A stretch of 64,000 bases of DNA, from positions 2,436,731-2,500,730 of the forward strand of contig WBVU01000005.1 in assembly GCA_009192285.1 (NCBI GenBank). The letters run 5' to 3'. The stretch's first letter is position 1; each line of letters begins with the position of its first letter. The notes under the pieces were generated by a model. It did not search any database and was not told where the DNA came from. It saw only the letters and a program-made list of their open reading frames with translations. Positions 1 through 64,000 of the stretch are shown here, one piece after another. Made by a program: the position numbers and the translations under genes. This stretch comes from Morchella semilibera. Lineage: Eukaryota; Ascomycota; Pezizomycetes; Pezizales; Morchellaceae.

Positions 1-1064
1 TTGGTGGGGGAGCGGTGGCGCTCGGTGTCGGTGGGCTCTGCTCTCTTGGCTGGCGCGGGTTGACGGATAGTCGTGGGGGCGCGCGGGTTGCATGTGGCAA
101 GTACTACATGTACTTTTCTGGTGGCTATCCCGGAGATTCAATCTAGGCGTGTGTACTTTAGGAGGTCTCAAGGAAAGGGTAAACGTGTATCTAGAAGATT
201 GCAGTTAAAAGTACTTGAGTTACTGCGGGCTTGTCTTTCCTATTGAAGATAACATAGGGGTACGCTGTTGTAAGTAGTCTCGGGGAGTTACTTCACATCT
301 ACACCACGTAAAGACCTTTGAGCGTCTATTTAGGTCTCATCTGGGATGTAATATAGAGTTTTCATATTCTGTTTCTGGGGTTATGTACTTGTAAACATAC
401 TTTGGAATCCCTTTTCTGGTTGGTAGAGGGGGTATTTGGCGGGGATTTGTCACAGGACATGGGGGGCCACATATATGAGAAGAACTGTTGACCGGTTCGA
501 ATCGCACTCCAAGAAAGCACCGCCGCAGTAGGCGAGAGTAGTAGCACCCCCTTACGCAGCATCAGCACAATATACACTCTGGTAGGTTACCCCTAACCCT
601 GGGGGGATGTGCGAGTGATGGCTCGTGATCTGTGTATTGGATAGGACTGGTTTTTTTTTGTTTACTTCATTAATTAGGATAGGACTGGTTGTGCTGTGGG
701 TGTGGTGGGTTATGTGATATCAATATCGATTCTATAGCCTGTGGGGTATCTCTAGTCTTGTTTGCAGTCCATACTGTGGTGGTGGTGACGGGTGGGCTTT
801 GGGATGGATATTTTTCAAATACTGCCCCTATGGCCAGCTAATCTAGGAGGGAGCTTAGGACTCTGGTGTTGGGGGAGAGATGCGCCATATGGGAGTACAT
901 GTAGCCCCGTGCCTTGATATACGTTTACTGCATGTATGTACCAGACGGTGACTGCAGTACGGTATTCTCATTTATGCATCTGTACTCTTCCCTTAATACA
1001 ACAACACTGCACAGAGTATATTATATTCAACAGATCGCCCCCCCCCTCGACACCAACAACTGGG
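1..1064. other. Upstream gene-free stretch
   Basis: I see no gene here. The stretch is 5' to the vacuolar protease gene and presumably holds its promoter. It contains TACATGTA palindromes at about 105 and 897 and a telomere-like CCCTAACCCT at about 591-600. The short ORFs present have no recognisable content. Confidence 0.5.
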
Positions 1065-4000
1065 ATGGACCAGAAGGATAGCAAGATAAACTCTCCTGGG
1101 CCCCCCACCGGGTACAGAAACTACCCAGATCTCTCACACAAGATGCCTTTCATCGACTACGACCACGGCCATCGTCTCCCATGGCTCACCCGCATCATTG
1201 TCTACCTCCGCTGCCTCGTCTTCCACTTCCTCCACAAACACATCAATTTCCACGCCCTGAGGGGATTCAAGGTTCTGCCAGTCACCCTCCTGGCACTGGG
1301 AACATACACCGTCATCTTGGTGTACCTGCTGCACCTCGACGGCAGTGTCCCCGCCGTTGCCTCCCTGGAGGAGCAGGGTCTGTGGGGTGTGAGCGTTGAG
1401 GAGGCATATGCGGACCTGGTGACCCTGACCGTAAAGTCCCATCCATACAACAGCCCGCAGATTGCTGTCGTTGGGGAATGGTTGCTCGAGAGGCTGGAAG
1501 GGATAGTTGGGGAGCGGCGGGGGAAGGGGGTAGCGGAGGTGCTTGGTGAAGATGTTGTCGGCGTGGGGGCCAATGCTACCTGGGTGGGGCCTTCTGATGG
1601 GATTGCGGTAGGTGATTCTGTTCTACGTAGCTATTTATAATGCGGCTGAGCGGTATGTTGGCTGTGGTAAAGGTCTACTTTGAGGGGAGGAATATCATGG
1701 TGTATATCCACGGCACGAACCCGAATCTCTCACCCGCGCTGGTCAATGCACATTATGACAGCGTTTCTACATCCCACGGTTGGCAACTCTTCCTTGTTGA
1801 TATACCGGAACTAAAATGTTTGCAAATTCAGGAGTGAGCGACGACGGGGTTGGGGTAGTGACAATACTACAATTGGTTAAGTCGTTCACGAGGAGGGGTA
1901 AACGGCCAAAGAGAGGAATCATAATGCTGTTGAATTGCGGTGAGGAGGATGGGCTGGTATGGGCATGTCTTGTTGGAATTTTTTTTGTTTGGGCGCTGAC
2001 TGTATATAGAATGGCGCGAGAGCCTTCGGGACTCATAAATTATCCAAGCTTCCCCGTAGGTATTCCTTGGAAAGCCACCAGCACCCCAGCGCTGACATCG
2101 GGCCCCGTTCTTGTTAGAAATCTTCCTAAATCTCGGGGGCAGCGGCACTGGTGGTCGGGCGGTGCTTTTCCGCGCGAGTGACACCGCCGTCAATGGGTTT
2201 TACCAGACGGCCCCGAGACCCCTGGGGAGCGTTCTCCTCAATGATGCGTCTGGACTGGGGGCAATCAGGTCTGTCTCCTCATGTTATTTGCTCTGGAATT
2301 GGCTCGTGCAAATATATATTAATCACCCAGTTTATACTTAGGAGCGCAACGGACTACGAAATCTTCAAGGATGCGCTTAATATGAGAGGTCTCGATGTTG
2401 CATTCTATCGACATCGGAGCCGTCACCATACACCTGATGATAACATGGGATATAGTAATTTTCCTGCCCATCCTGCCAAGACCCATCTCCTTACTGACTG
2501 CCACAAGCTAGCAAAAGATCTATATCCCATATGCTATTGACTGCTCTCCATACAGTCGATGCGATGGCGGCAGATACGAGCCCCGAATACAACAAACCAC
2601 AGCCAGGAAAGCCAGCTGTCTATTTTGACTGTAAATTCCCGCGCCTCCCCGTGACTTGCGGCTTGATGTATAACTGGTCATAGTCTTCAACCGCATCTGG
2701 ACGTTTTACGAGGTAAACACACTCTTTGCCTGGTCTTTGACATTACTCATTGTCCCAGTTGTCGTGCTGGTGACTGCAATTTACAGCCTTGGTACGTTCC
2801 CAGGCTGGAAAAGGGGCATGCTCCGTTTTCCTCTGGCATTTTTCTTGGCGAGCGCATCTACTCTGATAGTAGCCGTCAGGATACACGCTGTGAATCCACT
2901 AGTTATGTACTCGTCTTTGGAGACGGTGTGGGCAACACTATCAAGTACTTGGTTTCTTGTTGCTTGGGGCGTGTTGAAACGTGCGGATCTAAAAAACCCA
3001 ACCGCCTTGGCAAGAGGTTGGGCTTTTGCGGAGATGTGGGCTTTTATGTGGCTCGTCATGCTCGGGGTAGCTTACCTCAGCTCTCCTGGAGTAGGCGTAG
3101 GTGCCGGCTATTTCATGCTCGCGCTATACATAGGAGCATTCTTGGGGTGTTGTGTTTCGATTTACGAGTTGTTTATTGTCCGCGATAGAGGAGGGTTTGA
3201 GCAGGACCTCTACCGAGGGGATATTGACACGCCCTCATCTAGAGGGCCACCAGCTATGCGATTAGGCACGCAGCAGGTAACAGTACCGGGGAACGGTAAA
3301 CAAGGCAAAGAAGAGCCTTGGAGTGCCCTTCTGCCAGACTGGACGTGGGCTGTACAGTTTCTCCTTCTGGCACCAATTCCAGTTCTATTTACCTTGCAGC
3401 TAGTACTCCTAGCCAATACAATGCTCAAACAAACACTCTGCGACGGCGGAGGTACGATGGGGCCCTATATAGTTCTCGCGGTAGGATCAGTGATCATCCT
3501 GCTCCCGCTGGGTCCTTTCTTGCACCGCATATGGTGCAACATTGCTCTGGCCGTGCTTTTGATCTTCGTCGTGACCGGGATCTACAATTTCCACGCATTC
3601 CCCTTTACCACTGATGCAAAGTTTAAAACCCACTTCATACAAAGCATCGACCTCACTACCGGCCAAAACAAAGTAAAGCTAACCGGAAATGACGGATTCA
3701 TTGTCTCAGCGATAACACACCTACCCAGCACATTTAACACCCCAATATTATGTGATCCGGTGGCACCAGGATCCCCGCTTGCAGGACTCGTGCAGTGCAG
3801 CTGGGCGGGACTCACTCCAAACGTCACAAATAAAGCAAGCAAGTTTTCCACATGGGTGAAATATAGTGTTGAAAATATAGCAGATGGAAAGGCCAGATTA
3901 AGGATCAAGGCCAAGAACAGCCGCGCCTGCAGAGTATTCTTTGACAATAAGAATGCCACAAGCATCGACATGCTCAACTCGCCACCCAACCACTTGGGCC

Positions 4001-4361
4001 CGCCTCTGCCAGAATCGGGAACAAACCAGATGCGACTGTGGAGCCGGGAAGCGGGGCGGGGGTGGAGCATTGAGGTAACATGGAAAGCATCACCGGAGGC
4101 ACCCGACACCGCCTCTGAGCTGAGGCGCGCGGTGGGTAGTGGCACCGGGAGTCTGCAGGGGAGAATTGTGTGTCTGTGGAGCGATACGAACGGGGATGAG
4201 ATCCCGGCGTTCAACGAGGTTGTGGCGTATTTGCCGCCTTGGGCGGCTGTTTCGGGAGCTGGTGAGTTTTTGGGTGCAGCCGTGGGGTCGAGTGGGCGTG
4301 GCTGACGTTGGGTGTAGATAGTGGACTCGTGGAGGGGACTGTGCCGTTTGTGGTTGGGTGA
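1065..4361 (+). CDS. PFF1: Vacuolar membrane protease, M28 metallopeptidase (PFF1 type)
   Basis: Zinc aminopeptidase-like protease of the fungal vacuolar membrane. Hand-built model of nine exons: 1065-1607, 1673-1778, 1832-1956, 2010-2055, 2118-2268, 2342-2454, 2508-2630, 2684-4261, 4318-4361. All introns are GT-AG, 53-73 bp, and phases agree, giving about 942 aa, the usual family size. Residues 71-90 form the first membrane helix. The M28 metal-site residues are present: H208 in AHYDS, D220/221 in SDDG, E254-E255 in CGEED, D328 in SATDY and H352/353 in SRHHT. Exon 8 encodes many membrane helices and a lumenal C-terminal domain; the tiny last exon restores the family ending with GLVEG. An in-frame ATG at 936 could add 43 residues; 1065 was preferred because family similarity begins after it. 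The intron 2 donor (GTTGGC) is weak. No stop interrupts the model, so it is probably functional. Confidence 0.9.
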
Positions 4362-6042
4362 ATGGCTTGGGGATGTGTGTATTATTTTGAGGAGGTTAAT
4401 TGGTTCGGGGCTGAGATTTGGAGGGGTTATTGTTACTTGGTGGGACGCTTGGTGCGTGTTATAGGGACTGATATTTGGAAGCGGGGCCCTATGAATCCAC
4501 AAATCCCATATATGCCCCCCTCCCTAGAATCCATGTAGTAATTAATTGTAGTCCGACAAAGGCATGAGTGAGACACAATGAGTCACTCGATCACGTGAAG
4601 CTCTCGTTATTACAGGTATGGGTGATGTTACCATGCCAGTGGTATTGTCAATTTGGGGGGATGCTGTTTGCCCACCCAGCAAAAAGGTCCCTGCAACTAG
4701 TAATTTTGACCAAAATCGATGGTTGGCCTACGATTTCTATTCAAAAAAGTAAAAGAGATAACCCACAATATTCATGTACTAATAATAACTTTGCAGCATT
4801 TTGTGATCCCGAGAATTATGCCAAGACCTCGGGTTTGTAATGGGTGCTTGGCAATGCCAGCTTAACAATAGTACTAAGAGCGATTTGGCCGACAACCTCT
4901 GAATTTAAATATTTAACCCTTGGCGGCAGCCTTTGCCGCCAAGAGCTCAAAACTTAAGCTCAAAACCTGAGAGACAGGGGTTGGCCAAATCGTCCTAGTG
5001 TGTCTTAGCAACGGGAGTAAATTATTTTACCACCAGCGGTGGAGATAATACCAGCATTTATATGTACCTTAGAACGGATAAAAGCGTGGGCCCTTTGGCC
5101 ATGGGTGTCGTAAGTGTTGGAACGAGTGGTTAAAGTATACTAGTATAGCGCGGCGTAAAGACTGAAATTCAGCATTGATGCTGGCCCAAGGACTGGAATT
5201 CAGTTCTTACACTACCGCGGGCAAAATCGCTTGCCGCCCCATAAAACTTTGGTGGGTTTTGGTGCGGCGGTGGTTTATGTTCAAGAGTGACTGCATGTAA
5301 ATGCGTCGGGCATGCAGCAAGTTCTTTTACCACGTTCTGTTGTGTGGGAGAAGGGGTTATTAGGGAGCGCCGCCGATCAGTAGAGGCCATGGATAGTGAG
5401 GGTAGGGGGAATAGCTCATGAGGTACTGGATGGATGGGTACATATATATTTGGGGGCGCGGGTAATGAGTGGGCTGGACTATGTGTCTGGCAGATGCTTT
5501 TTAGGAATGTAATGTGTCGGAGATAAATTGTGTTCTTGGGAATTTCATCAATACGTTAAGGTTATGGCTTGTAAATCCATGAGCAGTCACTGTATCCGTG
5601 CTACCTGGGGCTAAGAGGACTATGGATGAAGATGGAGGCCTGGACGACGGGTGTCATCACATGCACAGGTGCTAGAATTAATCCGAATTCTAGAGTACGC
5701 ACATACTATTGGCGCGGGATAAACAGTAACCCGGGGAGTAATATCCAGATCACCCTTAGTTATTAAGATGGAATGCCAACAAGCTCTAGGCACTGGGGCT
5801 CTGGGGGAAGCTTAAGTCGAACAGTCCCACCTGCCACGCTAACTTGTCGTTCTAGTGAATTCCCCGACACGGCTACTCGCTACATTAATGGAATTGTCCT
5901 AAAAGTGACTTGACATACGTAAAAAAACAGCATTGCGCGCTTAACATGGAGGTAAAGAGAGCGGATTGGAAGAAAGCCATGTCATATTACTACATGTATC
6001 TATCTATTCTTGGATTCATTCTATCCCCTCCCTGACTCTTCC
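4362..6042. other. Intergenic stretch with one inverted-repeat element
   Basis: Between the protease and acetyltransferase genes I see no convincing gene. Short ORFs at 4568-4840 and 5169-5390 lack recognisable motifs. The only clear structure is the 112-bp inverted-repeat element at 4881-4992. A near-duplicated phrase around an ATTCAG core lies at 5160-5205. Confidence 0.5.
4881..4992. mobile_element. 112-bp inverted-repeat element, copy 1 (MITE-like)
   Basis: The ends are CGATTTGGCC and its reverse complement GGCCAAATCG. A second copy of the same length sits at 48774-48885 with the same ends (one mismatch at the right end) and a related interior, including AACCTCTGAAT and an AAATATTTA core. 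The interior of this copy also has a small inverted repeat around TTGGCGGC/GCCGCCAA. Two copies 44 kb apart in unrelated surroundings suggest a non-autonomous DNA element. No clear target duplication is visible. Confidence 0.6.
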
Positions 6043-6815
6043 CTACTCCGCCCGCTTCCCTATGATCCCTAGTACCCTCTCCCTCACCCCCTCCTCCCAA
6101 TCATCCCAACAGACACTATACACCACCATATCCCTTCCCAAATCTTCCCCATCTCCTTCCGGCACCCTCCTCCCATTCCCCTGCTTCCCCTTGCTCCCTC
6201 CGCCATAGAACACCCTATCCCACCGCCGCACCCCCTCATTGCGAAACCCCATCCTCTCCGCCACGCGCATCGACCCCGTGTTCACAGTACTCGCCTGCCA
6301 CTGCACCCTCCTCAGACCCAGTCCCCCCCGCGCCGGGGGTTCCAGCGCATACTGTAGCAGCAGCCCGGCGGCGTTGGAGGTCACGTGCGTCCGCTGAAAT
6401 GGCGGGAGCGTGATGACGTAGCCGATCTCGGTGGACTGTCTGGCTACTGAGGTGTTGATGTAGGCGATGATGCCGGCGAGGGCGCCGGCGGGGTCTTCGG
6501 CGGGGGGACGCGTCTTGTCAATGACGGCATATAAGACTATGGTGGAGTTGGGGCGGACGACGGCGTCGAAGAAGGTGGTTGTGAACTCGGCCGCGGAGGT
6601 GAAGGGGGTAAAGGACATGTGGGCATAGATGGAGGGGTGTGGGGAGGTGTGCATGAAGTAGGAGTCGGCATGGAGGGAGGGCTGGAGGGAATGTTAGTTA
6701 GGGAATTGTGGATGATACTGGTAGGGAGGGGGCTTACGATGAAGGGGGTTAGTTTTATAAGGTCATTGGAAAGGTCCTTGACGGGGTAGCAGAAATTAAT
6801 TACATCGTCGGACAT
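6043..6815 (-). CDS. GNAT-family N-acetyltransferase (RimJ/RimL-like)
   Basis: Two exons on the minus strand, 6815-6738 and 6681-6043, joined across a 56-bp GTAAGC...CAG intron in phase 0, giving about 238 aa. Exon 1 encodes the family opening (NFCYPV, then NDLIKLTPF). Exon 2 has the acetyl-CoA fold: the strand with GIIAYI, the STEIGYVI stretch, and the typical end where residues near NTGSMRVAERMGF form the signature of acetyltransf_3 enzymes. These proteins move an acetyl group from acetyl-CoA to an amine; the substrate cannot be told from sequence. A Lys/Gly-rich loop (KGKQGNGRR) near the C-terminus is probably a lineage insertion. The intron assignment is supported because exon 1 would otherwise end in non-family sequence. 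Confidence 0.85.
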
Positions 6816-7677
6816 TGTGGTTCTGGGGGGGAGGTTAGTTCATGTATTTGGCCTTGTGGAGGTTAGGTGGGGGTAGATATGTAACTCACCTCTCCTCTGG
6901 CTGGGTAGAGGGGCCGGGGAGCACAGAGTAGGCTTGTAGTGGGTTTTGAGGGTACAGAAGTACATGTATATACGAAGAGAATCTTGCTATGAAATACATA
7001 AGTTGTTACTCGATAGCTGAGCTCGTTTGGTCCCCTAACCCTGCACCGCCACATTGCCAAGCCTCATACATCTCCCACATGACCGCTACCCCGCACTCAG
7101 CAAGTCTCACCAATAGCCACACCAATTCTACCTCCCGAGACACTATGTATTCAATGGATACAATCGCATCTCTACGAAGGATGGCAGTGCCTGCGATTTG
7201 AGCGGTTTTGTGCTGCTGGGCACAGGGTGGTCGCGAAGGACCATGCTGCTGCATACTGCTAGTGGAGATGGGGGGTAGTTGATGAGATTCTGCAACACCA
7301 CGATCATGGCGTGTAAAGGGATATTAAAGATATGGCTAGTGCTAAACTTGTAATATCGCCCTTATGGATTCCTTTTGAGCTTCAAGTGCTAGTTTCATGG
7401 ACCTTTTCAATTGATGCAGCAGGAGTTGAACCTGGGCAGACCACTACACCTACTTCAAATGACATAAAAAACCTAAACACTTTAATGGATTCTTTAGGGA
7501 ATGGATCACCAGGCACTGTAAATGAATTACTGGTCCCCTTTACAAACGACATCCCGAAATCGCTTTGGTGGTAGAGGATAAAAATAGCCAAAATCTTTAA
7601 ACATACTAAAACTACAAGTCGTCTCCGGCCTTCGGCCGGTAAATGAAATCGCGTCCAAAGTGACAGGTCATCTTGCT
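6816..7677. other. Gene-free stretch
   Basis: No supported gene. Overlapping ORFs of 80 and 100 codons on opposite strands at 7332-7684 have no recognisable motif and are likely chance. A telomere-like CCCTAACCCT occurs at about 7033-7042 and TACATGTA at 6961. Confidence 0.4.
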
Positions 7678-7726
7678 GAGTCATCCTAGTGAGTCATCCT
7701 TATGAGTCATCTTGCTTAGTCATCTC
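7678..7726. promoter_or_regulatory. Cluster of GCN4/CPC1-type TGAGTCAT motifs
   Basis: Three TGAGTCAT-type octamers and a TTAGTCAT variant stand within about 50 bp. TGAGTCA is the established AP-1/GCN4/CPC1 bZIP binding site. It may be a binding cluster or a short degenerate tandem repeat; no gene start is obvious nearby. Confidence 0.35.
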
Positions 7727-7738
7727 ATCACGAGGATC

Positions 7739-7797
7739 TCCGCCACCATATCCTCCTCCACCTCCACCTCCACCTCCACCTCCACCTCCACCTCCTA
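7739..7797. repeat. CTCCAC hexanucleotide microsatellite
   Basis: About seven head-to-tail CCTCCA units form a perfect run, followed directly by the 23-bp minisatellite. Confidence 0.9.
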
Positions 7798-7828
7798 TTC
7801 TGACACCTATGCTAACGTTTATTTAGAC

Positions 7829-8215
7829 TCCTAGGACACGCCCAAATCGGCGTCTAGGATACGCCCAAATCGGCGCCTAGGACACGCCTACATCAGCAAG
7901 ATCTCATTTGTCTCCTGATGTCTCCTGAGCCTCAGGAGACTCTCAGGAGACCTGGGAGACTGTTGGGAGACTCCAGTCACAAGTTGAGTTTGCTGATTCA
8001 AATCGACGCCTAGGACACGCCCAAATCGGCGCCTAGGACACGCCCAAATCGGCGCCTAGGACACGCCCAAATCGGCGCCTAGGACACGCCCAAATTGGCG
8101 CCTAGGACACGCCCAAATTGACGCCTAGGACACGCCCAAATTGACGCCTAGGACACGCCCAAATCGGCGCCAAAACCTCGCCTAGGACATGCCCAAATCG
8201 ACGCCTAGTCCTATA
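7829..8215. repeat. 23-bp minisatellite array interrupted by a MITE
   Basis: Tandem units of about 23 bp built on CCTAGGACACGCCCAAATCG, roughly a dozen copies. The array is split by the MITE at 7891-7998. Unit variants differ by one or two bases. Short ORFs across it are chance. Confidence 0.9.
7891..7998 (+). mobile_element. CATCAGC-family MITE, copy 1 (108 bp, internally shortened)
   Basis: Starts CATCAGCAAG and ends TTTGCTGATT, a one-base variant of the family end TTGCTGATG. The interior has the family TCTCCTGAG/CTCAGGAGA palindromic blocks but lacks about 28 bp of the full-length consensus. It is inserted inside a 23-bp minisatellite unit. Flanks are TA on the left and CA on the right, so the target duplication is not clean here. 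Confidence 0.8.
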
Positions 8216-8470
8216 CCGACACGGTACCGAATCATCCTCCCAGGATCGAACCAAGCACCCAGGACCGAACCGAGCTCCTAGGACGATAACGAATCGACCT
8301 CCCAGGACCGAACCAAGCACTCAGGACGACACTGAATCGACCTCCCAGCACCCAATCATCCTCACAGGACCGAACCAAGCACCCAGGACCGAATCGAGCT
8401 CCTAGGACGACACCGAATCGACCTCCCAGCACCGAATCAACCTCCCAGCACCGAATCAACCTCCCATCGA
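8216..8470. repeat. Degenerate ~60-bp tandem repeat
   Basis: Blocks with GACCGAACCAAGCAC, GAGCTCCTAGGACGA and GAATCGACCTCCCAG recur about four times with variation. It abuts the 23-bp array and shares the CCTAGGAC core, so one may have grown from the other. Confidence 0.75.
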
Positions 8471-8739
8471 ATTGAGCGTTTCGGACGGCATCGAGTCAAG
8501 CACTTCGGGCGGCAGCGCATCTGGGAGAGCTCCTAATTGAGAGAGTGGAGTGGGCACAGGCGCAGGCCGGGAACATATATATATGTATATAGACTTAATA
8601 AATAATTATAGTTTCTTTTTATCACTTTTCCTGATCAATTTATTCGTATATGCATCATTTTTCTTCGTTATCCGAGTGTATTACCTTCTTCCTACCCGAG
8701 TGTGATACCATCACCTTTTCTGAGCAACCTTACCCGTAT

Positions 8740-8915
8740 ACGCATCACTCTCTTCCCTAGTACCCGAGCGATACCATCACCCTCCTCCCTCGTACCCGAG
8801 CGATATCATCACCCTCCTCCCTCGTACCCGAGCGATGCCATCACCCTCTTTCCTAGTACCCGAGCGATACCATCACCCTCCTCCCTAGTACCCGAGCGAT
8901 ACAATCACTTTTCTT
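8740..8915. repeat. 32-bp tandem repeat
   Basis: About five head-to-tail units built on TACCCGAGCGATACCATCAC followed by CCTCCTCCCTCG. Weaker related units flank it from about 8690 to 8970. Confidence 0.85.
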
Positions 8916-9234
8916 GAGCAACTCTACCTGTCCTTATACGCATTGCCTTCTTCCTACACAAGTACGATAACATCACCTTTCCTGAACAACCTACCCGCGT
9001 ACTTCGCGACACCTCATCTTTCCCACTCAATTCGATCCATCAACTTGAATAACACAGACGCGTTGCGTTCTTTGTTAATACAACGATCATTTCAAATCCA
9101 CCCGCACAACCACTACTCTCCCCCTTAAACAAGTCCTGAGCAAGCCCTTGATTCATCTACTTCTGTGGTGGAAAAAGGTAAACTTCGTCTCATCTCTTGT
9201 CTCAAGTTTGTGGAGAGAGGTCGCTTCGTTCAAA

Positions 9235-10755
9235 ATGCCAACAAAATCACAAAAACAAATTCATCGAGGCTATACCATCGCCTGTGCCAACCTTATCGCT
9301 AGCAATAAAGATCTCCTTTTTCTTGTCAAACATACCTACAAACCCAATCTCAAGAAGCAACTACTCGAGCAGTTAGAAGAATTATTTCCTAACTCTGCAA
9401 AAGTACCTGATCTTTGGTCAATGCTTGTTCAATTGAACTCTACTGGTTTTCCATTCTCTAAGGAATTATGCAATCTTCTCGAGGAAGCCTTTGATTTCTT
9501 TTCTGAAAAAAATAAAGAGAGGAATAAGATTCGTAAAGAGTTTATTTACGATCTAGGATTTAATTTGTCTCCTGCTAAAAGAGATCAATACCTTTCAATC
9601 TGTGAGGTTGTCTATCTTGCTCCTTTGATTGCACCATATCCTCCTGCAAATAAAATCATATTCGAGAACCAAAATATCCTTAATTTATGATACAATCATC
9701 TCCAAATTCAACCTCAGCCAGATCCTCGTCTTCCTCATCATCCCATGCATTTCCTCGACATATTCAAGTTACAATATGATGTCTTGCCTACCGACTCGAA
9801 GATTTTCAAAGACAGAGAAACTGGAGAGATTATTGGTATGGTTATGAGAAATTGGCTTCCCAGAACCTATCAAGATACTTTGGTTTGGGCCGATGATATT
9901 ATTCTCGATGGTTGCTATAAAAAAAGAAGTGTTCGAGTAAGTTTGATTTGATTTCTATATTAATTAATACTAATTTTACATAGCTTGAGGATCCTGGAAA
10001 GATCTGGCAGATTGGCTTCTCGGGTGGAGCTAGGAGTAGGCCTGCTCTAGATTGGACTCAAAACCTTCTTTCCAAAAAACACTCCAAAGAAGAAATTGAG
10101 CAATTAGATTACTCGTGCAGTAGTGTTTTTGCTTTATTTTGGAATATGTGTTTGAAGCGACTTCCGAGTCCTATTATCGATGACTTCAACCAATTCCTTA
10201 ATAACAGTAATCTTTTCAGGATGGATCGGAACAACTTGGGCCAGAAGTATGGGGAATATACTACTGTTGTTGGTGGTTTCGAGCATGAATTCAAGCAGGT
10301 TGCATCAGCAAACTCAACTTGTGACTGGAGTCTCCCAGCAGTCTCCCAGGTCTCCTCTGAGAGTCTCCTGAGACTCCTGGATATTTTTTGAGTCTCCTGA
10401 GGCTCAGGAGATATCAGGAGACAAATGAAGTCTTGCTGATGTGAAATGTCTCCACCTGTTGGATTCTTTGGTTTAAATTACTCTAGGTAAGTAATTTTCT
10501 ATATTTTTTCTTTCTTATTTAGATATTGATATTATTTTTAGGGGTACACATCGTGAAACTGGTTGCCCACATAAATATGGTATTTTTTGGACAATCAGTC
10601 GTACATTTGGAGAAGATGATGGTGGACATTTTTTCATGGCTAAGTATGGGATTCGAATTCGAGGGGCTGCTAATTCTATGGTGGTTTGGCACAGACAAAT
10701 AACGAAAAACAAGAATAACTATATACCAATAACTATAAATAGAAACACGGGATAG
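9235..10755 (+). pseudogene. 2OG-Fe(II) oxygenase-like gene (Tet/JBP-like?) broken by a MITE
   Basis: Exons 9235-9936, 9984-10486 (containing the MITE 10303-10441) and 10542-10755, with GT-AG introns of 47 and 55 bp in consistent phases. A lone in-frame TGA stands at 9688-9690. Reading across the MITE with one copy of its TG duplication removed gives an uninterrupted frame, so the element landed in an exon. The last exon carries THRETGCP, GGHFF and VVW, which line up in order with SHRDND, HGHFF and IVW of the clear Tet-like oxygenase at 14774-16212; this suggests the same double-stranded beta-helix fold. The first metal motif reads HRE rather than HxD, and the distal HGT-type histidine is missing because the frame runs into AT-rich DNA and stops at 10755. 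Dead or truncated. The Tet/JBP link is inference; the N-terminal half is unrecognised. Confidence 0.5.
10303..10441 (-). mobile_element. CATCAGC-family MITE, copy 2, in an exon
   Basis: 139 bp, starting CATCAGCAAACTC and ending CTTGCTGATG, reverse orientation relative to copy 1. TG lies on both sides (10301-10302 and 10442-10443), read as a 2-bp target duplication. Insertion adds a stop to the host oxygenase-like exon. Confidence 0.9.
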
Positions 10756-10839
10756 GATTTTGCAAGAGCTTATATATTGCATGCATAATAATGAACTGTA
10801 TGCACTAACGGGAGAAAAAAATGCCTCATATATAAAAAG

Positions 10840-11735
10840 TCAGGAAAAAGTGAAAAAAAAGTGACAGTAAGTGCCGGCAAGTAAAAATAGGCATGAATAA
10901 GCGTGGACAGCTACGGAATAATGTCTTAAAAGTACATACACGATAATATATCCAAAACCCCGCTAAGTGAAAAAAATGCCTCAATATATGGAAATAATGA
11001 TGGATAAGTAAAAATATATAGCAGTAAGTATCAACAAGTAGCAATAAGTAGGAATAATCTCCAACAAATAGAAATAAGCGAAAGACAATTACAAATAATA
11101 GTACGGGACAATGTCTTGTACTTGCCCGTTAGGGTAGCGCATACATATAAGCCACTTAGATAATATATAACATATCACTTTAAAGAAAATGAAAAAAAAA
11201 AAAAAACCTCAACATGTGAAAATAAGTACAAATAAGCAAGGATAAGTGGCAGCAAGTGCCAGCAAGTATGAATACGTGGCAACAACTAGAAATAAGTATA
11301 GACAAATGAAATCGAGTAAGAAGAGCTATATGCCAGAGAAGTATGGAAAAGTAGGAATAAGTATGGATAAGCAGGTCAATTACAAACAATTGCTACTATA
11401 AATAATCGAAATTGCTAAGCACTACCCGTTTGAGTAGTACAAGTCTGTTAATCATGTTATGCATAATATTTCACGAAAAATTTTCAATAGATAAGGATAA
11501 GCAGAAATAAGCAGGAATATGTAATCAAAAGTACCGATAAATACAAATAAGTATAGATAAGCGCTAATAGGCGTCATAAGTCTGATATTCCCTGCATGCT
11601 AGCCCAACAAATACGTAGAATAGATTTCGTCCCATATGGGAAAGTGGGAGTAAATAAGCCAGGATAACAGTAATAAGTGACGATAAATTAGAAGAAGTAA
11701 AAATAAGTATAGATTAGTGGTAATAAGTTGCAGCA
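10840..11735. repeat. Diffuse AATAAG-rich quasi-periodic array
   Basis: The motifs GGAATAAGTA, GGATAAGCA, AAATAAGTA and GGCAAGTG recur dozens of times at roughly 10-base spacing in clusters at about 10850-11060, 11205-11375, 11480-11575 and 11650-11735. Minus-strand ORFs through it are low-complexity and not gene-like. It may be a very old minisatellite. Confidence 0.6.
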
Positions 11736-12219
11736 ACTGTCGGCATTTAACAATTATTATACATTTCACATATATGCACCAAACATCAACGGATTTAGTT
11801 AATAATTTCATTGATATTATTACTTGAGATTTTATAATATTGTTGATGATATGTATATATCTATATATAATTCTTTGCAATCGCTATTCTGTTGTCCTTC
11901 ATACCTCAACTCATTTTCGAAATAAAGTCAAAGCTATTATACAAACCCCAAAGACATGGTTTGTACCCAATCATTCCTTATCAATAACTTAAGCGACTTA
12001 TCTTTCCACAGAATGATTCAATGTCTGAGCAAATCGTTTCTGATAAAAACAATCAACAACGGACCCAAGAAAATAATATCAATCTCAATCGTAATAAATA
12101 GGAGACCTTGAGATTTTTCCCCAAAACCTATACTTACGTATCTAGATCCCTTTATCGTACCATATAGTTATCACGGCATACTACGGACTTCACGGAAGGG
12201 AGGACATTGGAGAATGGGT

Positions 12220-12746
12220 TGTCGGGGTAGAAGGTTTCTTTTTGGGTTCTTGGGGTTTCTATAGGTTTCCGTTACACGATGTTATGAGTCATGATTGTAC
12301 AGGGATTAGGAGGGGTATATATATGTTGCTACGGATCTTTCCTTCGTTCTTTTCTTTCTCTTTCTTTCCTTACGTGTTCTTCCTGTTGTCAACCTTACGG
12401 TTTAGTTTCGTTTCGCCTTATGTTTTAGTTCCGAATATATTACGTTATAACCATAGTCGTTGCCAAGACTTGAAGGGTCTTCCATAATACTTCGCTTCGT
12501 CTTCGCTTCGCTTTGTCCTTGCTTCCGTTTCGCCTCGCTCATCCATAGCCCATAACAGTAGTCCGCGTCGTCTACTGGTATCTTCGTCTCCACGTCTTCG
12601 TCAGAGAGGCCATCTGGACCCTCTGCCCTACAACCCTGCTCCTCGGTTAAGTTCTCTCGCACTTGTTTCTCGCCCTCGTCCCCTGTCCCCGTCCCAGTTG
12701 TGTATCTCGGCTCTCTTGTCAGTCGTCTCTGTATTGCCCCGTAACA
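12220..12746 (+). mobile_element. Candidate solo LTR
   Basis: Starts TGTCGGGG and ends CCGTAACA (TG...CA). It holds ATGAGTCAT at 12284-12292 followed by a TATATATA box and a CT-rich leader, the same order as in the gypsy LTRs of this window. It shares the phrase ending GGTTTCCGTTACACGA with the LTR inserted at 37302-37703. No internal region and no target duplication are visible, so the borders are approximate. Confidence 0.5.
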
Positions 12747-12757
12747 ATAGTTCAATA

Positions 12758-14352
12758 ATGTCAATGCAATCAAGAGTTGCTGAAACTCTACTACCGGATA
12801 ATCAAAGACAAGAAGATACGCAAATCATTCCACCTACTATTCTTGATGACGATGCAACAATTCCAGATACTCAAATCCTCCGTGAACCTCAACCTCCTCA
12901 ACTACCAATTCTTTCATTCTCAGATGCTGGTCAATGGAGTGTTGGATCACGTATTAATACACGAAAGAGATTGCTAGGATCTATTCCTGAACATACCAGA
13001 GTGGAGATACAATTGTTGGAAGAGCATTTACAATACCATTACATAGCGTTGAAGTATTACTAAATACTTACATATTTGAATACTTTCTCACATGCAATTA
13101 GGAAGAAACTCGTCACGCAATGATCCTTGGAGACAGGGATGATGCCAGCAGGCAACATCCACGTCGTACTTCCGATGATATTAATGCATGGCTCCTACAA
13201 GCACAAGCAGATGCTACGAACTCTTCTTCATCTATTTCTACACCTGTATTCCCTGAATCTGTTACAGGCAGTAGCGAAATAACTACCATGAGCCAACTTG
13301 AAAGACCTTCGTACCGCTTAAAAGATCAAGCACCAGAAATCCAAACAATCTTGAAGATCGCGAATGATGGAGTTGATGCATATACATTCCTTGTGGAACC
13401 ATTTAGTCTTCCAGATCCGTTGAATCTTGCATTACAAAAAATATGGCTGGAATCTGCAACCAAAGCCAAAATGAATCCCCCGATCCTAAGTAACACCTAC
13501 CTCAAGATTGTAGGTTATAAATTCCCATTGCTTGAATAAATGGTTATTAATTTTAATAGATGAAAGACTTTCATGTTTATGCGAAATCTAGATTACTCAA
13601 CCGAATGAAGTCAAAACTGGAAAGATCACTATACGGATTCAGTGAACTATCAACCACAGAGAGAAAAGCTGAACGTGCAATATATCTTTTGTATAAAGAT
13701 AGATTTCTATGTCAACCAAAGTATTACGAGGTAATCAGATCTCTTTATAAAAATTAGCAAAAGAACTAATAATTATCTCGTATAGGATATTAAATTCTAT
13801 TTTTTAACTCCCGAATTGATTGAATTAATATACCATATATATTACCATGACACCACCGGACGAGTTCGAAAAGATGATATATTTCTTGAACAAATAAATT
13901 ATAAATTTATTTGTTTAGTTTCGACTGCCATCTGGTATAATTTACGTCGAATATCATTAGGAAATCCAACGAAAGCAAAACAATTGGGGCATTTTGGGTA
14001 CAAAAACAAAGATGTTTTAGGTAAGCTTGGTATCGAACTTAGCCTTTTCAAATACTAAAATAGAAATATTTCTGAGCTACGTATACACGACTAAAAAATA
14101 CTTGGATGGATCGAATGCCATCAGTTCAGGAGCATCTATTGAGACTTGTCAAAGATGAATTACGACAAATGGTAAAATCTCATTATTATTTTTTTATACT
14201 ATGAATCTTAATATAGATGAGACTCGCAGATCGAAGAAAATTCAACAAATGATATCTCAACAAAAATTGAAGGACATCAAGATGATGACGATGATTTAGA
14301 AAGAGAGCTAAATCTCCGAAGGAAAAGAGTAAGGCCAGATGATCGGGGATGA
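12758..14352 (+). CDS. Multi-exon uncharacterised protein, DUF6532-like
   Basis: Exons with good phases are about 13102-13509, 13560-13730 and 13786-14020, joined by introns 13510-13559 (GTAGGT...AG) and 13731-13785 (GTAATC...AG). An upstream coding block starts at ATG 12758, but its junction to 13102 could not be made in frame. Downstream, coding blocks at about 14064-14170 and 14226-14352 probably supply the end, an acidic DDDDD run followed by a basic RRKR stretch like a nuclear signal; their splicing is ambiguous. The central part, with KAERAIYLLYKDRF then ELIELIYHIYYHD and FICLVSTAIWYNL, resembles the DUF6532 family of fungal proteins of unknown function. It lies directly after a solo LTR and between two oxygenase-like genes. 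It may be functional or decaying. Confidence 0.45.
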
Positions 14353-14773
14353 GATACAGCCTAATGAACCCAGTATTACCCCACCCCCATATCCATCGGG
14401 TCAAGGTACACCTTAAAATGTACGTATTGAAATATCTGTATTGATGATATCAATATTACGATCATGAATATCAGAAGCTAATATCTCTATTACTTTTAGA
14501 GCGATCAAAAGAATTGTGACGGTAAATTTTCATTCCTATATTTGTTTTTGAAAGAGAAATATTTTTGCTATAAGTTGTATTTAAATTATGTTATTTTTTT
14601 TCTTAAATTAATCAATATATATATATATCTACTCAATAGATTTGCGATTATGAATCTTCGAATCTAGCCTAGATCGAAAATCCGATCGATGCGATAATTT
14701 AATTTAAATCCTATCTTATAAAATCTTTCCATTTAAAATACATGCTGAACTACAAAGCAGATCGATATTTCCG

Positions 14774-16212
14774 TTACGAAGTTCCGGTAATCCTTTCTAA
14801 CAACTCCTTCAATCTAACTACATTATCTTTAACATTTGCTACCCCTATTTGAATAGCATTTTGTACTCTTGTATTTAGCTGTTTATTCACTTGACATGTA
14901 GTTGCATATCTTGTAAATCCCGATCCGAAACCGCCCGTTGCGGTACCGTGATCATCCTCTGGACCACACCAAACGATCTCCGTAATTCCATCGATTGTTG
15001 CGAAATCAATTAGCGTTTTATAGATGGTACAGTAGAAGAAGTGTCCATGAGAATTGTAGCCATCAGAGAAGCGAACGATCGAACCGTCCGATGTCCGAAT
15101 AGGTGCCCATATTCCAGATGTATATTTAGAGACATCGTTGTCTCGGTGCGATTTATTCCAAAATCCATCATAAGTATAAGCAACTTGTGGTGTAAAAAGA
15201 GTCTCATTCTTTAGAAATATAGCCGACTTCGTTCTGTAATCGATGCCGAGAAGTGGTAGCTTTAGTTCTCGGACTTGCTGTTGTCTTTGCTGAAAGAATG
15301 CCGGTGCCATATCGAGAAAGCTTCTACTGAGATTGCGATGAAATCGTAGTGCTTGCGAGAAATGTTCAGATAGTGTATCTGGACATATGTTTTTATTCAT
15401 TGCGTATGTACCGAAATCCCAACCCGATTCCGTTCCGGCGCGATATCCTATAGATTTCATGACACCACCAGTCTGGGCATGATTGCATTTAATTTCTGAG
15501 TGAAATTTTTGATATTTTTGAACATAATTGAAGTTAAATTGTAGTTCCGATAAGCGTTCCAGTGCGAGATCTTTAAAGAGGGTAATTTTGTAGATTATTC
15601 GAACTTCTCGGGAAGCCGAATTGATAAAGTATACTGTCTTCGATTGGTTTCCGATAATTCGTTTAAATTTGCGATTATTTCAAATAGTATCATTATATGT
15701 CCATTCCTTCCCAAACATCTCCGTAGTGATCTCTTCGTCCCGTTTACGATGCATGAGAAATACCGATTCCGATTCAATATCTAAGAAGAGGGATATTAGC
15801 AGTGTTGATAATATTAATATAGAATCTAATTACCTTCTGGTTTCTTATTAATGAAATCTAGAGCTGACTTCCGTTCAATATCGATCTCTAGCTTGCGATT
15901 AGATTTGCGTTTGTTGCGTTTTGCGAGTTTACGATTTTGACGTTGGGTGTTGCGATCCAGTAGTTGTTTGTTTTGATTTCGACGTATTGCAAAGTGACGA
16001 TTAGATGCGATATGATCCTCTCCGCATTCAGTGACACGCTTACTAGCATCATCGAGGCGACTGAAGGCGATGTGATCCTCTCCGCGTTCAGCGACACGCT
16101 TACTAGCATCATCGTGGCGACCGAAGGCGATATGGTCCTCTCCGCGTTCAGCGACACGCTTACTAGCATCATCGAGACGACCGAGAGTATTGCGAGATTT
16201 GCGATAATCCAT
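14774..16212 (-). pseudogene. Tet-like 2OG-Fe(II) oxygenase gene with one in-frame stop
   Basis: Two exons on the minus strand, 16212-15834 and 15780-14774, joined in phase across a 53-bp GTAATT...TTAG intron, about 461 codons. The C-terminal half carries the Tet-like 2OG-Fe(II) oxygenase domain found in fungi: VAYTYDGF, the metal motif SHRDND (H338, D340), GIWAP, distal DDHGT (H404) and GFTRYA with the likely 2-oxoglutarate arginine (R417). The family is related to TET/JBP enzymes that oxidise 5-methylcytosine or thymine; the substrate of this subgroup is not established. The N-terminus has three near-perfect 20-residue repeats (core DDASKRVAERGEDHIAF) and a Lys/Arg-rich stretch, perhaps for DNA binding. 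A single TGA at 15682-15680 (codon 160) interrupts an otherwise open frame, so it is either a young pseudogene or is read through. All catalytic residues lie downstream of it. Confidence 0.75.
16006..16190. repeat. 60-bp tandem repeat encoding a 20-residue protein repeat
   Basis: Three head-to-tail units with the core GACACGCTTACTAGCATCAT. The period is a multiple of three, so the frame of the oxygenase exon is kept and each unit codes one 20-residue repeat. Confidence 0.9.
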
Positions 16213-16327
16213 GAAAATAACAAAGATATGGTATGAGCTGGAATACTAGAGAATGTTATTGCTATATAGAAAATGGACATAGAATGCTTGAACATTGTGG
16301 CCTCATATTTCAGTCAATTCTTATGCT

Positions 16328-16960
16328 CACTATAGTGCCGGATTTTTTCATAACTCCATGCACAGGCGTCACAGCCAATCGATGAGACATGCAAAAAAAA
16401 AAGTACTCCTTTTTGGCTTTTTTTTGGCCCCCCATTCGCTAATTTAGCACTAAAACTGACTGAGATATAAAATGGATCACTATAGTACCGAGTTTTTTCA
16501 TAACTCCGTGCACAGGCGTCACAGCCAATCGTTGAGACATGCAAATGAAAGTACTCCTTTTTGGCTTTTTTTTGGCCCCTTATTCGCCAATTTAGCACTA
16601 AAACTGATTGAGATATAAAATGGATCACTATAGTACCGGGTTTTTCCATAGCTCCATGCACAGCCCTCACAGCCAATCGATGAGATATGCAAATGAAAGT
16701 ACTCCTTTTTGGCTTCTTTTTGGCCCCTTATTCACTAATTTAGCACCAAAACTGACTGAGATATAAAGCCTTGATTTAATGGATCTTTATAGCGCCGAGT
16801 TTTTTCCATATCTCTGTCAGTTTTAGTGCTAAATTAGCGAATGAGGGGCCAAAAAAAGGCCAAAAAGGAGTACTTTCATTTACATATCTCAGCGATAGGC
16901 TGTGATGCCTGTGCATGGCGCTATCTAGGAAATAGAAAAAACCTGGCACTATATATATAT
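16328..16960. repeat. ~150-bp satellite: three direct units plus one inverted copy
   Basis: Units begin at about 16328, 16480, 16627 and (short) 16787 with CACTATAGT-CCG. Each contains a CATGCACAG/CGTGCACAG block, AAGTACTCCTTTTTGGC and TTAGCACTAAAACTGA. From about 16812 to 16960 the same unit appears in reverse complement, giving a ~150-bp stem. The inverted copy leads into the start of the Cys-rich ORF, so it may lie in that gene's promoter. Confidence 0.85.
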
Positions 16961-17003
16961 AGTATAGCTCATGCCTTCCTATTTTCCCCTATTGACAGCA
17001 ACA

Positions 17004-17636
17004 ATGTCTACTTCCTCTACCTCCTGGCCTGTCCGTAACGGAGTCCCAGTTTGGGACAAATTTATCAACAAACATCGAGCTGATTGGCTTGATCGTGCCT
17101 TTCGTTTACCCAGCCTCCATAACTCTATACAAATTAATACTCCTATGTGTACAACATGTTTTTCTGCTCTACAAGATCGTGGTCGCGAGTTCTGTGTTCA
17201 GAAACTTGATCCTACCAACCGAGTCATCTCCTCTTGTAACAACTGTTTACGTAATGGTCGCAAATGCTCTTTAAACCCTCGAACTCTTAAGCGACCAGTC
17301 ATTAGTCTCCTCTCCGATGAAGAAGACACTAGCACCGATAGTCCTTCCCCACCTCAACAGAACATCAAACGATTCCTACAAGATAAAGAAACTAAGAAAG
17401 AGGAAGTAAAGAAAGAAGAGGAAGCCGAGGGAAAGAGAAAACAACTTCTGAAGGAAATGAAATGCCATTTGGAAAGGAAAATGAGTTTCATCGATCAGAT
17501 TGAGATAGCCAAATATGAACAGGAAACTATGCGGGAGGAATACAAAAAACAGATTACCAGTTGTAAAAATCAGATTTCTAGAATAGATATGCTTGTATTG
17601 GAGCTTAGTGAAGAGCTACTTAAGTTGGATCTATAA
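17004..17636 (+). CDS. Cys-rich coiled-coil protein, unrecognised
   Basis: Intronless ORF of about 210 aa. ATG 17004 (MSTSSTSWPV) was preferred over the in-frame 16971 because sequence with globular character begins after it. The first half has paired cysteines (MCTTCF, then FCVQK, then SSCNNCLRNGRKCSL), a spacing like part of a zinc-binding cluster. The second half is strongly charged and predicted coiled coil from about residue 125 (KKEEVKKEEEAEGKRK onward). This suggests a DNA- or protein-binding accessory protein. The ORF starts directly beside an inverted satellite copy and no neighbour shares its strand. I do not recognise a named family. Confidence 0.5.
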   Translation: MSTSSTSWPVRNGVPVWDKFINKHRADWLDRAFRLPSLHNSIQINTPMCTTCFSALQDRGREFCVQKLDPTNRVISSCNNCLRNGRKCSLNPRTLKRPVISLLSDEEDTSTDSPSPPQQNIKRFLQDKETKKEEVKKEEEAEGKRKQLLKEMKCHLERKMSFIDQIEIAKYEQETMREEYKKQITSCKNQISRIDMLVLELSEELLKLDL

Positions 17637-20600
17637 TAGCTTAGTTATGTAATTAACTTAATAGTTCGCTCCTGGATGTGACAGCCGCACCGGCTCCCAG
17701 CACCTGCGCGTCAACCCTAGTTTATATGACATGTAATATAATAACAGCCCATAAGAAAGTTAGGTTTAGCCACATTAGAGCGATAAAACTATCGCCAAGA
17801 ACTTAGTATTTAGATTCAGAGCTGTTCGATCCTATATCGGCCTCCACATTCCCTAGCCTATAACAGCCGCTCCCCTTCCAATACACACCTCCCCCATTTC
17901 CAGTCACTTCTCCACCCGAGATAAAGCCCTATATACCATCAAACCCTCGCACTCAAGCACCATCCCGTCACTATCGACGACGACAAAAGGTAAGCTACTG
18001 TTCGGTATATGCATACATTATATGAAATAATGTATTGACCTATTACCCTGCTCAAAGACGCCTAAGACAACCCGACCAACGCTGTCTAGCGGTATCGACC
18101 TACTGCCGTAAATTCGACATTATGCCTACCATCTGCTCCCGCCCCCTTACTCTTCTTCTACCTCTCCGGAAGAGAGCGGTGCGTTCTGCCCCGGGGGGGG
18201 GAGGGGGCGTCGAGGTTCTGCCATTATTACTGTCTGGCAAAAGGTTATAGTCTTGTCCCCCCCCCCCCCACTGGAAAAAACAAGTTTGGTATGGCTTCAC
18301 TAATAGATTTCATTTACTCCACTCCTTCGCCATCGCAGGAGTGTCTGGAGCATACTAGGCCCTCGGCGGCGTGATGGTATTTAGAAATGGGTCATAGAAG
18401 GCGATTTCATAGTGGGGGTATACGAAGCCTTCTACCAGTCAGGGTTAGGGCTAACTAAAAAGATGGGCGAGATTTAGAGGGCGCTGTGCACTTTGCTCTT
18501 ATAGTATTGGTTTTATCAGCTTCCCGAAGGCCTTCTTGCTTGAAGGTTTCAGGACTAACAAATTCTATCGTGACTTCTACAAGTTACTGAGGTGTTCGCT
18601 GCCTTTACTCCCTCTGGAGCTTCCTGTATATGGACCGGTTGCGAAAAATCTGGAGTGTTTCTATTGCTGCCCAGCTAACCCAGTGTGGACCTCTTTATGT
18701 ATCCTTCTGTATATTCTGGGAGTCGATGGTGTGATGGGTATAGGCTGCACGTTGGTACGTGGTGCTATGGTGAGTACACCAGATATATACATAATGCTCC
18801 CTCTTCCCTTATGTGCCCATAGTGTAAGGACGGTAAGAAAAGTGATATTGATTTATCCGCCCAAGAATATGGACTCAATTGATCAAAGCCCTTCAGAAGC
18901 AGTCTTGCCAAGAAGAATATATGCTACCTACACATCTAAATATCACCATTCACATAATAAACGACTACCCCATTACTGATCCCCTCCCCCGTCCGGAGAG
19001 AGGGAGTAGTTGGTTGCCATAACCTAAGGGCTGTATGCATGCATGCAGTATGAAGTATAAACAAATAAACAAATAATCCCCTCCCCCGTCGAACCGGCCC
19101 TGGAGGTCGTATGTACTCTTCGAACTTAATAGTGGTTGTTTATTTGTTATGCATACCTAGCTAACGACTGGCGTATATAGTTGTCTGTCTTCACAAAAAT
19201 CAAATTCCTTGAATTCAAAATACCATGCATGTATGGACGTATCTACGGCGCTGGCAGTGTGGGGGGCGCCTGTGTATTTTATTGTATACAACCCAATTGG
19301 CCAAGGTAGCTAGTCTGAGGTGTACCACTACGGATGGGGTCCATGAGTCTAGGTATATTGCATCACCATGGAGCCTAACCTACACGGTGTTGTATGGCTC
19401 CGGATCCCAGCTAGCTTGTGGCTGGTCCTCTGCAGCCTGAGCTGGGTTAGGGTTTCTCTGCAGCTGAGGTTGTACAAATGATTGAGTGCCATGTGCAAAT
19501 CAGAATGTGATAACCTCGGACGCTGACTAGGGAGACTCAATCCTATTTTACTGTTGAGTTTCACCATAAATTTGTGGGTGCGCCCACTACCAACGACAAA
19601 AACAACCCTTACCCTCGGGAGTTTCGCTACTGCAGAGGACCAGCTACAGGGCGTCTGGAGCCATAAGAAAGGGATTTTCAGAGCGGTGCCTACTTGTACA
19701 TGTAGTGATGTTTCTTAGACAGGTTATTAGGCCCGTATTATGGAAGAAGATATTGGTCTCCCCTATTTTAGTTGTGACTCCCGGCGTCACATGCGCAAAC
19801 CAAAAATCGTGCCCCATACCTAACTTTTTTTTTTTAATTTACCTACAACCTCCGCTAAAGTATCTGCATGTAAAGTTGTCGAATGAAACTGGGATGCATA
19901 CGCTGATGTAATCGCAGGTGCACGTGAATTACCCAGTGATACACTTTTATATACATTTACGATACATTTCTGACGCTAGTAGAGAGTAACCCTTATTTCT
20001 ATAGCTTTTGTGAGATCTTGTTATACGAGAACTATCGAATATACCTGGGACATCTATAGGTATTGCCGGAGGTAGCTGGGTGCACAGCTGTAGCCTGCCA
20101 GACCACAGAAATCTGGGGCAGCTACCAATCCAATTGGAACTGACAGAGATACCTGACTATTCTATCTAGAAAATGAGCGACTAAAGATTGGGCAGAGAAT
20201 TCTTAGGAAATCAAGTTTATTGTAGGTTCAAACTTATCTTCCGCTAGAATAAACAAATAATTGGTGTTTCTGGCAAGGCCGAGGATACTCTTTGAGCATA
20301 GCCAGCTAAAACCTTAGCTGCGCGAATTCGAACACTATTGCGCCTAAATAGACTCCGGAAATTTTACTTTGGGCTGGTCAGCCAGCACCCAGAAAGTATT
20401 ACTTCGATCTACCCTCAGTATATAGCCCATTCCACGGATGAATGCAGGCAAAAAACATTTATGGCCCGGCCTCTTCAAAATCGTCAAGAAAGGTTTTACC
20501 CCAGTCATTCTATATTATAATTGGCTAGCTTAGGCCATCCGCACCAACAGGGTACTAGATTCTTTTTCACAGGGGAGTGGAGGGCGTACTAACGATCATG

Positions 20601-21537
20601 TCATAAGTCTATCGCCAAACCCTAACCCTCCGTTAGAAGTTTGTAGTTTCAAATTGTGGAGACGTCTTCGGACAGTTTTGTCTTGTCTCGTCTTCTTGTC
20701 CCCCAGGTCTCGTCTTGCATGTTTTGCACTAAGTCTCGAGACAGGGTCTCGAGATATTAATTAACTTGTCTCGCCCATCACTATTTCCAAACTCCAGCTG
20801 TGGATGTGACGCTGTTAGCTCTGTCTAAGTACCGCATTAATTCACCTCAGCGGACACTCATATTGACGTTGAAATTACTTGTTCTGGTCATTTGTCTTAC
20901 AAATGCCCCCAATCTTCCCTCATACGCGCTGTGAAAGGTAACTTCGACGACTGTATAACCGTCCGCTGAGACGAATTACGGCGGTATGGGGGGCCGAGTT
21001 GTTCATTAAGTGTCAAATCCGATAATCGACACTTAAGTACTTTGGAAGTGATGGTTGCGGGAGGCAAAGTTGACTGTTCCTCTCAGTCACCTAATTAACC
21101 ACACATGGAAAGTATGATAGGCAGTTCTTCACGCTTACTGTGAAATACCCTGGCGGGATATGAACTGCACACGTGCACAGTATAGTAAACATCTCTGGGC
21201 GTACCATACATCCCCACTCCGGCAACCACCTTTTAATGCGGCGAAGTGTAAATTGTTGGTTTTGACACTTGGTAGATTCTCTAATTACAACCTTCATCTA
21301 AGATATAGATATCACCTATATATAGCCTTGACTAGCCTAGCTAGTAGTGGAAACATTCTCTGAAATCAGCGCTTATATAATTATGTCACGTCAATCCCAA
21401 AACCAGGAATCATTACATCATCCTTTTCGTTTTCTCGCCGCTATTCTCCTGACTCGCCACTTCTTTCTTCCCCCCACAATCCACCAACATCACGATCTCT
21501 GTGTGGTCATCTGAACTATTATCAGCTCTCCCACACG
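17637..21537. other. Gene-poor stretch
   Basis: No supported gene. G and C homopolymer runs occur at about 18190-18203 and 18257-18270. An ORF at 18536-18979 (147 codons) has scattered hydrophobic stretches but no motif, and a neighbouring frame shows stop-ridden protein-like phrases, so an old decayed gene is possible. Telomere-like motifs sit at about 18441, 19444 and 20617. A TCTCG-rich phrase lies at 20680-20775. Confidence 0.4.
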
Positions 21538-22514
21538 ATGGAACTAGAGAAGTTGGTTATAAGTTTAAACTTAAGAAATATAATATACCCAACTTCCTCA
21601 GATTCAACACTACCCCCACACTTCACCACTGAGAGAGGAGTTCTACTACCGGGACATGACTATGTAGGTAGAGTGATGGAAGAAGAAGAAGATATAGATG
21701 TGGACCATCGCCCTTTTCGCGTTATCAGACGTCTCTGGTACGTTAGATGCTCTCTCCGTTTCATCTCTATATCTGGTTTGGGGGTTAGCTATTTTCCCCC
21801 GCCATTTGTCACTTCAGTTATTGGCTACCGGGCTTCACCAGCGAGGCCCACATATCTGGCTACGCATATGGGCATTTCATAGTCTAATTCGATGCGCCTT
21901 GCAGCCTAGGCATTCACTCGGTTATCAGGAACCCCACCTATGGCGTGAGTCTCAGCGACGCCCTCTATGCCCGGGGATCCTGCCGCTCTACCCTCGTGCA
22001 GGTGGGCACGTCGTCTGATAAGCTGGTTGATATTGCTGTCCTAATCATCAAAGATCATTTCCCGTCCGGTCTGCCAGTATCCATCGGTTACCTTCCCCCA
22101 TGTGTAGATGCTGCCCTAAGACGGGATGAACTCGAGGAATGGCCAGAGCCACTTCCTAGGGAGTCGGACAAAGGCAGTGCGCTTGTCAAACTTCGCGGCA
22201 TCTTTGAGGCTTTATCATATCTCAGCTTGACTTTGGATGTATTGGGAAGAGAGTGGTGTGAGATTGAAAAAGCACTTGAGGTAATACCTAATACGGCAGG
22301 AAATGAACATTTTACTACTATCGAGGACCCTAGACTCCAAATGCAAATCGGATTGATTAAGAAGTGGTTGAGGGGAAGACAGGAGGAGTTTTTGCGAGTC
22401 GTTGATGAGATGGGCTGGCTATTTGAAAAGTCTAGGGACGAGCTCAACTACATGCATCCTAGTAGGGATTACGGTGATGGCCTACGGCAGAGAAGGGTAG
22501 CTCAGAGAAGGTGA
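21538..22514 (+). pseudogene. Unrecognised two-exon gene with one in-frame stop
   Basis: ATG 21538; exon 1 21538-21737, intron 21738-21817 (GTACGT...TTCAG, 80 bp), exon 2 21818-22514 in phase, 299 codons. Coding character is good in exon 2: charged helical stretches such as RREELEEW-like, EWCEIEKALEV and RGRQEEFLRVVDEMGWLFEKS. A single TAA at 21885-21887 (codon 90) interrupts the frame, consistent with a Gln codon changed by one base. A small extra intron is possible but no pair of splice sites removes the stop cleanly. I do not recognise the family. It has no close neighbour genes. Confidence 0.45.
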
Positions 22515-25500
22515 GTAAGTCTTAAACTCATTTGATCTGACCACCATGAGAAAACCTGTTACCTACCAACGGCGTATTTATCGGATCATCGATCAAAACC
22601 TACAAAAAACCTGTTCATAGCTAGATACCTTAGTGATAGGCACATTCGCTGACTGAATCCGAGTATTAGGGCGAGTGGCGGATGCTAACTTTGGTATCAT
22701 AGCCCGTAGGTCAGTCTAAGGAAATAAGGATCCCTAGGTTGCTAAACGTAGGAGGTGAATGTACTCATGTCATTTAGGCCCCAGCAGATACTCCCGAGAA
22801 GCGCACTGTGAGTAGCACGCTCTGTAAATAACTACATGTATTACGTCATTCATCGTTACCGCTCAAAAGGAAACTAGGAGATGGCAAAACAATGAAGCAG
22901 CAAAATGTTTTATGTAGATAGAAATGGTTATGCTTATATCTAAGTACAGTCGTTCACGGGTTGAAAACGGACACTAGGTGTTTACGAACAGGGGATTTTA
23001 ACGAATAAGTAGTATTAAAAAGAAGCCTGGCTGTTTCTCACTCATAGTTATAATCCCTGCCCGTCAATATCCAGTGTCTAAGTATCCGAGTTCACCCAGT
23101 GAGCGACTGTAGCCCAGATTGTAAATTCCATATTTGTGCGACAATTACCAAATTTCAAAGGAGCTGCATAGGTCCAAATCTGAGAATCTGATGAGGTCTT
23201 GGCACACATTTCAGCATTGTTCGCTACATCTCATGCAAAACTTGATATCTTTACAAAACAAGGTTATAGTATTGAATAGCCCTTTCTTAGCACTAGAATT
23301 TGCATGTACTTTGATGAAAGGCCTGACCTATGAGGAAAAATCCACGTCCCAAGCCCTATGCGGCACATTACTATAAAATAGGCAGTACTGGTATTCCGCC
23401 GTGCTGTCGTGGCGCATCCGGAGCGGAGGATTAGGAAAGTATTTCACAAAACCCACATCGACGGTCGATCGATCTTGACTAAGTTGTTATGTCGTCTAAA
23501 TAATCGATTTTTGGTACATTTTTGAACCCACACGAAGACCCGTGGCGTATTGATCTGCAGCTGTAAACTACATGTACATGTACATGTACTCCCACTGCAG
23601 CGCCCCGGCCATACATACATGTACACTTACATGTACTTAACATTAGTCTTTTCCTAGTCCCCTTCCGACAGCTCGCCTGCAGCTGCTCACTCGCAGGTGA
23701 GTTTGGTCGCACATTAAACATCCATGTACGGTTTACTATAATATACTCGCAGTATATCAGGTAATACAGTATTAACACAGGAATGTTTTCAGATTCATGC
23801 GCACTTCTGAGCCCTTCAAAATTGCAATCCTCAACCGTCCGGCACCTTTATATAGCCAGCCCCAGGAGTGTATATTCATACACTAGCTAGTACATGTTTA
23901 TTTCCCATCTCACTGAAGTGACTGTACTGGCGAAGATACAAGTAGCCAAAGAGTGGCCCGTTTTTGAATGTCGTTCATCTCGATAGCGATAATTGAGGGT
24001 CTCGCCGTATTGATTAGCAGCACTATGCAGTACATGCATGAATCTGAACTACAGAGTACATACCTCTTGTAATACATCAAGTAAGTACAAAGTATGTATG
24101 CTCTCAACTTGCTACTTGTATATACATATACATGTACTTACATATGTACTTATTAGTCTCGTTCCAACTATTGTGAGCAATGTACATGTGTTTCCGTCGT
24201 CTGGTCCCGCTCCTCCCCCTTCTCTCCCCGCCATCCATTCTTCAATCTTTGAGCAGTTAGCCATCTTCAGGAACCACTCTCACTGTGACAGGATCATCAT
24301 ATCATCATACGCGAACACAGGCCAGCTTTATCGTACCCACATCAACCACAGGGATCCCTGACAGTCCCACCCACAACCCACCCTAGTGGGGCTATTCCGC
24401 ACAGTTAGTGATTTGTTTCTTTCAACCCTCCTTTCATCATCATTGAACCCGCTTTCCCAGCCGTCGATGATGATTGCAAGCCAGAAGTACTGACTGTGTC
24501 GGCAGCTAACATCCCCCGTTATACGATATATTCCTCCTTCACACAGCTGCAGAACTCTACAGTATTTCCAAACTTGTTCCAAACTCTGAAATCACAACTG
24601 CTGTTGATCGTTGGAGCAACATCGGGCCAACTCTATACCGAATAATGAAATTGTTGCGGTTCTACTGTATTTAAATTCCGCTGAGTTTGTTTTCATGGGG
24701 GGCGAGGGCGAGATATTCTCCAGATACAATGGAAGGGAAATTGGCCCCCTCATTAATCTGGCGGAGAGAAGCCAAGCGATAAAGCTAGCTACAAGGATGC
24801 ACTCAAGCTAGGCAGAAAGGGAGGAGAGGGGGTGAAAACGGTTAGTGACCCCCCGCTAAAACCGAAAACGTTATGAGAAAAGCTGACACTTTTTAGCAAC
24901 CACTTGTGAATGTAGTTTGGACAATTTTGAAGGAATAGATTATCAACCAATCAAGCTATCGATAACCCCAACGGAACCCACAAGACCGCCCCCAACGCCA
25001 CAACAAATACACCCCCCAAACCGCACAACAAAACCACCAACAGGCATCCATCCCCAGCGTTCAAGGCCCCGTTTAGGGTTCGTCAATTTGCCAATTACTA
25101 GCCGGACTATTTCTTACGACCCGTCTAGATCTAGACTAAAGCCGTGATCTGAGCTAGTTTTATCCCAGGGCGCGATCCGGAGTTTTCCTTTCTTTTCCTT
25201 TCTTTTTTTTTTTTTTTTGCTATTTGGATTGAGTGCTAGGAAAAGTCAAATTTCATTTCCCTAACTACAATCCACGCAACTACACACATGTGTTTGGATT
25301 CACAAGATTTGTAGCAGAGAATCACTATAATCGTTTTGGCAGATCATAATGTAACTAGATCATGATATCACAAAACTTTATTTCATATGTAAGCCGAATT
25401 CAAACACAGCTTCTAAACGACTGTTCAAAGGGCCCCAAACGAACCTAACAAATTTGAGACTATGCAGTACATGCCCTAACCTTGTTGTTTGGTGAGACAT

Positions 25501-28500
25501 GATGACTCACTCGGGGCTTTTTATTTTATTTTTATTTTTTATTTTTATTTTATTTGCATGCAGACTTTTGTCTATGGCAATACCACACTCCTCCTAACAA
25601 AGACAATATTTATGGTATCGAAATCACCAATTATGACAATTTCGTCCCCTTCCCAGCTTAAACAATTGAGTTATGTTCCTCCTAGGCCTTCCTGTCCTGC
25701 ACCACCCCCTTAGCCCACCAGACCCAGCCCGCCTTCTTCCCTTCCTTCCTCTTCCCCACCTCTCCCGCTTCTTTTGCGTAGCCATTGCATGAACCGTTTC
25801 CGGGGATGATCGACCGACTGATTACATCATAACGAGGCACATGCAGTCGAGGGACTACAGCACGCGATCCCCTCCCTCTCACCTCGCCCCCTCTCATTTC
25901 ATAGAATTAATACAAAACCCTCTCGGCAGAACGCCCCTCCACCCACCACCATCTTTAAAACAAAATGAAAAGAGAAGAAATGTCACTTTATGAAAGTTTT
26001 GATCAACTCCTTTCTCCTGTCCTTAAGTCTCCTTCCATATGAGGTTGCCCTTACTCCTATATCTGCCCAGATGGAATCCGTTGCATTTGAATATAATAAG
26101 AGAGGAAAAGTCCTTCCACTAGGTCTCTTAAATCGCATTAACCACGCGACAAACTCAATACTCCAAGCCCTCTGGGAACGCTGGCAACGGGAGGACGAGC
26201 CAAAACGATGCCAGCCAGATACGTTAAGTAACTTGATGTATTATTAAATGCGTTTAATATCCTGTTCGACAAGACCACAATGTCCTGATACCCATCCGAT
26301 TATCGTGATATTGAGAAAATAATTAACGTTGTTTCTTGTGGTAGCGCCTAGGTTTTACGACCTGTTACATGTCCAATCTTGCTAGTGTGATAAAAAGTAT
26401 TTTGCTCAGACCCGGAACTTTCTTTTTACATGTATATAGCACCTGAAGCCTCTTAGCCCACTAGATAGGTTGTAACCTTGCCATACACCTAATAAGTATA
26501 TAGATATACCGATATACAATGTGGATTTTAAGGGTTTTGATTGGCTAGGTTTCTTGGATTTGCTTTTTGGTACTATTAGAATTGTGTTTCTATTGATTCC
26601 AATGCTTTTGATTGTTATGTCACCCCAAAAGACAGCCAAATTAGTCAAGTAGGTGAGCTTAACCTATACCGGCCTATATATATCGTGGCTATCCAACAAT
26701 GATCATAATACCGAAAGCCCGGCAATATGGCTCTTGATGCATTTTCCGGTACCAGCAATGTCGGATGAATGTGAACGTGTATTTATTTAGCAGGTAAGAC
26801 CAGGTTCAGAATAGGGGTAAGAACCTATCTAACTAATAAACTATTAGTCCAAAACAACTTATAACGGATAGAAGGAATAGATTAGATAATGTGATTGAGG
26901 TTGGGGAATATCAGAAATCATATATGGGCTAAAGCAGGACTGGTTACGTTCGATTCCGCTGGTGAAGTATCCAGTCTTTGCCAGTGGGTATTGAATAGCA
27001 ATGAGCCTGTCGCAAAAATCCGTCAAGCTCGATACAAACATGAGCTAAAAGTTGAAAAAATACCCACGGGCTTATGAGAGTATGAGCATAACCCATGAGA
27101 GTTCGAGCTGTATCAGTCATATGTTCATTTTTGCTTAAAATTCTATTTAACAGTAGGTTAAATTAATACCCATACGGCGAACAGTAGAAGTATCTGTATT
27201 TTTGCACGAGCAACGACTGGAAACTAAAGACTTTTCTGCTGTACTCGGTGGTCACACTGTAGTCTTTGATATAATATAACACAATGTAATTTCGCCCGGC
27301 TCCAATACAAATATTTCTTTAAATGTACACAGGGTGTCGGAAAGTGATGAATATTTGGTAGTTTCATAGCCACACGGAAGCCAACCCCCACACCAGGCTA
27401 TTTCAAGGTAAATATGAGTGTGCAGATACTCTTCATCAAGTATATGCTTAGTACTTAGGTATGTAGAGAAGCTCTGTACGATTTTGTTGTGTTGTGATAA
27501 AGTATTTGGGCGTACGTTGTCCTAGTCAAAATGTGCATCACTGTCCAACACCCTGGGTACAGAAATAGTCTCGCTTTGGTAATGACCTATAGTTAGGGTT
27601 AGTTAGGGCTCGTTTAGAATAATAACTATGGTGCCGGTCGCAATATACCTAGAATCACCACCATTAGATCAGGTCGGAAACGATTTATTTGGATATCTAA
27701 GGTGGTTTTTTTGAACAAAAGCATCTTTTTACATACAATATATGCGCTTTCAAGTGGATAAGTTACCAAACCGTGGTTTTGGGTGTACTATTGGGATCCA
27801 CCATTAATTAGACCCAGCACACCCAAACCTGTAAATCTATCAGTGCCTCAGGATTTTTGAAGAGTGAGAAATCAAAAGACCATTCTGTAGCCCTAGTGAT
27901 CCTCTACGGATTGGTCATTTCAATTTTTTCTCTATCTTATATTTTCGGGGTGTGATATATTTGGCGTAAGGGAGGCCGGTATTGAACACGGATAGCGTAG
28001 GTTCATCACGACCGGCACCATAATGTGCCATAAAGCGCACTCGCAGGTCTATATATGAGGGAGATTTCGCCCGCTTTTTGAACGCTCGGGACGGGGCATA
28101 TAGTATGTGACAGGGCTCCTAGAGGTATGCTAGTCGCCAGCAATTAAGCCACGCGTCACCGAGGACCTCCGGACCTCATTGAGTCATTCCTGACAGAAGC
28201 CATGTTAGGCCTCGACCATTTTCACGTAGAAGCCACATGCAGCATGCCACACTTACCGTAACCTTACGAGATAAATCTTGTGGCGGCCATGGGGTTTGGG
28301 ATTGTGGTTTGTTTCCTTCCACAGGGGCACAGCTAGGTTTATGAAAATAGCAGAAAGTTCTGTCCTCTCCTTTCAGATTTACGACACCTCGCTACATGGA
28401 CGTTTTATATTCCTGTCGGTTTTAGGACCTCTAGTTTTGAAAAGCATGGGAACTTTTAGGGTACTTTTTTCTACATTGGCCCATCCCTAATATCCTAATA

Positions 28501-31500
28501 GCTAACAACAAGATATGATCTTAAAAATTCGAGCAGATAGAATGATAGAGTAGGTAGAACTGAGTCGGTCCAATAATATTAAGAATATGTGTTGCTTGAT
28601 GAGCAATAACCGTTCAAACTTGAGGTATTCAAACAGCTCCGCACCAAGGATTCCCACGCCGGGTGACTATAAAACAGGAAACTAGTAAAATAGTGCGTAT
28701 TTCCAGTTCAAGCGGAACACCACCAACGCGACACCAGAAAATCGGGTAATGAACGAAGGGAAAACAAGCCCGTAGTAAACTATCAAAGGCAGGCAGTTTG
28801 CTAAAAGGCCTCGATACAGTCGGAAAGAGATTTGAGTACTCAGATGCCACTTCACGAGGTTGTCAAAAGCGGTAGTAGCACCTGCGGGGTCTGCCTCGTC
28901 GCCCAAATCAATCTGGTAATTGCTGTTGACGGCATCCGGGCTGCTATCATGGAGCTAGACGGGGACAGAAGGCGCAGTGGGCTACAACAATGGGCACCTT
29001 TGAGGATTCCATCCAGCGTTGCAACTTTTCAGTAGTATGAACTGTGGGCTCGGAGGTGCTGAGCTGAGCAAGGAAGTTTGACCCGTGTGATGTAATCAGT
29101 GTTACTTAGGTGAAATAGTGACAACAACCCAGGTTATTGATAGCAAGATCTGATACGCACTCCACTGGGGCATGCTCGTGCTTATCTACCTGCCACATGT
29201 CAGTCATAGACTGGGGGGTGAGCTAATCTTCTGGGAATTGCTATTCAATGTCATCCTCAGCATATGAGGATACGTGGATACACCCTGACGGTCATTGTTC
29301 AGGACACTGTTGAGCCGACGAGGCCAAAGCTCTGATGCCTCTCCCCATCTTGTCGGAACTGCAGTAAAAGCGAAGGGTGGAGTGTATTCAGGTCAAGGGG
29401 TGGACGGGGGCCGCTGAACCAGTGGCCGCAAGTCTCTGGTGGTGGGCGGATCCTTGTATATTGATATCGCAGCTTTTCAGAGCGGACTGTAAGTACTCTA
29501 CATGTATATAGTGATGGATGCACGATGCCTCGCCCTCAACTACCCCCGGCTATAAGGGTGATACTTACAGTCTAAGAATTCAGTGTTATCGTATGCGTAA
29601 TACACGCAGTTACCCCGGGGGTCCTCAAAGTGACAAAGGACCTCGATTTCGCAAGCCACTGGCCACCGTGTTCAATCAAGTGTTGGAGATGCGTGTGATT
29701 TATATCGGTCGAATTGCACCAGACAAAGCTATAAAGCAGTACCTGGAGACAAGGGTGGAAAAAGTGGACTGCTGGGTCTAGCTTTGATCATGGTGGTCAG
29801 TACCGCCCCCGTGTACAAGAGCTGCGAAAGCGGGGCCAGAGACATCCACATCTACATGTAAGTAAGTGATACGGAGGCCCGGTCTACATGTAATCTAAAG
29901 TACACACACATACATCTTAGTTAGTGCATTCCCTCCAAGAGCAGACGGATTGACCTGTTGGGCAGGACTTGCAACGAGTCACACATCATGTAATCTCACA
30001 CATGAACCCTAACCCTGAGCATTGTAAATATGAACTAGTCAGATTACATGTATGTTCTATCAACCTTGGATACAATAGAGGCCAATATAAGACAGTCACA
30101 CATATCTGTACCGGACATATAGATACATGTAGTTCCAGGCACAATGGCCGACCGTGCGCGCCCAGAAGCAACACCCATTACAGCACTGAGTCTTTGCCAT
30201 TCTATGCCCACCGGAGATGTATTTTTTTGGTGTAGAGTATTCCTGCCGTGGCACAATGAAACCTCCAAGATTACGTGGTTCGGTCGATGTGGCGTCCTCC
30301 CGACCAATATCGTTCTCTGGGGTTGATGCGAGCTAAGGTGCGCGCGCCAGTGAACCCAGCATGTATACATACATGTAGCTATTACTATCAAACAAAGAAA
30401 TGATCAGAGTGTGGTTCTATATGGAAAAATAGAAATCTAATACTCTAACAATGGTGCGGGATTTAGATTATTTATCGAGCAACGTCTATGCCTTGAACCG
30501 ACCTCCAGCGTACTCAGTTAGGGGCCGCCCACAACCCGCCATGCCACAGCCCTCAGCGAAACATCAACGCCTTGCAACCGCTCTGTCATGCCTATTATAT
30601 GGCCGCTCTCTCATCCCCCCACCCACACACTTGACCACAAGGTATCACTCGTGCCAAGGCCATACCCCTGCACTCCATTAAGCGAGCTTGGCGGCTATCT
30701 AGTAAGCGGCGGTTAGTTTGGCGATTCTGTAGGATCGAAGCAGGCCCGTACAGGTGTCATCGAGGAGGTACATTATCAAGCTTTCTATTCCATTGAATAC
30801 AAGCAACGGTTGGAGCAGATTACCAGGTAGGCGCTTTGATCGCTAGTAACATAAAGTCTTGGCACCGAGAAGCGAGTGATATACCGTGAGTTGCCGAGCC
30901 CGCCCGACATTGGTGGCGTGACTCCTGGCGCCTACCTACCCTCTGTAAGTATCTCATTGATCGGTAGAGACCAGGAGGGTGATTCCCTCTCCTCATACTT
31001 GCTGTCTCATTGTGTAGACGGTATTGAGAGTCTAATGTGCAATTTAGCTAGCTTGGAGATACCAAATTAAGACGCAAGCAATATCACCAACGGTCCACAC
31101 AGGTTGCGGAACACCTGGTCATGGATTATCACTCGAGGCCGGGTGATAGTATGTGAGAACAAACACGCGGGTGGCGGAGATTCGAGGTAACTACAGTACC
31201 GGTACTGTGGCTAGCTCGACACATGGGGGCATTAAAAGTTGACCTCCATCTGGCCGGTGGTTCATCCTAGTGGGATACAGTCATATCCAGCCGGGTATAT
31301 ATACGGGAGTGGCAGGCAGTAGAATAGTGAGCGGACCAACTGATTCTCGAACACCATATGTTGAGTCGGTACTACGGGCTTGCCTTTAACTCCGGAGAAA
31401 TGCTAATGGAATCATGATTAGTGAGGCCGGCATGCAGGCAAAGGCGGTCTGGCAACAAAAGTGTGTACTATCCAAGTGGGAGGTCCGTCTGGCCCCTGTT

Positions 31501-31729
31501 AGCTGTGTGCTGGCCGCCTTTGCCTATATGGATGTAAGTATTGCGCCCCACGAACAAAGTTCAGCCCCCTCAAGATATTAATTCCCATGTGTGGGACTTC
31601 TGGCCGAACTCGGACTGCCATATTTCCCCTGCACCCCCCCCCCCTCTCCCGCGAGTAAGTCTATATCGAGATCGCAATAGGGAGTTTCAGCTAGAATTTC
31701 TGTCAAACCTGTCCGACTTGAACGAATAT
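22515..31729. other. Long gene-poor stretch
   Basis: I find no convincing gene in about 9 kb. Short ORFs, for example 25990-26247 with a hydrophobic N-terminus and 28682-29035, carry no family signal. The stretch is notable for about a dozen TACATGTA palindromes, a GTACATGTAC run at 23569-23635, telomere-like motifs at 27592 and 30005, and T-rich tracts at 25200-25220 and 25520-25555. Confidence 0.4.
23569..23635. repeat. ACATGT palindromic hexamer repeats
   Basis: Three overlapping TACATGTA units (starts 23569, 23575, 23581) and two more at about 23616 and 23628. ACATGT is its own reverse complement. Confidence 0.85.
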
Positions 31730-32012
31730 TGATTTGTGGTTGAAGCAGTATTAAGACGAGAGTGTGGTTTGAACACGTGATCTTAAGTGCAAAGGTTGTG
31801 CGAAGAGTAAGAGTATAGCAAAGAGTTACTGATTGTGCTGCTGGAGTTCCAGAGACAGTGGTGGGTTTTAATCGCTCTATATATACATAATTTCTAAAAC
31901 TATGTGATCTTTGATAACCTAATCATCCTTCTTCCATCTATGACTCATCTCATATTACATAGCTTTTATTTCCACATGTCCGATGTTGCAATGCCAAGCT
32001 TTTATTTCAACA
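31730..32012 (-). mobile_element. 3' LTR of the copia fragment
   Basis: Minus-strand reading TGTTGAAAT...CAAATCA, about 283 bp. It contains the palindromic-type bZIP motif ATGACTCAT at 31940-31948 and a TATATATA box downstream on the minus strand. The far border is inferred from the CA end only. Confidence 0.6.
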
Positions 32013-32442
32013 CTTCCCCTCACTTGCCACATCGTATCAATTCTGACAGTTTATGGTGTGATGGTTTGAGGAGTCCTTTGGTCATAACGTCTGCTACATT
32101 GTTTTCGGTAGGGACGTATAGGAGTTCAAAGGTTCCGATGTCAGGTTGTTTTCTCGTAAAGTGATAGTGTACGTCGATATGTTTTGATAGATCATGTATT
32201 CTTGGGTTCCGACACAGATCTATAAAACCTGTATTATCTGCGTGTAGGAAGTATTGATATTCTTAGTGTAATTCTGTAAGGGCATGTTTCAGCTATACCA
32301 ATTGTCGAGCAGCGAGGGACAGTGCCATAGATTTAGCTTCTGTTGTTGAGACTGCGACTGATTTCTGCTTTCTGCTTCTCCAGCATAGTGCTACTTTTCT
32401 TGGTCTGAACACATATCCTGAGAATGATTTTTTGTCATCAAA

Positions 32443-32579
32443 CATCAGCAAGAGTTCATTTGTCTCCTGATGTCTCCTGAGCCTTAGGAGACTCAAAAAA
32501 TATCCAGGAGTCTCAGGAGACTCTCAGGAGACCTGGGAGACTGTTGGGACACTCCAATCACAAGTTGAGTTTGCTGATG
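32443..32579 (+). mobile_element. CATCAGC-family MITE, copy 3
   Basis: 137 bp with ends CATCAGCAAG and TTTGCTGATG, flanked by AA on both sides (32441-32442, 32580-32581). Inserted in the copia RNase H coding region. Confidence 0.9.
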
Positions 32580-32757
32580 AAGTTGGAGGCGTAAGAGCTG
32601 TCTGTAAATCCGTCGAGTGTTCTAGTGTTTCCTTTTGGGTAGAACAGGGTCGAGTCTTTGGTTCCGTTGAGATATCGGAGTACTCACTTTGCTGTTCATA
32701 GGTGGTCCTCTGTTGGGCATGAGGAATACTGAGAAAGGGCTGTAATAGCGTGGGTAA

Positions 32758-32893
32758 CATTAGCAAACTCAACTTGTGACTGGAGTCTCCCAACAGTCTC
32801 CCGGGTCTCCTGAGAGTCTCCTGAGACTCCGGATATTTTTTGAGTCTCCTGAGACTCAGGAGACATCAGGAGACAAATGAAGTCTTGCTGATG
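32758..32893 (-). mobile_element. CATCAGC-family MITE, copy 4
   Basis: 136 bp, starting CATTAGCAAACTC (one change) and ending CTTGCTGATG, flanked by AA on both sides (32756-32757, 32894-32895). It splits the copia reverse transcriptase end after ATRPDI. Confidence 0.9.
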
Positions 32894-32969
32894 AATATCG
32901 GGTCTGGTAGCTATACTGGCGTACATGAGTGATTCTATTATGTACTGGTATTGTGTTCGTCTAACGGGG

Positions 32970-33422
32970 TATCACGGCTCCGCCTCCTGCATCTCGCCTC
33001 CCGCTAAGGCGTCTTCGGAACAGGGTTGTTGGATAGTATCGGTCGATGTCGGAAGTAGAATGATGGATTAGGAAGGAGCTCGGGTGATAGAATGTAAGCG
33101 CTAGAAAGAATGGGGTAGTATCGGGTTAGAAGTATGGGTATTGGGAATAGTATGGGTGGCACGGAAGTGGGGGAGGTTCTATGGGATTCTATGGTTATGA
33201 GTCATCGGTGTGACAGGGTAGTTGTATATATAGTGTTCGTTCTTTCCTATGTTTCTGCCTCTCTAGGCAACGTCTTCTTTCTGTTAGCAATATATTACTT
33301 TGGCTTCGGCCCTCCTGCCTGCGCCCTGTCCCTGAACCTGATTTCGAACCTGAACCTGAACCTGCCTCGTCTCGGATATCTCCTGAGCTGATCCCGTCCT
33401 TGTCTCTCTGTCTTGAATCTCA
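32970..33422 (+). mobile_element. 5' LTR of the Ty3 element
   Basis: Begins TATCACGG and ends GAATCTCA. It contains ATGAGTCAT at 33197-33205, a TATATATA box about 20 bases later and a CT-rich leader. It has no MITE, so it is the empty reference for the insertion in the 3' LTR. Confidence 0.85.
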
Positions 33423-33495
33423 CCCGCTTTGCCTCTGACCCGACCCTGCCCTGTTAGACTACGTTGTCTCAGCCTTTGGCTCTCGAGATACTACT

Positions 33496-34890
33496 ATGGC
33501 AGCCTCCGGATCTTCGTTCATTATCGCTCCTCCACCTGTTATTACCGAACGCATCGCTAGCAGCGATGTGGTTCTTGCCACTTGGGCCGCTCTTGAGGAT
33601 ATCCAAGCTTTTTCCAATCAATACGACCACCACAAGGCTCTTCTCTTCGATCTTCTGGAGTATAATATCTCTCGCATTAGACATGAGAGAGACATGGCCC
33701 GTTTCGAGAGAGACACGGCTTTGAATACTGCCTCTGTTATCTCCGACTTTGAACAGCAAATCACGACCCTGGAAAGCCAGCTCGCGGAGGTCTGCCAGCT
33801 CAATAGTCTGCTGACGGCCCAAGCAGCTACTCTTCCTCCTGCTCCTCCTATCGCTCCTCCTCCTGCTCCTCCTATCGCTCCTCCTCCTGCTCCTCCCATT
33901 GCTCCGCCTGCGGCTCCACCTCCGACCCCTCGCTCCGAGAAGATTCTCGATCCACCTAAGTTCGAGGGTAAGAGGGAGAAACTCCGCCCCTTTGTTACCC
34001 AACTCCGCCTCAAGATGCTTGCCAACCATGATTGCTTCCCCGCCGCCCAACTTGAAGCCCGCCTTGCCTATGCTATTAACCTTCTTTCTGGTCGTGCCCT
34101 TGCCCAGGTAATGCCCCTCATTGTTGGAGGACGCATCGACCTAGAAGATATTGAGGCCCTGATTACCATTCTGGAAACCGCTTTTGGAGATCCAGACCGT
34201 ATTGCCACCGCCAAACGAGAACTTGAACGTCTTACCCAAGGCAGCCGAGACTTCTCCACCTACTTCGCTGAGTTCCAACGCTTGGCTGCTGAGGTTAGAT
34301 GGAACGATGAGGCCAAGAAACACGCACTCACTCAAGGCCTCTCCCGCGAGCTCCGCTCCGACATGATCCACCACGATGTCCCTGCCACTACTTCTGAATA
34401 TGTTCTTTTGCTCTAAAAGTTGGATAACAGACTCAGGGATGCTCATGCCAGAGACCGCTCCTGCCCCTTTGTCGCCCGTCAACTTTATACTCCCTCTGCT
34501 CCTGCCCGTGCGTCTGCTCCCGCTTCTGCTTCGGCCGCTCCTGCTCCTCACCCATCCTACTCTCCAGGTGGTGCGGTGCCAATGGACCTCTCTGGTGCCC
34601 GCCGCCCCCAGCGCCGTGGCCCGATTACCCCCGTTGAGCGCGCCCGCCGTGCTGCTCAGGGACTCTGCATGTATTGCGGAGGTCCTGAGCATTTTGCTGC
34701 TGAATGTCCTGCCCGTCCTATTGCTCGTCCTGCTCGGGTTGCTGCTACTTCTGAGGTCGGTGTACCTCCGGTTATGTCTGGGGCCGGCACGCCTCCTGTT
34801 GTTAATCATGCTTCTCGCCCTTCTTCTTCTCCGGGTTATGTTGTGGGTTTCCTTTTGGTGCTTCTTCTTCTTTTGGCTCCGGTTCTTTGA
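33496..34890 (+). pseudogene. Ty3 gag with in-frame stop
   Basis: ATG 33496 opens a frame with a coiled N-terminal part, a Pro/Ala-rich linker (PPPAPPIA repeats), the retrotransposon gag core (KFEGKREKLRPFVTQL ... FSTYFAEFQRLA) and a zinc knuckle with C-x2-C-x4-H-x4-C ([14 protein letters not shown]) near 34665. One TAA at 34414-34416 interrupts the frame, most simply from CAA. Gag forms the particle shell and the knuckle binds the RNA. The following protease lies in a different frame, either by programmed shift or by a later indel. Confidence 0.85.
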
Positions 34891-37301
34891 GTTTGGGTTC
34901 TCCCGGTGCGATTTCTGCTACTGCTCCAGATCAGTCGGGTTTTCACGAGGACCTGTCTTAGGTGGCTTAGGCCAGGTTCCCCCTCTTTTTTTGTCTGCTT
35001 CTGCTGCTTCTAGTGTCTCTGATGAGAAGGTCTCAGATAACGATTATCTTGTTGTCTCATGTATTGTATCTGATGAAAATAAAACTGTTAAGACCTACTC
35101 GCTTGTTGACACCGGGGCTTCCGGATTTGCATTCATTGATGAATCATTTGTACGCCACAAGGAAATTCCCACTACTCTTCTCTCCAATCCCCGTGCTCTT
35201 CATGTTATCGACGGTAGAGAAATCTCCTCCGGTAGCATTACCCATATTGTTCATTTTTCTCTCCGCATTCAAGGTCATGTCGAAGAGATTTCCGCGTATG
35301 TTACTCGCTTGGGACATTATCCGTTAGTGCTAGGTATTCCCTGGCTCCGCCGACATAATGTCAACATTAATTTCGCTGATAACTTGTTGACCTTCGGGTC
35401 CCCTCGTTGTCTTCAACGTTGCAATGATTATTAAGTCCCTGTTTATGTTAAAGGAATTACTTCGCCTCTCCCTGCCAGTCACGACTTCGAGATTGTCAGT
35501 GCTGCCACCTTTGCCGAGACCACCCAGAGACTGACCGTTTATGCCCTGTTCCTTGGTGATTCTACGGAGTCGATACCTTCGGAAATTGCTGCTTTAGTCC
35601 CCCCTAAACATTATCACTTCTGGCAACGGTTTGGAAAAGAAGGCCCCCAGAAGCTGCCTCCTCATCGTCCCTATGATATCCGAATTAATCTCCATGAGGG
35701 AAAGGAACCCCCCTTTAGCCCTCTGTACAGCATGTCCCGGGACGAATTGGCCGCACTGATCGAATATATAGACGATATGTTGAAGAAGGGCTTCATTGAA
35801 TCTAGCTCCTCCCCCGCTGGATCTCCTGTTCTGTTTGTGAAGAAACCTGATGGTGGTCTTCGATTCTGTGTGGACTATCAAGGATTGAATGCCATTACGG
35901 TTAAAAACCGCTATCCGTTGCCGCTACCTAAGGAAACCTTTAATCATCTCTGTAAGGCCAAGTGGTATACGAAGTTGGATCTGAAGAATGCTTACAATTT
36001 GGTCCGAGTTGCAGCTGGAGACAAATGAAAAACGGCGTTCCGCACTAGAGTCGGCCACTTTCAGTATAAAGTAATGCCTTTTGGATTGACCAACGCTCCT
36101 GCCGTCTTTCAGCACTTTATTAACGATACCCTTCGCCCCTTTTTAGACCGCTTCTGCACGGCTTATCTTGATGATATCCTTATTTATAGTGAGGATTTGG
36201 AATCACACCGCGACCATGTTAACCAGGTTCTGCAAGCTCTTACCGACGCCGACCTTTACTACTCCTCCGAGAAGTGCGAATTCCAGGTCAAGGAAGTAAA
36301 GTATCTGGGTATGACTATTACCACCGAAGGCCTGAAGCTCGACCCCAAAAAGGTTGAAACCATTGTTAAGTGGGTCCGTCTCCTAAATGTTAGGGATATA
36401 CAGGTATTCAATGGTTGGGCCAATTTCTATCGACGCTTTATTAAAAATTATTCGGGGATTGTCCGTCCTCTTACATTGCTTACCAAGGGAAATGTACTGT
36501 TTATATGATCCCCGGCTTGCAAAGAGGCGTTTGAAGGATTGAAGACTGCGTTTACCACTGCCCCAATTCTTCGACATTTTGACTTTGATCGCCGAGCCAC
36601 TGTAGAAACAGATGCGTCAGACTATGTTTCAGGTGGTACTCTCTCTCAGTACAGTGATGAGAATATTCTCCACCCTGTTGCTTATTTCTCTGGAACTCAC
36701 TCCCCCGCTGAATGCAATTACGAGATCTACGATAAAGAATTGCTGGCTATTATTAAGTGCTTCGAGGAATGGAGAGCTGAACTGATGTGTGTCGCCGAAC
36801 CTATCGAAGCTCTCAGCGATTATCGGAATTTGGAATATTTTATGACCAAGAGAGATCTGAATCGCCAATAGGCATGCTGGTCAGAGTTTCTTTCGCGGTT
36901 TAATTATGTGATTAAGTATCGGCCAGGAAAGCAAGGGGGAAAGCCGGATGCATTGACTAGGAGATCAGGAGATTTGCCTAAAGAGGGGGATGAATGCCTG
37001 ACGCAGCAAATTCAGACAGTGTTGAAGTCCCATAATTTGAGTTTGTTGGCAGCCATTCCGGCTGTCCGAGGACAGTCACCCCTAGAAAAACTCTTTGAAC
37101 AGGCTTATATCACTGACCCATTTCCGAATAAAATCTTAGGACTTCTCCGAGACGGCGTTGGGCACTCCTGAGAGATTACACTAGCAGAATGTTCGACCAG
37201 GAAAGGCCTCCTGACCTACCGCGGGAAACTCTTTATTCCAGATGATGCGTCTCTGCACTTGCACCTGTTGAAAGAACACCATGATGCTCCGTCTGCAGGC
37301 C

Positions 37302-37703
37302 TTTCATGGATACGCTAGGTTCGGAGTGCTGGAAGGATTGGCAGGGTTGGGATTATTGTAAGCTAGGAGGCGGGGATGAGTCAGAGTAGATTCTATGGGT
37401 TTCCGTTACACGAGAACATGAGTCATGGTCGGGATTACGCGGGGATATGAGTCAGGCTTGGCTCTGAATTAATAGGTATATAAGGGAGGCAATGGTGTCG
37501 ACTTCTGTATTTTCTTTCTTCTTCTTTTCTCTTTACGCAACGTCTTCTGTATCTATCTACAATACATTATAGTCCCTACTTTCCAATAGTGACTATCGCT
37601 GTTCCTGGTACTTCTCGTTCATACTTCCCCCCTCTTGGGAAGTATCGCTGCTATTACCCCGCACCCTGCGGAACGAAGCCATAACCTCGACACCCCCTTG
37701 AGA
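37302..37703 (+). mobile_element. Solo LTR nested in the Ty3 integrase region
   Basis: 402 bp flanked by AGGCC on both sides (37297-37301 and 37704-37708), a 5-bp target duplication. Removing it plus one AGGCC rejoins the integrase frame (SAG to HTGKAKTFQLLARSYYW). Inside are ATGAGTCAT at 37418, a second TGAGTCA near 37449, a TATATAA box and a CT-rich leader. It is related in part to the LTR at 12220-12746. Confidence 0.8.
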
Positions 37704-37737
37704 AGGCCACACCGGGAAAGCAAAAACCTTCCAGCTT

Positions 37738-37874
37738 CATCAGCAAGACCCCATTTGTCTCCTGATGTCTCCTGGGTCTCAGGAGACTCAAAAAATCTCC
37801 AGGAGTCTCAGGAGACTCTCAGGAGACCCGGGAGACTGTTGGGAGACTCCAGTCATAAGTTGAGTTTGCTGATG
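37738..37874 (+). mobile_element. CATCAGC-family MITE, copy 5
   Basis: 137 bp flanked by TT on both sides (37736-37737, 37875-37876). Inserted in Ty3 integrase coding DNA, 34 bp from the solo LTR. Its removal restores FQLLARSYYW. Confidence 0.9.
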
Positions 37875-39122
37875 TTCTCGCTCGTTCCTACTATTGGCCA
37901 GGGATGTGCAATACAGTGGACCGCTATGTTAGGAATTGTCATACCTGTAGTCGTAGTAAGACAGCTCGCCATGCCCCCTATGGAGTTCTTCGACCTCTAC
38001 CGATTCCTCAGAGACCTTGGACACATATTTCCATGTACTTCGTTATAGGACTGCCAGAAAGCAAGGGAAGAGATGCGATTCTCATAGTAGTCGACCGCCT
38101 ATCAAAGATGAGGCACTACATTGCCTGTAATACTACCACCGGATCTGAAGACCTTGCACGTTTCTTTATTGACCATGTTTGGAAACTTCATGGTCTTCCC
38201 ACCAGTATTGTTTCTGACCGGGGTACCCAGTTTACATCCGGATTCTGGAAATCCCTGTGCAAGGTTCTTAACATCAATATTGCGATGTCTCCTGCCTTCC
38301 ACCCCAAAACGGATGGCCAAACGGAGCGGATCAATGCGGTGATGGAACAATATCTGAGAAGTTACGTTTCCTATCAACAGGATGACTGAGTAGATTGGCT
38401 ACCGCTTGCTGAATTTGCTTCGAATAATCATCCCTCGGATACGACGCAGGTCTCTCTTTTATGGCCAACTATGGATTCGATCTTCGTTTTACGGAGAACC
38501 TGGCATTGCCCCCGGTTTCGGATCGCCCCCAGGATACTAATGCTCTGGTTCGAAAGATGCACGAGATCCACGACCAGTTGCAAGCTGAAATACGCTATAC
38601 TCAAGATCGACAGGAGACTAATGCCAATATCCGTCGAGTCCCTGCTCCTCTGTATAAAGTAGGTGACGAAGTATGGCTTAATGCCAGGAATATCCAGATC
38701 ACTAGACCCTCCCGGAAGCTTGATTGGAAACGACTCGGCAGGTTTAAGATTAAGTCGGTTATTAGCCCCTATGCCTATGAATTTGATCTCCCCTCCACCA
38801 TGAAGATATATCCTGTCTTTCATGTGTCAAAGCTCGAGCCCTTCGCTACGGATCCTCTACCAGGACATGTTCTCCCTCCGGCACCTTCGGTGATTGTTGA
38901 TGGTGATGAAGAATAGGAAGTTGATGAACTTTTAGACTCTCGCCTTCGCTACTCATGTCTGCAGTATTTGGTTAAGTGGAAGGGCTATGATGCGCCAACT
39001 TGGGAGTATGCTGAGAATCGTACTAACGTCCTCCATCTGTTGACCCATTTTCATACGGCATATCCCACCAAGCTGAGATCTGACGGAGTTCTCGCGGAGC
39101 TCGAACCTAATGAGAGGGCAAC

Positions 39123-39713
39123 TATCATGGCTCCGCCTCCTGCATCTCGCCTCCCGCCAAATCGTCTTCGGAACAGGGTTGTTGGATAGTATCGGTCGAT
39201 GTCGGAAGTAGAATGATGGATTAGGAAGGAGCTCGGGTGATAGAATGTAAGCGCTAGGAAGAATGGGGTAGTATTGGGTTAGAAGTATGGGTATTGGGAA
39301 TAGTACATCAACAAGACTTCATTTGTCTCCTGATGTCTCCTGAGCCTCAGGAGACTCAAAAAATATCTGGGAGTCTCAGGAGACTCTCAGGAGACCCGGG
39401 AGACTCTTGAGAGACTCCAGTCACAAGTTGAGTTTGCTGATGTATGGGTGGTACGGAAGTGGGGGAGGTTCTATGGGATTCTATGGTTATGAGTCATCGG
39501 TGTGACGGGGTAGTTGTATATATAGAGTTCGTTCTTTCCTATGTTTCTGCCTCTCTAGGCAACATCTTCTTTCTGTAGCAATATATTACTTTGGCTTCGG
39601 CCCTCCTACCTGCGCCTTGTCTCTGAACCTGATTTCGAACCTGAACCTGAACCTGCCTCGTCTCGGGTATCCCCTGTGCTGATCCCGTCCTTGTCTCTCT
39701 GTCCTGAATCTAA
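39123..39713 (+). mobile_element. 3' LTR of the Ty3 element, carrying a MITE
   Basis: Begins TATCATGG and ends GAATCTAA. Contains ATGAGTCAT at 39489-39497. The end of the pol frame overlaps its first 67 bases. Length is 591 bp including the MITE copy 6. Confidence 0.85.
39306..39442 (+). mobile_element. CATCAGC-family MITE, copy 6, in the 3' LTR
   Basis: 137 bp. The 5' LTR reads GGGAATAGTATGGGTGG with no insertion; here TA precedes and follows the element (39304-39305, 39443-39444), so the 2-bp target duplication is read directly from the pair. Confidence 0.95.
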
Positions 39714-39745
39714 CGGGGCGGGGTAGGATCAGGGACGGGGCGGGG

Positions 39746-40298
39746 TAAATTCCAGGACAGAGACAGGACGGAGTCGGCTCAGGATACAACCAAGGCGGAG
39801 CAGGTTCAGATTCGGATTCAGGTTCAGGAACGAGGCGAAACAGGGGGGCCGAAGCCAAAGTGATATATTGCTAACAGAAAGAAGACGTTGCCTAGAGAGG
39901 CAGAAAGATAGGAAAGAACAAGCACTATATATACAACTATTCCCTCACCCCGATGAATCACACCATAGAAACCCATAGAAACTCCCACACTCCTGTACCA
40001 CCCATACTATTCCCAATAACCCCAACTCTATCCCGTTGCTACTCAATCCTTCCTAGTGCTTACATTCCATTACATCAGCAAGCTTCACCATTTGTGACTG
40101 GAGTCTCCTGAGTCTCCTGACAATCTCCTGAGTCTCCTGAGACCCCTGTAATCTCCTGAGACTTGTAAAATCTTGCTGATGTACCCGAGCTCCTTCCTAA
40201 CCCATCACTCTACTTCCGACATCGACCGATATTATTCAACAACCCTGTTCCGAAGACGCCTTGGCGGAAGGCGGGGTGTAGGAGGAGGAGCCATGATA
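39746..40298 (-). mobile_element. Inverted LTR of a second Ty3 copy
   Basis: Reverse complement of the gypsy LTR: starts TAAATTCC at 39746 and ends CCATGATA at 40298. It holds a MITE (40073-40181). It is separated by 32 bp of CGGGG-rich DNA from the plus-strand 3' LTR, making a tail-to-tail inverted repeat. Its GCN4-type site has decayed to ATGAATCA at about 39953. Confidence 0.85.
40073..40181. mobile_element. CATCAGC-family MITE, copy 7 (109-bp variant)
   Basis: Ends CATCAGCAAG and TTGCTGATG, with TA on both sides (40071-40072, 40182-40183). The interior is a shorter, rearranged set of TCTCCTGAG blocks. Its position in the LTR differs from copy 6, so the two inserted independently. Confidence 0.85.
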
Positions 40299-40350
40299 GT
40301 TGCCCTCTCTTCAGGTTCGAGCTCCGCGAGAACTCCTTCAGGTCTCGAGT
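40232..40350 (-). pseudogene. C-terminal pol fragment of the second Ty3 copy
   Basis: On the minus strand the frame reads EGVLAELEP, ERATIMAPPP and RLRNRVVE then a stop, matching the end of the first element's pol (DGVLAELEP...RLRNRVVG). It is cut off at about 40345 by DNA resembling the start of the LTR family that follows. Confidence 0.75.
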
Positions 40351-40396
40351 CCCGGCGTCTTGGCATCAGTCCAGAGGGTTCGGTGGTCGAAGCGCT

Positions 40397-41015
40397 TGTG
40401 ACAGAGTAACCTGACGCAAAGAAGAAGATAACAATGATGACGCAGAAGAACCCGGGGGCACAGTCTAAGCGACGAGGGGACCGACGAAGACAAGGATAAC
40501 ACCGGGCCGGCACGAGTACAGGCACCGGCGAATGTAAAAGCACAAGGGTACAGGACAGAGAGAGTGAGGACCGGATGGACCTCAACGAGAACGATGAGAG
40601 GTACTATGGGTTTCCTCTTGTTAGAGGATCGAGTCTTTGGTACGAGAGGCTATGGCTTTAGAATAGGAGTAGATTCTTATGTACCGAGATAACAGGAAGA
40701 CGAGACAGAGAGAAAAGAAAGAAAGAACTAAGGAAAACTTCTATCCCTGCTATTTAACACACCTCCTTCACCAGTCCGCTATGACTCATGCCTTCATTCC
40801 TAGAATCCCATCAAAACCCATCGCTACCACACCTCGTGTTTCTTCCCACCATCTTCACTATTTACATTACCAATCCATCACGCCATCGAACCTCCTAGAA
40901 CCTAATGACGACACCCCCTCCTCAGCACACCTCTTCCTCGCTTAACATTTCTCCAACAATCACAACAGCGCTTCGACTACCAAACCCTCGGGACCTATGC
41001 CAAGACGCCAGGACA
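40397..41015 (-). mobile_element. LTR family 2, copy A
   Basis: About 619 bp. On the minus strand it starts TGTCCTGGCG and ends CTCTGTCACA. ATGACTCAT stands at 40781-40789. It is highly similar to copies B and C and in the same orientation. No clean target duplication (flanks GCGCT and GAACT). A ~49-bp piece of the same LTR start lies in the opposite direction at about 40348-40396. Confidence 0.75.
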
Positions 41016-41228
41016 GAACTCGGCCCAGCCTTGTTCTGTTTCGGAGTGATGGGTGGTGATGTCGATCGCATATTGCTGAACCCCTCCATGTGCTCTTTGA
41101 AGGAGGGCATATGCTTGCTTCGCTTTTTCCGTTGCGGCGAGGTCCACTTCAAGGTGGGCGACAAAGGGCCCTTCGGGATCTATATGGAGCTTTTGATAAT
41201 CAAATCCATTGGTAGCTGGAGCAGTCAT
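41016..41228 (-). pseudogene. Short gag-start remnant between LTRs
   Basis: Minus-strand ATG at 41228 opens a frame (MTAPATNGFDYQKLHID...) that runs about 70 codons up to the border with LTR copy A. A leader of about 50 bp separates it from LTR copy B. Its placement after an LTR suggests the start of an internal ORF of the element that owns these LTRs, the rest having been deleted. No domain is recognisable. Confidence 0.4.
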
Positions 41229-41284
41229 GATGAACTATGGTGCAAGGAACTTCGAGCTGTGCCAGTCGAGTAAAGGTGGTCTCG

Positions 41285-41917
41285 TGTAACGGAGTAACCC
41301 GACGCAAAGAAGAAGATGACAATGATGACGCAGAAGAACCCGAGGAGTACAGCCTAGCGACGAGGAGACTGTCGAAGACAAAGGCAACACCGGGGCAGGC
41401 ACAAGCACAGGCACCGGCGAAGGCAAAGGCAAGGACAAAGGCACAAGGGCACAGGGCAGGGAGAGTGAGGATCAGATGGACCTCAACGAGAACGATGAGA
41501 AATGCTATGAGTTTCCTCTTGTCAGAGGATCAAGTATTTGGTACGAGAGGCTATGGCTTAAAAATAGGAGTAAATTTCTATGTTCCGAGATGACAGGAAG
41601 ACGAGACAGAGAGAAAAGAAAGAAAGAACTAAGGAAAACTTCTATCCCCTTTATTTAACACACCTCCTTCACCAGTCCGCTATGACTCACACTTCCGCTC
41701 ATAGAACTCCATAGAAACCCGTCGCTTACCCCACCTCGTATTCCTCCCCACCAACTCCGTTATTCATATTATAAATTCATCACGCCACCGAATCTCCTAG
41801 AACCTAATGACGACACCCTCCCTTTAACACACCCTTTCCTCGCTCAACTATTCCTAAACAATCACAACAGCGCTTCGCCTACCAAGCCCTCGGGACCGAT
41901 GCCAAGACGCTGGGACA
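41285..41917 (-). mobile_element. LTR family 2, copy B, with 5-bp target duplication
   Basis: 633 bp, TG...CA ends on the minus strand, flanked by TCTCG on both sides (41280-41284, 41918-41922). This marks it as a solo LTR inserted in the leader next to the gag-start remnant. A GCN4-type ATGACTCA occurs at 41682. Confidence 0.85.
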
Positions 41918-42083
41918 TCTCGTCTTAGTGTGACGGAGTAGCTTGACGCAAAGAAGAAGATGACAATGGTGACGCAGAAAGACCCGAGGAGCACAGCCTA
42001 AGCGACGAGGAGACCGACGAGGATAAAGGTAACACTGGGCAGGCACAAGCACAGACACTGGCAAAGGCAAAGGTAAGGGCAAA

Positions 42084-42220
42084 CATCAGCAAACTCAACT
42101 TGTGACTGGAGTCTCCCAAGAGTCTCCCGGGTCTCCTGAGAGTCTCCTGAGACTCCTGGATATTTTTCAAGTCTCCTGAGGCTCAGGAGACATCAGGAGA
42201 CAAATGAAGTCTTGCTGATG
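42084..42220 (-). mobile_element. CATCAGC-family MITE, copy 8
   Basis: 137 bp flanked by AA on both sides (42082-42083, 42221-42222). LTR copies A and B lack it at the matching position, where a single AA is seen. Confidence 0.95.
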
Positions 42221-42382
42221 AAGGCACAAGGGCACAGAGCAGGGAGAGTGAGGACCAGATAGACCTCAATGAGAATGATGAGAGGTGCTATGGGTTTCCT
42301 CTCGTCAGAGGATCGAGTATTTGGTACAAGAGGCTATGGCTTAGAAATAGGAGTAGATTCCTATGTACCGAGATAACAGGAA

Positions 42383-42519
42383 CATCAGCAAGACTTCATT
42401 TGTCTCCTGATATCTCCTGAGCCTCAGGAGACTCAAAAAATATCCAGGAGTTTCAGGAGACTCTCAGGAGACCTGGGAGACTGTTGGGAGACTCCAGTCA
42501 CAAGTTGAGTTTGGTGATG
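42383..42519 (+). mobile_element. CATCAGC-family MITE, copy 9
   Basis: 137 bp flanked by AA on both sides (42381-42382, 42520-42521). LTR copies A and B read ACAGGAAGACGAG uninterrupted, so the duplicated AA is seen directly. The right end has one change (GGTGATG). Confidence 0.95.
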
Positions 42520-43031
42520 AAGACGAGACGAAGAAAAAAGAAAGAAAGAACTGAGGAAAACATCTAACTCTGCTATTTAACACTTCCCCTCCAACAGTCC
42601 GCTATGACTCATACATCAGTTTATAGAAACCCACAGAAACCCGTCGCATCCACACCTCACATTCCTCCCCACCATCTCTGCTATTTACATTACAAATCCC
42701 TCACGCCATCGAACCCCCTAGAACCAAATGACAACAACCTCCTTTAGCACACCCCTTCTTCGTTTAACCATTCCTAAATAATCACAACAGCGCTTCGACT
42801 ACCGAACCCTCGGGGCCGATGTCAAGACGCCGGGACACCTAGTGACGGATTAAGCGGGACCGAAGGCGCACATGAAGTTATGTATGTATAGTGTGCTCGA
42901 TCTTGAAGGTGACAGCGCCTGTCTAGACAGGGTGTGCTCCTATATATTATCTAAAAGTCCTCTATATTTTCTTTTGTCTATTTCTCTGGTGGAGTTTTTA
43001 AAACATCCAAAATGGGCGTTTTTGTATAGGG

Positions 43032-43104
43032 TGGGTAATAAGTCATCGGACAGTCCTGCTTGCGAGTGCGCACTCTGTGCGTTCGTCTGATGATTTATTA
43101 CCCA
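43032..43104. repeat. Foldback: 20-bp inverted repeat
   Basis: TGGGTAATAAGTCATCGGAC pairs with GTCTGATGATTTATTACCCA (two mismatches) across 33 bp that include a smaller TGCGCA palindrome. It may be a tiny inverted-repeat element. Confidence 0.7.
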
Positions 43105-43194
43105 ATGCTGTTATAAAGCGCCAAGACTTGGTTAAGTGGAACTGTATTACAACCCACTACATGGGTGGATTAGTGCCCGCTTTCGTATGCTACG

Positions 43195-43572
43195 TATGGT
43201 GCGGCGCGCCTTAAAGGTGACATAAATTTCACTACGAATAACTTTTTAACCAGACAGGATATCAAAAATCTATGAAGCTAAATTGTAGGTATAGGTATGA
43301 TAAAGATTTTGGCTTCATAGATTTTTGATATCTTGTCTTATTGAAAAGTTATTAGTGATGCCATTTACCTGTTTTTGTATGTAAAAAGCGCCAAGACCTG
43401 GTGAAGTGGAACAGTATTATACCAATTTATACCCTTCATTACAGAGTTGTGGCTAAGATGTTCATAAAGTGGCTGGATTACAATGCTCTAATTGGTTCAA
43501 AAGCATCCGGAGTAGCCAAGATTGTTCCAGCTGAAATACTGACATGTCACCTTTAAGCCGCGCCGCACCATA
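43195..43572. mobile_element. 378-bp terminal-inverted-repeat element (MITE-like), TA ends
   Basis: The 28-base ends, beginning TATGGTGCGGCGC and containing TTAAAGGTGACA, are inverted repeats with one mismatch. If the outer TA is the target duplication the element is 43197-43570, as for Tc1/mariner-type MITEs. Inside is a second imperfect ~42-bp inverted repeat (about 43236-43354) with a perfect 21-bp core. No ORF for a transposase. Confidence 0.8.
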
Positions 43573-43593
43573 TTCTCAGGGACCCTTCTAAAC

Positions 43594-43613
43594 ACCTCCC
43601 CCCCCCCCCCCCC
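43594..43613. repeat. Poly-C tract
   Basis: An uninterrupted run of about 18-19 C residues upstream of the NLR-like gene. Confidence 0.9.
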
Positions 43614-43799
43614 CGAAATAACACAACTTCACTCTATCATTCACAGTCTTCTTATTTCTGGTACAAACCATCTCGTTATTGCCATCGATATACGCCGTCA
43701 TCCATCTTGTAATCCGAAATCTCCGCTAGCCTTGTTTTCCAGCACCGGTTCAGCAAAACCCGTGAGGCAGCCAACAAGCACATTCGAACAGACCAAGCT

Positions 43800-46700
43800 A
43801 TGGGCCCAGAGAAATCTAAGGCCGGACGCATACCCAGGTGGTGGCGCAAGCTACGCTGCGTATTCCACCGCGATCCGAAGAAAACCGCCACTGATGAGTC
43901 AATTCCGGCATTGGCGGCTGAACAGGTCCCCGCCAACCCCACTGACCCCGCGGCCCATGAACCCCCACGACGAACCGGGTTCCGAAACCCAGGCCCCGCC
44001 GCTCTGCTATAAGCATTACTGCGGAACCTTGCGCCGCAGGGATGTAAGTATTCCTGGGTATCCCTATTAATAAATCCTGGATTGACGGCGCTCGTGGTGC
44101 TCACTATCTATGAAAGTAGCACACCTCCAAATATCCCAGTACATGACCAGGTGGTCAACTCTGGGTCCCCAGGTCTAGACGAATCAATGACAGAGGCTCC
44201 GACACCTTCCAACACGCAGGTACCGGCGGGCGTACCCAGCACCACTGCTACTACAACCACAGTAGCACTCCCGATTCAGTCACACGATACCCAACAGGAG
44301 ACACCGTCAAAACAGGCTGAGCCTGACTCGCAAAGGTAAGAATACTGATAGTATCTCGCCTCAGCGCCATCTATGTTAATAGATTGCTCCACAGAACTAC
44401 CAGCCTGTGGGAACAAGCTTGGAAAAACTGGGCAACTAAAAACGGCGGGAGCCCCAGCTCTGGGGAACCAACAGACGTGAAACTCGTCGATGAACTTATT
44501 AAAGACCTGAAAAAGAAAAAGGGCCAATGTGAAGAGAAACGGTGGTTTAAAGTCACAAAGGAAGGGGAGAAAGTATTTCTGATGGACGCACTTCTTGAAC
44601 AACTCAATAGATATGCTAGGATAGGTGATATTGCCATCCAGCATCATCCGGATATTGTTGCCCTCGCGTGGTCTGGCTTCCGGCTTCTGCTACAGGTAAG
44701 AAATCGCCCTATGTTTAATTATACATGTGTCAATATATGTTATCCCGCGATAGGCACCTGGACTCTACCTCCTGGCTACTTACTTACTTACCTAGGTCGG
44801 CACCGCTTATACCGGGGACATGAAGATTGTTACGGAGAGTCTGGAATATCTTGTACGGATATTGAGCGTTTGCGATATCTACGAGAGGCTTTACTCCCTG
44901 GATAATCATGACTCAACGGAACACCTCAACAATTCTATTGTAAAGCTATACGAATCAATCATCAAATATCTTTTCTATGCCAAACAGTACCTTGAGAAAA
45001 ATACAGCTGGTGAGCTTGAGTCACCGGAGAGAATCTGTCAGAGTGTGCTAAACATATACGTAGGACGGGTCCTTGATAGCTTCTTTTTAGAGTTAGGGGA
45101 GCTTTTGAATTCAATCAAGACAGGGGAGCAGGAAGTGGACAAATGGGCCAATTCTGCAGAGAAAGAAGGTTCGTGCTCAAATGTTACACCACTAATTGCC
45201 ATACTAACAGCCTTCACATTATCCAGCTTCTGCTGTTGGGCGTTCTGGTATGTATGGCCCTCATCCGAGGAATCCCTCCTAGCTCTGAGTTTTTTTGATG
45301 AAAGCTCAATCGTGTAAAGCTCAGGAGCGTAGTGCACAAGATTTGCGGACTCTTCTTTCAAAGGTCGAGCAGCCGGTTGAACATATCGGCGGTGCTGTAG
45401 AGGCCATTTTTAAAACTGTCGAGGGTAAGTAGTGTCTAATGAATCCCCAGGCCTTTCTAGCTTAGACTTAAATCCCTCAGGTAAAAGGCGACTGGAAATC
45501 TTGCAATGGCTGTCGGGTGTACAGTACATCGATCACCATTCGTATTTTGCCAGGCGTCGTCATGGGGACACAGGTAATTGGTTACTAGAAAATAGAGGGT
45601 TTCGGAACTGGAAGGAATCACAGTCATCGTCATTGTTCTGGCTACGAGGTGATGGTAAATACTTCCCATCTCTTTCCTCCAATTCCTTTGTGCTCCAGGC
45701 TGATACTTTGGGTAGCGGGATCAGGAAAAACCATGTTAGCGTAAGTGGTATATACGGCGGTTGTCTGCGGGGGTATAGGCTAATCCTTAATAGATCAATG
45801 GTTATCGATGAATTCTCGAAGAACCTTGATCACCATGCACTTGCTTATTTTTACTGTCTTTACCAGGATGAGAACAGAGATGGCCCAGAAGCAATCCTGA
45901 GAGGTCTCGTCAAACAAATATGCCTTGCATATCCGGGGATGAATCTTCCAACGCCCCTACTATCACTATACGAGGACCGGGAAAAAACAGGGCATAGCTC
46001 GGGCCCGCTAAAGCTTGAAGAGAGCGAGGAGCTGATTATAAAGCTATCAAAGGGGGTTTGGCAGACGACAGTTATCATTGACGCCCTTGACGAATGCAAT
46101 CCACGAACACGAGGCAGTTTATTCAGTGCTTTGAAGAGGATTGTTTCTGTAGCGAGTAACATAAAAATCTTCGTTACTGCACGGAACGATGGCGATATCG
46201 ACGAGAAGTTACGTGAATTCTCAAACCATTACATCCATGCGGTCGATAACACGGGGGACATCAATAGATTTATCGATACAGAGATTGAACGACGTTGCAG
46301 ACCTGACGACTTGAAAGATGGGGAATTATCACTGCTCGATGGAATGGCCTCTCAAGACTTGAAAGAAAAGATTATTTCAACGCTAAAGAAAAAGGCCTGT
46401 GGAGTGTGGGTTGACCCTCTCGCTTGGTAAAGATACAATGAGTTAATTAGCTGTAGATTTATGTGGGCTCATTTTCAGATTATTGCGATTTGCGAGGAGC
46501 ATATTCCTGCGGATGTTGAAGATGCGCTTGAGAAATTACCAAAGGACCTAGATTCAACCTACCGGAAGGTTTTCGAACGGATCGACAAACAAACCGAAGC
46601 AGCGCGCTCCACAGCTCGGGAAGTGCTAAAATGGGTGCTGTATGGGGAGAATACCTCGCCTAAGCTGATCATTCAGGCCTTGGCAGTCAAACCGAATAAG

Positions 46701-48215
46701 ACTACATTGGACCGGGGAAAGCTCGCGTGGAACACACGGAAGATTCTGAGCATTTGCCATAACCTCATCGTATATGACGAGACACTTAAGAAGCTCCGTT
46801 TTGCACATCTTTCGGTGCAGGAGTTTCTAGAACATCATCCTGATTTTACCCCGAAGGACAGAATCCACTGCTACATGGCAGAGATACTTATGACCGTACT
46901 CACCCATTACCATTCCAGCCCCGAAGTCGGTGACATTCCCGACTTACATGACCACTCCATTCATCACTGGCAGGTCCATGTCCAACGTTCAAGCACCGCT
47001 AGGAGCAACTATTTAGACGATTGTTTGAAAGCGTTTTTGAAACCTGGGTTAGCATATGATGCATGGGTTTCGGGGGTGGTTGGTGATTCTAGGTATAGTG
47101 TGTTTTGTAGAGGCGATGACCCAAACTCTCGTGTATCTCCCTTTTGGGTTGCATGTTATTACAATCTATACAAAGACTGCAGGTACATGTTGAGTAACAG
47201 AGGTTCCAGTGTGAGCGATGGTTTACCCACAACGGAACTCCCAGAGGCGGGGGTGTGCAGGGACACGGTTGAGGGAATATCAAAACAAGAGGGGGTACAG
47301 CTAAATATGAAGAACACTTCTGGCCATACACCGCTATCAATAGCTGCATATCAGGGACACACAGAGATAGTGAGGCTACTGCTAGAGACGCCGGGAGTGG
47401 ACTTAAACACCAAGAACAATAGGGATAATACAGCGCTATTACAAGCTGCATACCAGGGGGAGACAGAGATAGTGAAGCTACTGCTAGAGACGCCGGGAGT
47501 GGACTTAAACACCAAGAGCAATAGGGGCTATACAGCGCTATCACGAGCTGCACTAGAGGGACACACAGAGATAGTGAAGCTACTGTTAGAGACGCCGGGA
47601 GTGGACTTAAACACCAAGAGCAATAGGGGCAATACAGCGCTATCACGAGCTGCACTAGAGGGACACACAGAGATAGTGAAGCTACTGCTAGAGACGCCGG
47701 GAGTGGACCTAAACAACAAGGACATTCTTGGTGATACAGCGCTAGCACAAGCTGCACTGAAGGGACACACAGAGACAGTGAAGCTACTGCTAGAGACGCC
47801 GGGAGTGGACTTAAACACCAAGAACGATAAGGGTAGTACAGCGCTGTCACAGGCTACACTGAAGGGACACACAGAGATAGTGAAGCTACTGCTAGAGACG
47901 CCGGGAGTGGACCTAACCACCAAGAACGATAAGGGTAATACAGCGCTATCACTAGCTGCATACCAGGGACACACAGAGATAGTGAAGCTACTGCTAGAGG
48001 CGCCAGGAGCGGACCTAAACAACAAGGACGATGATGGTGGTACGGCGCTATCACTAGCTGTATACCAGGGACACACAGAGATAGTGAAGCTACTGCTAGA
48101 GACGCCGGGGGTGGACCTGAGCACCAAGAACAGCGGTAATGAGACACCACTAGCATCAGCTCTGCGGAACGGGCACACCGAGATAGCAGAACTCTTGAAG
48201 GGCACAAAGCTTTAG
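43800..48215 (+). CDS. NLR-like protein: DUF7708-NACHT-ankyrin
   Basis: Fungal STAND/NLR-type receptor. Exons with consistent phases: 44120?-44335, 44395-44695, 44796-45168, 45320-45424, 45481-45654, 45716-45740 (25-bp microexon), 45794-46405 and 46457-48215. A first exon from ATG 43800 (MGPEKSKAGRIP) looks coding, but its junction was not resolved. Domains: a DUF7708-like helical N-terminus (HPDIVALAWSGFRLLLQ, then LESLEYLV-type stretch and SIVKLYESIIKYL); a linker with RRLEILQWLS; NACHT with Walker A GDAGSGKTML created by splicing 45654 to 45716, Walker B TTVIIDALDEC and TARNDGDI; then helical and winged-helix parts (LPKDLDSTYRKVFERI, RFAHLSVQEFLE); and nine 34-residue ankyrin repeats. Such proteins sense non-self or effectors and can trigger cell death. 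No stop interrupts the spliced frame from 44395. Likely functional. Confidence 0.85.
47308..48206 (+). repeat. Nine 102-bp ankyrin-coding tandem repeats
   Basis: Each unit codes 34 residues ending in HTEIVKLLLETPGVDL or close to it. The stretch coding GHTEIVKLLLETPGVDL is almost unchanged in units 2-8 at DNA level, while the three to five residues after NTK/NNK vary (NNRD, SNRG, DILG, NDKG, DDDG). Long ORFs on the opposite strand are mirror shadows. Confidence 0.95.
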
Positions 48216-48773
48216 CTCCTTCTCGGCGGGCACTCTTAGTAAGACTGATAATCCTGGTTAAGATACCAACATGGTATTTAAGTCTCTAACTGACAACCGT
48301 GACGTCATGGTTAGTCGACCTAGGAGCATTATCTTTCACAAAGCGACTTCGGAGAGAGATGGTATGGTGCGGGAACTTGCAATTGGCGTTAACGTTAGGG
48401 GCGGAGGACATAAGGTTCTAGTTGGGTAAAACCTATTTTCCAATCTGTTCGGAAATATCATTAGTAGGATAAATCCCCGGGCATCTTTCTGAGATATAGT
48501 TATTAAAAACAACGTGAAACTACTTTGTAATCAAGCAAATATCCTATAAGTTCTCCGTGCCTTTTGACAATTCATAATATTTTGGTTTCCACAATCGAGC
48601 CGGCATGCCAATCAGTAAGGGGAGTTAGATTACTGTTTAACATTAGTACCCAGATGGGCGCTCAATTTACTTGAGATATGCCGCCGGTAATGAGATTCAC
48701 GCCTCCCTACACCAAGGGGGTTGTACTACCGCAAGCCCAGCAGGGATAGCATCCAAAGCCTATCCGGGGAGAG

Positions 48774-48885
48774 CGATTTGGCCAAGAACCTCTGAATCTA
48801 AATATTTAGTTCTTGGCGAAAGCTTTTGGTATAAAAATCCCAAAATTTGAGCTCAAAATATGAAAAACAGGGATTGACCAAATCG
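48774..48885. mobile_element. 112-bp inverted-repeat element, copy 2
   Basis: Starts CGATTTGGCC and ends GACCAAATCG (one mismatch). Same length as copy 1 at 4881-4992, with a shared interior, for example AACCTCTGAAT and AAATATTTA. Confidence 0.65.
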
Positions 48886-50346
48886 ATCTAATATCACATC
48901 CTCCACCAGAATTGATCACGAATCAGAACCCAATAGGTGTATCTCTTATAGAGTAATGGGAGCAAATGTATATTCTCTTACCTCACGTGCCACGCTGACT
49001 GCTCAAACCTTGTTGGAATACCTAGCTCCCACAGAGCTTGAATGATGTAGGCTCAAGAACCAAAAGGTCCCACTCCCTTGTCACTCCGACTGGTTCGGTT
49101 GCAAGTGGGATTTAATTCCTGTCTTGGCGCAGCATGATTATGAATATAAGGTAAATATCAACACTAAGGAAGCCCCAACCCCATGCACTGCGCTGCTGCG
49201 AGACACAGTGGGCTACGTATGAGACATTCTGCGCACTCATGCTTTTCTCTCTGTCCTGGTTCCTGCCCTGGGATGTCCAGTATTTCGGCGACATGGAGAC
49301 GCGGGGATGCAGAGGAACAAATAAAATGAGAGGTTGGCACAGACAATGGTTATAGCGCTGGGTGTGCTGCCAGGGAATCGTGAAGCCGTAACATCGTACC
49401 AGCGGTCCTCCCGGTAATAACTGTGATGGGGTATTTGCTTCGCAATATCCCGCCATGTATCGGTCATCGACCCCGGTGATGCTTGCTTCTTAGAGGTGAT
49501 AGGAAGAATAATTTTGGCTGTAGTTGGCTTATTACGGATATACCCTAACACTGCTAGAAGCACTAACCTGAGTTCCTTTTCATATTGGTAAACAACTAGA
49601 TGGCGATGGATATATTCGAATAGCCAAGTTATGCAACTTCTAGATTTCCACCAGGTAACCCCTCCAGGACGGATAAACTTATGGCGGACCCCCCGAAATA
49701 CCACTTACAAAGTGCGTTGACGGTTGTGTTTTTTCCTACCGCACATCAGCCTCGGTGCATCTGTTTGGCCACTCGGTGTATATAGCGACTGTGGATGTCT
49801 ATGATCGCAAACTACATGTACTGATATATTAGGCACATGCATAGTGTATGCTTTCTTTTCTTTCTTCTGCATGGGGGTGGGTAGGGTAATCATTGGCGGA
49901 AGGACAATGATGATTGATCCAGTGTACCCACAGAGGCACACTCGATACCACTTTTGTGTGGTCCTGCCTTTTGATTACATACATAATATTAACCTCTATC
50001 TGAAGATCTAAGATTATAACATGGAATGCGCAAGTTATGCGCAGATTCCTGTATCTATATATGGAGGCAGGTCAATCAGCCACTTGTCCATTCCACATGT
50101 CCTATCCTATTGGAAGGACTAGCCTTGGGACATATTTAATTTGGCAATTTTCCTACAATAGCGTGAGTGGTAGAACAAGTCGAAAACGTCGAAAAGGCAA
50201 TGAGGCTTCCAGCCCTGGGCCCTCTTTATTTATAGTAGTGCTATTGCGCAAAGCAGGGTCACTGGCCACGCTGAGGTCTTCTCCCGATGCAGTGGGGTGT
50301 GGATTGTTGATCCCCGCGCATGCCTTCCTGCAACACCAAATGTGTG

Positions 50347-50412
50347 TACTCGTCTACCAGCATAAGAACCAGAAAATGCAATTACTCAGGTTCGTATGCT
50401 GGTAGACGAGTA
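50347..50412. repeat. 24-bp stem hairpin, 18-base loop
   Basis: TACTCGTCTACCAGCATAAG plus AACC is followed, after 18 bases, by its reverse complement with one mismatch. An RNA from either strand would form a long, nearly perfect hairpin. No gene start is nearby. Confidence 0.85.
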
Positions 50413-53154
50413 GGTACAAGTGTTTGAAGTCATGTCTCTCCTTATCGCCAAGGTACGTTATGATCGGCGCAGGGTTTCGCTTGCATGCTGCGACCGGCGG
50501 TGGGGGTTGAATTAAAGTTTAGCTGCGTTTACTACTTTATGATCGCATCAAGAAAATCCGCCCTAACCTGCATCCCATGTTGACTCTACTCTAACTAAGT
50601 ACATACTCCATGTCACAGGGCAGGTGAAAAAAAAATAGTTTTGGTCTTAATTCGAACGGGAGCCTTGGGTTGTTAGACTTGGCGCCAAGAAAGAAACATC
50701 GGCGCGACCAAATCTCGTCCCTTCTGCATGTTTCAACCTCCAGCACCAACTCAAATCACGCCTCACCCCCCCCCCCCCGAACTACATACATACAGATCCC
50801 CCATCGCCCCAGCCAGTGGCAGCAGTAGCAGTGTGCTGGGTATGTTCTCGCTACTCCTAACCCCTCCACCCCCGCTCTTACTGATCGCCCACCCCCAGCA
50901 GATCCCCAGCAGCCCCGGTGCAAAACACCTTTGTGCACCGAGACTACATGTACTCCTAACACCGATAACTACCCTCAATTTATACTATAATACCATCATC
51001 ATCTCCTTTATCAACCCCCAACCCCCCAGATCTGCCCGGGATGTCGAATCGGGGGGGGTCGATTTTCACAGTCCGTTGATGCCGCGAAGAGCAGTGGGTC
51101 CAGTACACATCGAGTAGGAACATGGAGCACAAGTGGGTCCAATTTTTCTCAGGCTTGGGCACGAGACTTGGACACTTTTTGCCTCCTCTTGTTGCACCAT
51201 TTGTCTCGTGCCCATCACTACCGATATTTAACCTTCCCTAGCATTCGCTAGTGGTTGAAGAGAGTAGTCCATTAACTATTACCCAGAGAAAGCCTTATGC
51301 AAGCAACAAGAGCTGCTCTCCGCCCGAAGAACCAGCATGGAGCCGTTTTCTTCCACTATCGGCCTCCAAAGACAGTCCATTCAGCTTTATGATATGGTCT
51401 CCATATTTGCGTTTATGTTTATTGTCATACAAAGACTCCCGTCTATTGTCATAGGAAGAGTTCCGTTGGAGTTGCAGACGTCGTGCAGCTTTAATAAGGT
51501 ATGAATAGAACTTATCTGAGGGGACCAGGTATGAACGTGTATCCGATGCATGACTAAAAAGAAGCCTCAAAAGGCCATCCATGAACCAACCAAAGGAAAA
51601 TAAAGAGACCCTGCAGAACAACAGACAGCCCAGACCTCACCAGAAAAGGATCGTTACATATAGCGATAGAGCTAAATAGAGCCTAGGATTTGTCCAACCC
51701 ACTCCGTGTAGTCACATTCTATACAAAACCATTTGTAGCCATTAACTGCAGAAAGTGCAGGAGCTGATGGGTAGATTCCAGCCTTTGAACAATGGCGACC
51801 CTCCACGTTACCCGTCTCCGGGCAGCACTCTAAACCTGCTCGTGTTTCCTCCTCCAGTGGTCCCTCCTGCAGATTGATAAAAGCTACGGGCTAAATGTTA
51901 TCATCGGGCCCCACCAGCCACTGCCTTACACTGTCATTAGGACTAGCTCCGTACTCGGCCAGCAGAAGTCGATAACCCCCGCTCACCACTACTAAGACCT
52001 GCAAGCACCTCTCACCACATAAGAACCAAGATTTCGTAATTTCGGAAGGGCCGAAAACTATTTTTTCACGAACACCTTCCCCCCCCTTTTTTTTCGTTGG
52101 GGCCATGGATACCGAACCCACGCTCACCCCGCGACATATGGGAGGGACGCCCCCGAGTTGATCCTTATCTTCTAACTGTGTGAGCAGCACATAATTGTTA
52201 CTATAAAAGCGTTTTCTGTCTATACAAGGCTAATCTAACATCTAGTCTGATATAACAGCCCACTGTCAGGGTTAGGGTTCCAATCCCAACAGCGAGGTGC
52301 GCGGCCGTGATAGGTCATCCGTGGGAATCCCGAAGCGGCAAACGGAGAGGCTCTACACCCAGAAAACCTTTCCTGTCTTCTCCCCGCCAATAAGTATCCT
52401 CCTATTCTAATGTTTTTTTATATACGTCTGCGAGGGTGCGCGTGAGGCTCGTGGGAGTTAGGCTTTCATATTACACCCCTCCACCTGTATCCTATACCTA
52501 AAGTGGCAGTTCATGAGGATCACTAATATAGGCACCATTGCCACTTCTAGCCACAGATGTTGGAATCTCACCTGATTCATGTGTTACACTCGGTGCCATG
52601 TGAGCCGAGTGATAGTGCGTGCATCATCAACCGGGTTGAAAGCATATTCACAACTGCAACCCTCACGCATGCCTGAAAAGTACTCTACAAACTAGCACCG
52701 CAAGAGGGAGCAACAACCGGAGAAGCACCAATCCAAACACACTCACCCCGACCCCCCGGTTTCAACCGTTCAAGCCGCAGCTTCCAATACATAAACCCCA
52801 AGTATATATTACTATTAGTAAAGTAAAAGAGACTAGAACTAGAGATAAAATAGCTTTACATATCCGATAACTGTGGGAATGGCCCCGGTTCGCCCTTCCC
52901 TTTCTCTTTTTTACAGATGAGATACCTCAGGAACTTGTCGATAATACATATAGACCTAGCTTGAAAAGAACTATCCCTGCGAGAACAAATCCCGGAGGTA
53001 TTAAGATTCAACAAGCTCGGAGCGACTGTTCGCTTGAGGAGATAACTCTTTGGACTTTGGACATATGGATCTTATAACAGCTCTAGGGGAAATAAAGTAT
53101 TAAAACAAAGACCACAGTGGTATATCTCGGCGAATAAGTAGGACAAAACAGTGA

Positions 53155-53604
53155 GTGTTACAAGAATCGGGGTGTCGTGGTAGCAGTGGTTGTTGCGCGG
53201 CCTCGCTAGAAACCCACTCGGGCTTTTACATACCTGATCTAACAATTATGTTACTACGGCCACTTCCTAAGCATTGGTACACTAAAGTCGATCCCCTTTC
53301 ACCCAACTTAGTTAATGGACCCGTTCCAGTCATTTCTTTTACCTGGTTCGAAAGTTTCAGTTGATGAGATGATGATCAAATTCAATTCCCCCCCAAAATC
53401 CCCACCTAGACCAACCCCAAATTCCCATCCAATTCCTAGCCTACACGAGTTAGAAAGCCGTCCTACCCCAGCACTTTTAATTTGTCTTCTTTGTAGGTGG
53501 AATAGAACGGTAGACCCGGCTAGTAAAGTCAGGAAAGACAATTTTGGATATAAACAATGCTTCTCAATACTACATTTAGATAATGACTGGTTTTTTGTTT
53601 TGTA
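53155..53604 (+). pseudogene. Possible piggyBac-like transposase remnant
   Basis: One frame reads LPKHWYTKVDPLSPNL near 53260 and, after a frameshift near 53320, another reads LPGSKVSVDEMMIKF. This order and the DE pair resemble the region around a catalytic acid in piggyBac-type (DDE_Tnp_1_7) transposases. The rest does not match well and nothing flanks it as a terminal repeat. A chance resemblance remains possible. Confidence 0.3.
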
Positions 53605-54963
53605 ATCAACCAGTAGGTATTTTAATACCGGAAGTAACTCGGTCTCACACAATCCAAGATGATCTCGAAAAAGGGCGGAATTAAGGGAAATATGCTGGAA
53701 GGCTAGATGGGTTTGTATTTCTGGCCGGGTGCCGAGTAGTGCATTTAAGTGAAGTAAGGACCGGGGCGTAATGGAGGGAAGTGCTTGGTTGATGCTGTTA
53801 TAATTTTATAATAGGGAAGGTATAGGGTGAGATTTGGGAATTGAGAAAGATCGAGCTACCCGAGCTGTAGATGATGAGTGTAAGAGGTTAAGGCTAGCTG
53901 GTATTGTGAGTAGGAAGGAATCACTTAGGGGAAATCACAAGTAGTATATATATAAAAACCACCGCCGCGGCAGGAACTTGCTATGGCGAGTTTTTTTCCC
54001 TATAATTATTTCCTCGGTACTGGCTTAATTCGGCAGTTGTGGTATCTGTGGCTTGAAATACCCAGGCATTCTGAGGAACTAAAGTTCTGCCGTGCAATCA
54101 CGGTAAAGGAGATCAACGGCTTCACGAAAAGTAAATGGTTGTAGCAGAGTTCTAAACTCATGTCTAGTCGGTAGATGGAGGGATAATTGGTCCAGTGGAT
54201 CACTCCTTCATCAATTACATTTTTTTTTAGTATTGCATCGCTTAATTTTGCGCATCACTCAGACCCAGGGCTGAGCAGGCTCTCTCCCTTGTACATACCC
54301 AGCCGCATTCTCTGGTCATAACGCGGTACCGTTAATTCTTGAATAATCCACTATCCCCGTATTTGTATGTGGTAAGCCCGAACCAAGGCGAATTGGCGAA
54401 TCAAACTCCAGGAGTTCATGCAGATACATACTTTTTCTCACCCGGAATTAAGATTTAGCGAAGCGGGGATAGTGGATTTCTCGAGAATTTACGGTAATAG
54501 AGGCTTTGCGCAGATGGAGCTAGCTCCATTTTCGGTAACTTGATTGGTGCCGATCCCAAAGTCTGCCGATCAGATAATCGAAATAGAGCTGGCTCCACCT
54601 CTAATACATGTAGGCTCCCTTTCTAGATAGATAAGATTAGATCCAATCCTTGTATTGATAAGATCCATCTCGCCTCAGCTTTGTCGCTCTTGGCACTCGC
54701 TTAGGTAACTCATCCAACACGTCACACTATTTCCCACAGTCGCTTATATAACAGACTCTCACCTCCAATTACCCCATTCTCTTTCCTCTAGTCCCCCCGC
54801 CCTCCCTCCCTCCCCCAGCAATGCCAACCATCCCCTCCTTGGTATTCCCCCCCCCCCCAGGTCTTGGCAATCTCCCCTGCCTCTCCTCTCCTCCACTTCA
54901 TCTCAACTAACCCCCACAAACAACTTAGCATCCAAAAAACCCCCCTCTTCCTCCCGGCCTCAG
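53605..54963. other. Gene-free stretch
   Basis: No supported gene. It contains T-rich and AT-rich DNA and, at 54400-54600, a doubled GAGCTAGCTCCA/GAGCTGGCTCCA phrase. The final part may be promoter and first exon of the next gene. Confidence 0.4.
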
Positions 54964-57196
54964 GAAACAATGCTTGACATACCTCAAAGATACCCCCCAC
55001 TCGCAGTGGAACTTCACAGACTTCTGGAATGGGGATAGGAACCTCCTTTCGGTCTGTGGTGATGTGTGGCTGAAGGCCTTGTTGGACATCATCAACACTT
55101 CGGGTGACGGTGATAGGTGTGCTGCTGCTGCTTCTGCTAGGAAAAAGTATAAAGACGTATGTATTGTTTACCTCTTTACTTTGTTTTTGATGGCCACTGC
55201 TGGGGCCCAGATATGACACTGACCTGTTCGGTCGATCTGGTGCCAAGCCTGCTCGGCTCGGTATCCTCAGCGTCGTTTGGGGCACGGATTTAGTATGAGC
55301 CTCTCTGTGTTAAGCCTGTTCGGCATCCCATCGCGCGTTCTGAGGCACAGATGGCCCGCGTGGCCGGTCTTGTGTTAAGCCTGTTCGGCATCTCAACGTC
55401 GCTTTGGGGCGCAGATTTGGTATCTTGTCTGTTGTTAAGCCTGTTTGGCATCCCAACGAACGTCTTCCTGATGGGGCACAGATGGCCTGCGTGGCCGGTC
55501 TGGTGTTAAGCCTGCGCGGCATCTCAGAAGGATCGGCGAGTGGTTGTCTTTGCTTATTTTTCTCTAGCGCGAACACCTACCGCAATCGTCCCATGGAAAG
55601 AAGCATAAGAAGAAGAAGGGTAAGAAGTCGAAAAATGATCAAAAGGTTGCTCTCCCATTTCTCCCCCCCCTCTATTTTCTATATTAATGTCCGCTGGTAG
55701 CACGATCTGCCCGAGTCGCCGCCATCATACAGCGCATCTTCTCAGGAACGGGAGATGCGTGTGAAGCCCCCGAGTCCTTATGAACAACAGCACCGAGCAC
55801 TACCGGATGATCGAAAATGGTGTCTTCCCGGCGGCCGATTTGTTGAGGATGTTCTTTTCGCATGGGCGGTATCGCGTGATGGGAATCTTAAGGTGCCGAG
55901 AGAATCGTACGCACATTCGTACATATTGGATGTGGATGATCCAGTAATAAAATCTCTCTTCACGTCGGAGGAATGGGATGCCATCGTTTCGATGGTATTG
56001 CCACTACCGGTGGTTGATGTTTCTCTAGCATCTTACATGCACAAATTTGCCGATGTACGTGTTAACACACCCCACACCCCACACCCCACCCCCCACCCCC
56101 GTGATGGCATTTCCCATACTGATTTTTCCAGGTCAAAACTACCACCGATCTCCGCCACCACCTAATAGATATACCTTATATACCCCCCGGTGAGGTGTAT
56201 TCTAGCGACAAGCACGGCAACCAGGCTTGGTTCCACTTGGTTCTAAGCTCCCTGTTCGTGTACACCTCATCTTCCTAGGCTCATACCACCATTGACCTCG
56301 GATTAGAACCGTCCTCTACGAGTTTGATCATATGTCGCGCACCGATTACCTGGAGGCTTGGTTTCAGATAAACATCTGGGGAACGATCTTCGATCGTTGC
56401 TTTCAACACATCCCCAGGATGACCATTATACGGTACCCCCCCCCCCCAAGGCCAGTCCATATTCAACAATCGCTAAGACCTTCCTCCAGATCCGAATCAC
56501 AATCTCCCGCCAACTCTGATCGAAAGAACCTCGGTGATGCGGATCGCAAGCCAATCGGGAAAAGATATGATGGCCTCGTAGTCCACGATAAAATCGAATA
56601 CGGCGCTGTTGAGGATGGCAGGCAGTTCCAAGGGGACAAATCTAAGAGGTGGACATCGGGAGAAAAGTCAAAAAAGTGGATATCGGACTCGCTGAAGCTA
56701 GTGAAGCTGCTGCATGATCAGATGAGGGGGCTGGAGGGTAAAGTGAAGCATGACAGAGAGGCTCTGGCAGGTTTTCAATGTGTAGGTTTTTTGACAGCGG
56801 GTAAGCTACCCCCGGATATATTGAAGAGAAGGTTGCAAAAGTCTGAAAATACTGTTGTCATTGTAGGGTTACATTGCCAGGGTTTGTACCTGCAGTATGG
56901 AAAGGGCAATATATGTCTTCTAAAGCGAAGTGAGATACTTGAGGTTCCAACGAATATATCACCGCTGTCTAGCCTCATTGCCGTCCTTGTTCTAGTGTGG
57001 ACCATGAGAGTATGTCCCACCGCCGATGTGTGCCTGGGTATGCTTCTGATCTTTACAGGAGGTAGTACGAAACTCGGTGACCAATCTTGGGGAGTTCTTG
57101 GGGAATACGGAGGTTCAATTTCGGGCGGCGGTGGACCAGACGGCGCATATTCTGGCTATATTACCAACCTGCTTTGATACAGATACGGAGATTTGA
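54964..57196 (+). CDS. Uncharacterised fungal protein, six or more exons
   Basis: Exons: about 54964-55156, 55568-55645, 55701-56054, 56132-56259, 56307-57009 and 57059-57196, with GT-AG introns (411 bp for the first, then 47-77 bp) and agreeing phases. A first exon with the start codon, perhaps from ATG 54821, was not resolved. Features: a Lys-rich stretch (GKKHKKKKGKKSK) like a nuclear signal; KWCLPGGRFVEDVLF and YAHSYILDVDD; EAWFQINIWGTIFD; RKPIGKRYDGLV, IEYGAVEDG and LKLVKLLHDQM. These match in order a widespread but unnamed fungal family, common in large copy numbers in some Mucoromycota, from memory. Function unknown. The first intron holds a tandem repeat. The exon at 56132-56259 and its donor are the least certain. 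Confidence 0.55.
55240..55530. repeat. Intronic ~60-75-bp minisatellite
   Basis: Five variant units share TTAAGCCTGTTCGGCATC and a later GGGGCACAGAT block, starting near 55246, 55315, 55376, 55436 and 55510. They fill most of the first resolved intron of the surrounding gene. Confidence 0.85.
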
Positions 57197-60116
57197 GACC
57201 GTTCAATGGGGTGAAAGGCTTAGCTGTGATTATTTTGTGGGCTCTGCCGAAATATCTCTTTTTGATGAAGTTTAAATTTTTTTTTTATTTTTTTATTCGT
57301 ACTTCACGCATCCAATCTAAATTAATTAAATTACCTCACTGTGGTTTCTCAAAATCTGTATCTTGACCGTTGAAAACCTCCTCCATCCCCTTTAGTATGC
57401 AGCGGGGATACGGGGGGTCTCCGGGGATGCTTAACTTCCCCTTTAACGCTTCCCTTGTTCCATGTGACGCCTAGCTATTTTGCTGTATCTGAACCTGGTG
57501 ACGAACTACTCCTCTACGATAAATATATAGGATACATAGATGGGAAGAATAGTGACTGGGCAGCTATGGAGCACTAAAACCCACTCCATATGGAGTGGAT
57601 AAGTCAGTTGTGGCTGCTGTGTGGTTAAGCGTCACCTTTACTGTTGTATTTACCAAGTTACTGTGTTTCCTCCTTTAGGAGAGGGATGCCCGGGATGGAG
57701 TTAAGTACATGATGTACGCAGTAGAGACTACTGGCTGTATATGATTTGGTTCCCTGACACATGTAGGGTTTGGTGTCGGTACCTAAGTACATGTATGTAC
57801 TTGTTGAAATCAGGCTGGCACATAGAAGCTTATTCTGATCCCTAACCCTCTCTCACACAATAATGGTATAAATATAAGGCTTGCCAACCTTTTTTTGAGA
57901 GATTACTCTCACTCCAATTAACCTAGGACGGTTCCGCAACACTGGTTCAACATTTCTCAGACACACTGCCTCTCACCCTGGCATCTGGTAATTATCGTGG
58001 GTCTTAGCTCCCTTTTCTTTTAGACTACTATATACGTAGTCGGTTGCCATGAAAAACTCGATCTGTGTAATAAAAGCAACAACACTACTAAAACCCTACC
58101 GCCTGTAGGCCAAAAGAACCTCGACAATTGCGCTGCCGCGACCGCGCCAATGAATTTCTTGATGGCGCCAAGGTGATGAAGCATATCCAGAAGGGTTGCG
58201 CCAACAAGCTAGCGATAATATGCAGGACCACTCCCGTCCTCCCATGCTGGGGGTATACGGACACTAGCACTGCCACCGCCAAAGGCGCCGCCGACTGATG
58301 CCATAAGTGTAGTTTTGGGTTTGGAACAGTAAGGAGTTGAGGTCTCGTTTTGGGTTCGGTGCTCACAGGCGGTATACTGAAGGTCTCAAGCCTCCTCGGG
58401 GTGATGTGGGATATTCCCCAGCTCTTGAAGATGGCCAGCAGCGATGTTGGATTATCTTGGTAGTTTAAGGTTAGCTGGACATTCATCTAATGGCGGTGGA
58501 GATTCTACCGGCCACAGCAATAACGATGGCGAGAGAAGCAGCGGAGGAGAGGGTGAGGCAGGAGATTGGTATCGTAGTCAGGTGATTTGAGTATATTATA
58601 TTTCTATTGTTTTGATGTCTATTCCTTTAGAGTCTTTTATCCGCGGACGTTCGAGGATCGTAGCGAAGAAATCGAGCCAAAATGAGCGGGGTGAAGCGGA
58701 GGTGAGAGCAGGTAAAAGGTCTTGGAATAGTTCCAGATTTAGAAGTGGAGGCTGTTAAAAAAACCAGCCATACGATCATTGAGCTCCAAAGCCTGCTCTG
58801 TTGGGTAACCGCGGCGGGGTAGTTTTTGTCGTCGCCGCTGCCTCTCTCTTTGCCGCCAAGGCTACCGCTCTCCCCATTCTATCTATGTGTTCCTTCCCCA
58901 CTCATCCAATCGCCATCGCCCTAACCAGCGCTGTCACCGCCCTTGCTCAACACCCCTCCACCCAGCACCTCTTCGCTCAATACCTCCTCTTGATATGAAA
59001 CGAGTACACTCATGTCAGACGAGATTACCGCCTGTACCAGCTGTTGAAAGGGTAGTTTGGCTGGGTATTTGGCCCTCTGGATCTGTTGTGCCTCCATGAG
59101 GTCATCATTACGACCGAGAGTTCGTATGAATTATCTCTGTTGAAGCTGTAGCTGGTTGGTTCGTGCGCGGGAGCTGTACAAGTCAGTGTGGGGCAGCAAC
59201 ATACGATGTCCCGTATTACAGGCTTAATTGGAACAGTGTAGGGATTGTTTAAATTAAGGAAGGTCCCTATACATACATCAAGGACGCAAAGGTAAGTTAG
59301 TGAAGCATATGACAACACAACACAAGTAGTGGCATACATAAGGAATACTGTTTAGTACCCACTTTCCAATCCTTCCAAGAGGGCAGGAGACTTGGGATAG
59401 TCGCTTAAACCACGACTTCCTTCTTCTGTGGAGGGGCGTTGTTATATAAGGTGGGGACTATGATACATATATGCTGCTGCACAAAGATCTCAGTGGGGCT
59501 GTGGCCTTTTAACGTTAGTTCATAGCGCCCTATACTTCAACCCTACGTGTGGAGAGGACCGGTCTGTGAAAGGCGCATGTGGATGAGTTATAAAATGCAC
59601 TTGTTTAGCCGGGGCAGTTCTGCAATCCGGCGGCACAGTCGCGGGTCTCCCCTATTTTGATCTAGCCAACTGTGCACACATATGTATAGGCGGGTGATGT
59701 ATACTCGGGTGCGTTTTCGGAGCTCTGTGATAGGCGAAGCTGCCCCCCCTACCGCCCAGAAAGGCGCTTGAATTGTCGGCAAAGTAAGGTACACGCGGGT
59801 ACCAGCAAAATACACCTCCCAGAGGGGACATATTTCTGCCAATCGGACCTAGTTAGCAATAAGGGGGCTCCGTTGCAATCTCCTTTGAGGGATATGCCAA
59901 AATCCCTGGAAGACGTACCGATTACAGCATATCCTCCGGTTGGCCTTCCTGTCGGGGAATCCACGGCGGCATTGTTGTAGTAGGCCTGCCTGAATCTAAG
60001 GCAATTGCAAGTTCTGGTTCTTATTGAAATTAAACTCAGTATGTAAAAAGCTTCCTGCCCTCTTCTATGATCCTCTGTACCAACTGCGACCCCTTCCTCA
60101 CACCACTCCGAGTGCC
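57197..60116. other. Gene-poor stretch
   Basis: No supported gene. The ORF at 58088-58486 (minus, 132 codons) and overlapping ORFs at 59588-59980 lack motifs. Telomere-like CCCTAACCCT occurs near 57840 and TACATGTA near 57788. Confidence 0.4.
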
Positions 60117-60893
60117 ATGTGGTTCCAGCGCGGTCCCTCCTACAGACTTATCCTGGTACTCTTTCTTTCCGCAGCCTATTGCCAATTACAACTTATACCC
60201 TTTACGACGCCTGGGGTTTACCCCACAATAGTCGATACCCGCTATATTATTACGGCAGCGGGTATCCGTTATACGCTGGTGACTAGCACAATAGATTTCT
60301 ACACATATGAAGTCCCGGGCTTCGACCTCGCGACCTCTGTGTCTGAGCCCACTCCAGCAACGAGTTCAGCAGCCCCTTCGACCCTCCCTTCTTCATCACA
60401 GAGCATTGCGGACTCTCTGACCTTATCCCCGACTGTGACGGACTCCACATCACCCGAACCCTCCAGTACACCAAGTAGCTCTGGCGGCACACCAATTGTT
60501 AGTAGCTCTGGCAGCACACCAAGTAGCTCTGGCAGCACACCAATTGCAAGTAGCTCTGGCAGTACACCAAGTAGCTCTGGCAGCCCACCAGCGGCAGCGA
60601 TCGGTGGCTCAGTCGGCGGGGTTTTTGCAGCGATTATTATCGCCTTCATAGTAATATCACGGCGGAAAGGATGGCTTACGGGAAAAACCAAAGATCCGGA
60701 ATTGGGGGAGGAGGGGGATGGGGAAGAAGAGAGGAGATCGGGAGTGGGACATTTATCGGAATTAGAAGGGGATCCCGGAAAGTACCTGGCCTCAGTACAG
60801 GCTGAGCTACCAGGAAGTGTACCAGTTTTTGAGTTGCCGGGAGGGGGCCATGGTGAGGATGCTGAGGGCGCGGGGGACATTATACATACATAG
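60117..60893 (+). CDS. Ser/Thr-rich single-pass membrane protein with signal peptide
   Basis: ATG 60117 was chosen over the in-frame 60024 because it places a signal peptide (RLILVLFLSAAYC) at the very N-terminus; length 258 aa. After a ~60-residue outer domain comes a Ser/Thr/Pro-rich stalk with short repeats of SSSGSTP, then a membrane helix (GGVFAAIIIAFIVI) followed by RRKGW, and an acidic cytoplasmic tail of about 80 residues. This layout is typical of fungal cell-surface sensor-like or wall-anchored proteins with heavily O-glycosylated stalks. The outer domain matches no family I recognise. No introns are needed. Long minus-strand ORFs here are shadows of the low-complexity stalk. Confidence 0.7.
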   Translation: MWFQRGPSYRLILVLFLSAAYCQLQLIPFTTPGVYPTIVDTRYIITAAGIRYTLVTSTIDFYTYEVPGFDLATSVSEPTPATSSAAPSTLPSSSQSIADSLTLSPTVTDSTSPEPSSTPSSSGGTPIVSSSGSTPSSSGSTPIASSSGSTPSSSGSPPAAAIGGSVGGVFAAIIIAFIVISRRKGWLTGKTKDPELGEEGDGEEERRSGVGHLSELEGDPGKYLASVQAELPGSVPVFELPGGGHGEDAEGAGDIIHT

Positions 60894-62348
60894 GTTCTTT
60901 TGTGGGTCCGGTACCCACTGTTATACTTGGAATAAAAAAAGGTGCGGTATATAGCACGGTAACATAACGGATGTCATTGTGGTAATAATAGATATAATAG
61001 CAAAAGGTTCCTTCTAAACTCCGGTGAACTCTTCACAAAGGTAGTCTCCGGTTTTACTGTTTTATAAGGTAGAATTAGGGGGAGTGGTTAATTGTGTTAT
61101 GGGACTCGGTTGTTGTATTATAGTTGCTGTAGCGGAACAAAATTCCTCAGATTTTACGGGGCTAGAATAAGCACCGGCAGACTCAATTGGAACTCATAAG
61201 CTGCTCTTGGGAGGTCCTCCAGTTCCTATTTAACATAAACGGCAGGCTAAGAGTACCTTATTCTAACCTCTGTTATACCGAGGATGACTGTTCCTTACGC
61301 ATGCCTCCCATATCGAAACTACGTTATCTAAACCAAATATGATCCTCGTGGCATAGAGTTTACGCAACGGCGGGAGGGGCACATAGTGGCATGGTAAGAT
61401 TCCCCGAAAAAAAAACCTTAATGAGGTTCCGGGATTTTATTAAATACTATAAAACAAGGAGAGTATTTTTTTAATACTCTATACAGATCTTGTGTTTAAA
61501 TGACGGCTAGATGTGGATTTCATAGACATTGAGAAAGATGCACGTATAGAAAGCACAGCAGTAAAAGAATTTCCAAAATGTTTTTTGTGCTGTACTCCAC
61601 ATGCAAGACGGAAAAGTCGGTGTTAAATGCTATGGCCTCCATTCCGAGTGCCTACAGACCCGGCCATTTCCAAAGGCCAAGATCTCTTGATATTTATGGA
61701 GGGGGCAGTATGTAGTTGATTGGTCTCCAAAGAGAGGGAGGAAAGAAAGTCCGAAACTAAGGCTTGGTTTTTCTTTCTTTTTTCTTTCCCTCGCTATCAA
61801 GTAGAACCCTTTCCCAAGAGACCAGACCCCCTCCCCAAGTTACGACTAGGGTTAGGGTTGGCAATGAGGCCTATCATTAACCCGACGAAAAGGGACAAGG
61901 AATCCTAGTACCAGGGGACCCCCAAGTGGCATCTGCTGGTTGTCAAGCATCCAAAGGAATAATCTCAAGTATCGTGTGCACACTAACCCTAACCCTGACT
62001 CTTGTAAGAGCACAGGTCTGGATCCCACGCCCCCTGTTTACATCAGTAATCGTTCTGGATCCCGCGTGAAGCGTGGGCGGTAGGGGCATCTCGAACGATT
62101 TTACTAGGGCATGTGTTTGAATTTTGATCATTCCCCTCTGCTGACTCTACACCGGATATATATCGGGAGAGTCTAGCAGTGGATTGAGGGAGAATTGGTC
62201 CTACGAGAGATGAAGACATTTGGTAAATTGTTTGCCCACCGCGCAGCGAAGCCAGCGGTCCAACCTATAGTGGAACGTAAAAGTTATGGTACAGAGAAGC
62301 CAATTTTTATGGCTTACCATTTAAAACCCCTAAACGCAAACACCGCGC
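60894..62348. other. Gene-free stretch with telomere-like motifs
   Basis: No supported gene. AGGGTTAGGGTT at 61848-61859 and CTAACCCTAACCCT at 61983-61996 lie 130 bp apart in opposite orientation. The remainder is unremarkable. Confidence 0.5.
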
Positions 62349-63600
62349 TCATGATATCTCCTCCGCCCCTACTCCGCCCTCCCGCCCCCTCTGCTCCGCA
62401 GAAGCCTGACTCCTTTCGCACCCCTTCCATCCTTCTCTTCCTCCTTCTTCCCCTCCCTCCACTGCTTCTCCGGTACAAACAGCTGCCCCGCCCTCCCCTC
62501 CCCGTGCCCTCTTCCTCTCCCGGCTCGCCAGCGCTTTCCTCGCCACTGCCAGATTCTTCACCGTGCTGCCAATCAGCCTACGGTACGGCTCCAGCGGCAG
62601 CACCACAGCTCGTGCGTCGTCTCGCGCTGTATCCGCCAACAAGTCCGAGATACGCAGCGAGGGCTCTGGCCCAGGTGTCCGTGGGAGAAGCGTCTATACA
62701 GTCAGCCAAATGTATACTAGGCAGCGGTAAAAGGGGGGTGGGGGGTTCACATATGTCATCCCATCACGCCGCATCTCCTCCCCCTCCCTTCGGAAGATCT
62801 CAATTGTCCCCGTCAGCTCCCCAACCCACTTCTCCGTCTCACAAGACCTATGCTCCTCGCGGACACTAAACGGCGGGGACTCCCCCTCCCCTTCCCCCTG
62901 TTCCATAACCTCCTCCTCCTCCTGCTGCTGCTGCTCAGCAACAGGCCCCTCCTCAATATTGATTACCACCACGGCCTCCACGCCCCCTTCACTTCCCATC
63001 AGCCACGTTCTTGCGGCGGACAGAACGTCACTGTACCGCTGCTTAAACGCCACCTCGAACACCACGCGCGGGAAAGGGTCACACGTCCACTCGTCCCCAG
63101 GGCCAGGTCCAGGCCGCAAATACACGAACGCAGCGTTGGGCTGCCGCACCCCTGCACTAAGCTCAACATCGTAGCTGCCCAGTAGCTGCGTGTGTGAAAG
63201 CTCAGTGGGTGTTAGGGTATCATTAAGGAGTATGTACCTTGAAAGCCAGGCGTTGAGAACGGCGTGCAGCTGCGTCTGCATGCAGCGGAGTGTGAGCGTG
63301 TGTGTGGTTTCGTCGTAGGCGTAGCTTGGATGTTGTCAGTGCTGGTAGGAAATGGGAGGGATAGAGGGGGAGGGGGGGACATGGTACGCACAGGAGGCGT
63401 TTTCCGCGCGACTGACACCAGCTGCGGAAGTGGGCGAAGCGGGCAGGGGAAACGGAGGGAAGGACGAGAGGACGAGAGTGGAAGTAATCCGTGGAGAGGA
63501 AGGAGGTAATGGTGGCGTAAAATTCGGAGAGGGGGGGCGAAAGCTGTGGGGGTGGGAGATTTGAAGGTGGGGTGTTGGAAGTACAGTACGAGGACATCAT
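62349..63600 (-). CDS. PD-(D/E)XK nuclease-like (Uma2-like) protein
   Basis: Three exons on the minus strand: 63600-63392, 63324-62751 and 62693-62349, with introns of 67 and 57 bp (GTGCGT...CCAAG and GTGAAC...TATAG) and agreeing phases, about 375 aa. An in-frame ATG at 63681 would add 27 low-complexity residues. The middle follows the pattern of a fungal family with a restriction-endonuclease-like fold: YAYDETTHTLTLRC, ELSAGVRQPNAAFVYL, FPRVVFEVAF, ARTWL and VEAVVVINI, with the later SLRISDLLA and VVLPLEPYRRL in exon 3. Fungal relatives usually have an acidic residue where this protein has N in QPNAAF, so nuclease activity may be lost. The C-terminal tail is Gly/Glu-rich. The role is unknown; related bacterial proteins are often mobile-element associated. 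Confidence 0.5.
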
Positions 63601-64000
63601 TGTGGTAGTGTGTGGATCGGTGGGTGGGAGTGGGGAAATTGTCGTGGTGGTTGTTGATGGAAGATATTGGATGTGATGCATCGAGTGGGGATCGACTGCT
63701 GAGTCATGTCTCCTCCTGTCGGACTAGATCCGTGGCTACTTGTCTTTATTCCGGGAGCCGGATATGACCCTTTTAGTACAAAGTCACAATGATAGAAGAG
63801 AAGAAGAAAGAAGGCACAATGAGCGTGAATAACATTAAAAGAAAGCAGTAGGGGAAAGAAAGGATAAACTCGGAACCACACCCATATATCCGTCGATTGA
63901 GGTATGTTATGTGAAGTGTCTACTCGTCTTCGAGACCGGACTTCTTGAACGGCTGGTCTGAACGCTATTGATCAGTCTCAGGAGTGACATTACCGCAAAA
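63601..64000. other. Upstream region of the PD-(D/E)XK-like gene
   Basis: Probable promoter and leader of the minus-strand gene. Short ORFs here have no recognisable content. Confidence 0.4.

Follow-up and report, generated by a model that had tools for sequence, protein, structure and literature searches.

A 137-bp repeat family of Morchella semilibera with the ends and target duplications of a PlavakaB-type MITE

Introduction

Plavaka is a known, little-studied group of fungal transposons. Fungal Tc1/mariner MITEs are short, occur in many copies and have 2-bp duplications. MITEs of the CACTA/EnSpm type carry subterminal repeats in both orientations. The duplications made by Transib and by RAG1, a protein of our immune system, measure 5 bp. 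PlavakaB elements have CATCA..TGATG ends and 2–3-bp duplications (PMC12730594, section 3.2.2; Kojima 2025). For the CMCT clade, PMC12730594 describes a D-D-E transposase that also has C(2)C and H(3-4)H; it gives CAC..GTG ends and 3-bp duplications for fungal EnSpm, 3 bp for canonical Harbinger elements and 0, 2 or 3 bp for lineages related to the latter.

Here we analyze a family of short repeats in the ascomycete Morchella semilibera that has nine copies in a window of 64,000 nucleotides (positions 2,436,731 to 2,500,730 of contig WBVU01000005.1, assembly GCA_009192285.1). Judging from ends, flanks and genome content, we conclude with a probability of about 90% that these repeats are non-autonomous cut-and-paste elements (MITEs) of the Plavaka superfamily, with PlavakaB-type ends and moved by a Plavaka transposase. 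The 137-bp element is a member of a known transposon type, not a new kind of transposon.

Results

All nine copies listed in an earlier note on this DNA were recovered, seven of them with the 136–139 bp that it had reported. Strand is given as + where the left end is end A (CATCAGCAAACTCAACTT). Plus-strand copies of the subfamily MITE1 lie at 10303..10441 (139 bp; duplication TG), 32758..32893 (136 bp; AA) and 42084..42220 (137 bp; AA). On the minus strand, MITE1 occupies 32443..32579 (137 bp; AA), 37738..37874 (137 bp; TT), 39306..39442 (137 bp; TA; left end changed by one base to CATCAACAA), 42383..42519 (137 bp; AA; right end changed by one base to TTGGTGATG) and 7891..7998 (108 bp, with a shorter interior, one changed end base (TTGCTGATT) and the flanks TA and CA). 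A second, related subfamily, MITE2, is represented by the plus-strand copy at 40073..40181 (109 bp; TA). The 9-bp inverted ends said to be shared throughout are perfect on both sides in five of the nine; the copies at 7891, 32758, 39306 and 42383 are one base off at one end. Identical dinucleotides flank eight copies, as had been described (AA four times, TA twice, TT and TG once each). The exception, at 7891, is inserted in a 23-bp minisatellite (unit ...GCC-CA-AATCG); because that unit has CA at this place, we read the TA/CA pair as an original CA duplication that probably underwent one later C>T change. Matches to CATCAGCAA with at most one mismatch occur at 32 places in the window against 15.3 expected (largest shuffle, 22). 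BLAST with both MITE subfamilies gave no tenth copy in the window. Among the Plavaka-domain matches listed, none falls inside it, in keeping with the earlier view that the window lacks an autonomous partner.

In the whole genome, a pair of perfect 9-bp ends at 118–148 bp spacing was counted 612 times, compared to 0 for a reversed-pattern control. Flanks were read for 119 copies, comprising 30 loci that matched copy 32443 best, the first 15 places on contig C1 in the paired-end listing, 40 further C1 places and, as the remainder, the window copies and copies inside other stretches read. Length was exactly 137 bp in 102 of the 119 (mean identity to the consensus 96.5%, 102 copies), and one 163-bp entry probably reflects nested ends that were mispaired. 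In this set, which admitted at most one changed base per end, both 9-bp ends are perfect in 105 copies, and the termini are the CATCA..TGATG of PlavakaB. An exact 2-bp duplication, within the 2 or 3 bp of PlavakaB, borders 107 of the 119 (shuffled mean 14.4, maximum 25) and is lacking in 12; agreement at other lengths was found in 1/119 (3 bp), 3/119 (4 bp) and 1/119 (5 bp). Empty sites in related repeats confirm the 2-bp duplication. For copy 32758, a single AA stands at the paralogous empty site in L122, with GA at that place in L123; the two paralogous empty sites of copy 32443, both on C1 (L122, L123), have AG for AA, one substitution. The earlier note had proposed a 2-bp but not strictly TA duplication and had named genome flanks devoid of duplicated dinucleotides as evidence to the contrary. 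The 107 duplications and the empty sites uphold this proposal, and with its short length, non-coding interior, inverted ends, target duplication, uniform size and many copies the family is also, as claimed, a MITE family.

The genome contains 128 Plavaka-domain matches. One family, P48, comprises 17 end pairs spaced 9.0–13.5 kb apart, with a Plavaka match in 12 and no PF18759 match in the other five among the matches listed. Its ends, CATCAGCAAG, are the same as those of the MITE, and a 2-bp duplication flanks ten of the 13 P48 copies read (absent in three), with the outer flanks of N-containing copies included in the count. Since Plavaka elements of this genome share the 10-bp ends and likewise vary in their 2-bp duplications, the 'unusual or relaxed transposase' that had been invoked is unnecessary, the more so as CATCA..TGATG ends and 2-bp duplications are on record for PlavakaB (PMC12730594, section 3.2.2).

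Beyond the shared terminus, MITE end A and the 3′ end of P48 align over 44 bp, a match equaled by 0 of 400 background stretches; end B gave weak values near background (4/400 and 11/400 stretches as good). The GTCTCC-type motif is not purely terminal: P48 also has an array of it in the interior, which in the C7 copy lies 5.6–6.4 kb away from the 3′ end. The 25-bp end B of the MITE occurs 474 times (250 + 224). For C1 up to 2.9 Mb, end-B places were compared by eye with the paired-end listing, and all eight lone B ends picked out in this way proved to be MITEs: the other end had decayed in five (L053, L055, L057, L058, L059), two were truncated (L056, L060) and L054 was intact at 108 bp. P48, which shares the 10-bp ends and has a Plavaka match in 12 of 17 pairs, is a candidate for the longer, transposase-encoding partner that the earlier note suggested looking for. 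No long element with the 25-bp end B, and hence no exact parent of the MITE, was found on C1 up to 2.9 Mb.

Several short P48 copies each contain a single N, namely those of 152 (L105), 294 (L108), 305 (L106) and 326 bp (L104), as do a 1,097-bp copy (L107) and a 3,674-bp copy in C2 (L050). In the four shortest, the N apparently stands where 5′ and 3′ parts join; the N-containing copies thus probably represent full elements that the assembly collapsed at a gap. Because of the N inside each, the copies of 152–326 bp are unusable as natural intermediates, and we rejected them as such. Contigs C21/C22, C9/C10 and C12/C13 look near-duplicate, with several MITE and P48 places present on both partners. 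Among the matches listed, a P48 5′ end (C22:1569005) and a 3′ end (C22:2376463) have no counterpart on C21. Two sets, each with 40 scored candidates, yielded no second place that spans the entire window. We did not take the differences between partner contigs as proof of recent movement.

Two further Plavaka families were inspected. P47 (L047/L049) has one end, CATCAGCAAGCTTGC, and no second end in the stretches read; despite its CATCAGCAAG end, it showed no subterminal similarity to the MITE (7-mers, 8 and 7). Copies of the L046/C17 family are 97–99% identical; L046 itself is partly N, and the stretches read around it lack a CATCAGCAA end. The C(2)C and H(3-4)H motifs lie between the second D and the E in L046, L047 and L048 (alignment A3) and recur in 43–46 of the 47 rows of alignment A2. 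The transposase of the L046 family, as distinct from that of P48, models as a RAG1/Transib-type enzyme, with ~7–13% identity to RAG1/Transib in the fold alignment. A C-terminal BAH-like domain is predicted within the whole-protein model. A sequence search of solved structures returned nothing useful (best E value 0.95).

Discussion

The 2-bp duplications would also fit a Tc1/mariner (or pogo) MITE whose TA specificity is relaxed, and no other single dinucleotide is as enriched as TA (23 compared to 6.9 expected from window composition). However, TA makes up only 23 of the 107 duplications, in agreement with the earlier remark that the classic Tc1/mariner rule does not fit, and the non-TA duplications at empty sites largely refute such an origin. 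Given also the Plavaka elements with matching ends and duplication length in the same genome, we consider this origin very improbable. Equally remote is a classical CACTA/EnSpm or PIF/Harbinger MITE with an atypical duplication length. Ends of the form 5′-CA..TG-3′ are common to most of the wider CMCT clade (PMC12730594, section 3.1.6), but the CATCA ends and 2-bp duplications, with 1/119 copies agreeing at 3 bp, depart from CACTA/EnSpm, and the same 1/119 speaks against the 3-bp duplication of PIF/Harbinger (Tourist). Clustering of copies in places (C1 listing) and an interior of short repeats might suggest tandem or segmental duplication of a sequence that never transposed; this is refuted by distinct flanks in 117 of 119 copies, precise ends, duplications and empty sites, and is the least credible of the explanations weighed here.

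A different question is whether a Plavaka-mobilized MITE arose directly from P48 by internal deletion, not from a sister family. The 9–10-bp end in common, the GTCTCC-rich subterminal sequence and the alignment of end A to the P48 3′ end argue for such descent. Since similarity past the end is incomplete, end B stays near background and the short-spaced copies, with their single N each, provide no intermediates, we regard it as doubtful.

For the PlavakaB-type MITE that we favor, the enzyme would be a Plavaka transposase whose gene lies elsewhere in the genome; it would recognize the CATCAGCAA(A/G) end and probably also the repeated GTCTCC/GGAGAC motif adjoining it, pair both MITE ends and excise the element. 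Insertion of the excised MITE at a new site would follow, with a 2-bp stagger that host repair would convert to the 2-bp duplication. Among targets, TA, CA/TG and AA/TT are preferred, and AC, CC and GC are infrequent. We infer mobilization in trans, transposase binding of the GTCTCC/GGAGAC motif and a P48-related family as the source of the enzyme. More speculatively, and with little confidence, this could be the first recognized Plavaka MITE family, in an ascomycete and with at least 612 copies, in which a RAG1-like transposase needing little beyond a 9-bp end and a GTCTCC array moves miniatures of differing interior and, through a C-terminal BAH-like chromatin reader, steers their landing. 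The term MITE is absent from the main text of PMC12730594, and the literature searched yielded no paper combining 'Plavaka' with 'MITE'.

Present in hundreds of copies, with clear empty sites and, in the same genome, candidate full-length partners, the 137-bp element offers a convenient substrate for defining the end sequence and target dinucleotide of a RAG1-related fungal transposase. Annotators who meet fungal CATCA..TGATG miniatures with variable 2-bp duplications should first test for Plavaka MITEs and only then consider odd Tc1/mariner elements.

Compared to known systems, the family resembles fungal Tc1/mariner MITEs in its 2-bp duplication, short size and high copy number and differs from them in its non-TA duplications and Plavaka-type ends. 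RAG1 and Transib are matched by the predicted fold of the L046 transposase and by the combination of D-D-E, C(2)C and H(3-4)H that PMC12730594 ascribes to the CMCT clade, whereas their duplications are 5 bp long and those of the MITE 2 bp. With CACTA/EnSpm MITEs, the family has in common short inverted ends starting with CA and subterminal repeats in both orientations; fungal EnSpm differs by CAC.. ends and 3-bp duplications (PMC12730594). Unlike PlavakaB elements, the MITE is only 137 bp long and encodes nothing, and its host is an ascomycete, whereas the Plavaka families covered in the PMC12730594 section cited for PlavakaB belong to Agaricomycotina. It shares with PlavakaB the CATCA..TGATG ends and the 2-bp duplication, and its 10-bp end recurs, in the same genome, on elements whose PF18759 transposases have CxxC and HxxxH motifs.

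Target-site duplication of the MITE

The nine MITE copies reported in the earlier note were recovered at their claimed positions (window starts 7891, 10303, 32443, 32758, 37738, 39306, 40073, 42084 and 42383), and BLAST detected no tenth copy in the window. Seven have the claimed length of 136-139 bp, with copies 7891 and 40073 shorter at 108 and 109 bp. Identical dinucleotides flank eight of the nine, exactly those originally listed. The proposed common 9-bp ends are both perfect in five copies, but one base is altered in one end in the remaining four. The insertion site of copy 7891 is a 23-bp minisatellite, the unit of which suggests that its TA/CA flanks were formerly CA/CA. Copy 40073 represents a second, related subfamily, with three more relatives (109, 109 and 89 bp) among the genomic loci compared.

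The 56.8-Mb host genome comprises 23 contigs, with the window on contig 21. Across this genome, paired ends matching CATCAGCAA N(100-130) TTGCTGATG were counted at 612 places (reversed control, 0), a lower bound because altered-end copies and the shorter subfamily fall outside the pattern. The claim of variable 2-bp duplications held at this scale: among 119 sampled copies, 117 of them with distinct flanks, an exact 2-bp duplication was present in 107 (shuffled mean 14.4, maximum 25) and absent from 12. Agreement over 3 bp was seen in one copy (shuffled mean 1.9), over 4 bp in three and over 5 bp in one. With strands merged and expectations derived from window composition, the 105 duplications from 117 distinct sites comprised CA/TG (28 observed, 13.4 expected), AA/TT (28, 15.3), TA (23, 6.9), AG/CT (8, 13.6), GA/TC (7, 13.5), AT (3, 7.7), CG (3, 4.3), CC/GG (3, 13.2), AC/GT (2, 11.7) and GC (0, 5.2). 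Information content across 107 copies was 0.44 and 0.24 bits within the duplication and ≤0.14 bits per flanking position read. Judged by a mean identity to the consensus of 96.5% (102 full-length copies; lowest 89.8%, four identical), the copies are fairly young.

Uninterrupted relatives of filled sites revealed the origin of the duplication. A MITE in genomic stretch L050 has TC/TC flanks, and its uninterrupted relative in stretch L046 has a single TC. At copy 32758, a related repeat on contig C1 (L122) runs through uninterrupted with a single AA; a second related repeat (L123) has GA at the insertion place. Both repeats are also uninterrupted at copy 32443, with AG versus AA at the filled site, one substitution. 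Insertion therefore creates the duplication, whose length is 2 bp.

Other features of the window

The window encodes eukaryotic proteins, including a vacuolar membrane protease (59-63% identity to named Morchella relatives; best match 67%) and NACHT/ankyrin-type proteins. On the identities of two proteins, this protease and a Plavaka transposase, the host was judged a Pezizales-type ascomycete, probably outside Morchella. Adjoining NACHT-like (NPHP3_N) and ankyrin-repeat frames at 45432-48215 form an NLR-like gene, and retrotransposon gag and protease frames lie among the MITE copies at 33496-35434. A TET/JBP-like 2OG-Fe(II) oxygenase (PF20515), the best such match in the genome, was noted at 14939-15553 (minus strand) together with a repeat at 10691-11200. 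Recurrence of this repeat 3.2-4.4 kb from six other TET places (C11, C6, C2 twice, C7, C1) points to a probable transposon with TET as cargo. Helitrons that carry TET are on record in Pezizales (PMC12730594, section 3.3).

Plavaka transposases and the P48 family

Prompted by the PlavakaB termini and duplication lengths given in PMC12730594, we searched the genome for the Plavaka transposase domain PF18759. This returned 128 matches, counting exon pieces and near-duplicate contigs, and none in 14 control genomes; no match listed falls in the window. The closest named relative of a Plavaka transposase here is from Morchella (66% identity). The near-duplicate contigs (C21/C22, C9/C10 and C12/C13), perhaps two nuclear haplotypes, have matching repeats at almost equal offsets, with a few end places of the Plavaka family P48 on one partner only. 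In the transposase of another family (L046, ORF 1920-4883, minus strand), the C-terminal part (residues 780-976) has a predicted fold resembling the BAH chromatin-reader domain; 40 of 47 Plavaka proteins in an alignment cover this region. No paper was found that combines 'BAH domain', 'transposase' and 'CACTA'.

A P48 element on C2 begins and ends with CATCAGCAAG, is flanked by AA/AA and, by BLAST, contains transposase-gene sequence of a C7 Plavaka copy. It contains a single N, is not among the PF18759 matches listed and sits within another Plavaka copy, of which C17 holds an uninterrupted relative. With one mismatch allowed, P48 5′ and 3′ end patterns occur at 40 and 44 places; 17 convergent pairs lie 9.0-13.5 kb apart, 12 of them enclosing a PF18759 place. 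Flanks were read for 13 copies: dinucleotides are identical in six of eight copies ≥3.7 kb (TC, AA, TA, TA, AA, AA), not in the other two, and in four of five copies ≤1.1 kb (AT, AG, TA, AC). One P48 copy is contained in a MITE with a TC duplication. Since two copies share 99.8% identity across 6 kb, the family probably moved recently. Its two adjoining open frames (258 and 692 aa) both have Plavaka matches, and the joint between them is probably an intron.

A single N occurs in the short copies (L104-L108) and at L050 position 7879; the four shortest copies seem to have it where their 5′ and 3′ parts meet. We rejected the short copies as true miniature derivatives, as the N inside likely marks collapsed assembly gaps. 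Another copy (L048 and L052 joined) carries a ~634-bp insertion (7859-8492), with 6 bp overlapping at the breakpoint relative to a C3 copy; in rust fungi, IS3EU elements duplicate 6 bp (PMC12730594).

Relationship between MITE and P48

P48 partly matches the longer, transposase-encoding element with MITE ends envisaged in the earlier note: it shares the 9-bp end plus G, CATCAGCAA(G), and has Plavaka frames. In subterminal alignments excluding the 9-bp end, with 400 window stretches as background, MITE end A scored 36 against the P48 3′ end and 32 against the 5′ end (background maximum 24). End B was weaker (28 and 26, at least equalled by 4 and 11 of 400). Against the 3′ end the second subfamily scored 28 and 29, values attained by none of the 400 stretches; against the 5′ end it scored 22 twice, a level that 6 and 5 of the 400 attained. 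Four P48 ends have 32, 25, 20 and 17 7-mers in common with the MITE, compared to a mean of 4.7 and a maximum of 17 (one stretch) in 303 background stretches. In the C2 copy, motifs of the GTCTCC/GGAGAC type are dense over the opening 600 bp and the closing 400 bp; in the C7 copy they are dense over the final 400 bp and also make up an internal array 5.6-6.4 kb from its 3′ end. The P47 family, likewise with a CATCAGCAAG end, showed no such subterminal similarity to the MITE. The MITE is thus grouped with P48-like Plavaka elements, P48 itself being a candidate parent.

At one locus (L112, C1:2162845-2163285), a P48 5′ end runs directly into the sequence of MITE end B, which lacks its own 9-bp end there; the two look as though joined at the common 9 bp.

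Proposed mechanism and comparison with known elements

Cut-and-paste movement would be driven by a RAG1/Transib-like DDE enzyme that recognizes the short end and adjacent motifs; the two ends would be paired, the element excised and strand transfer with a 2-bp stagger followed by repair. The precise ends and the 2-bp duplication were observed; the intermediate steps are inferred from the family.

Among 5.39 million open-access papers, 11 mention Plavaka and one mentions it together with Pezizomycetes; none uses both 'Plavaka' and 'MITE' as whole words, though an earlier description may exist elsewhere. A Marasmius oreades study states that its supplement characterizes the TIR motif for both KDZ and Plavaka (PMC8290104). 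PlavakaB families are described with CATCA..TGATG termini and 2- or 3-bp duplications (PMC12730594, Kojima 2025). We conclude that the repeats are most likely a high-copy PlavakaB-type MITE: the observation is confirmed, and its explanation, for which an unusual or relaxed transposase had been suggested, is ordinary but informative.
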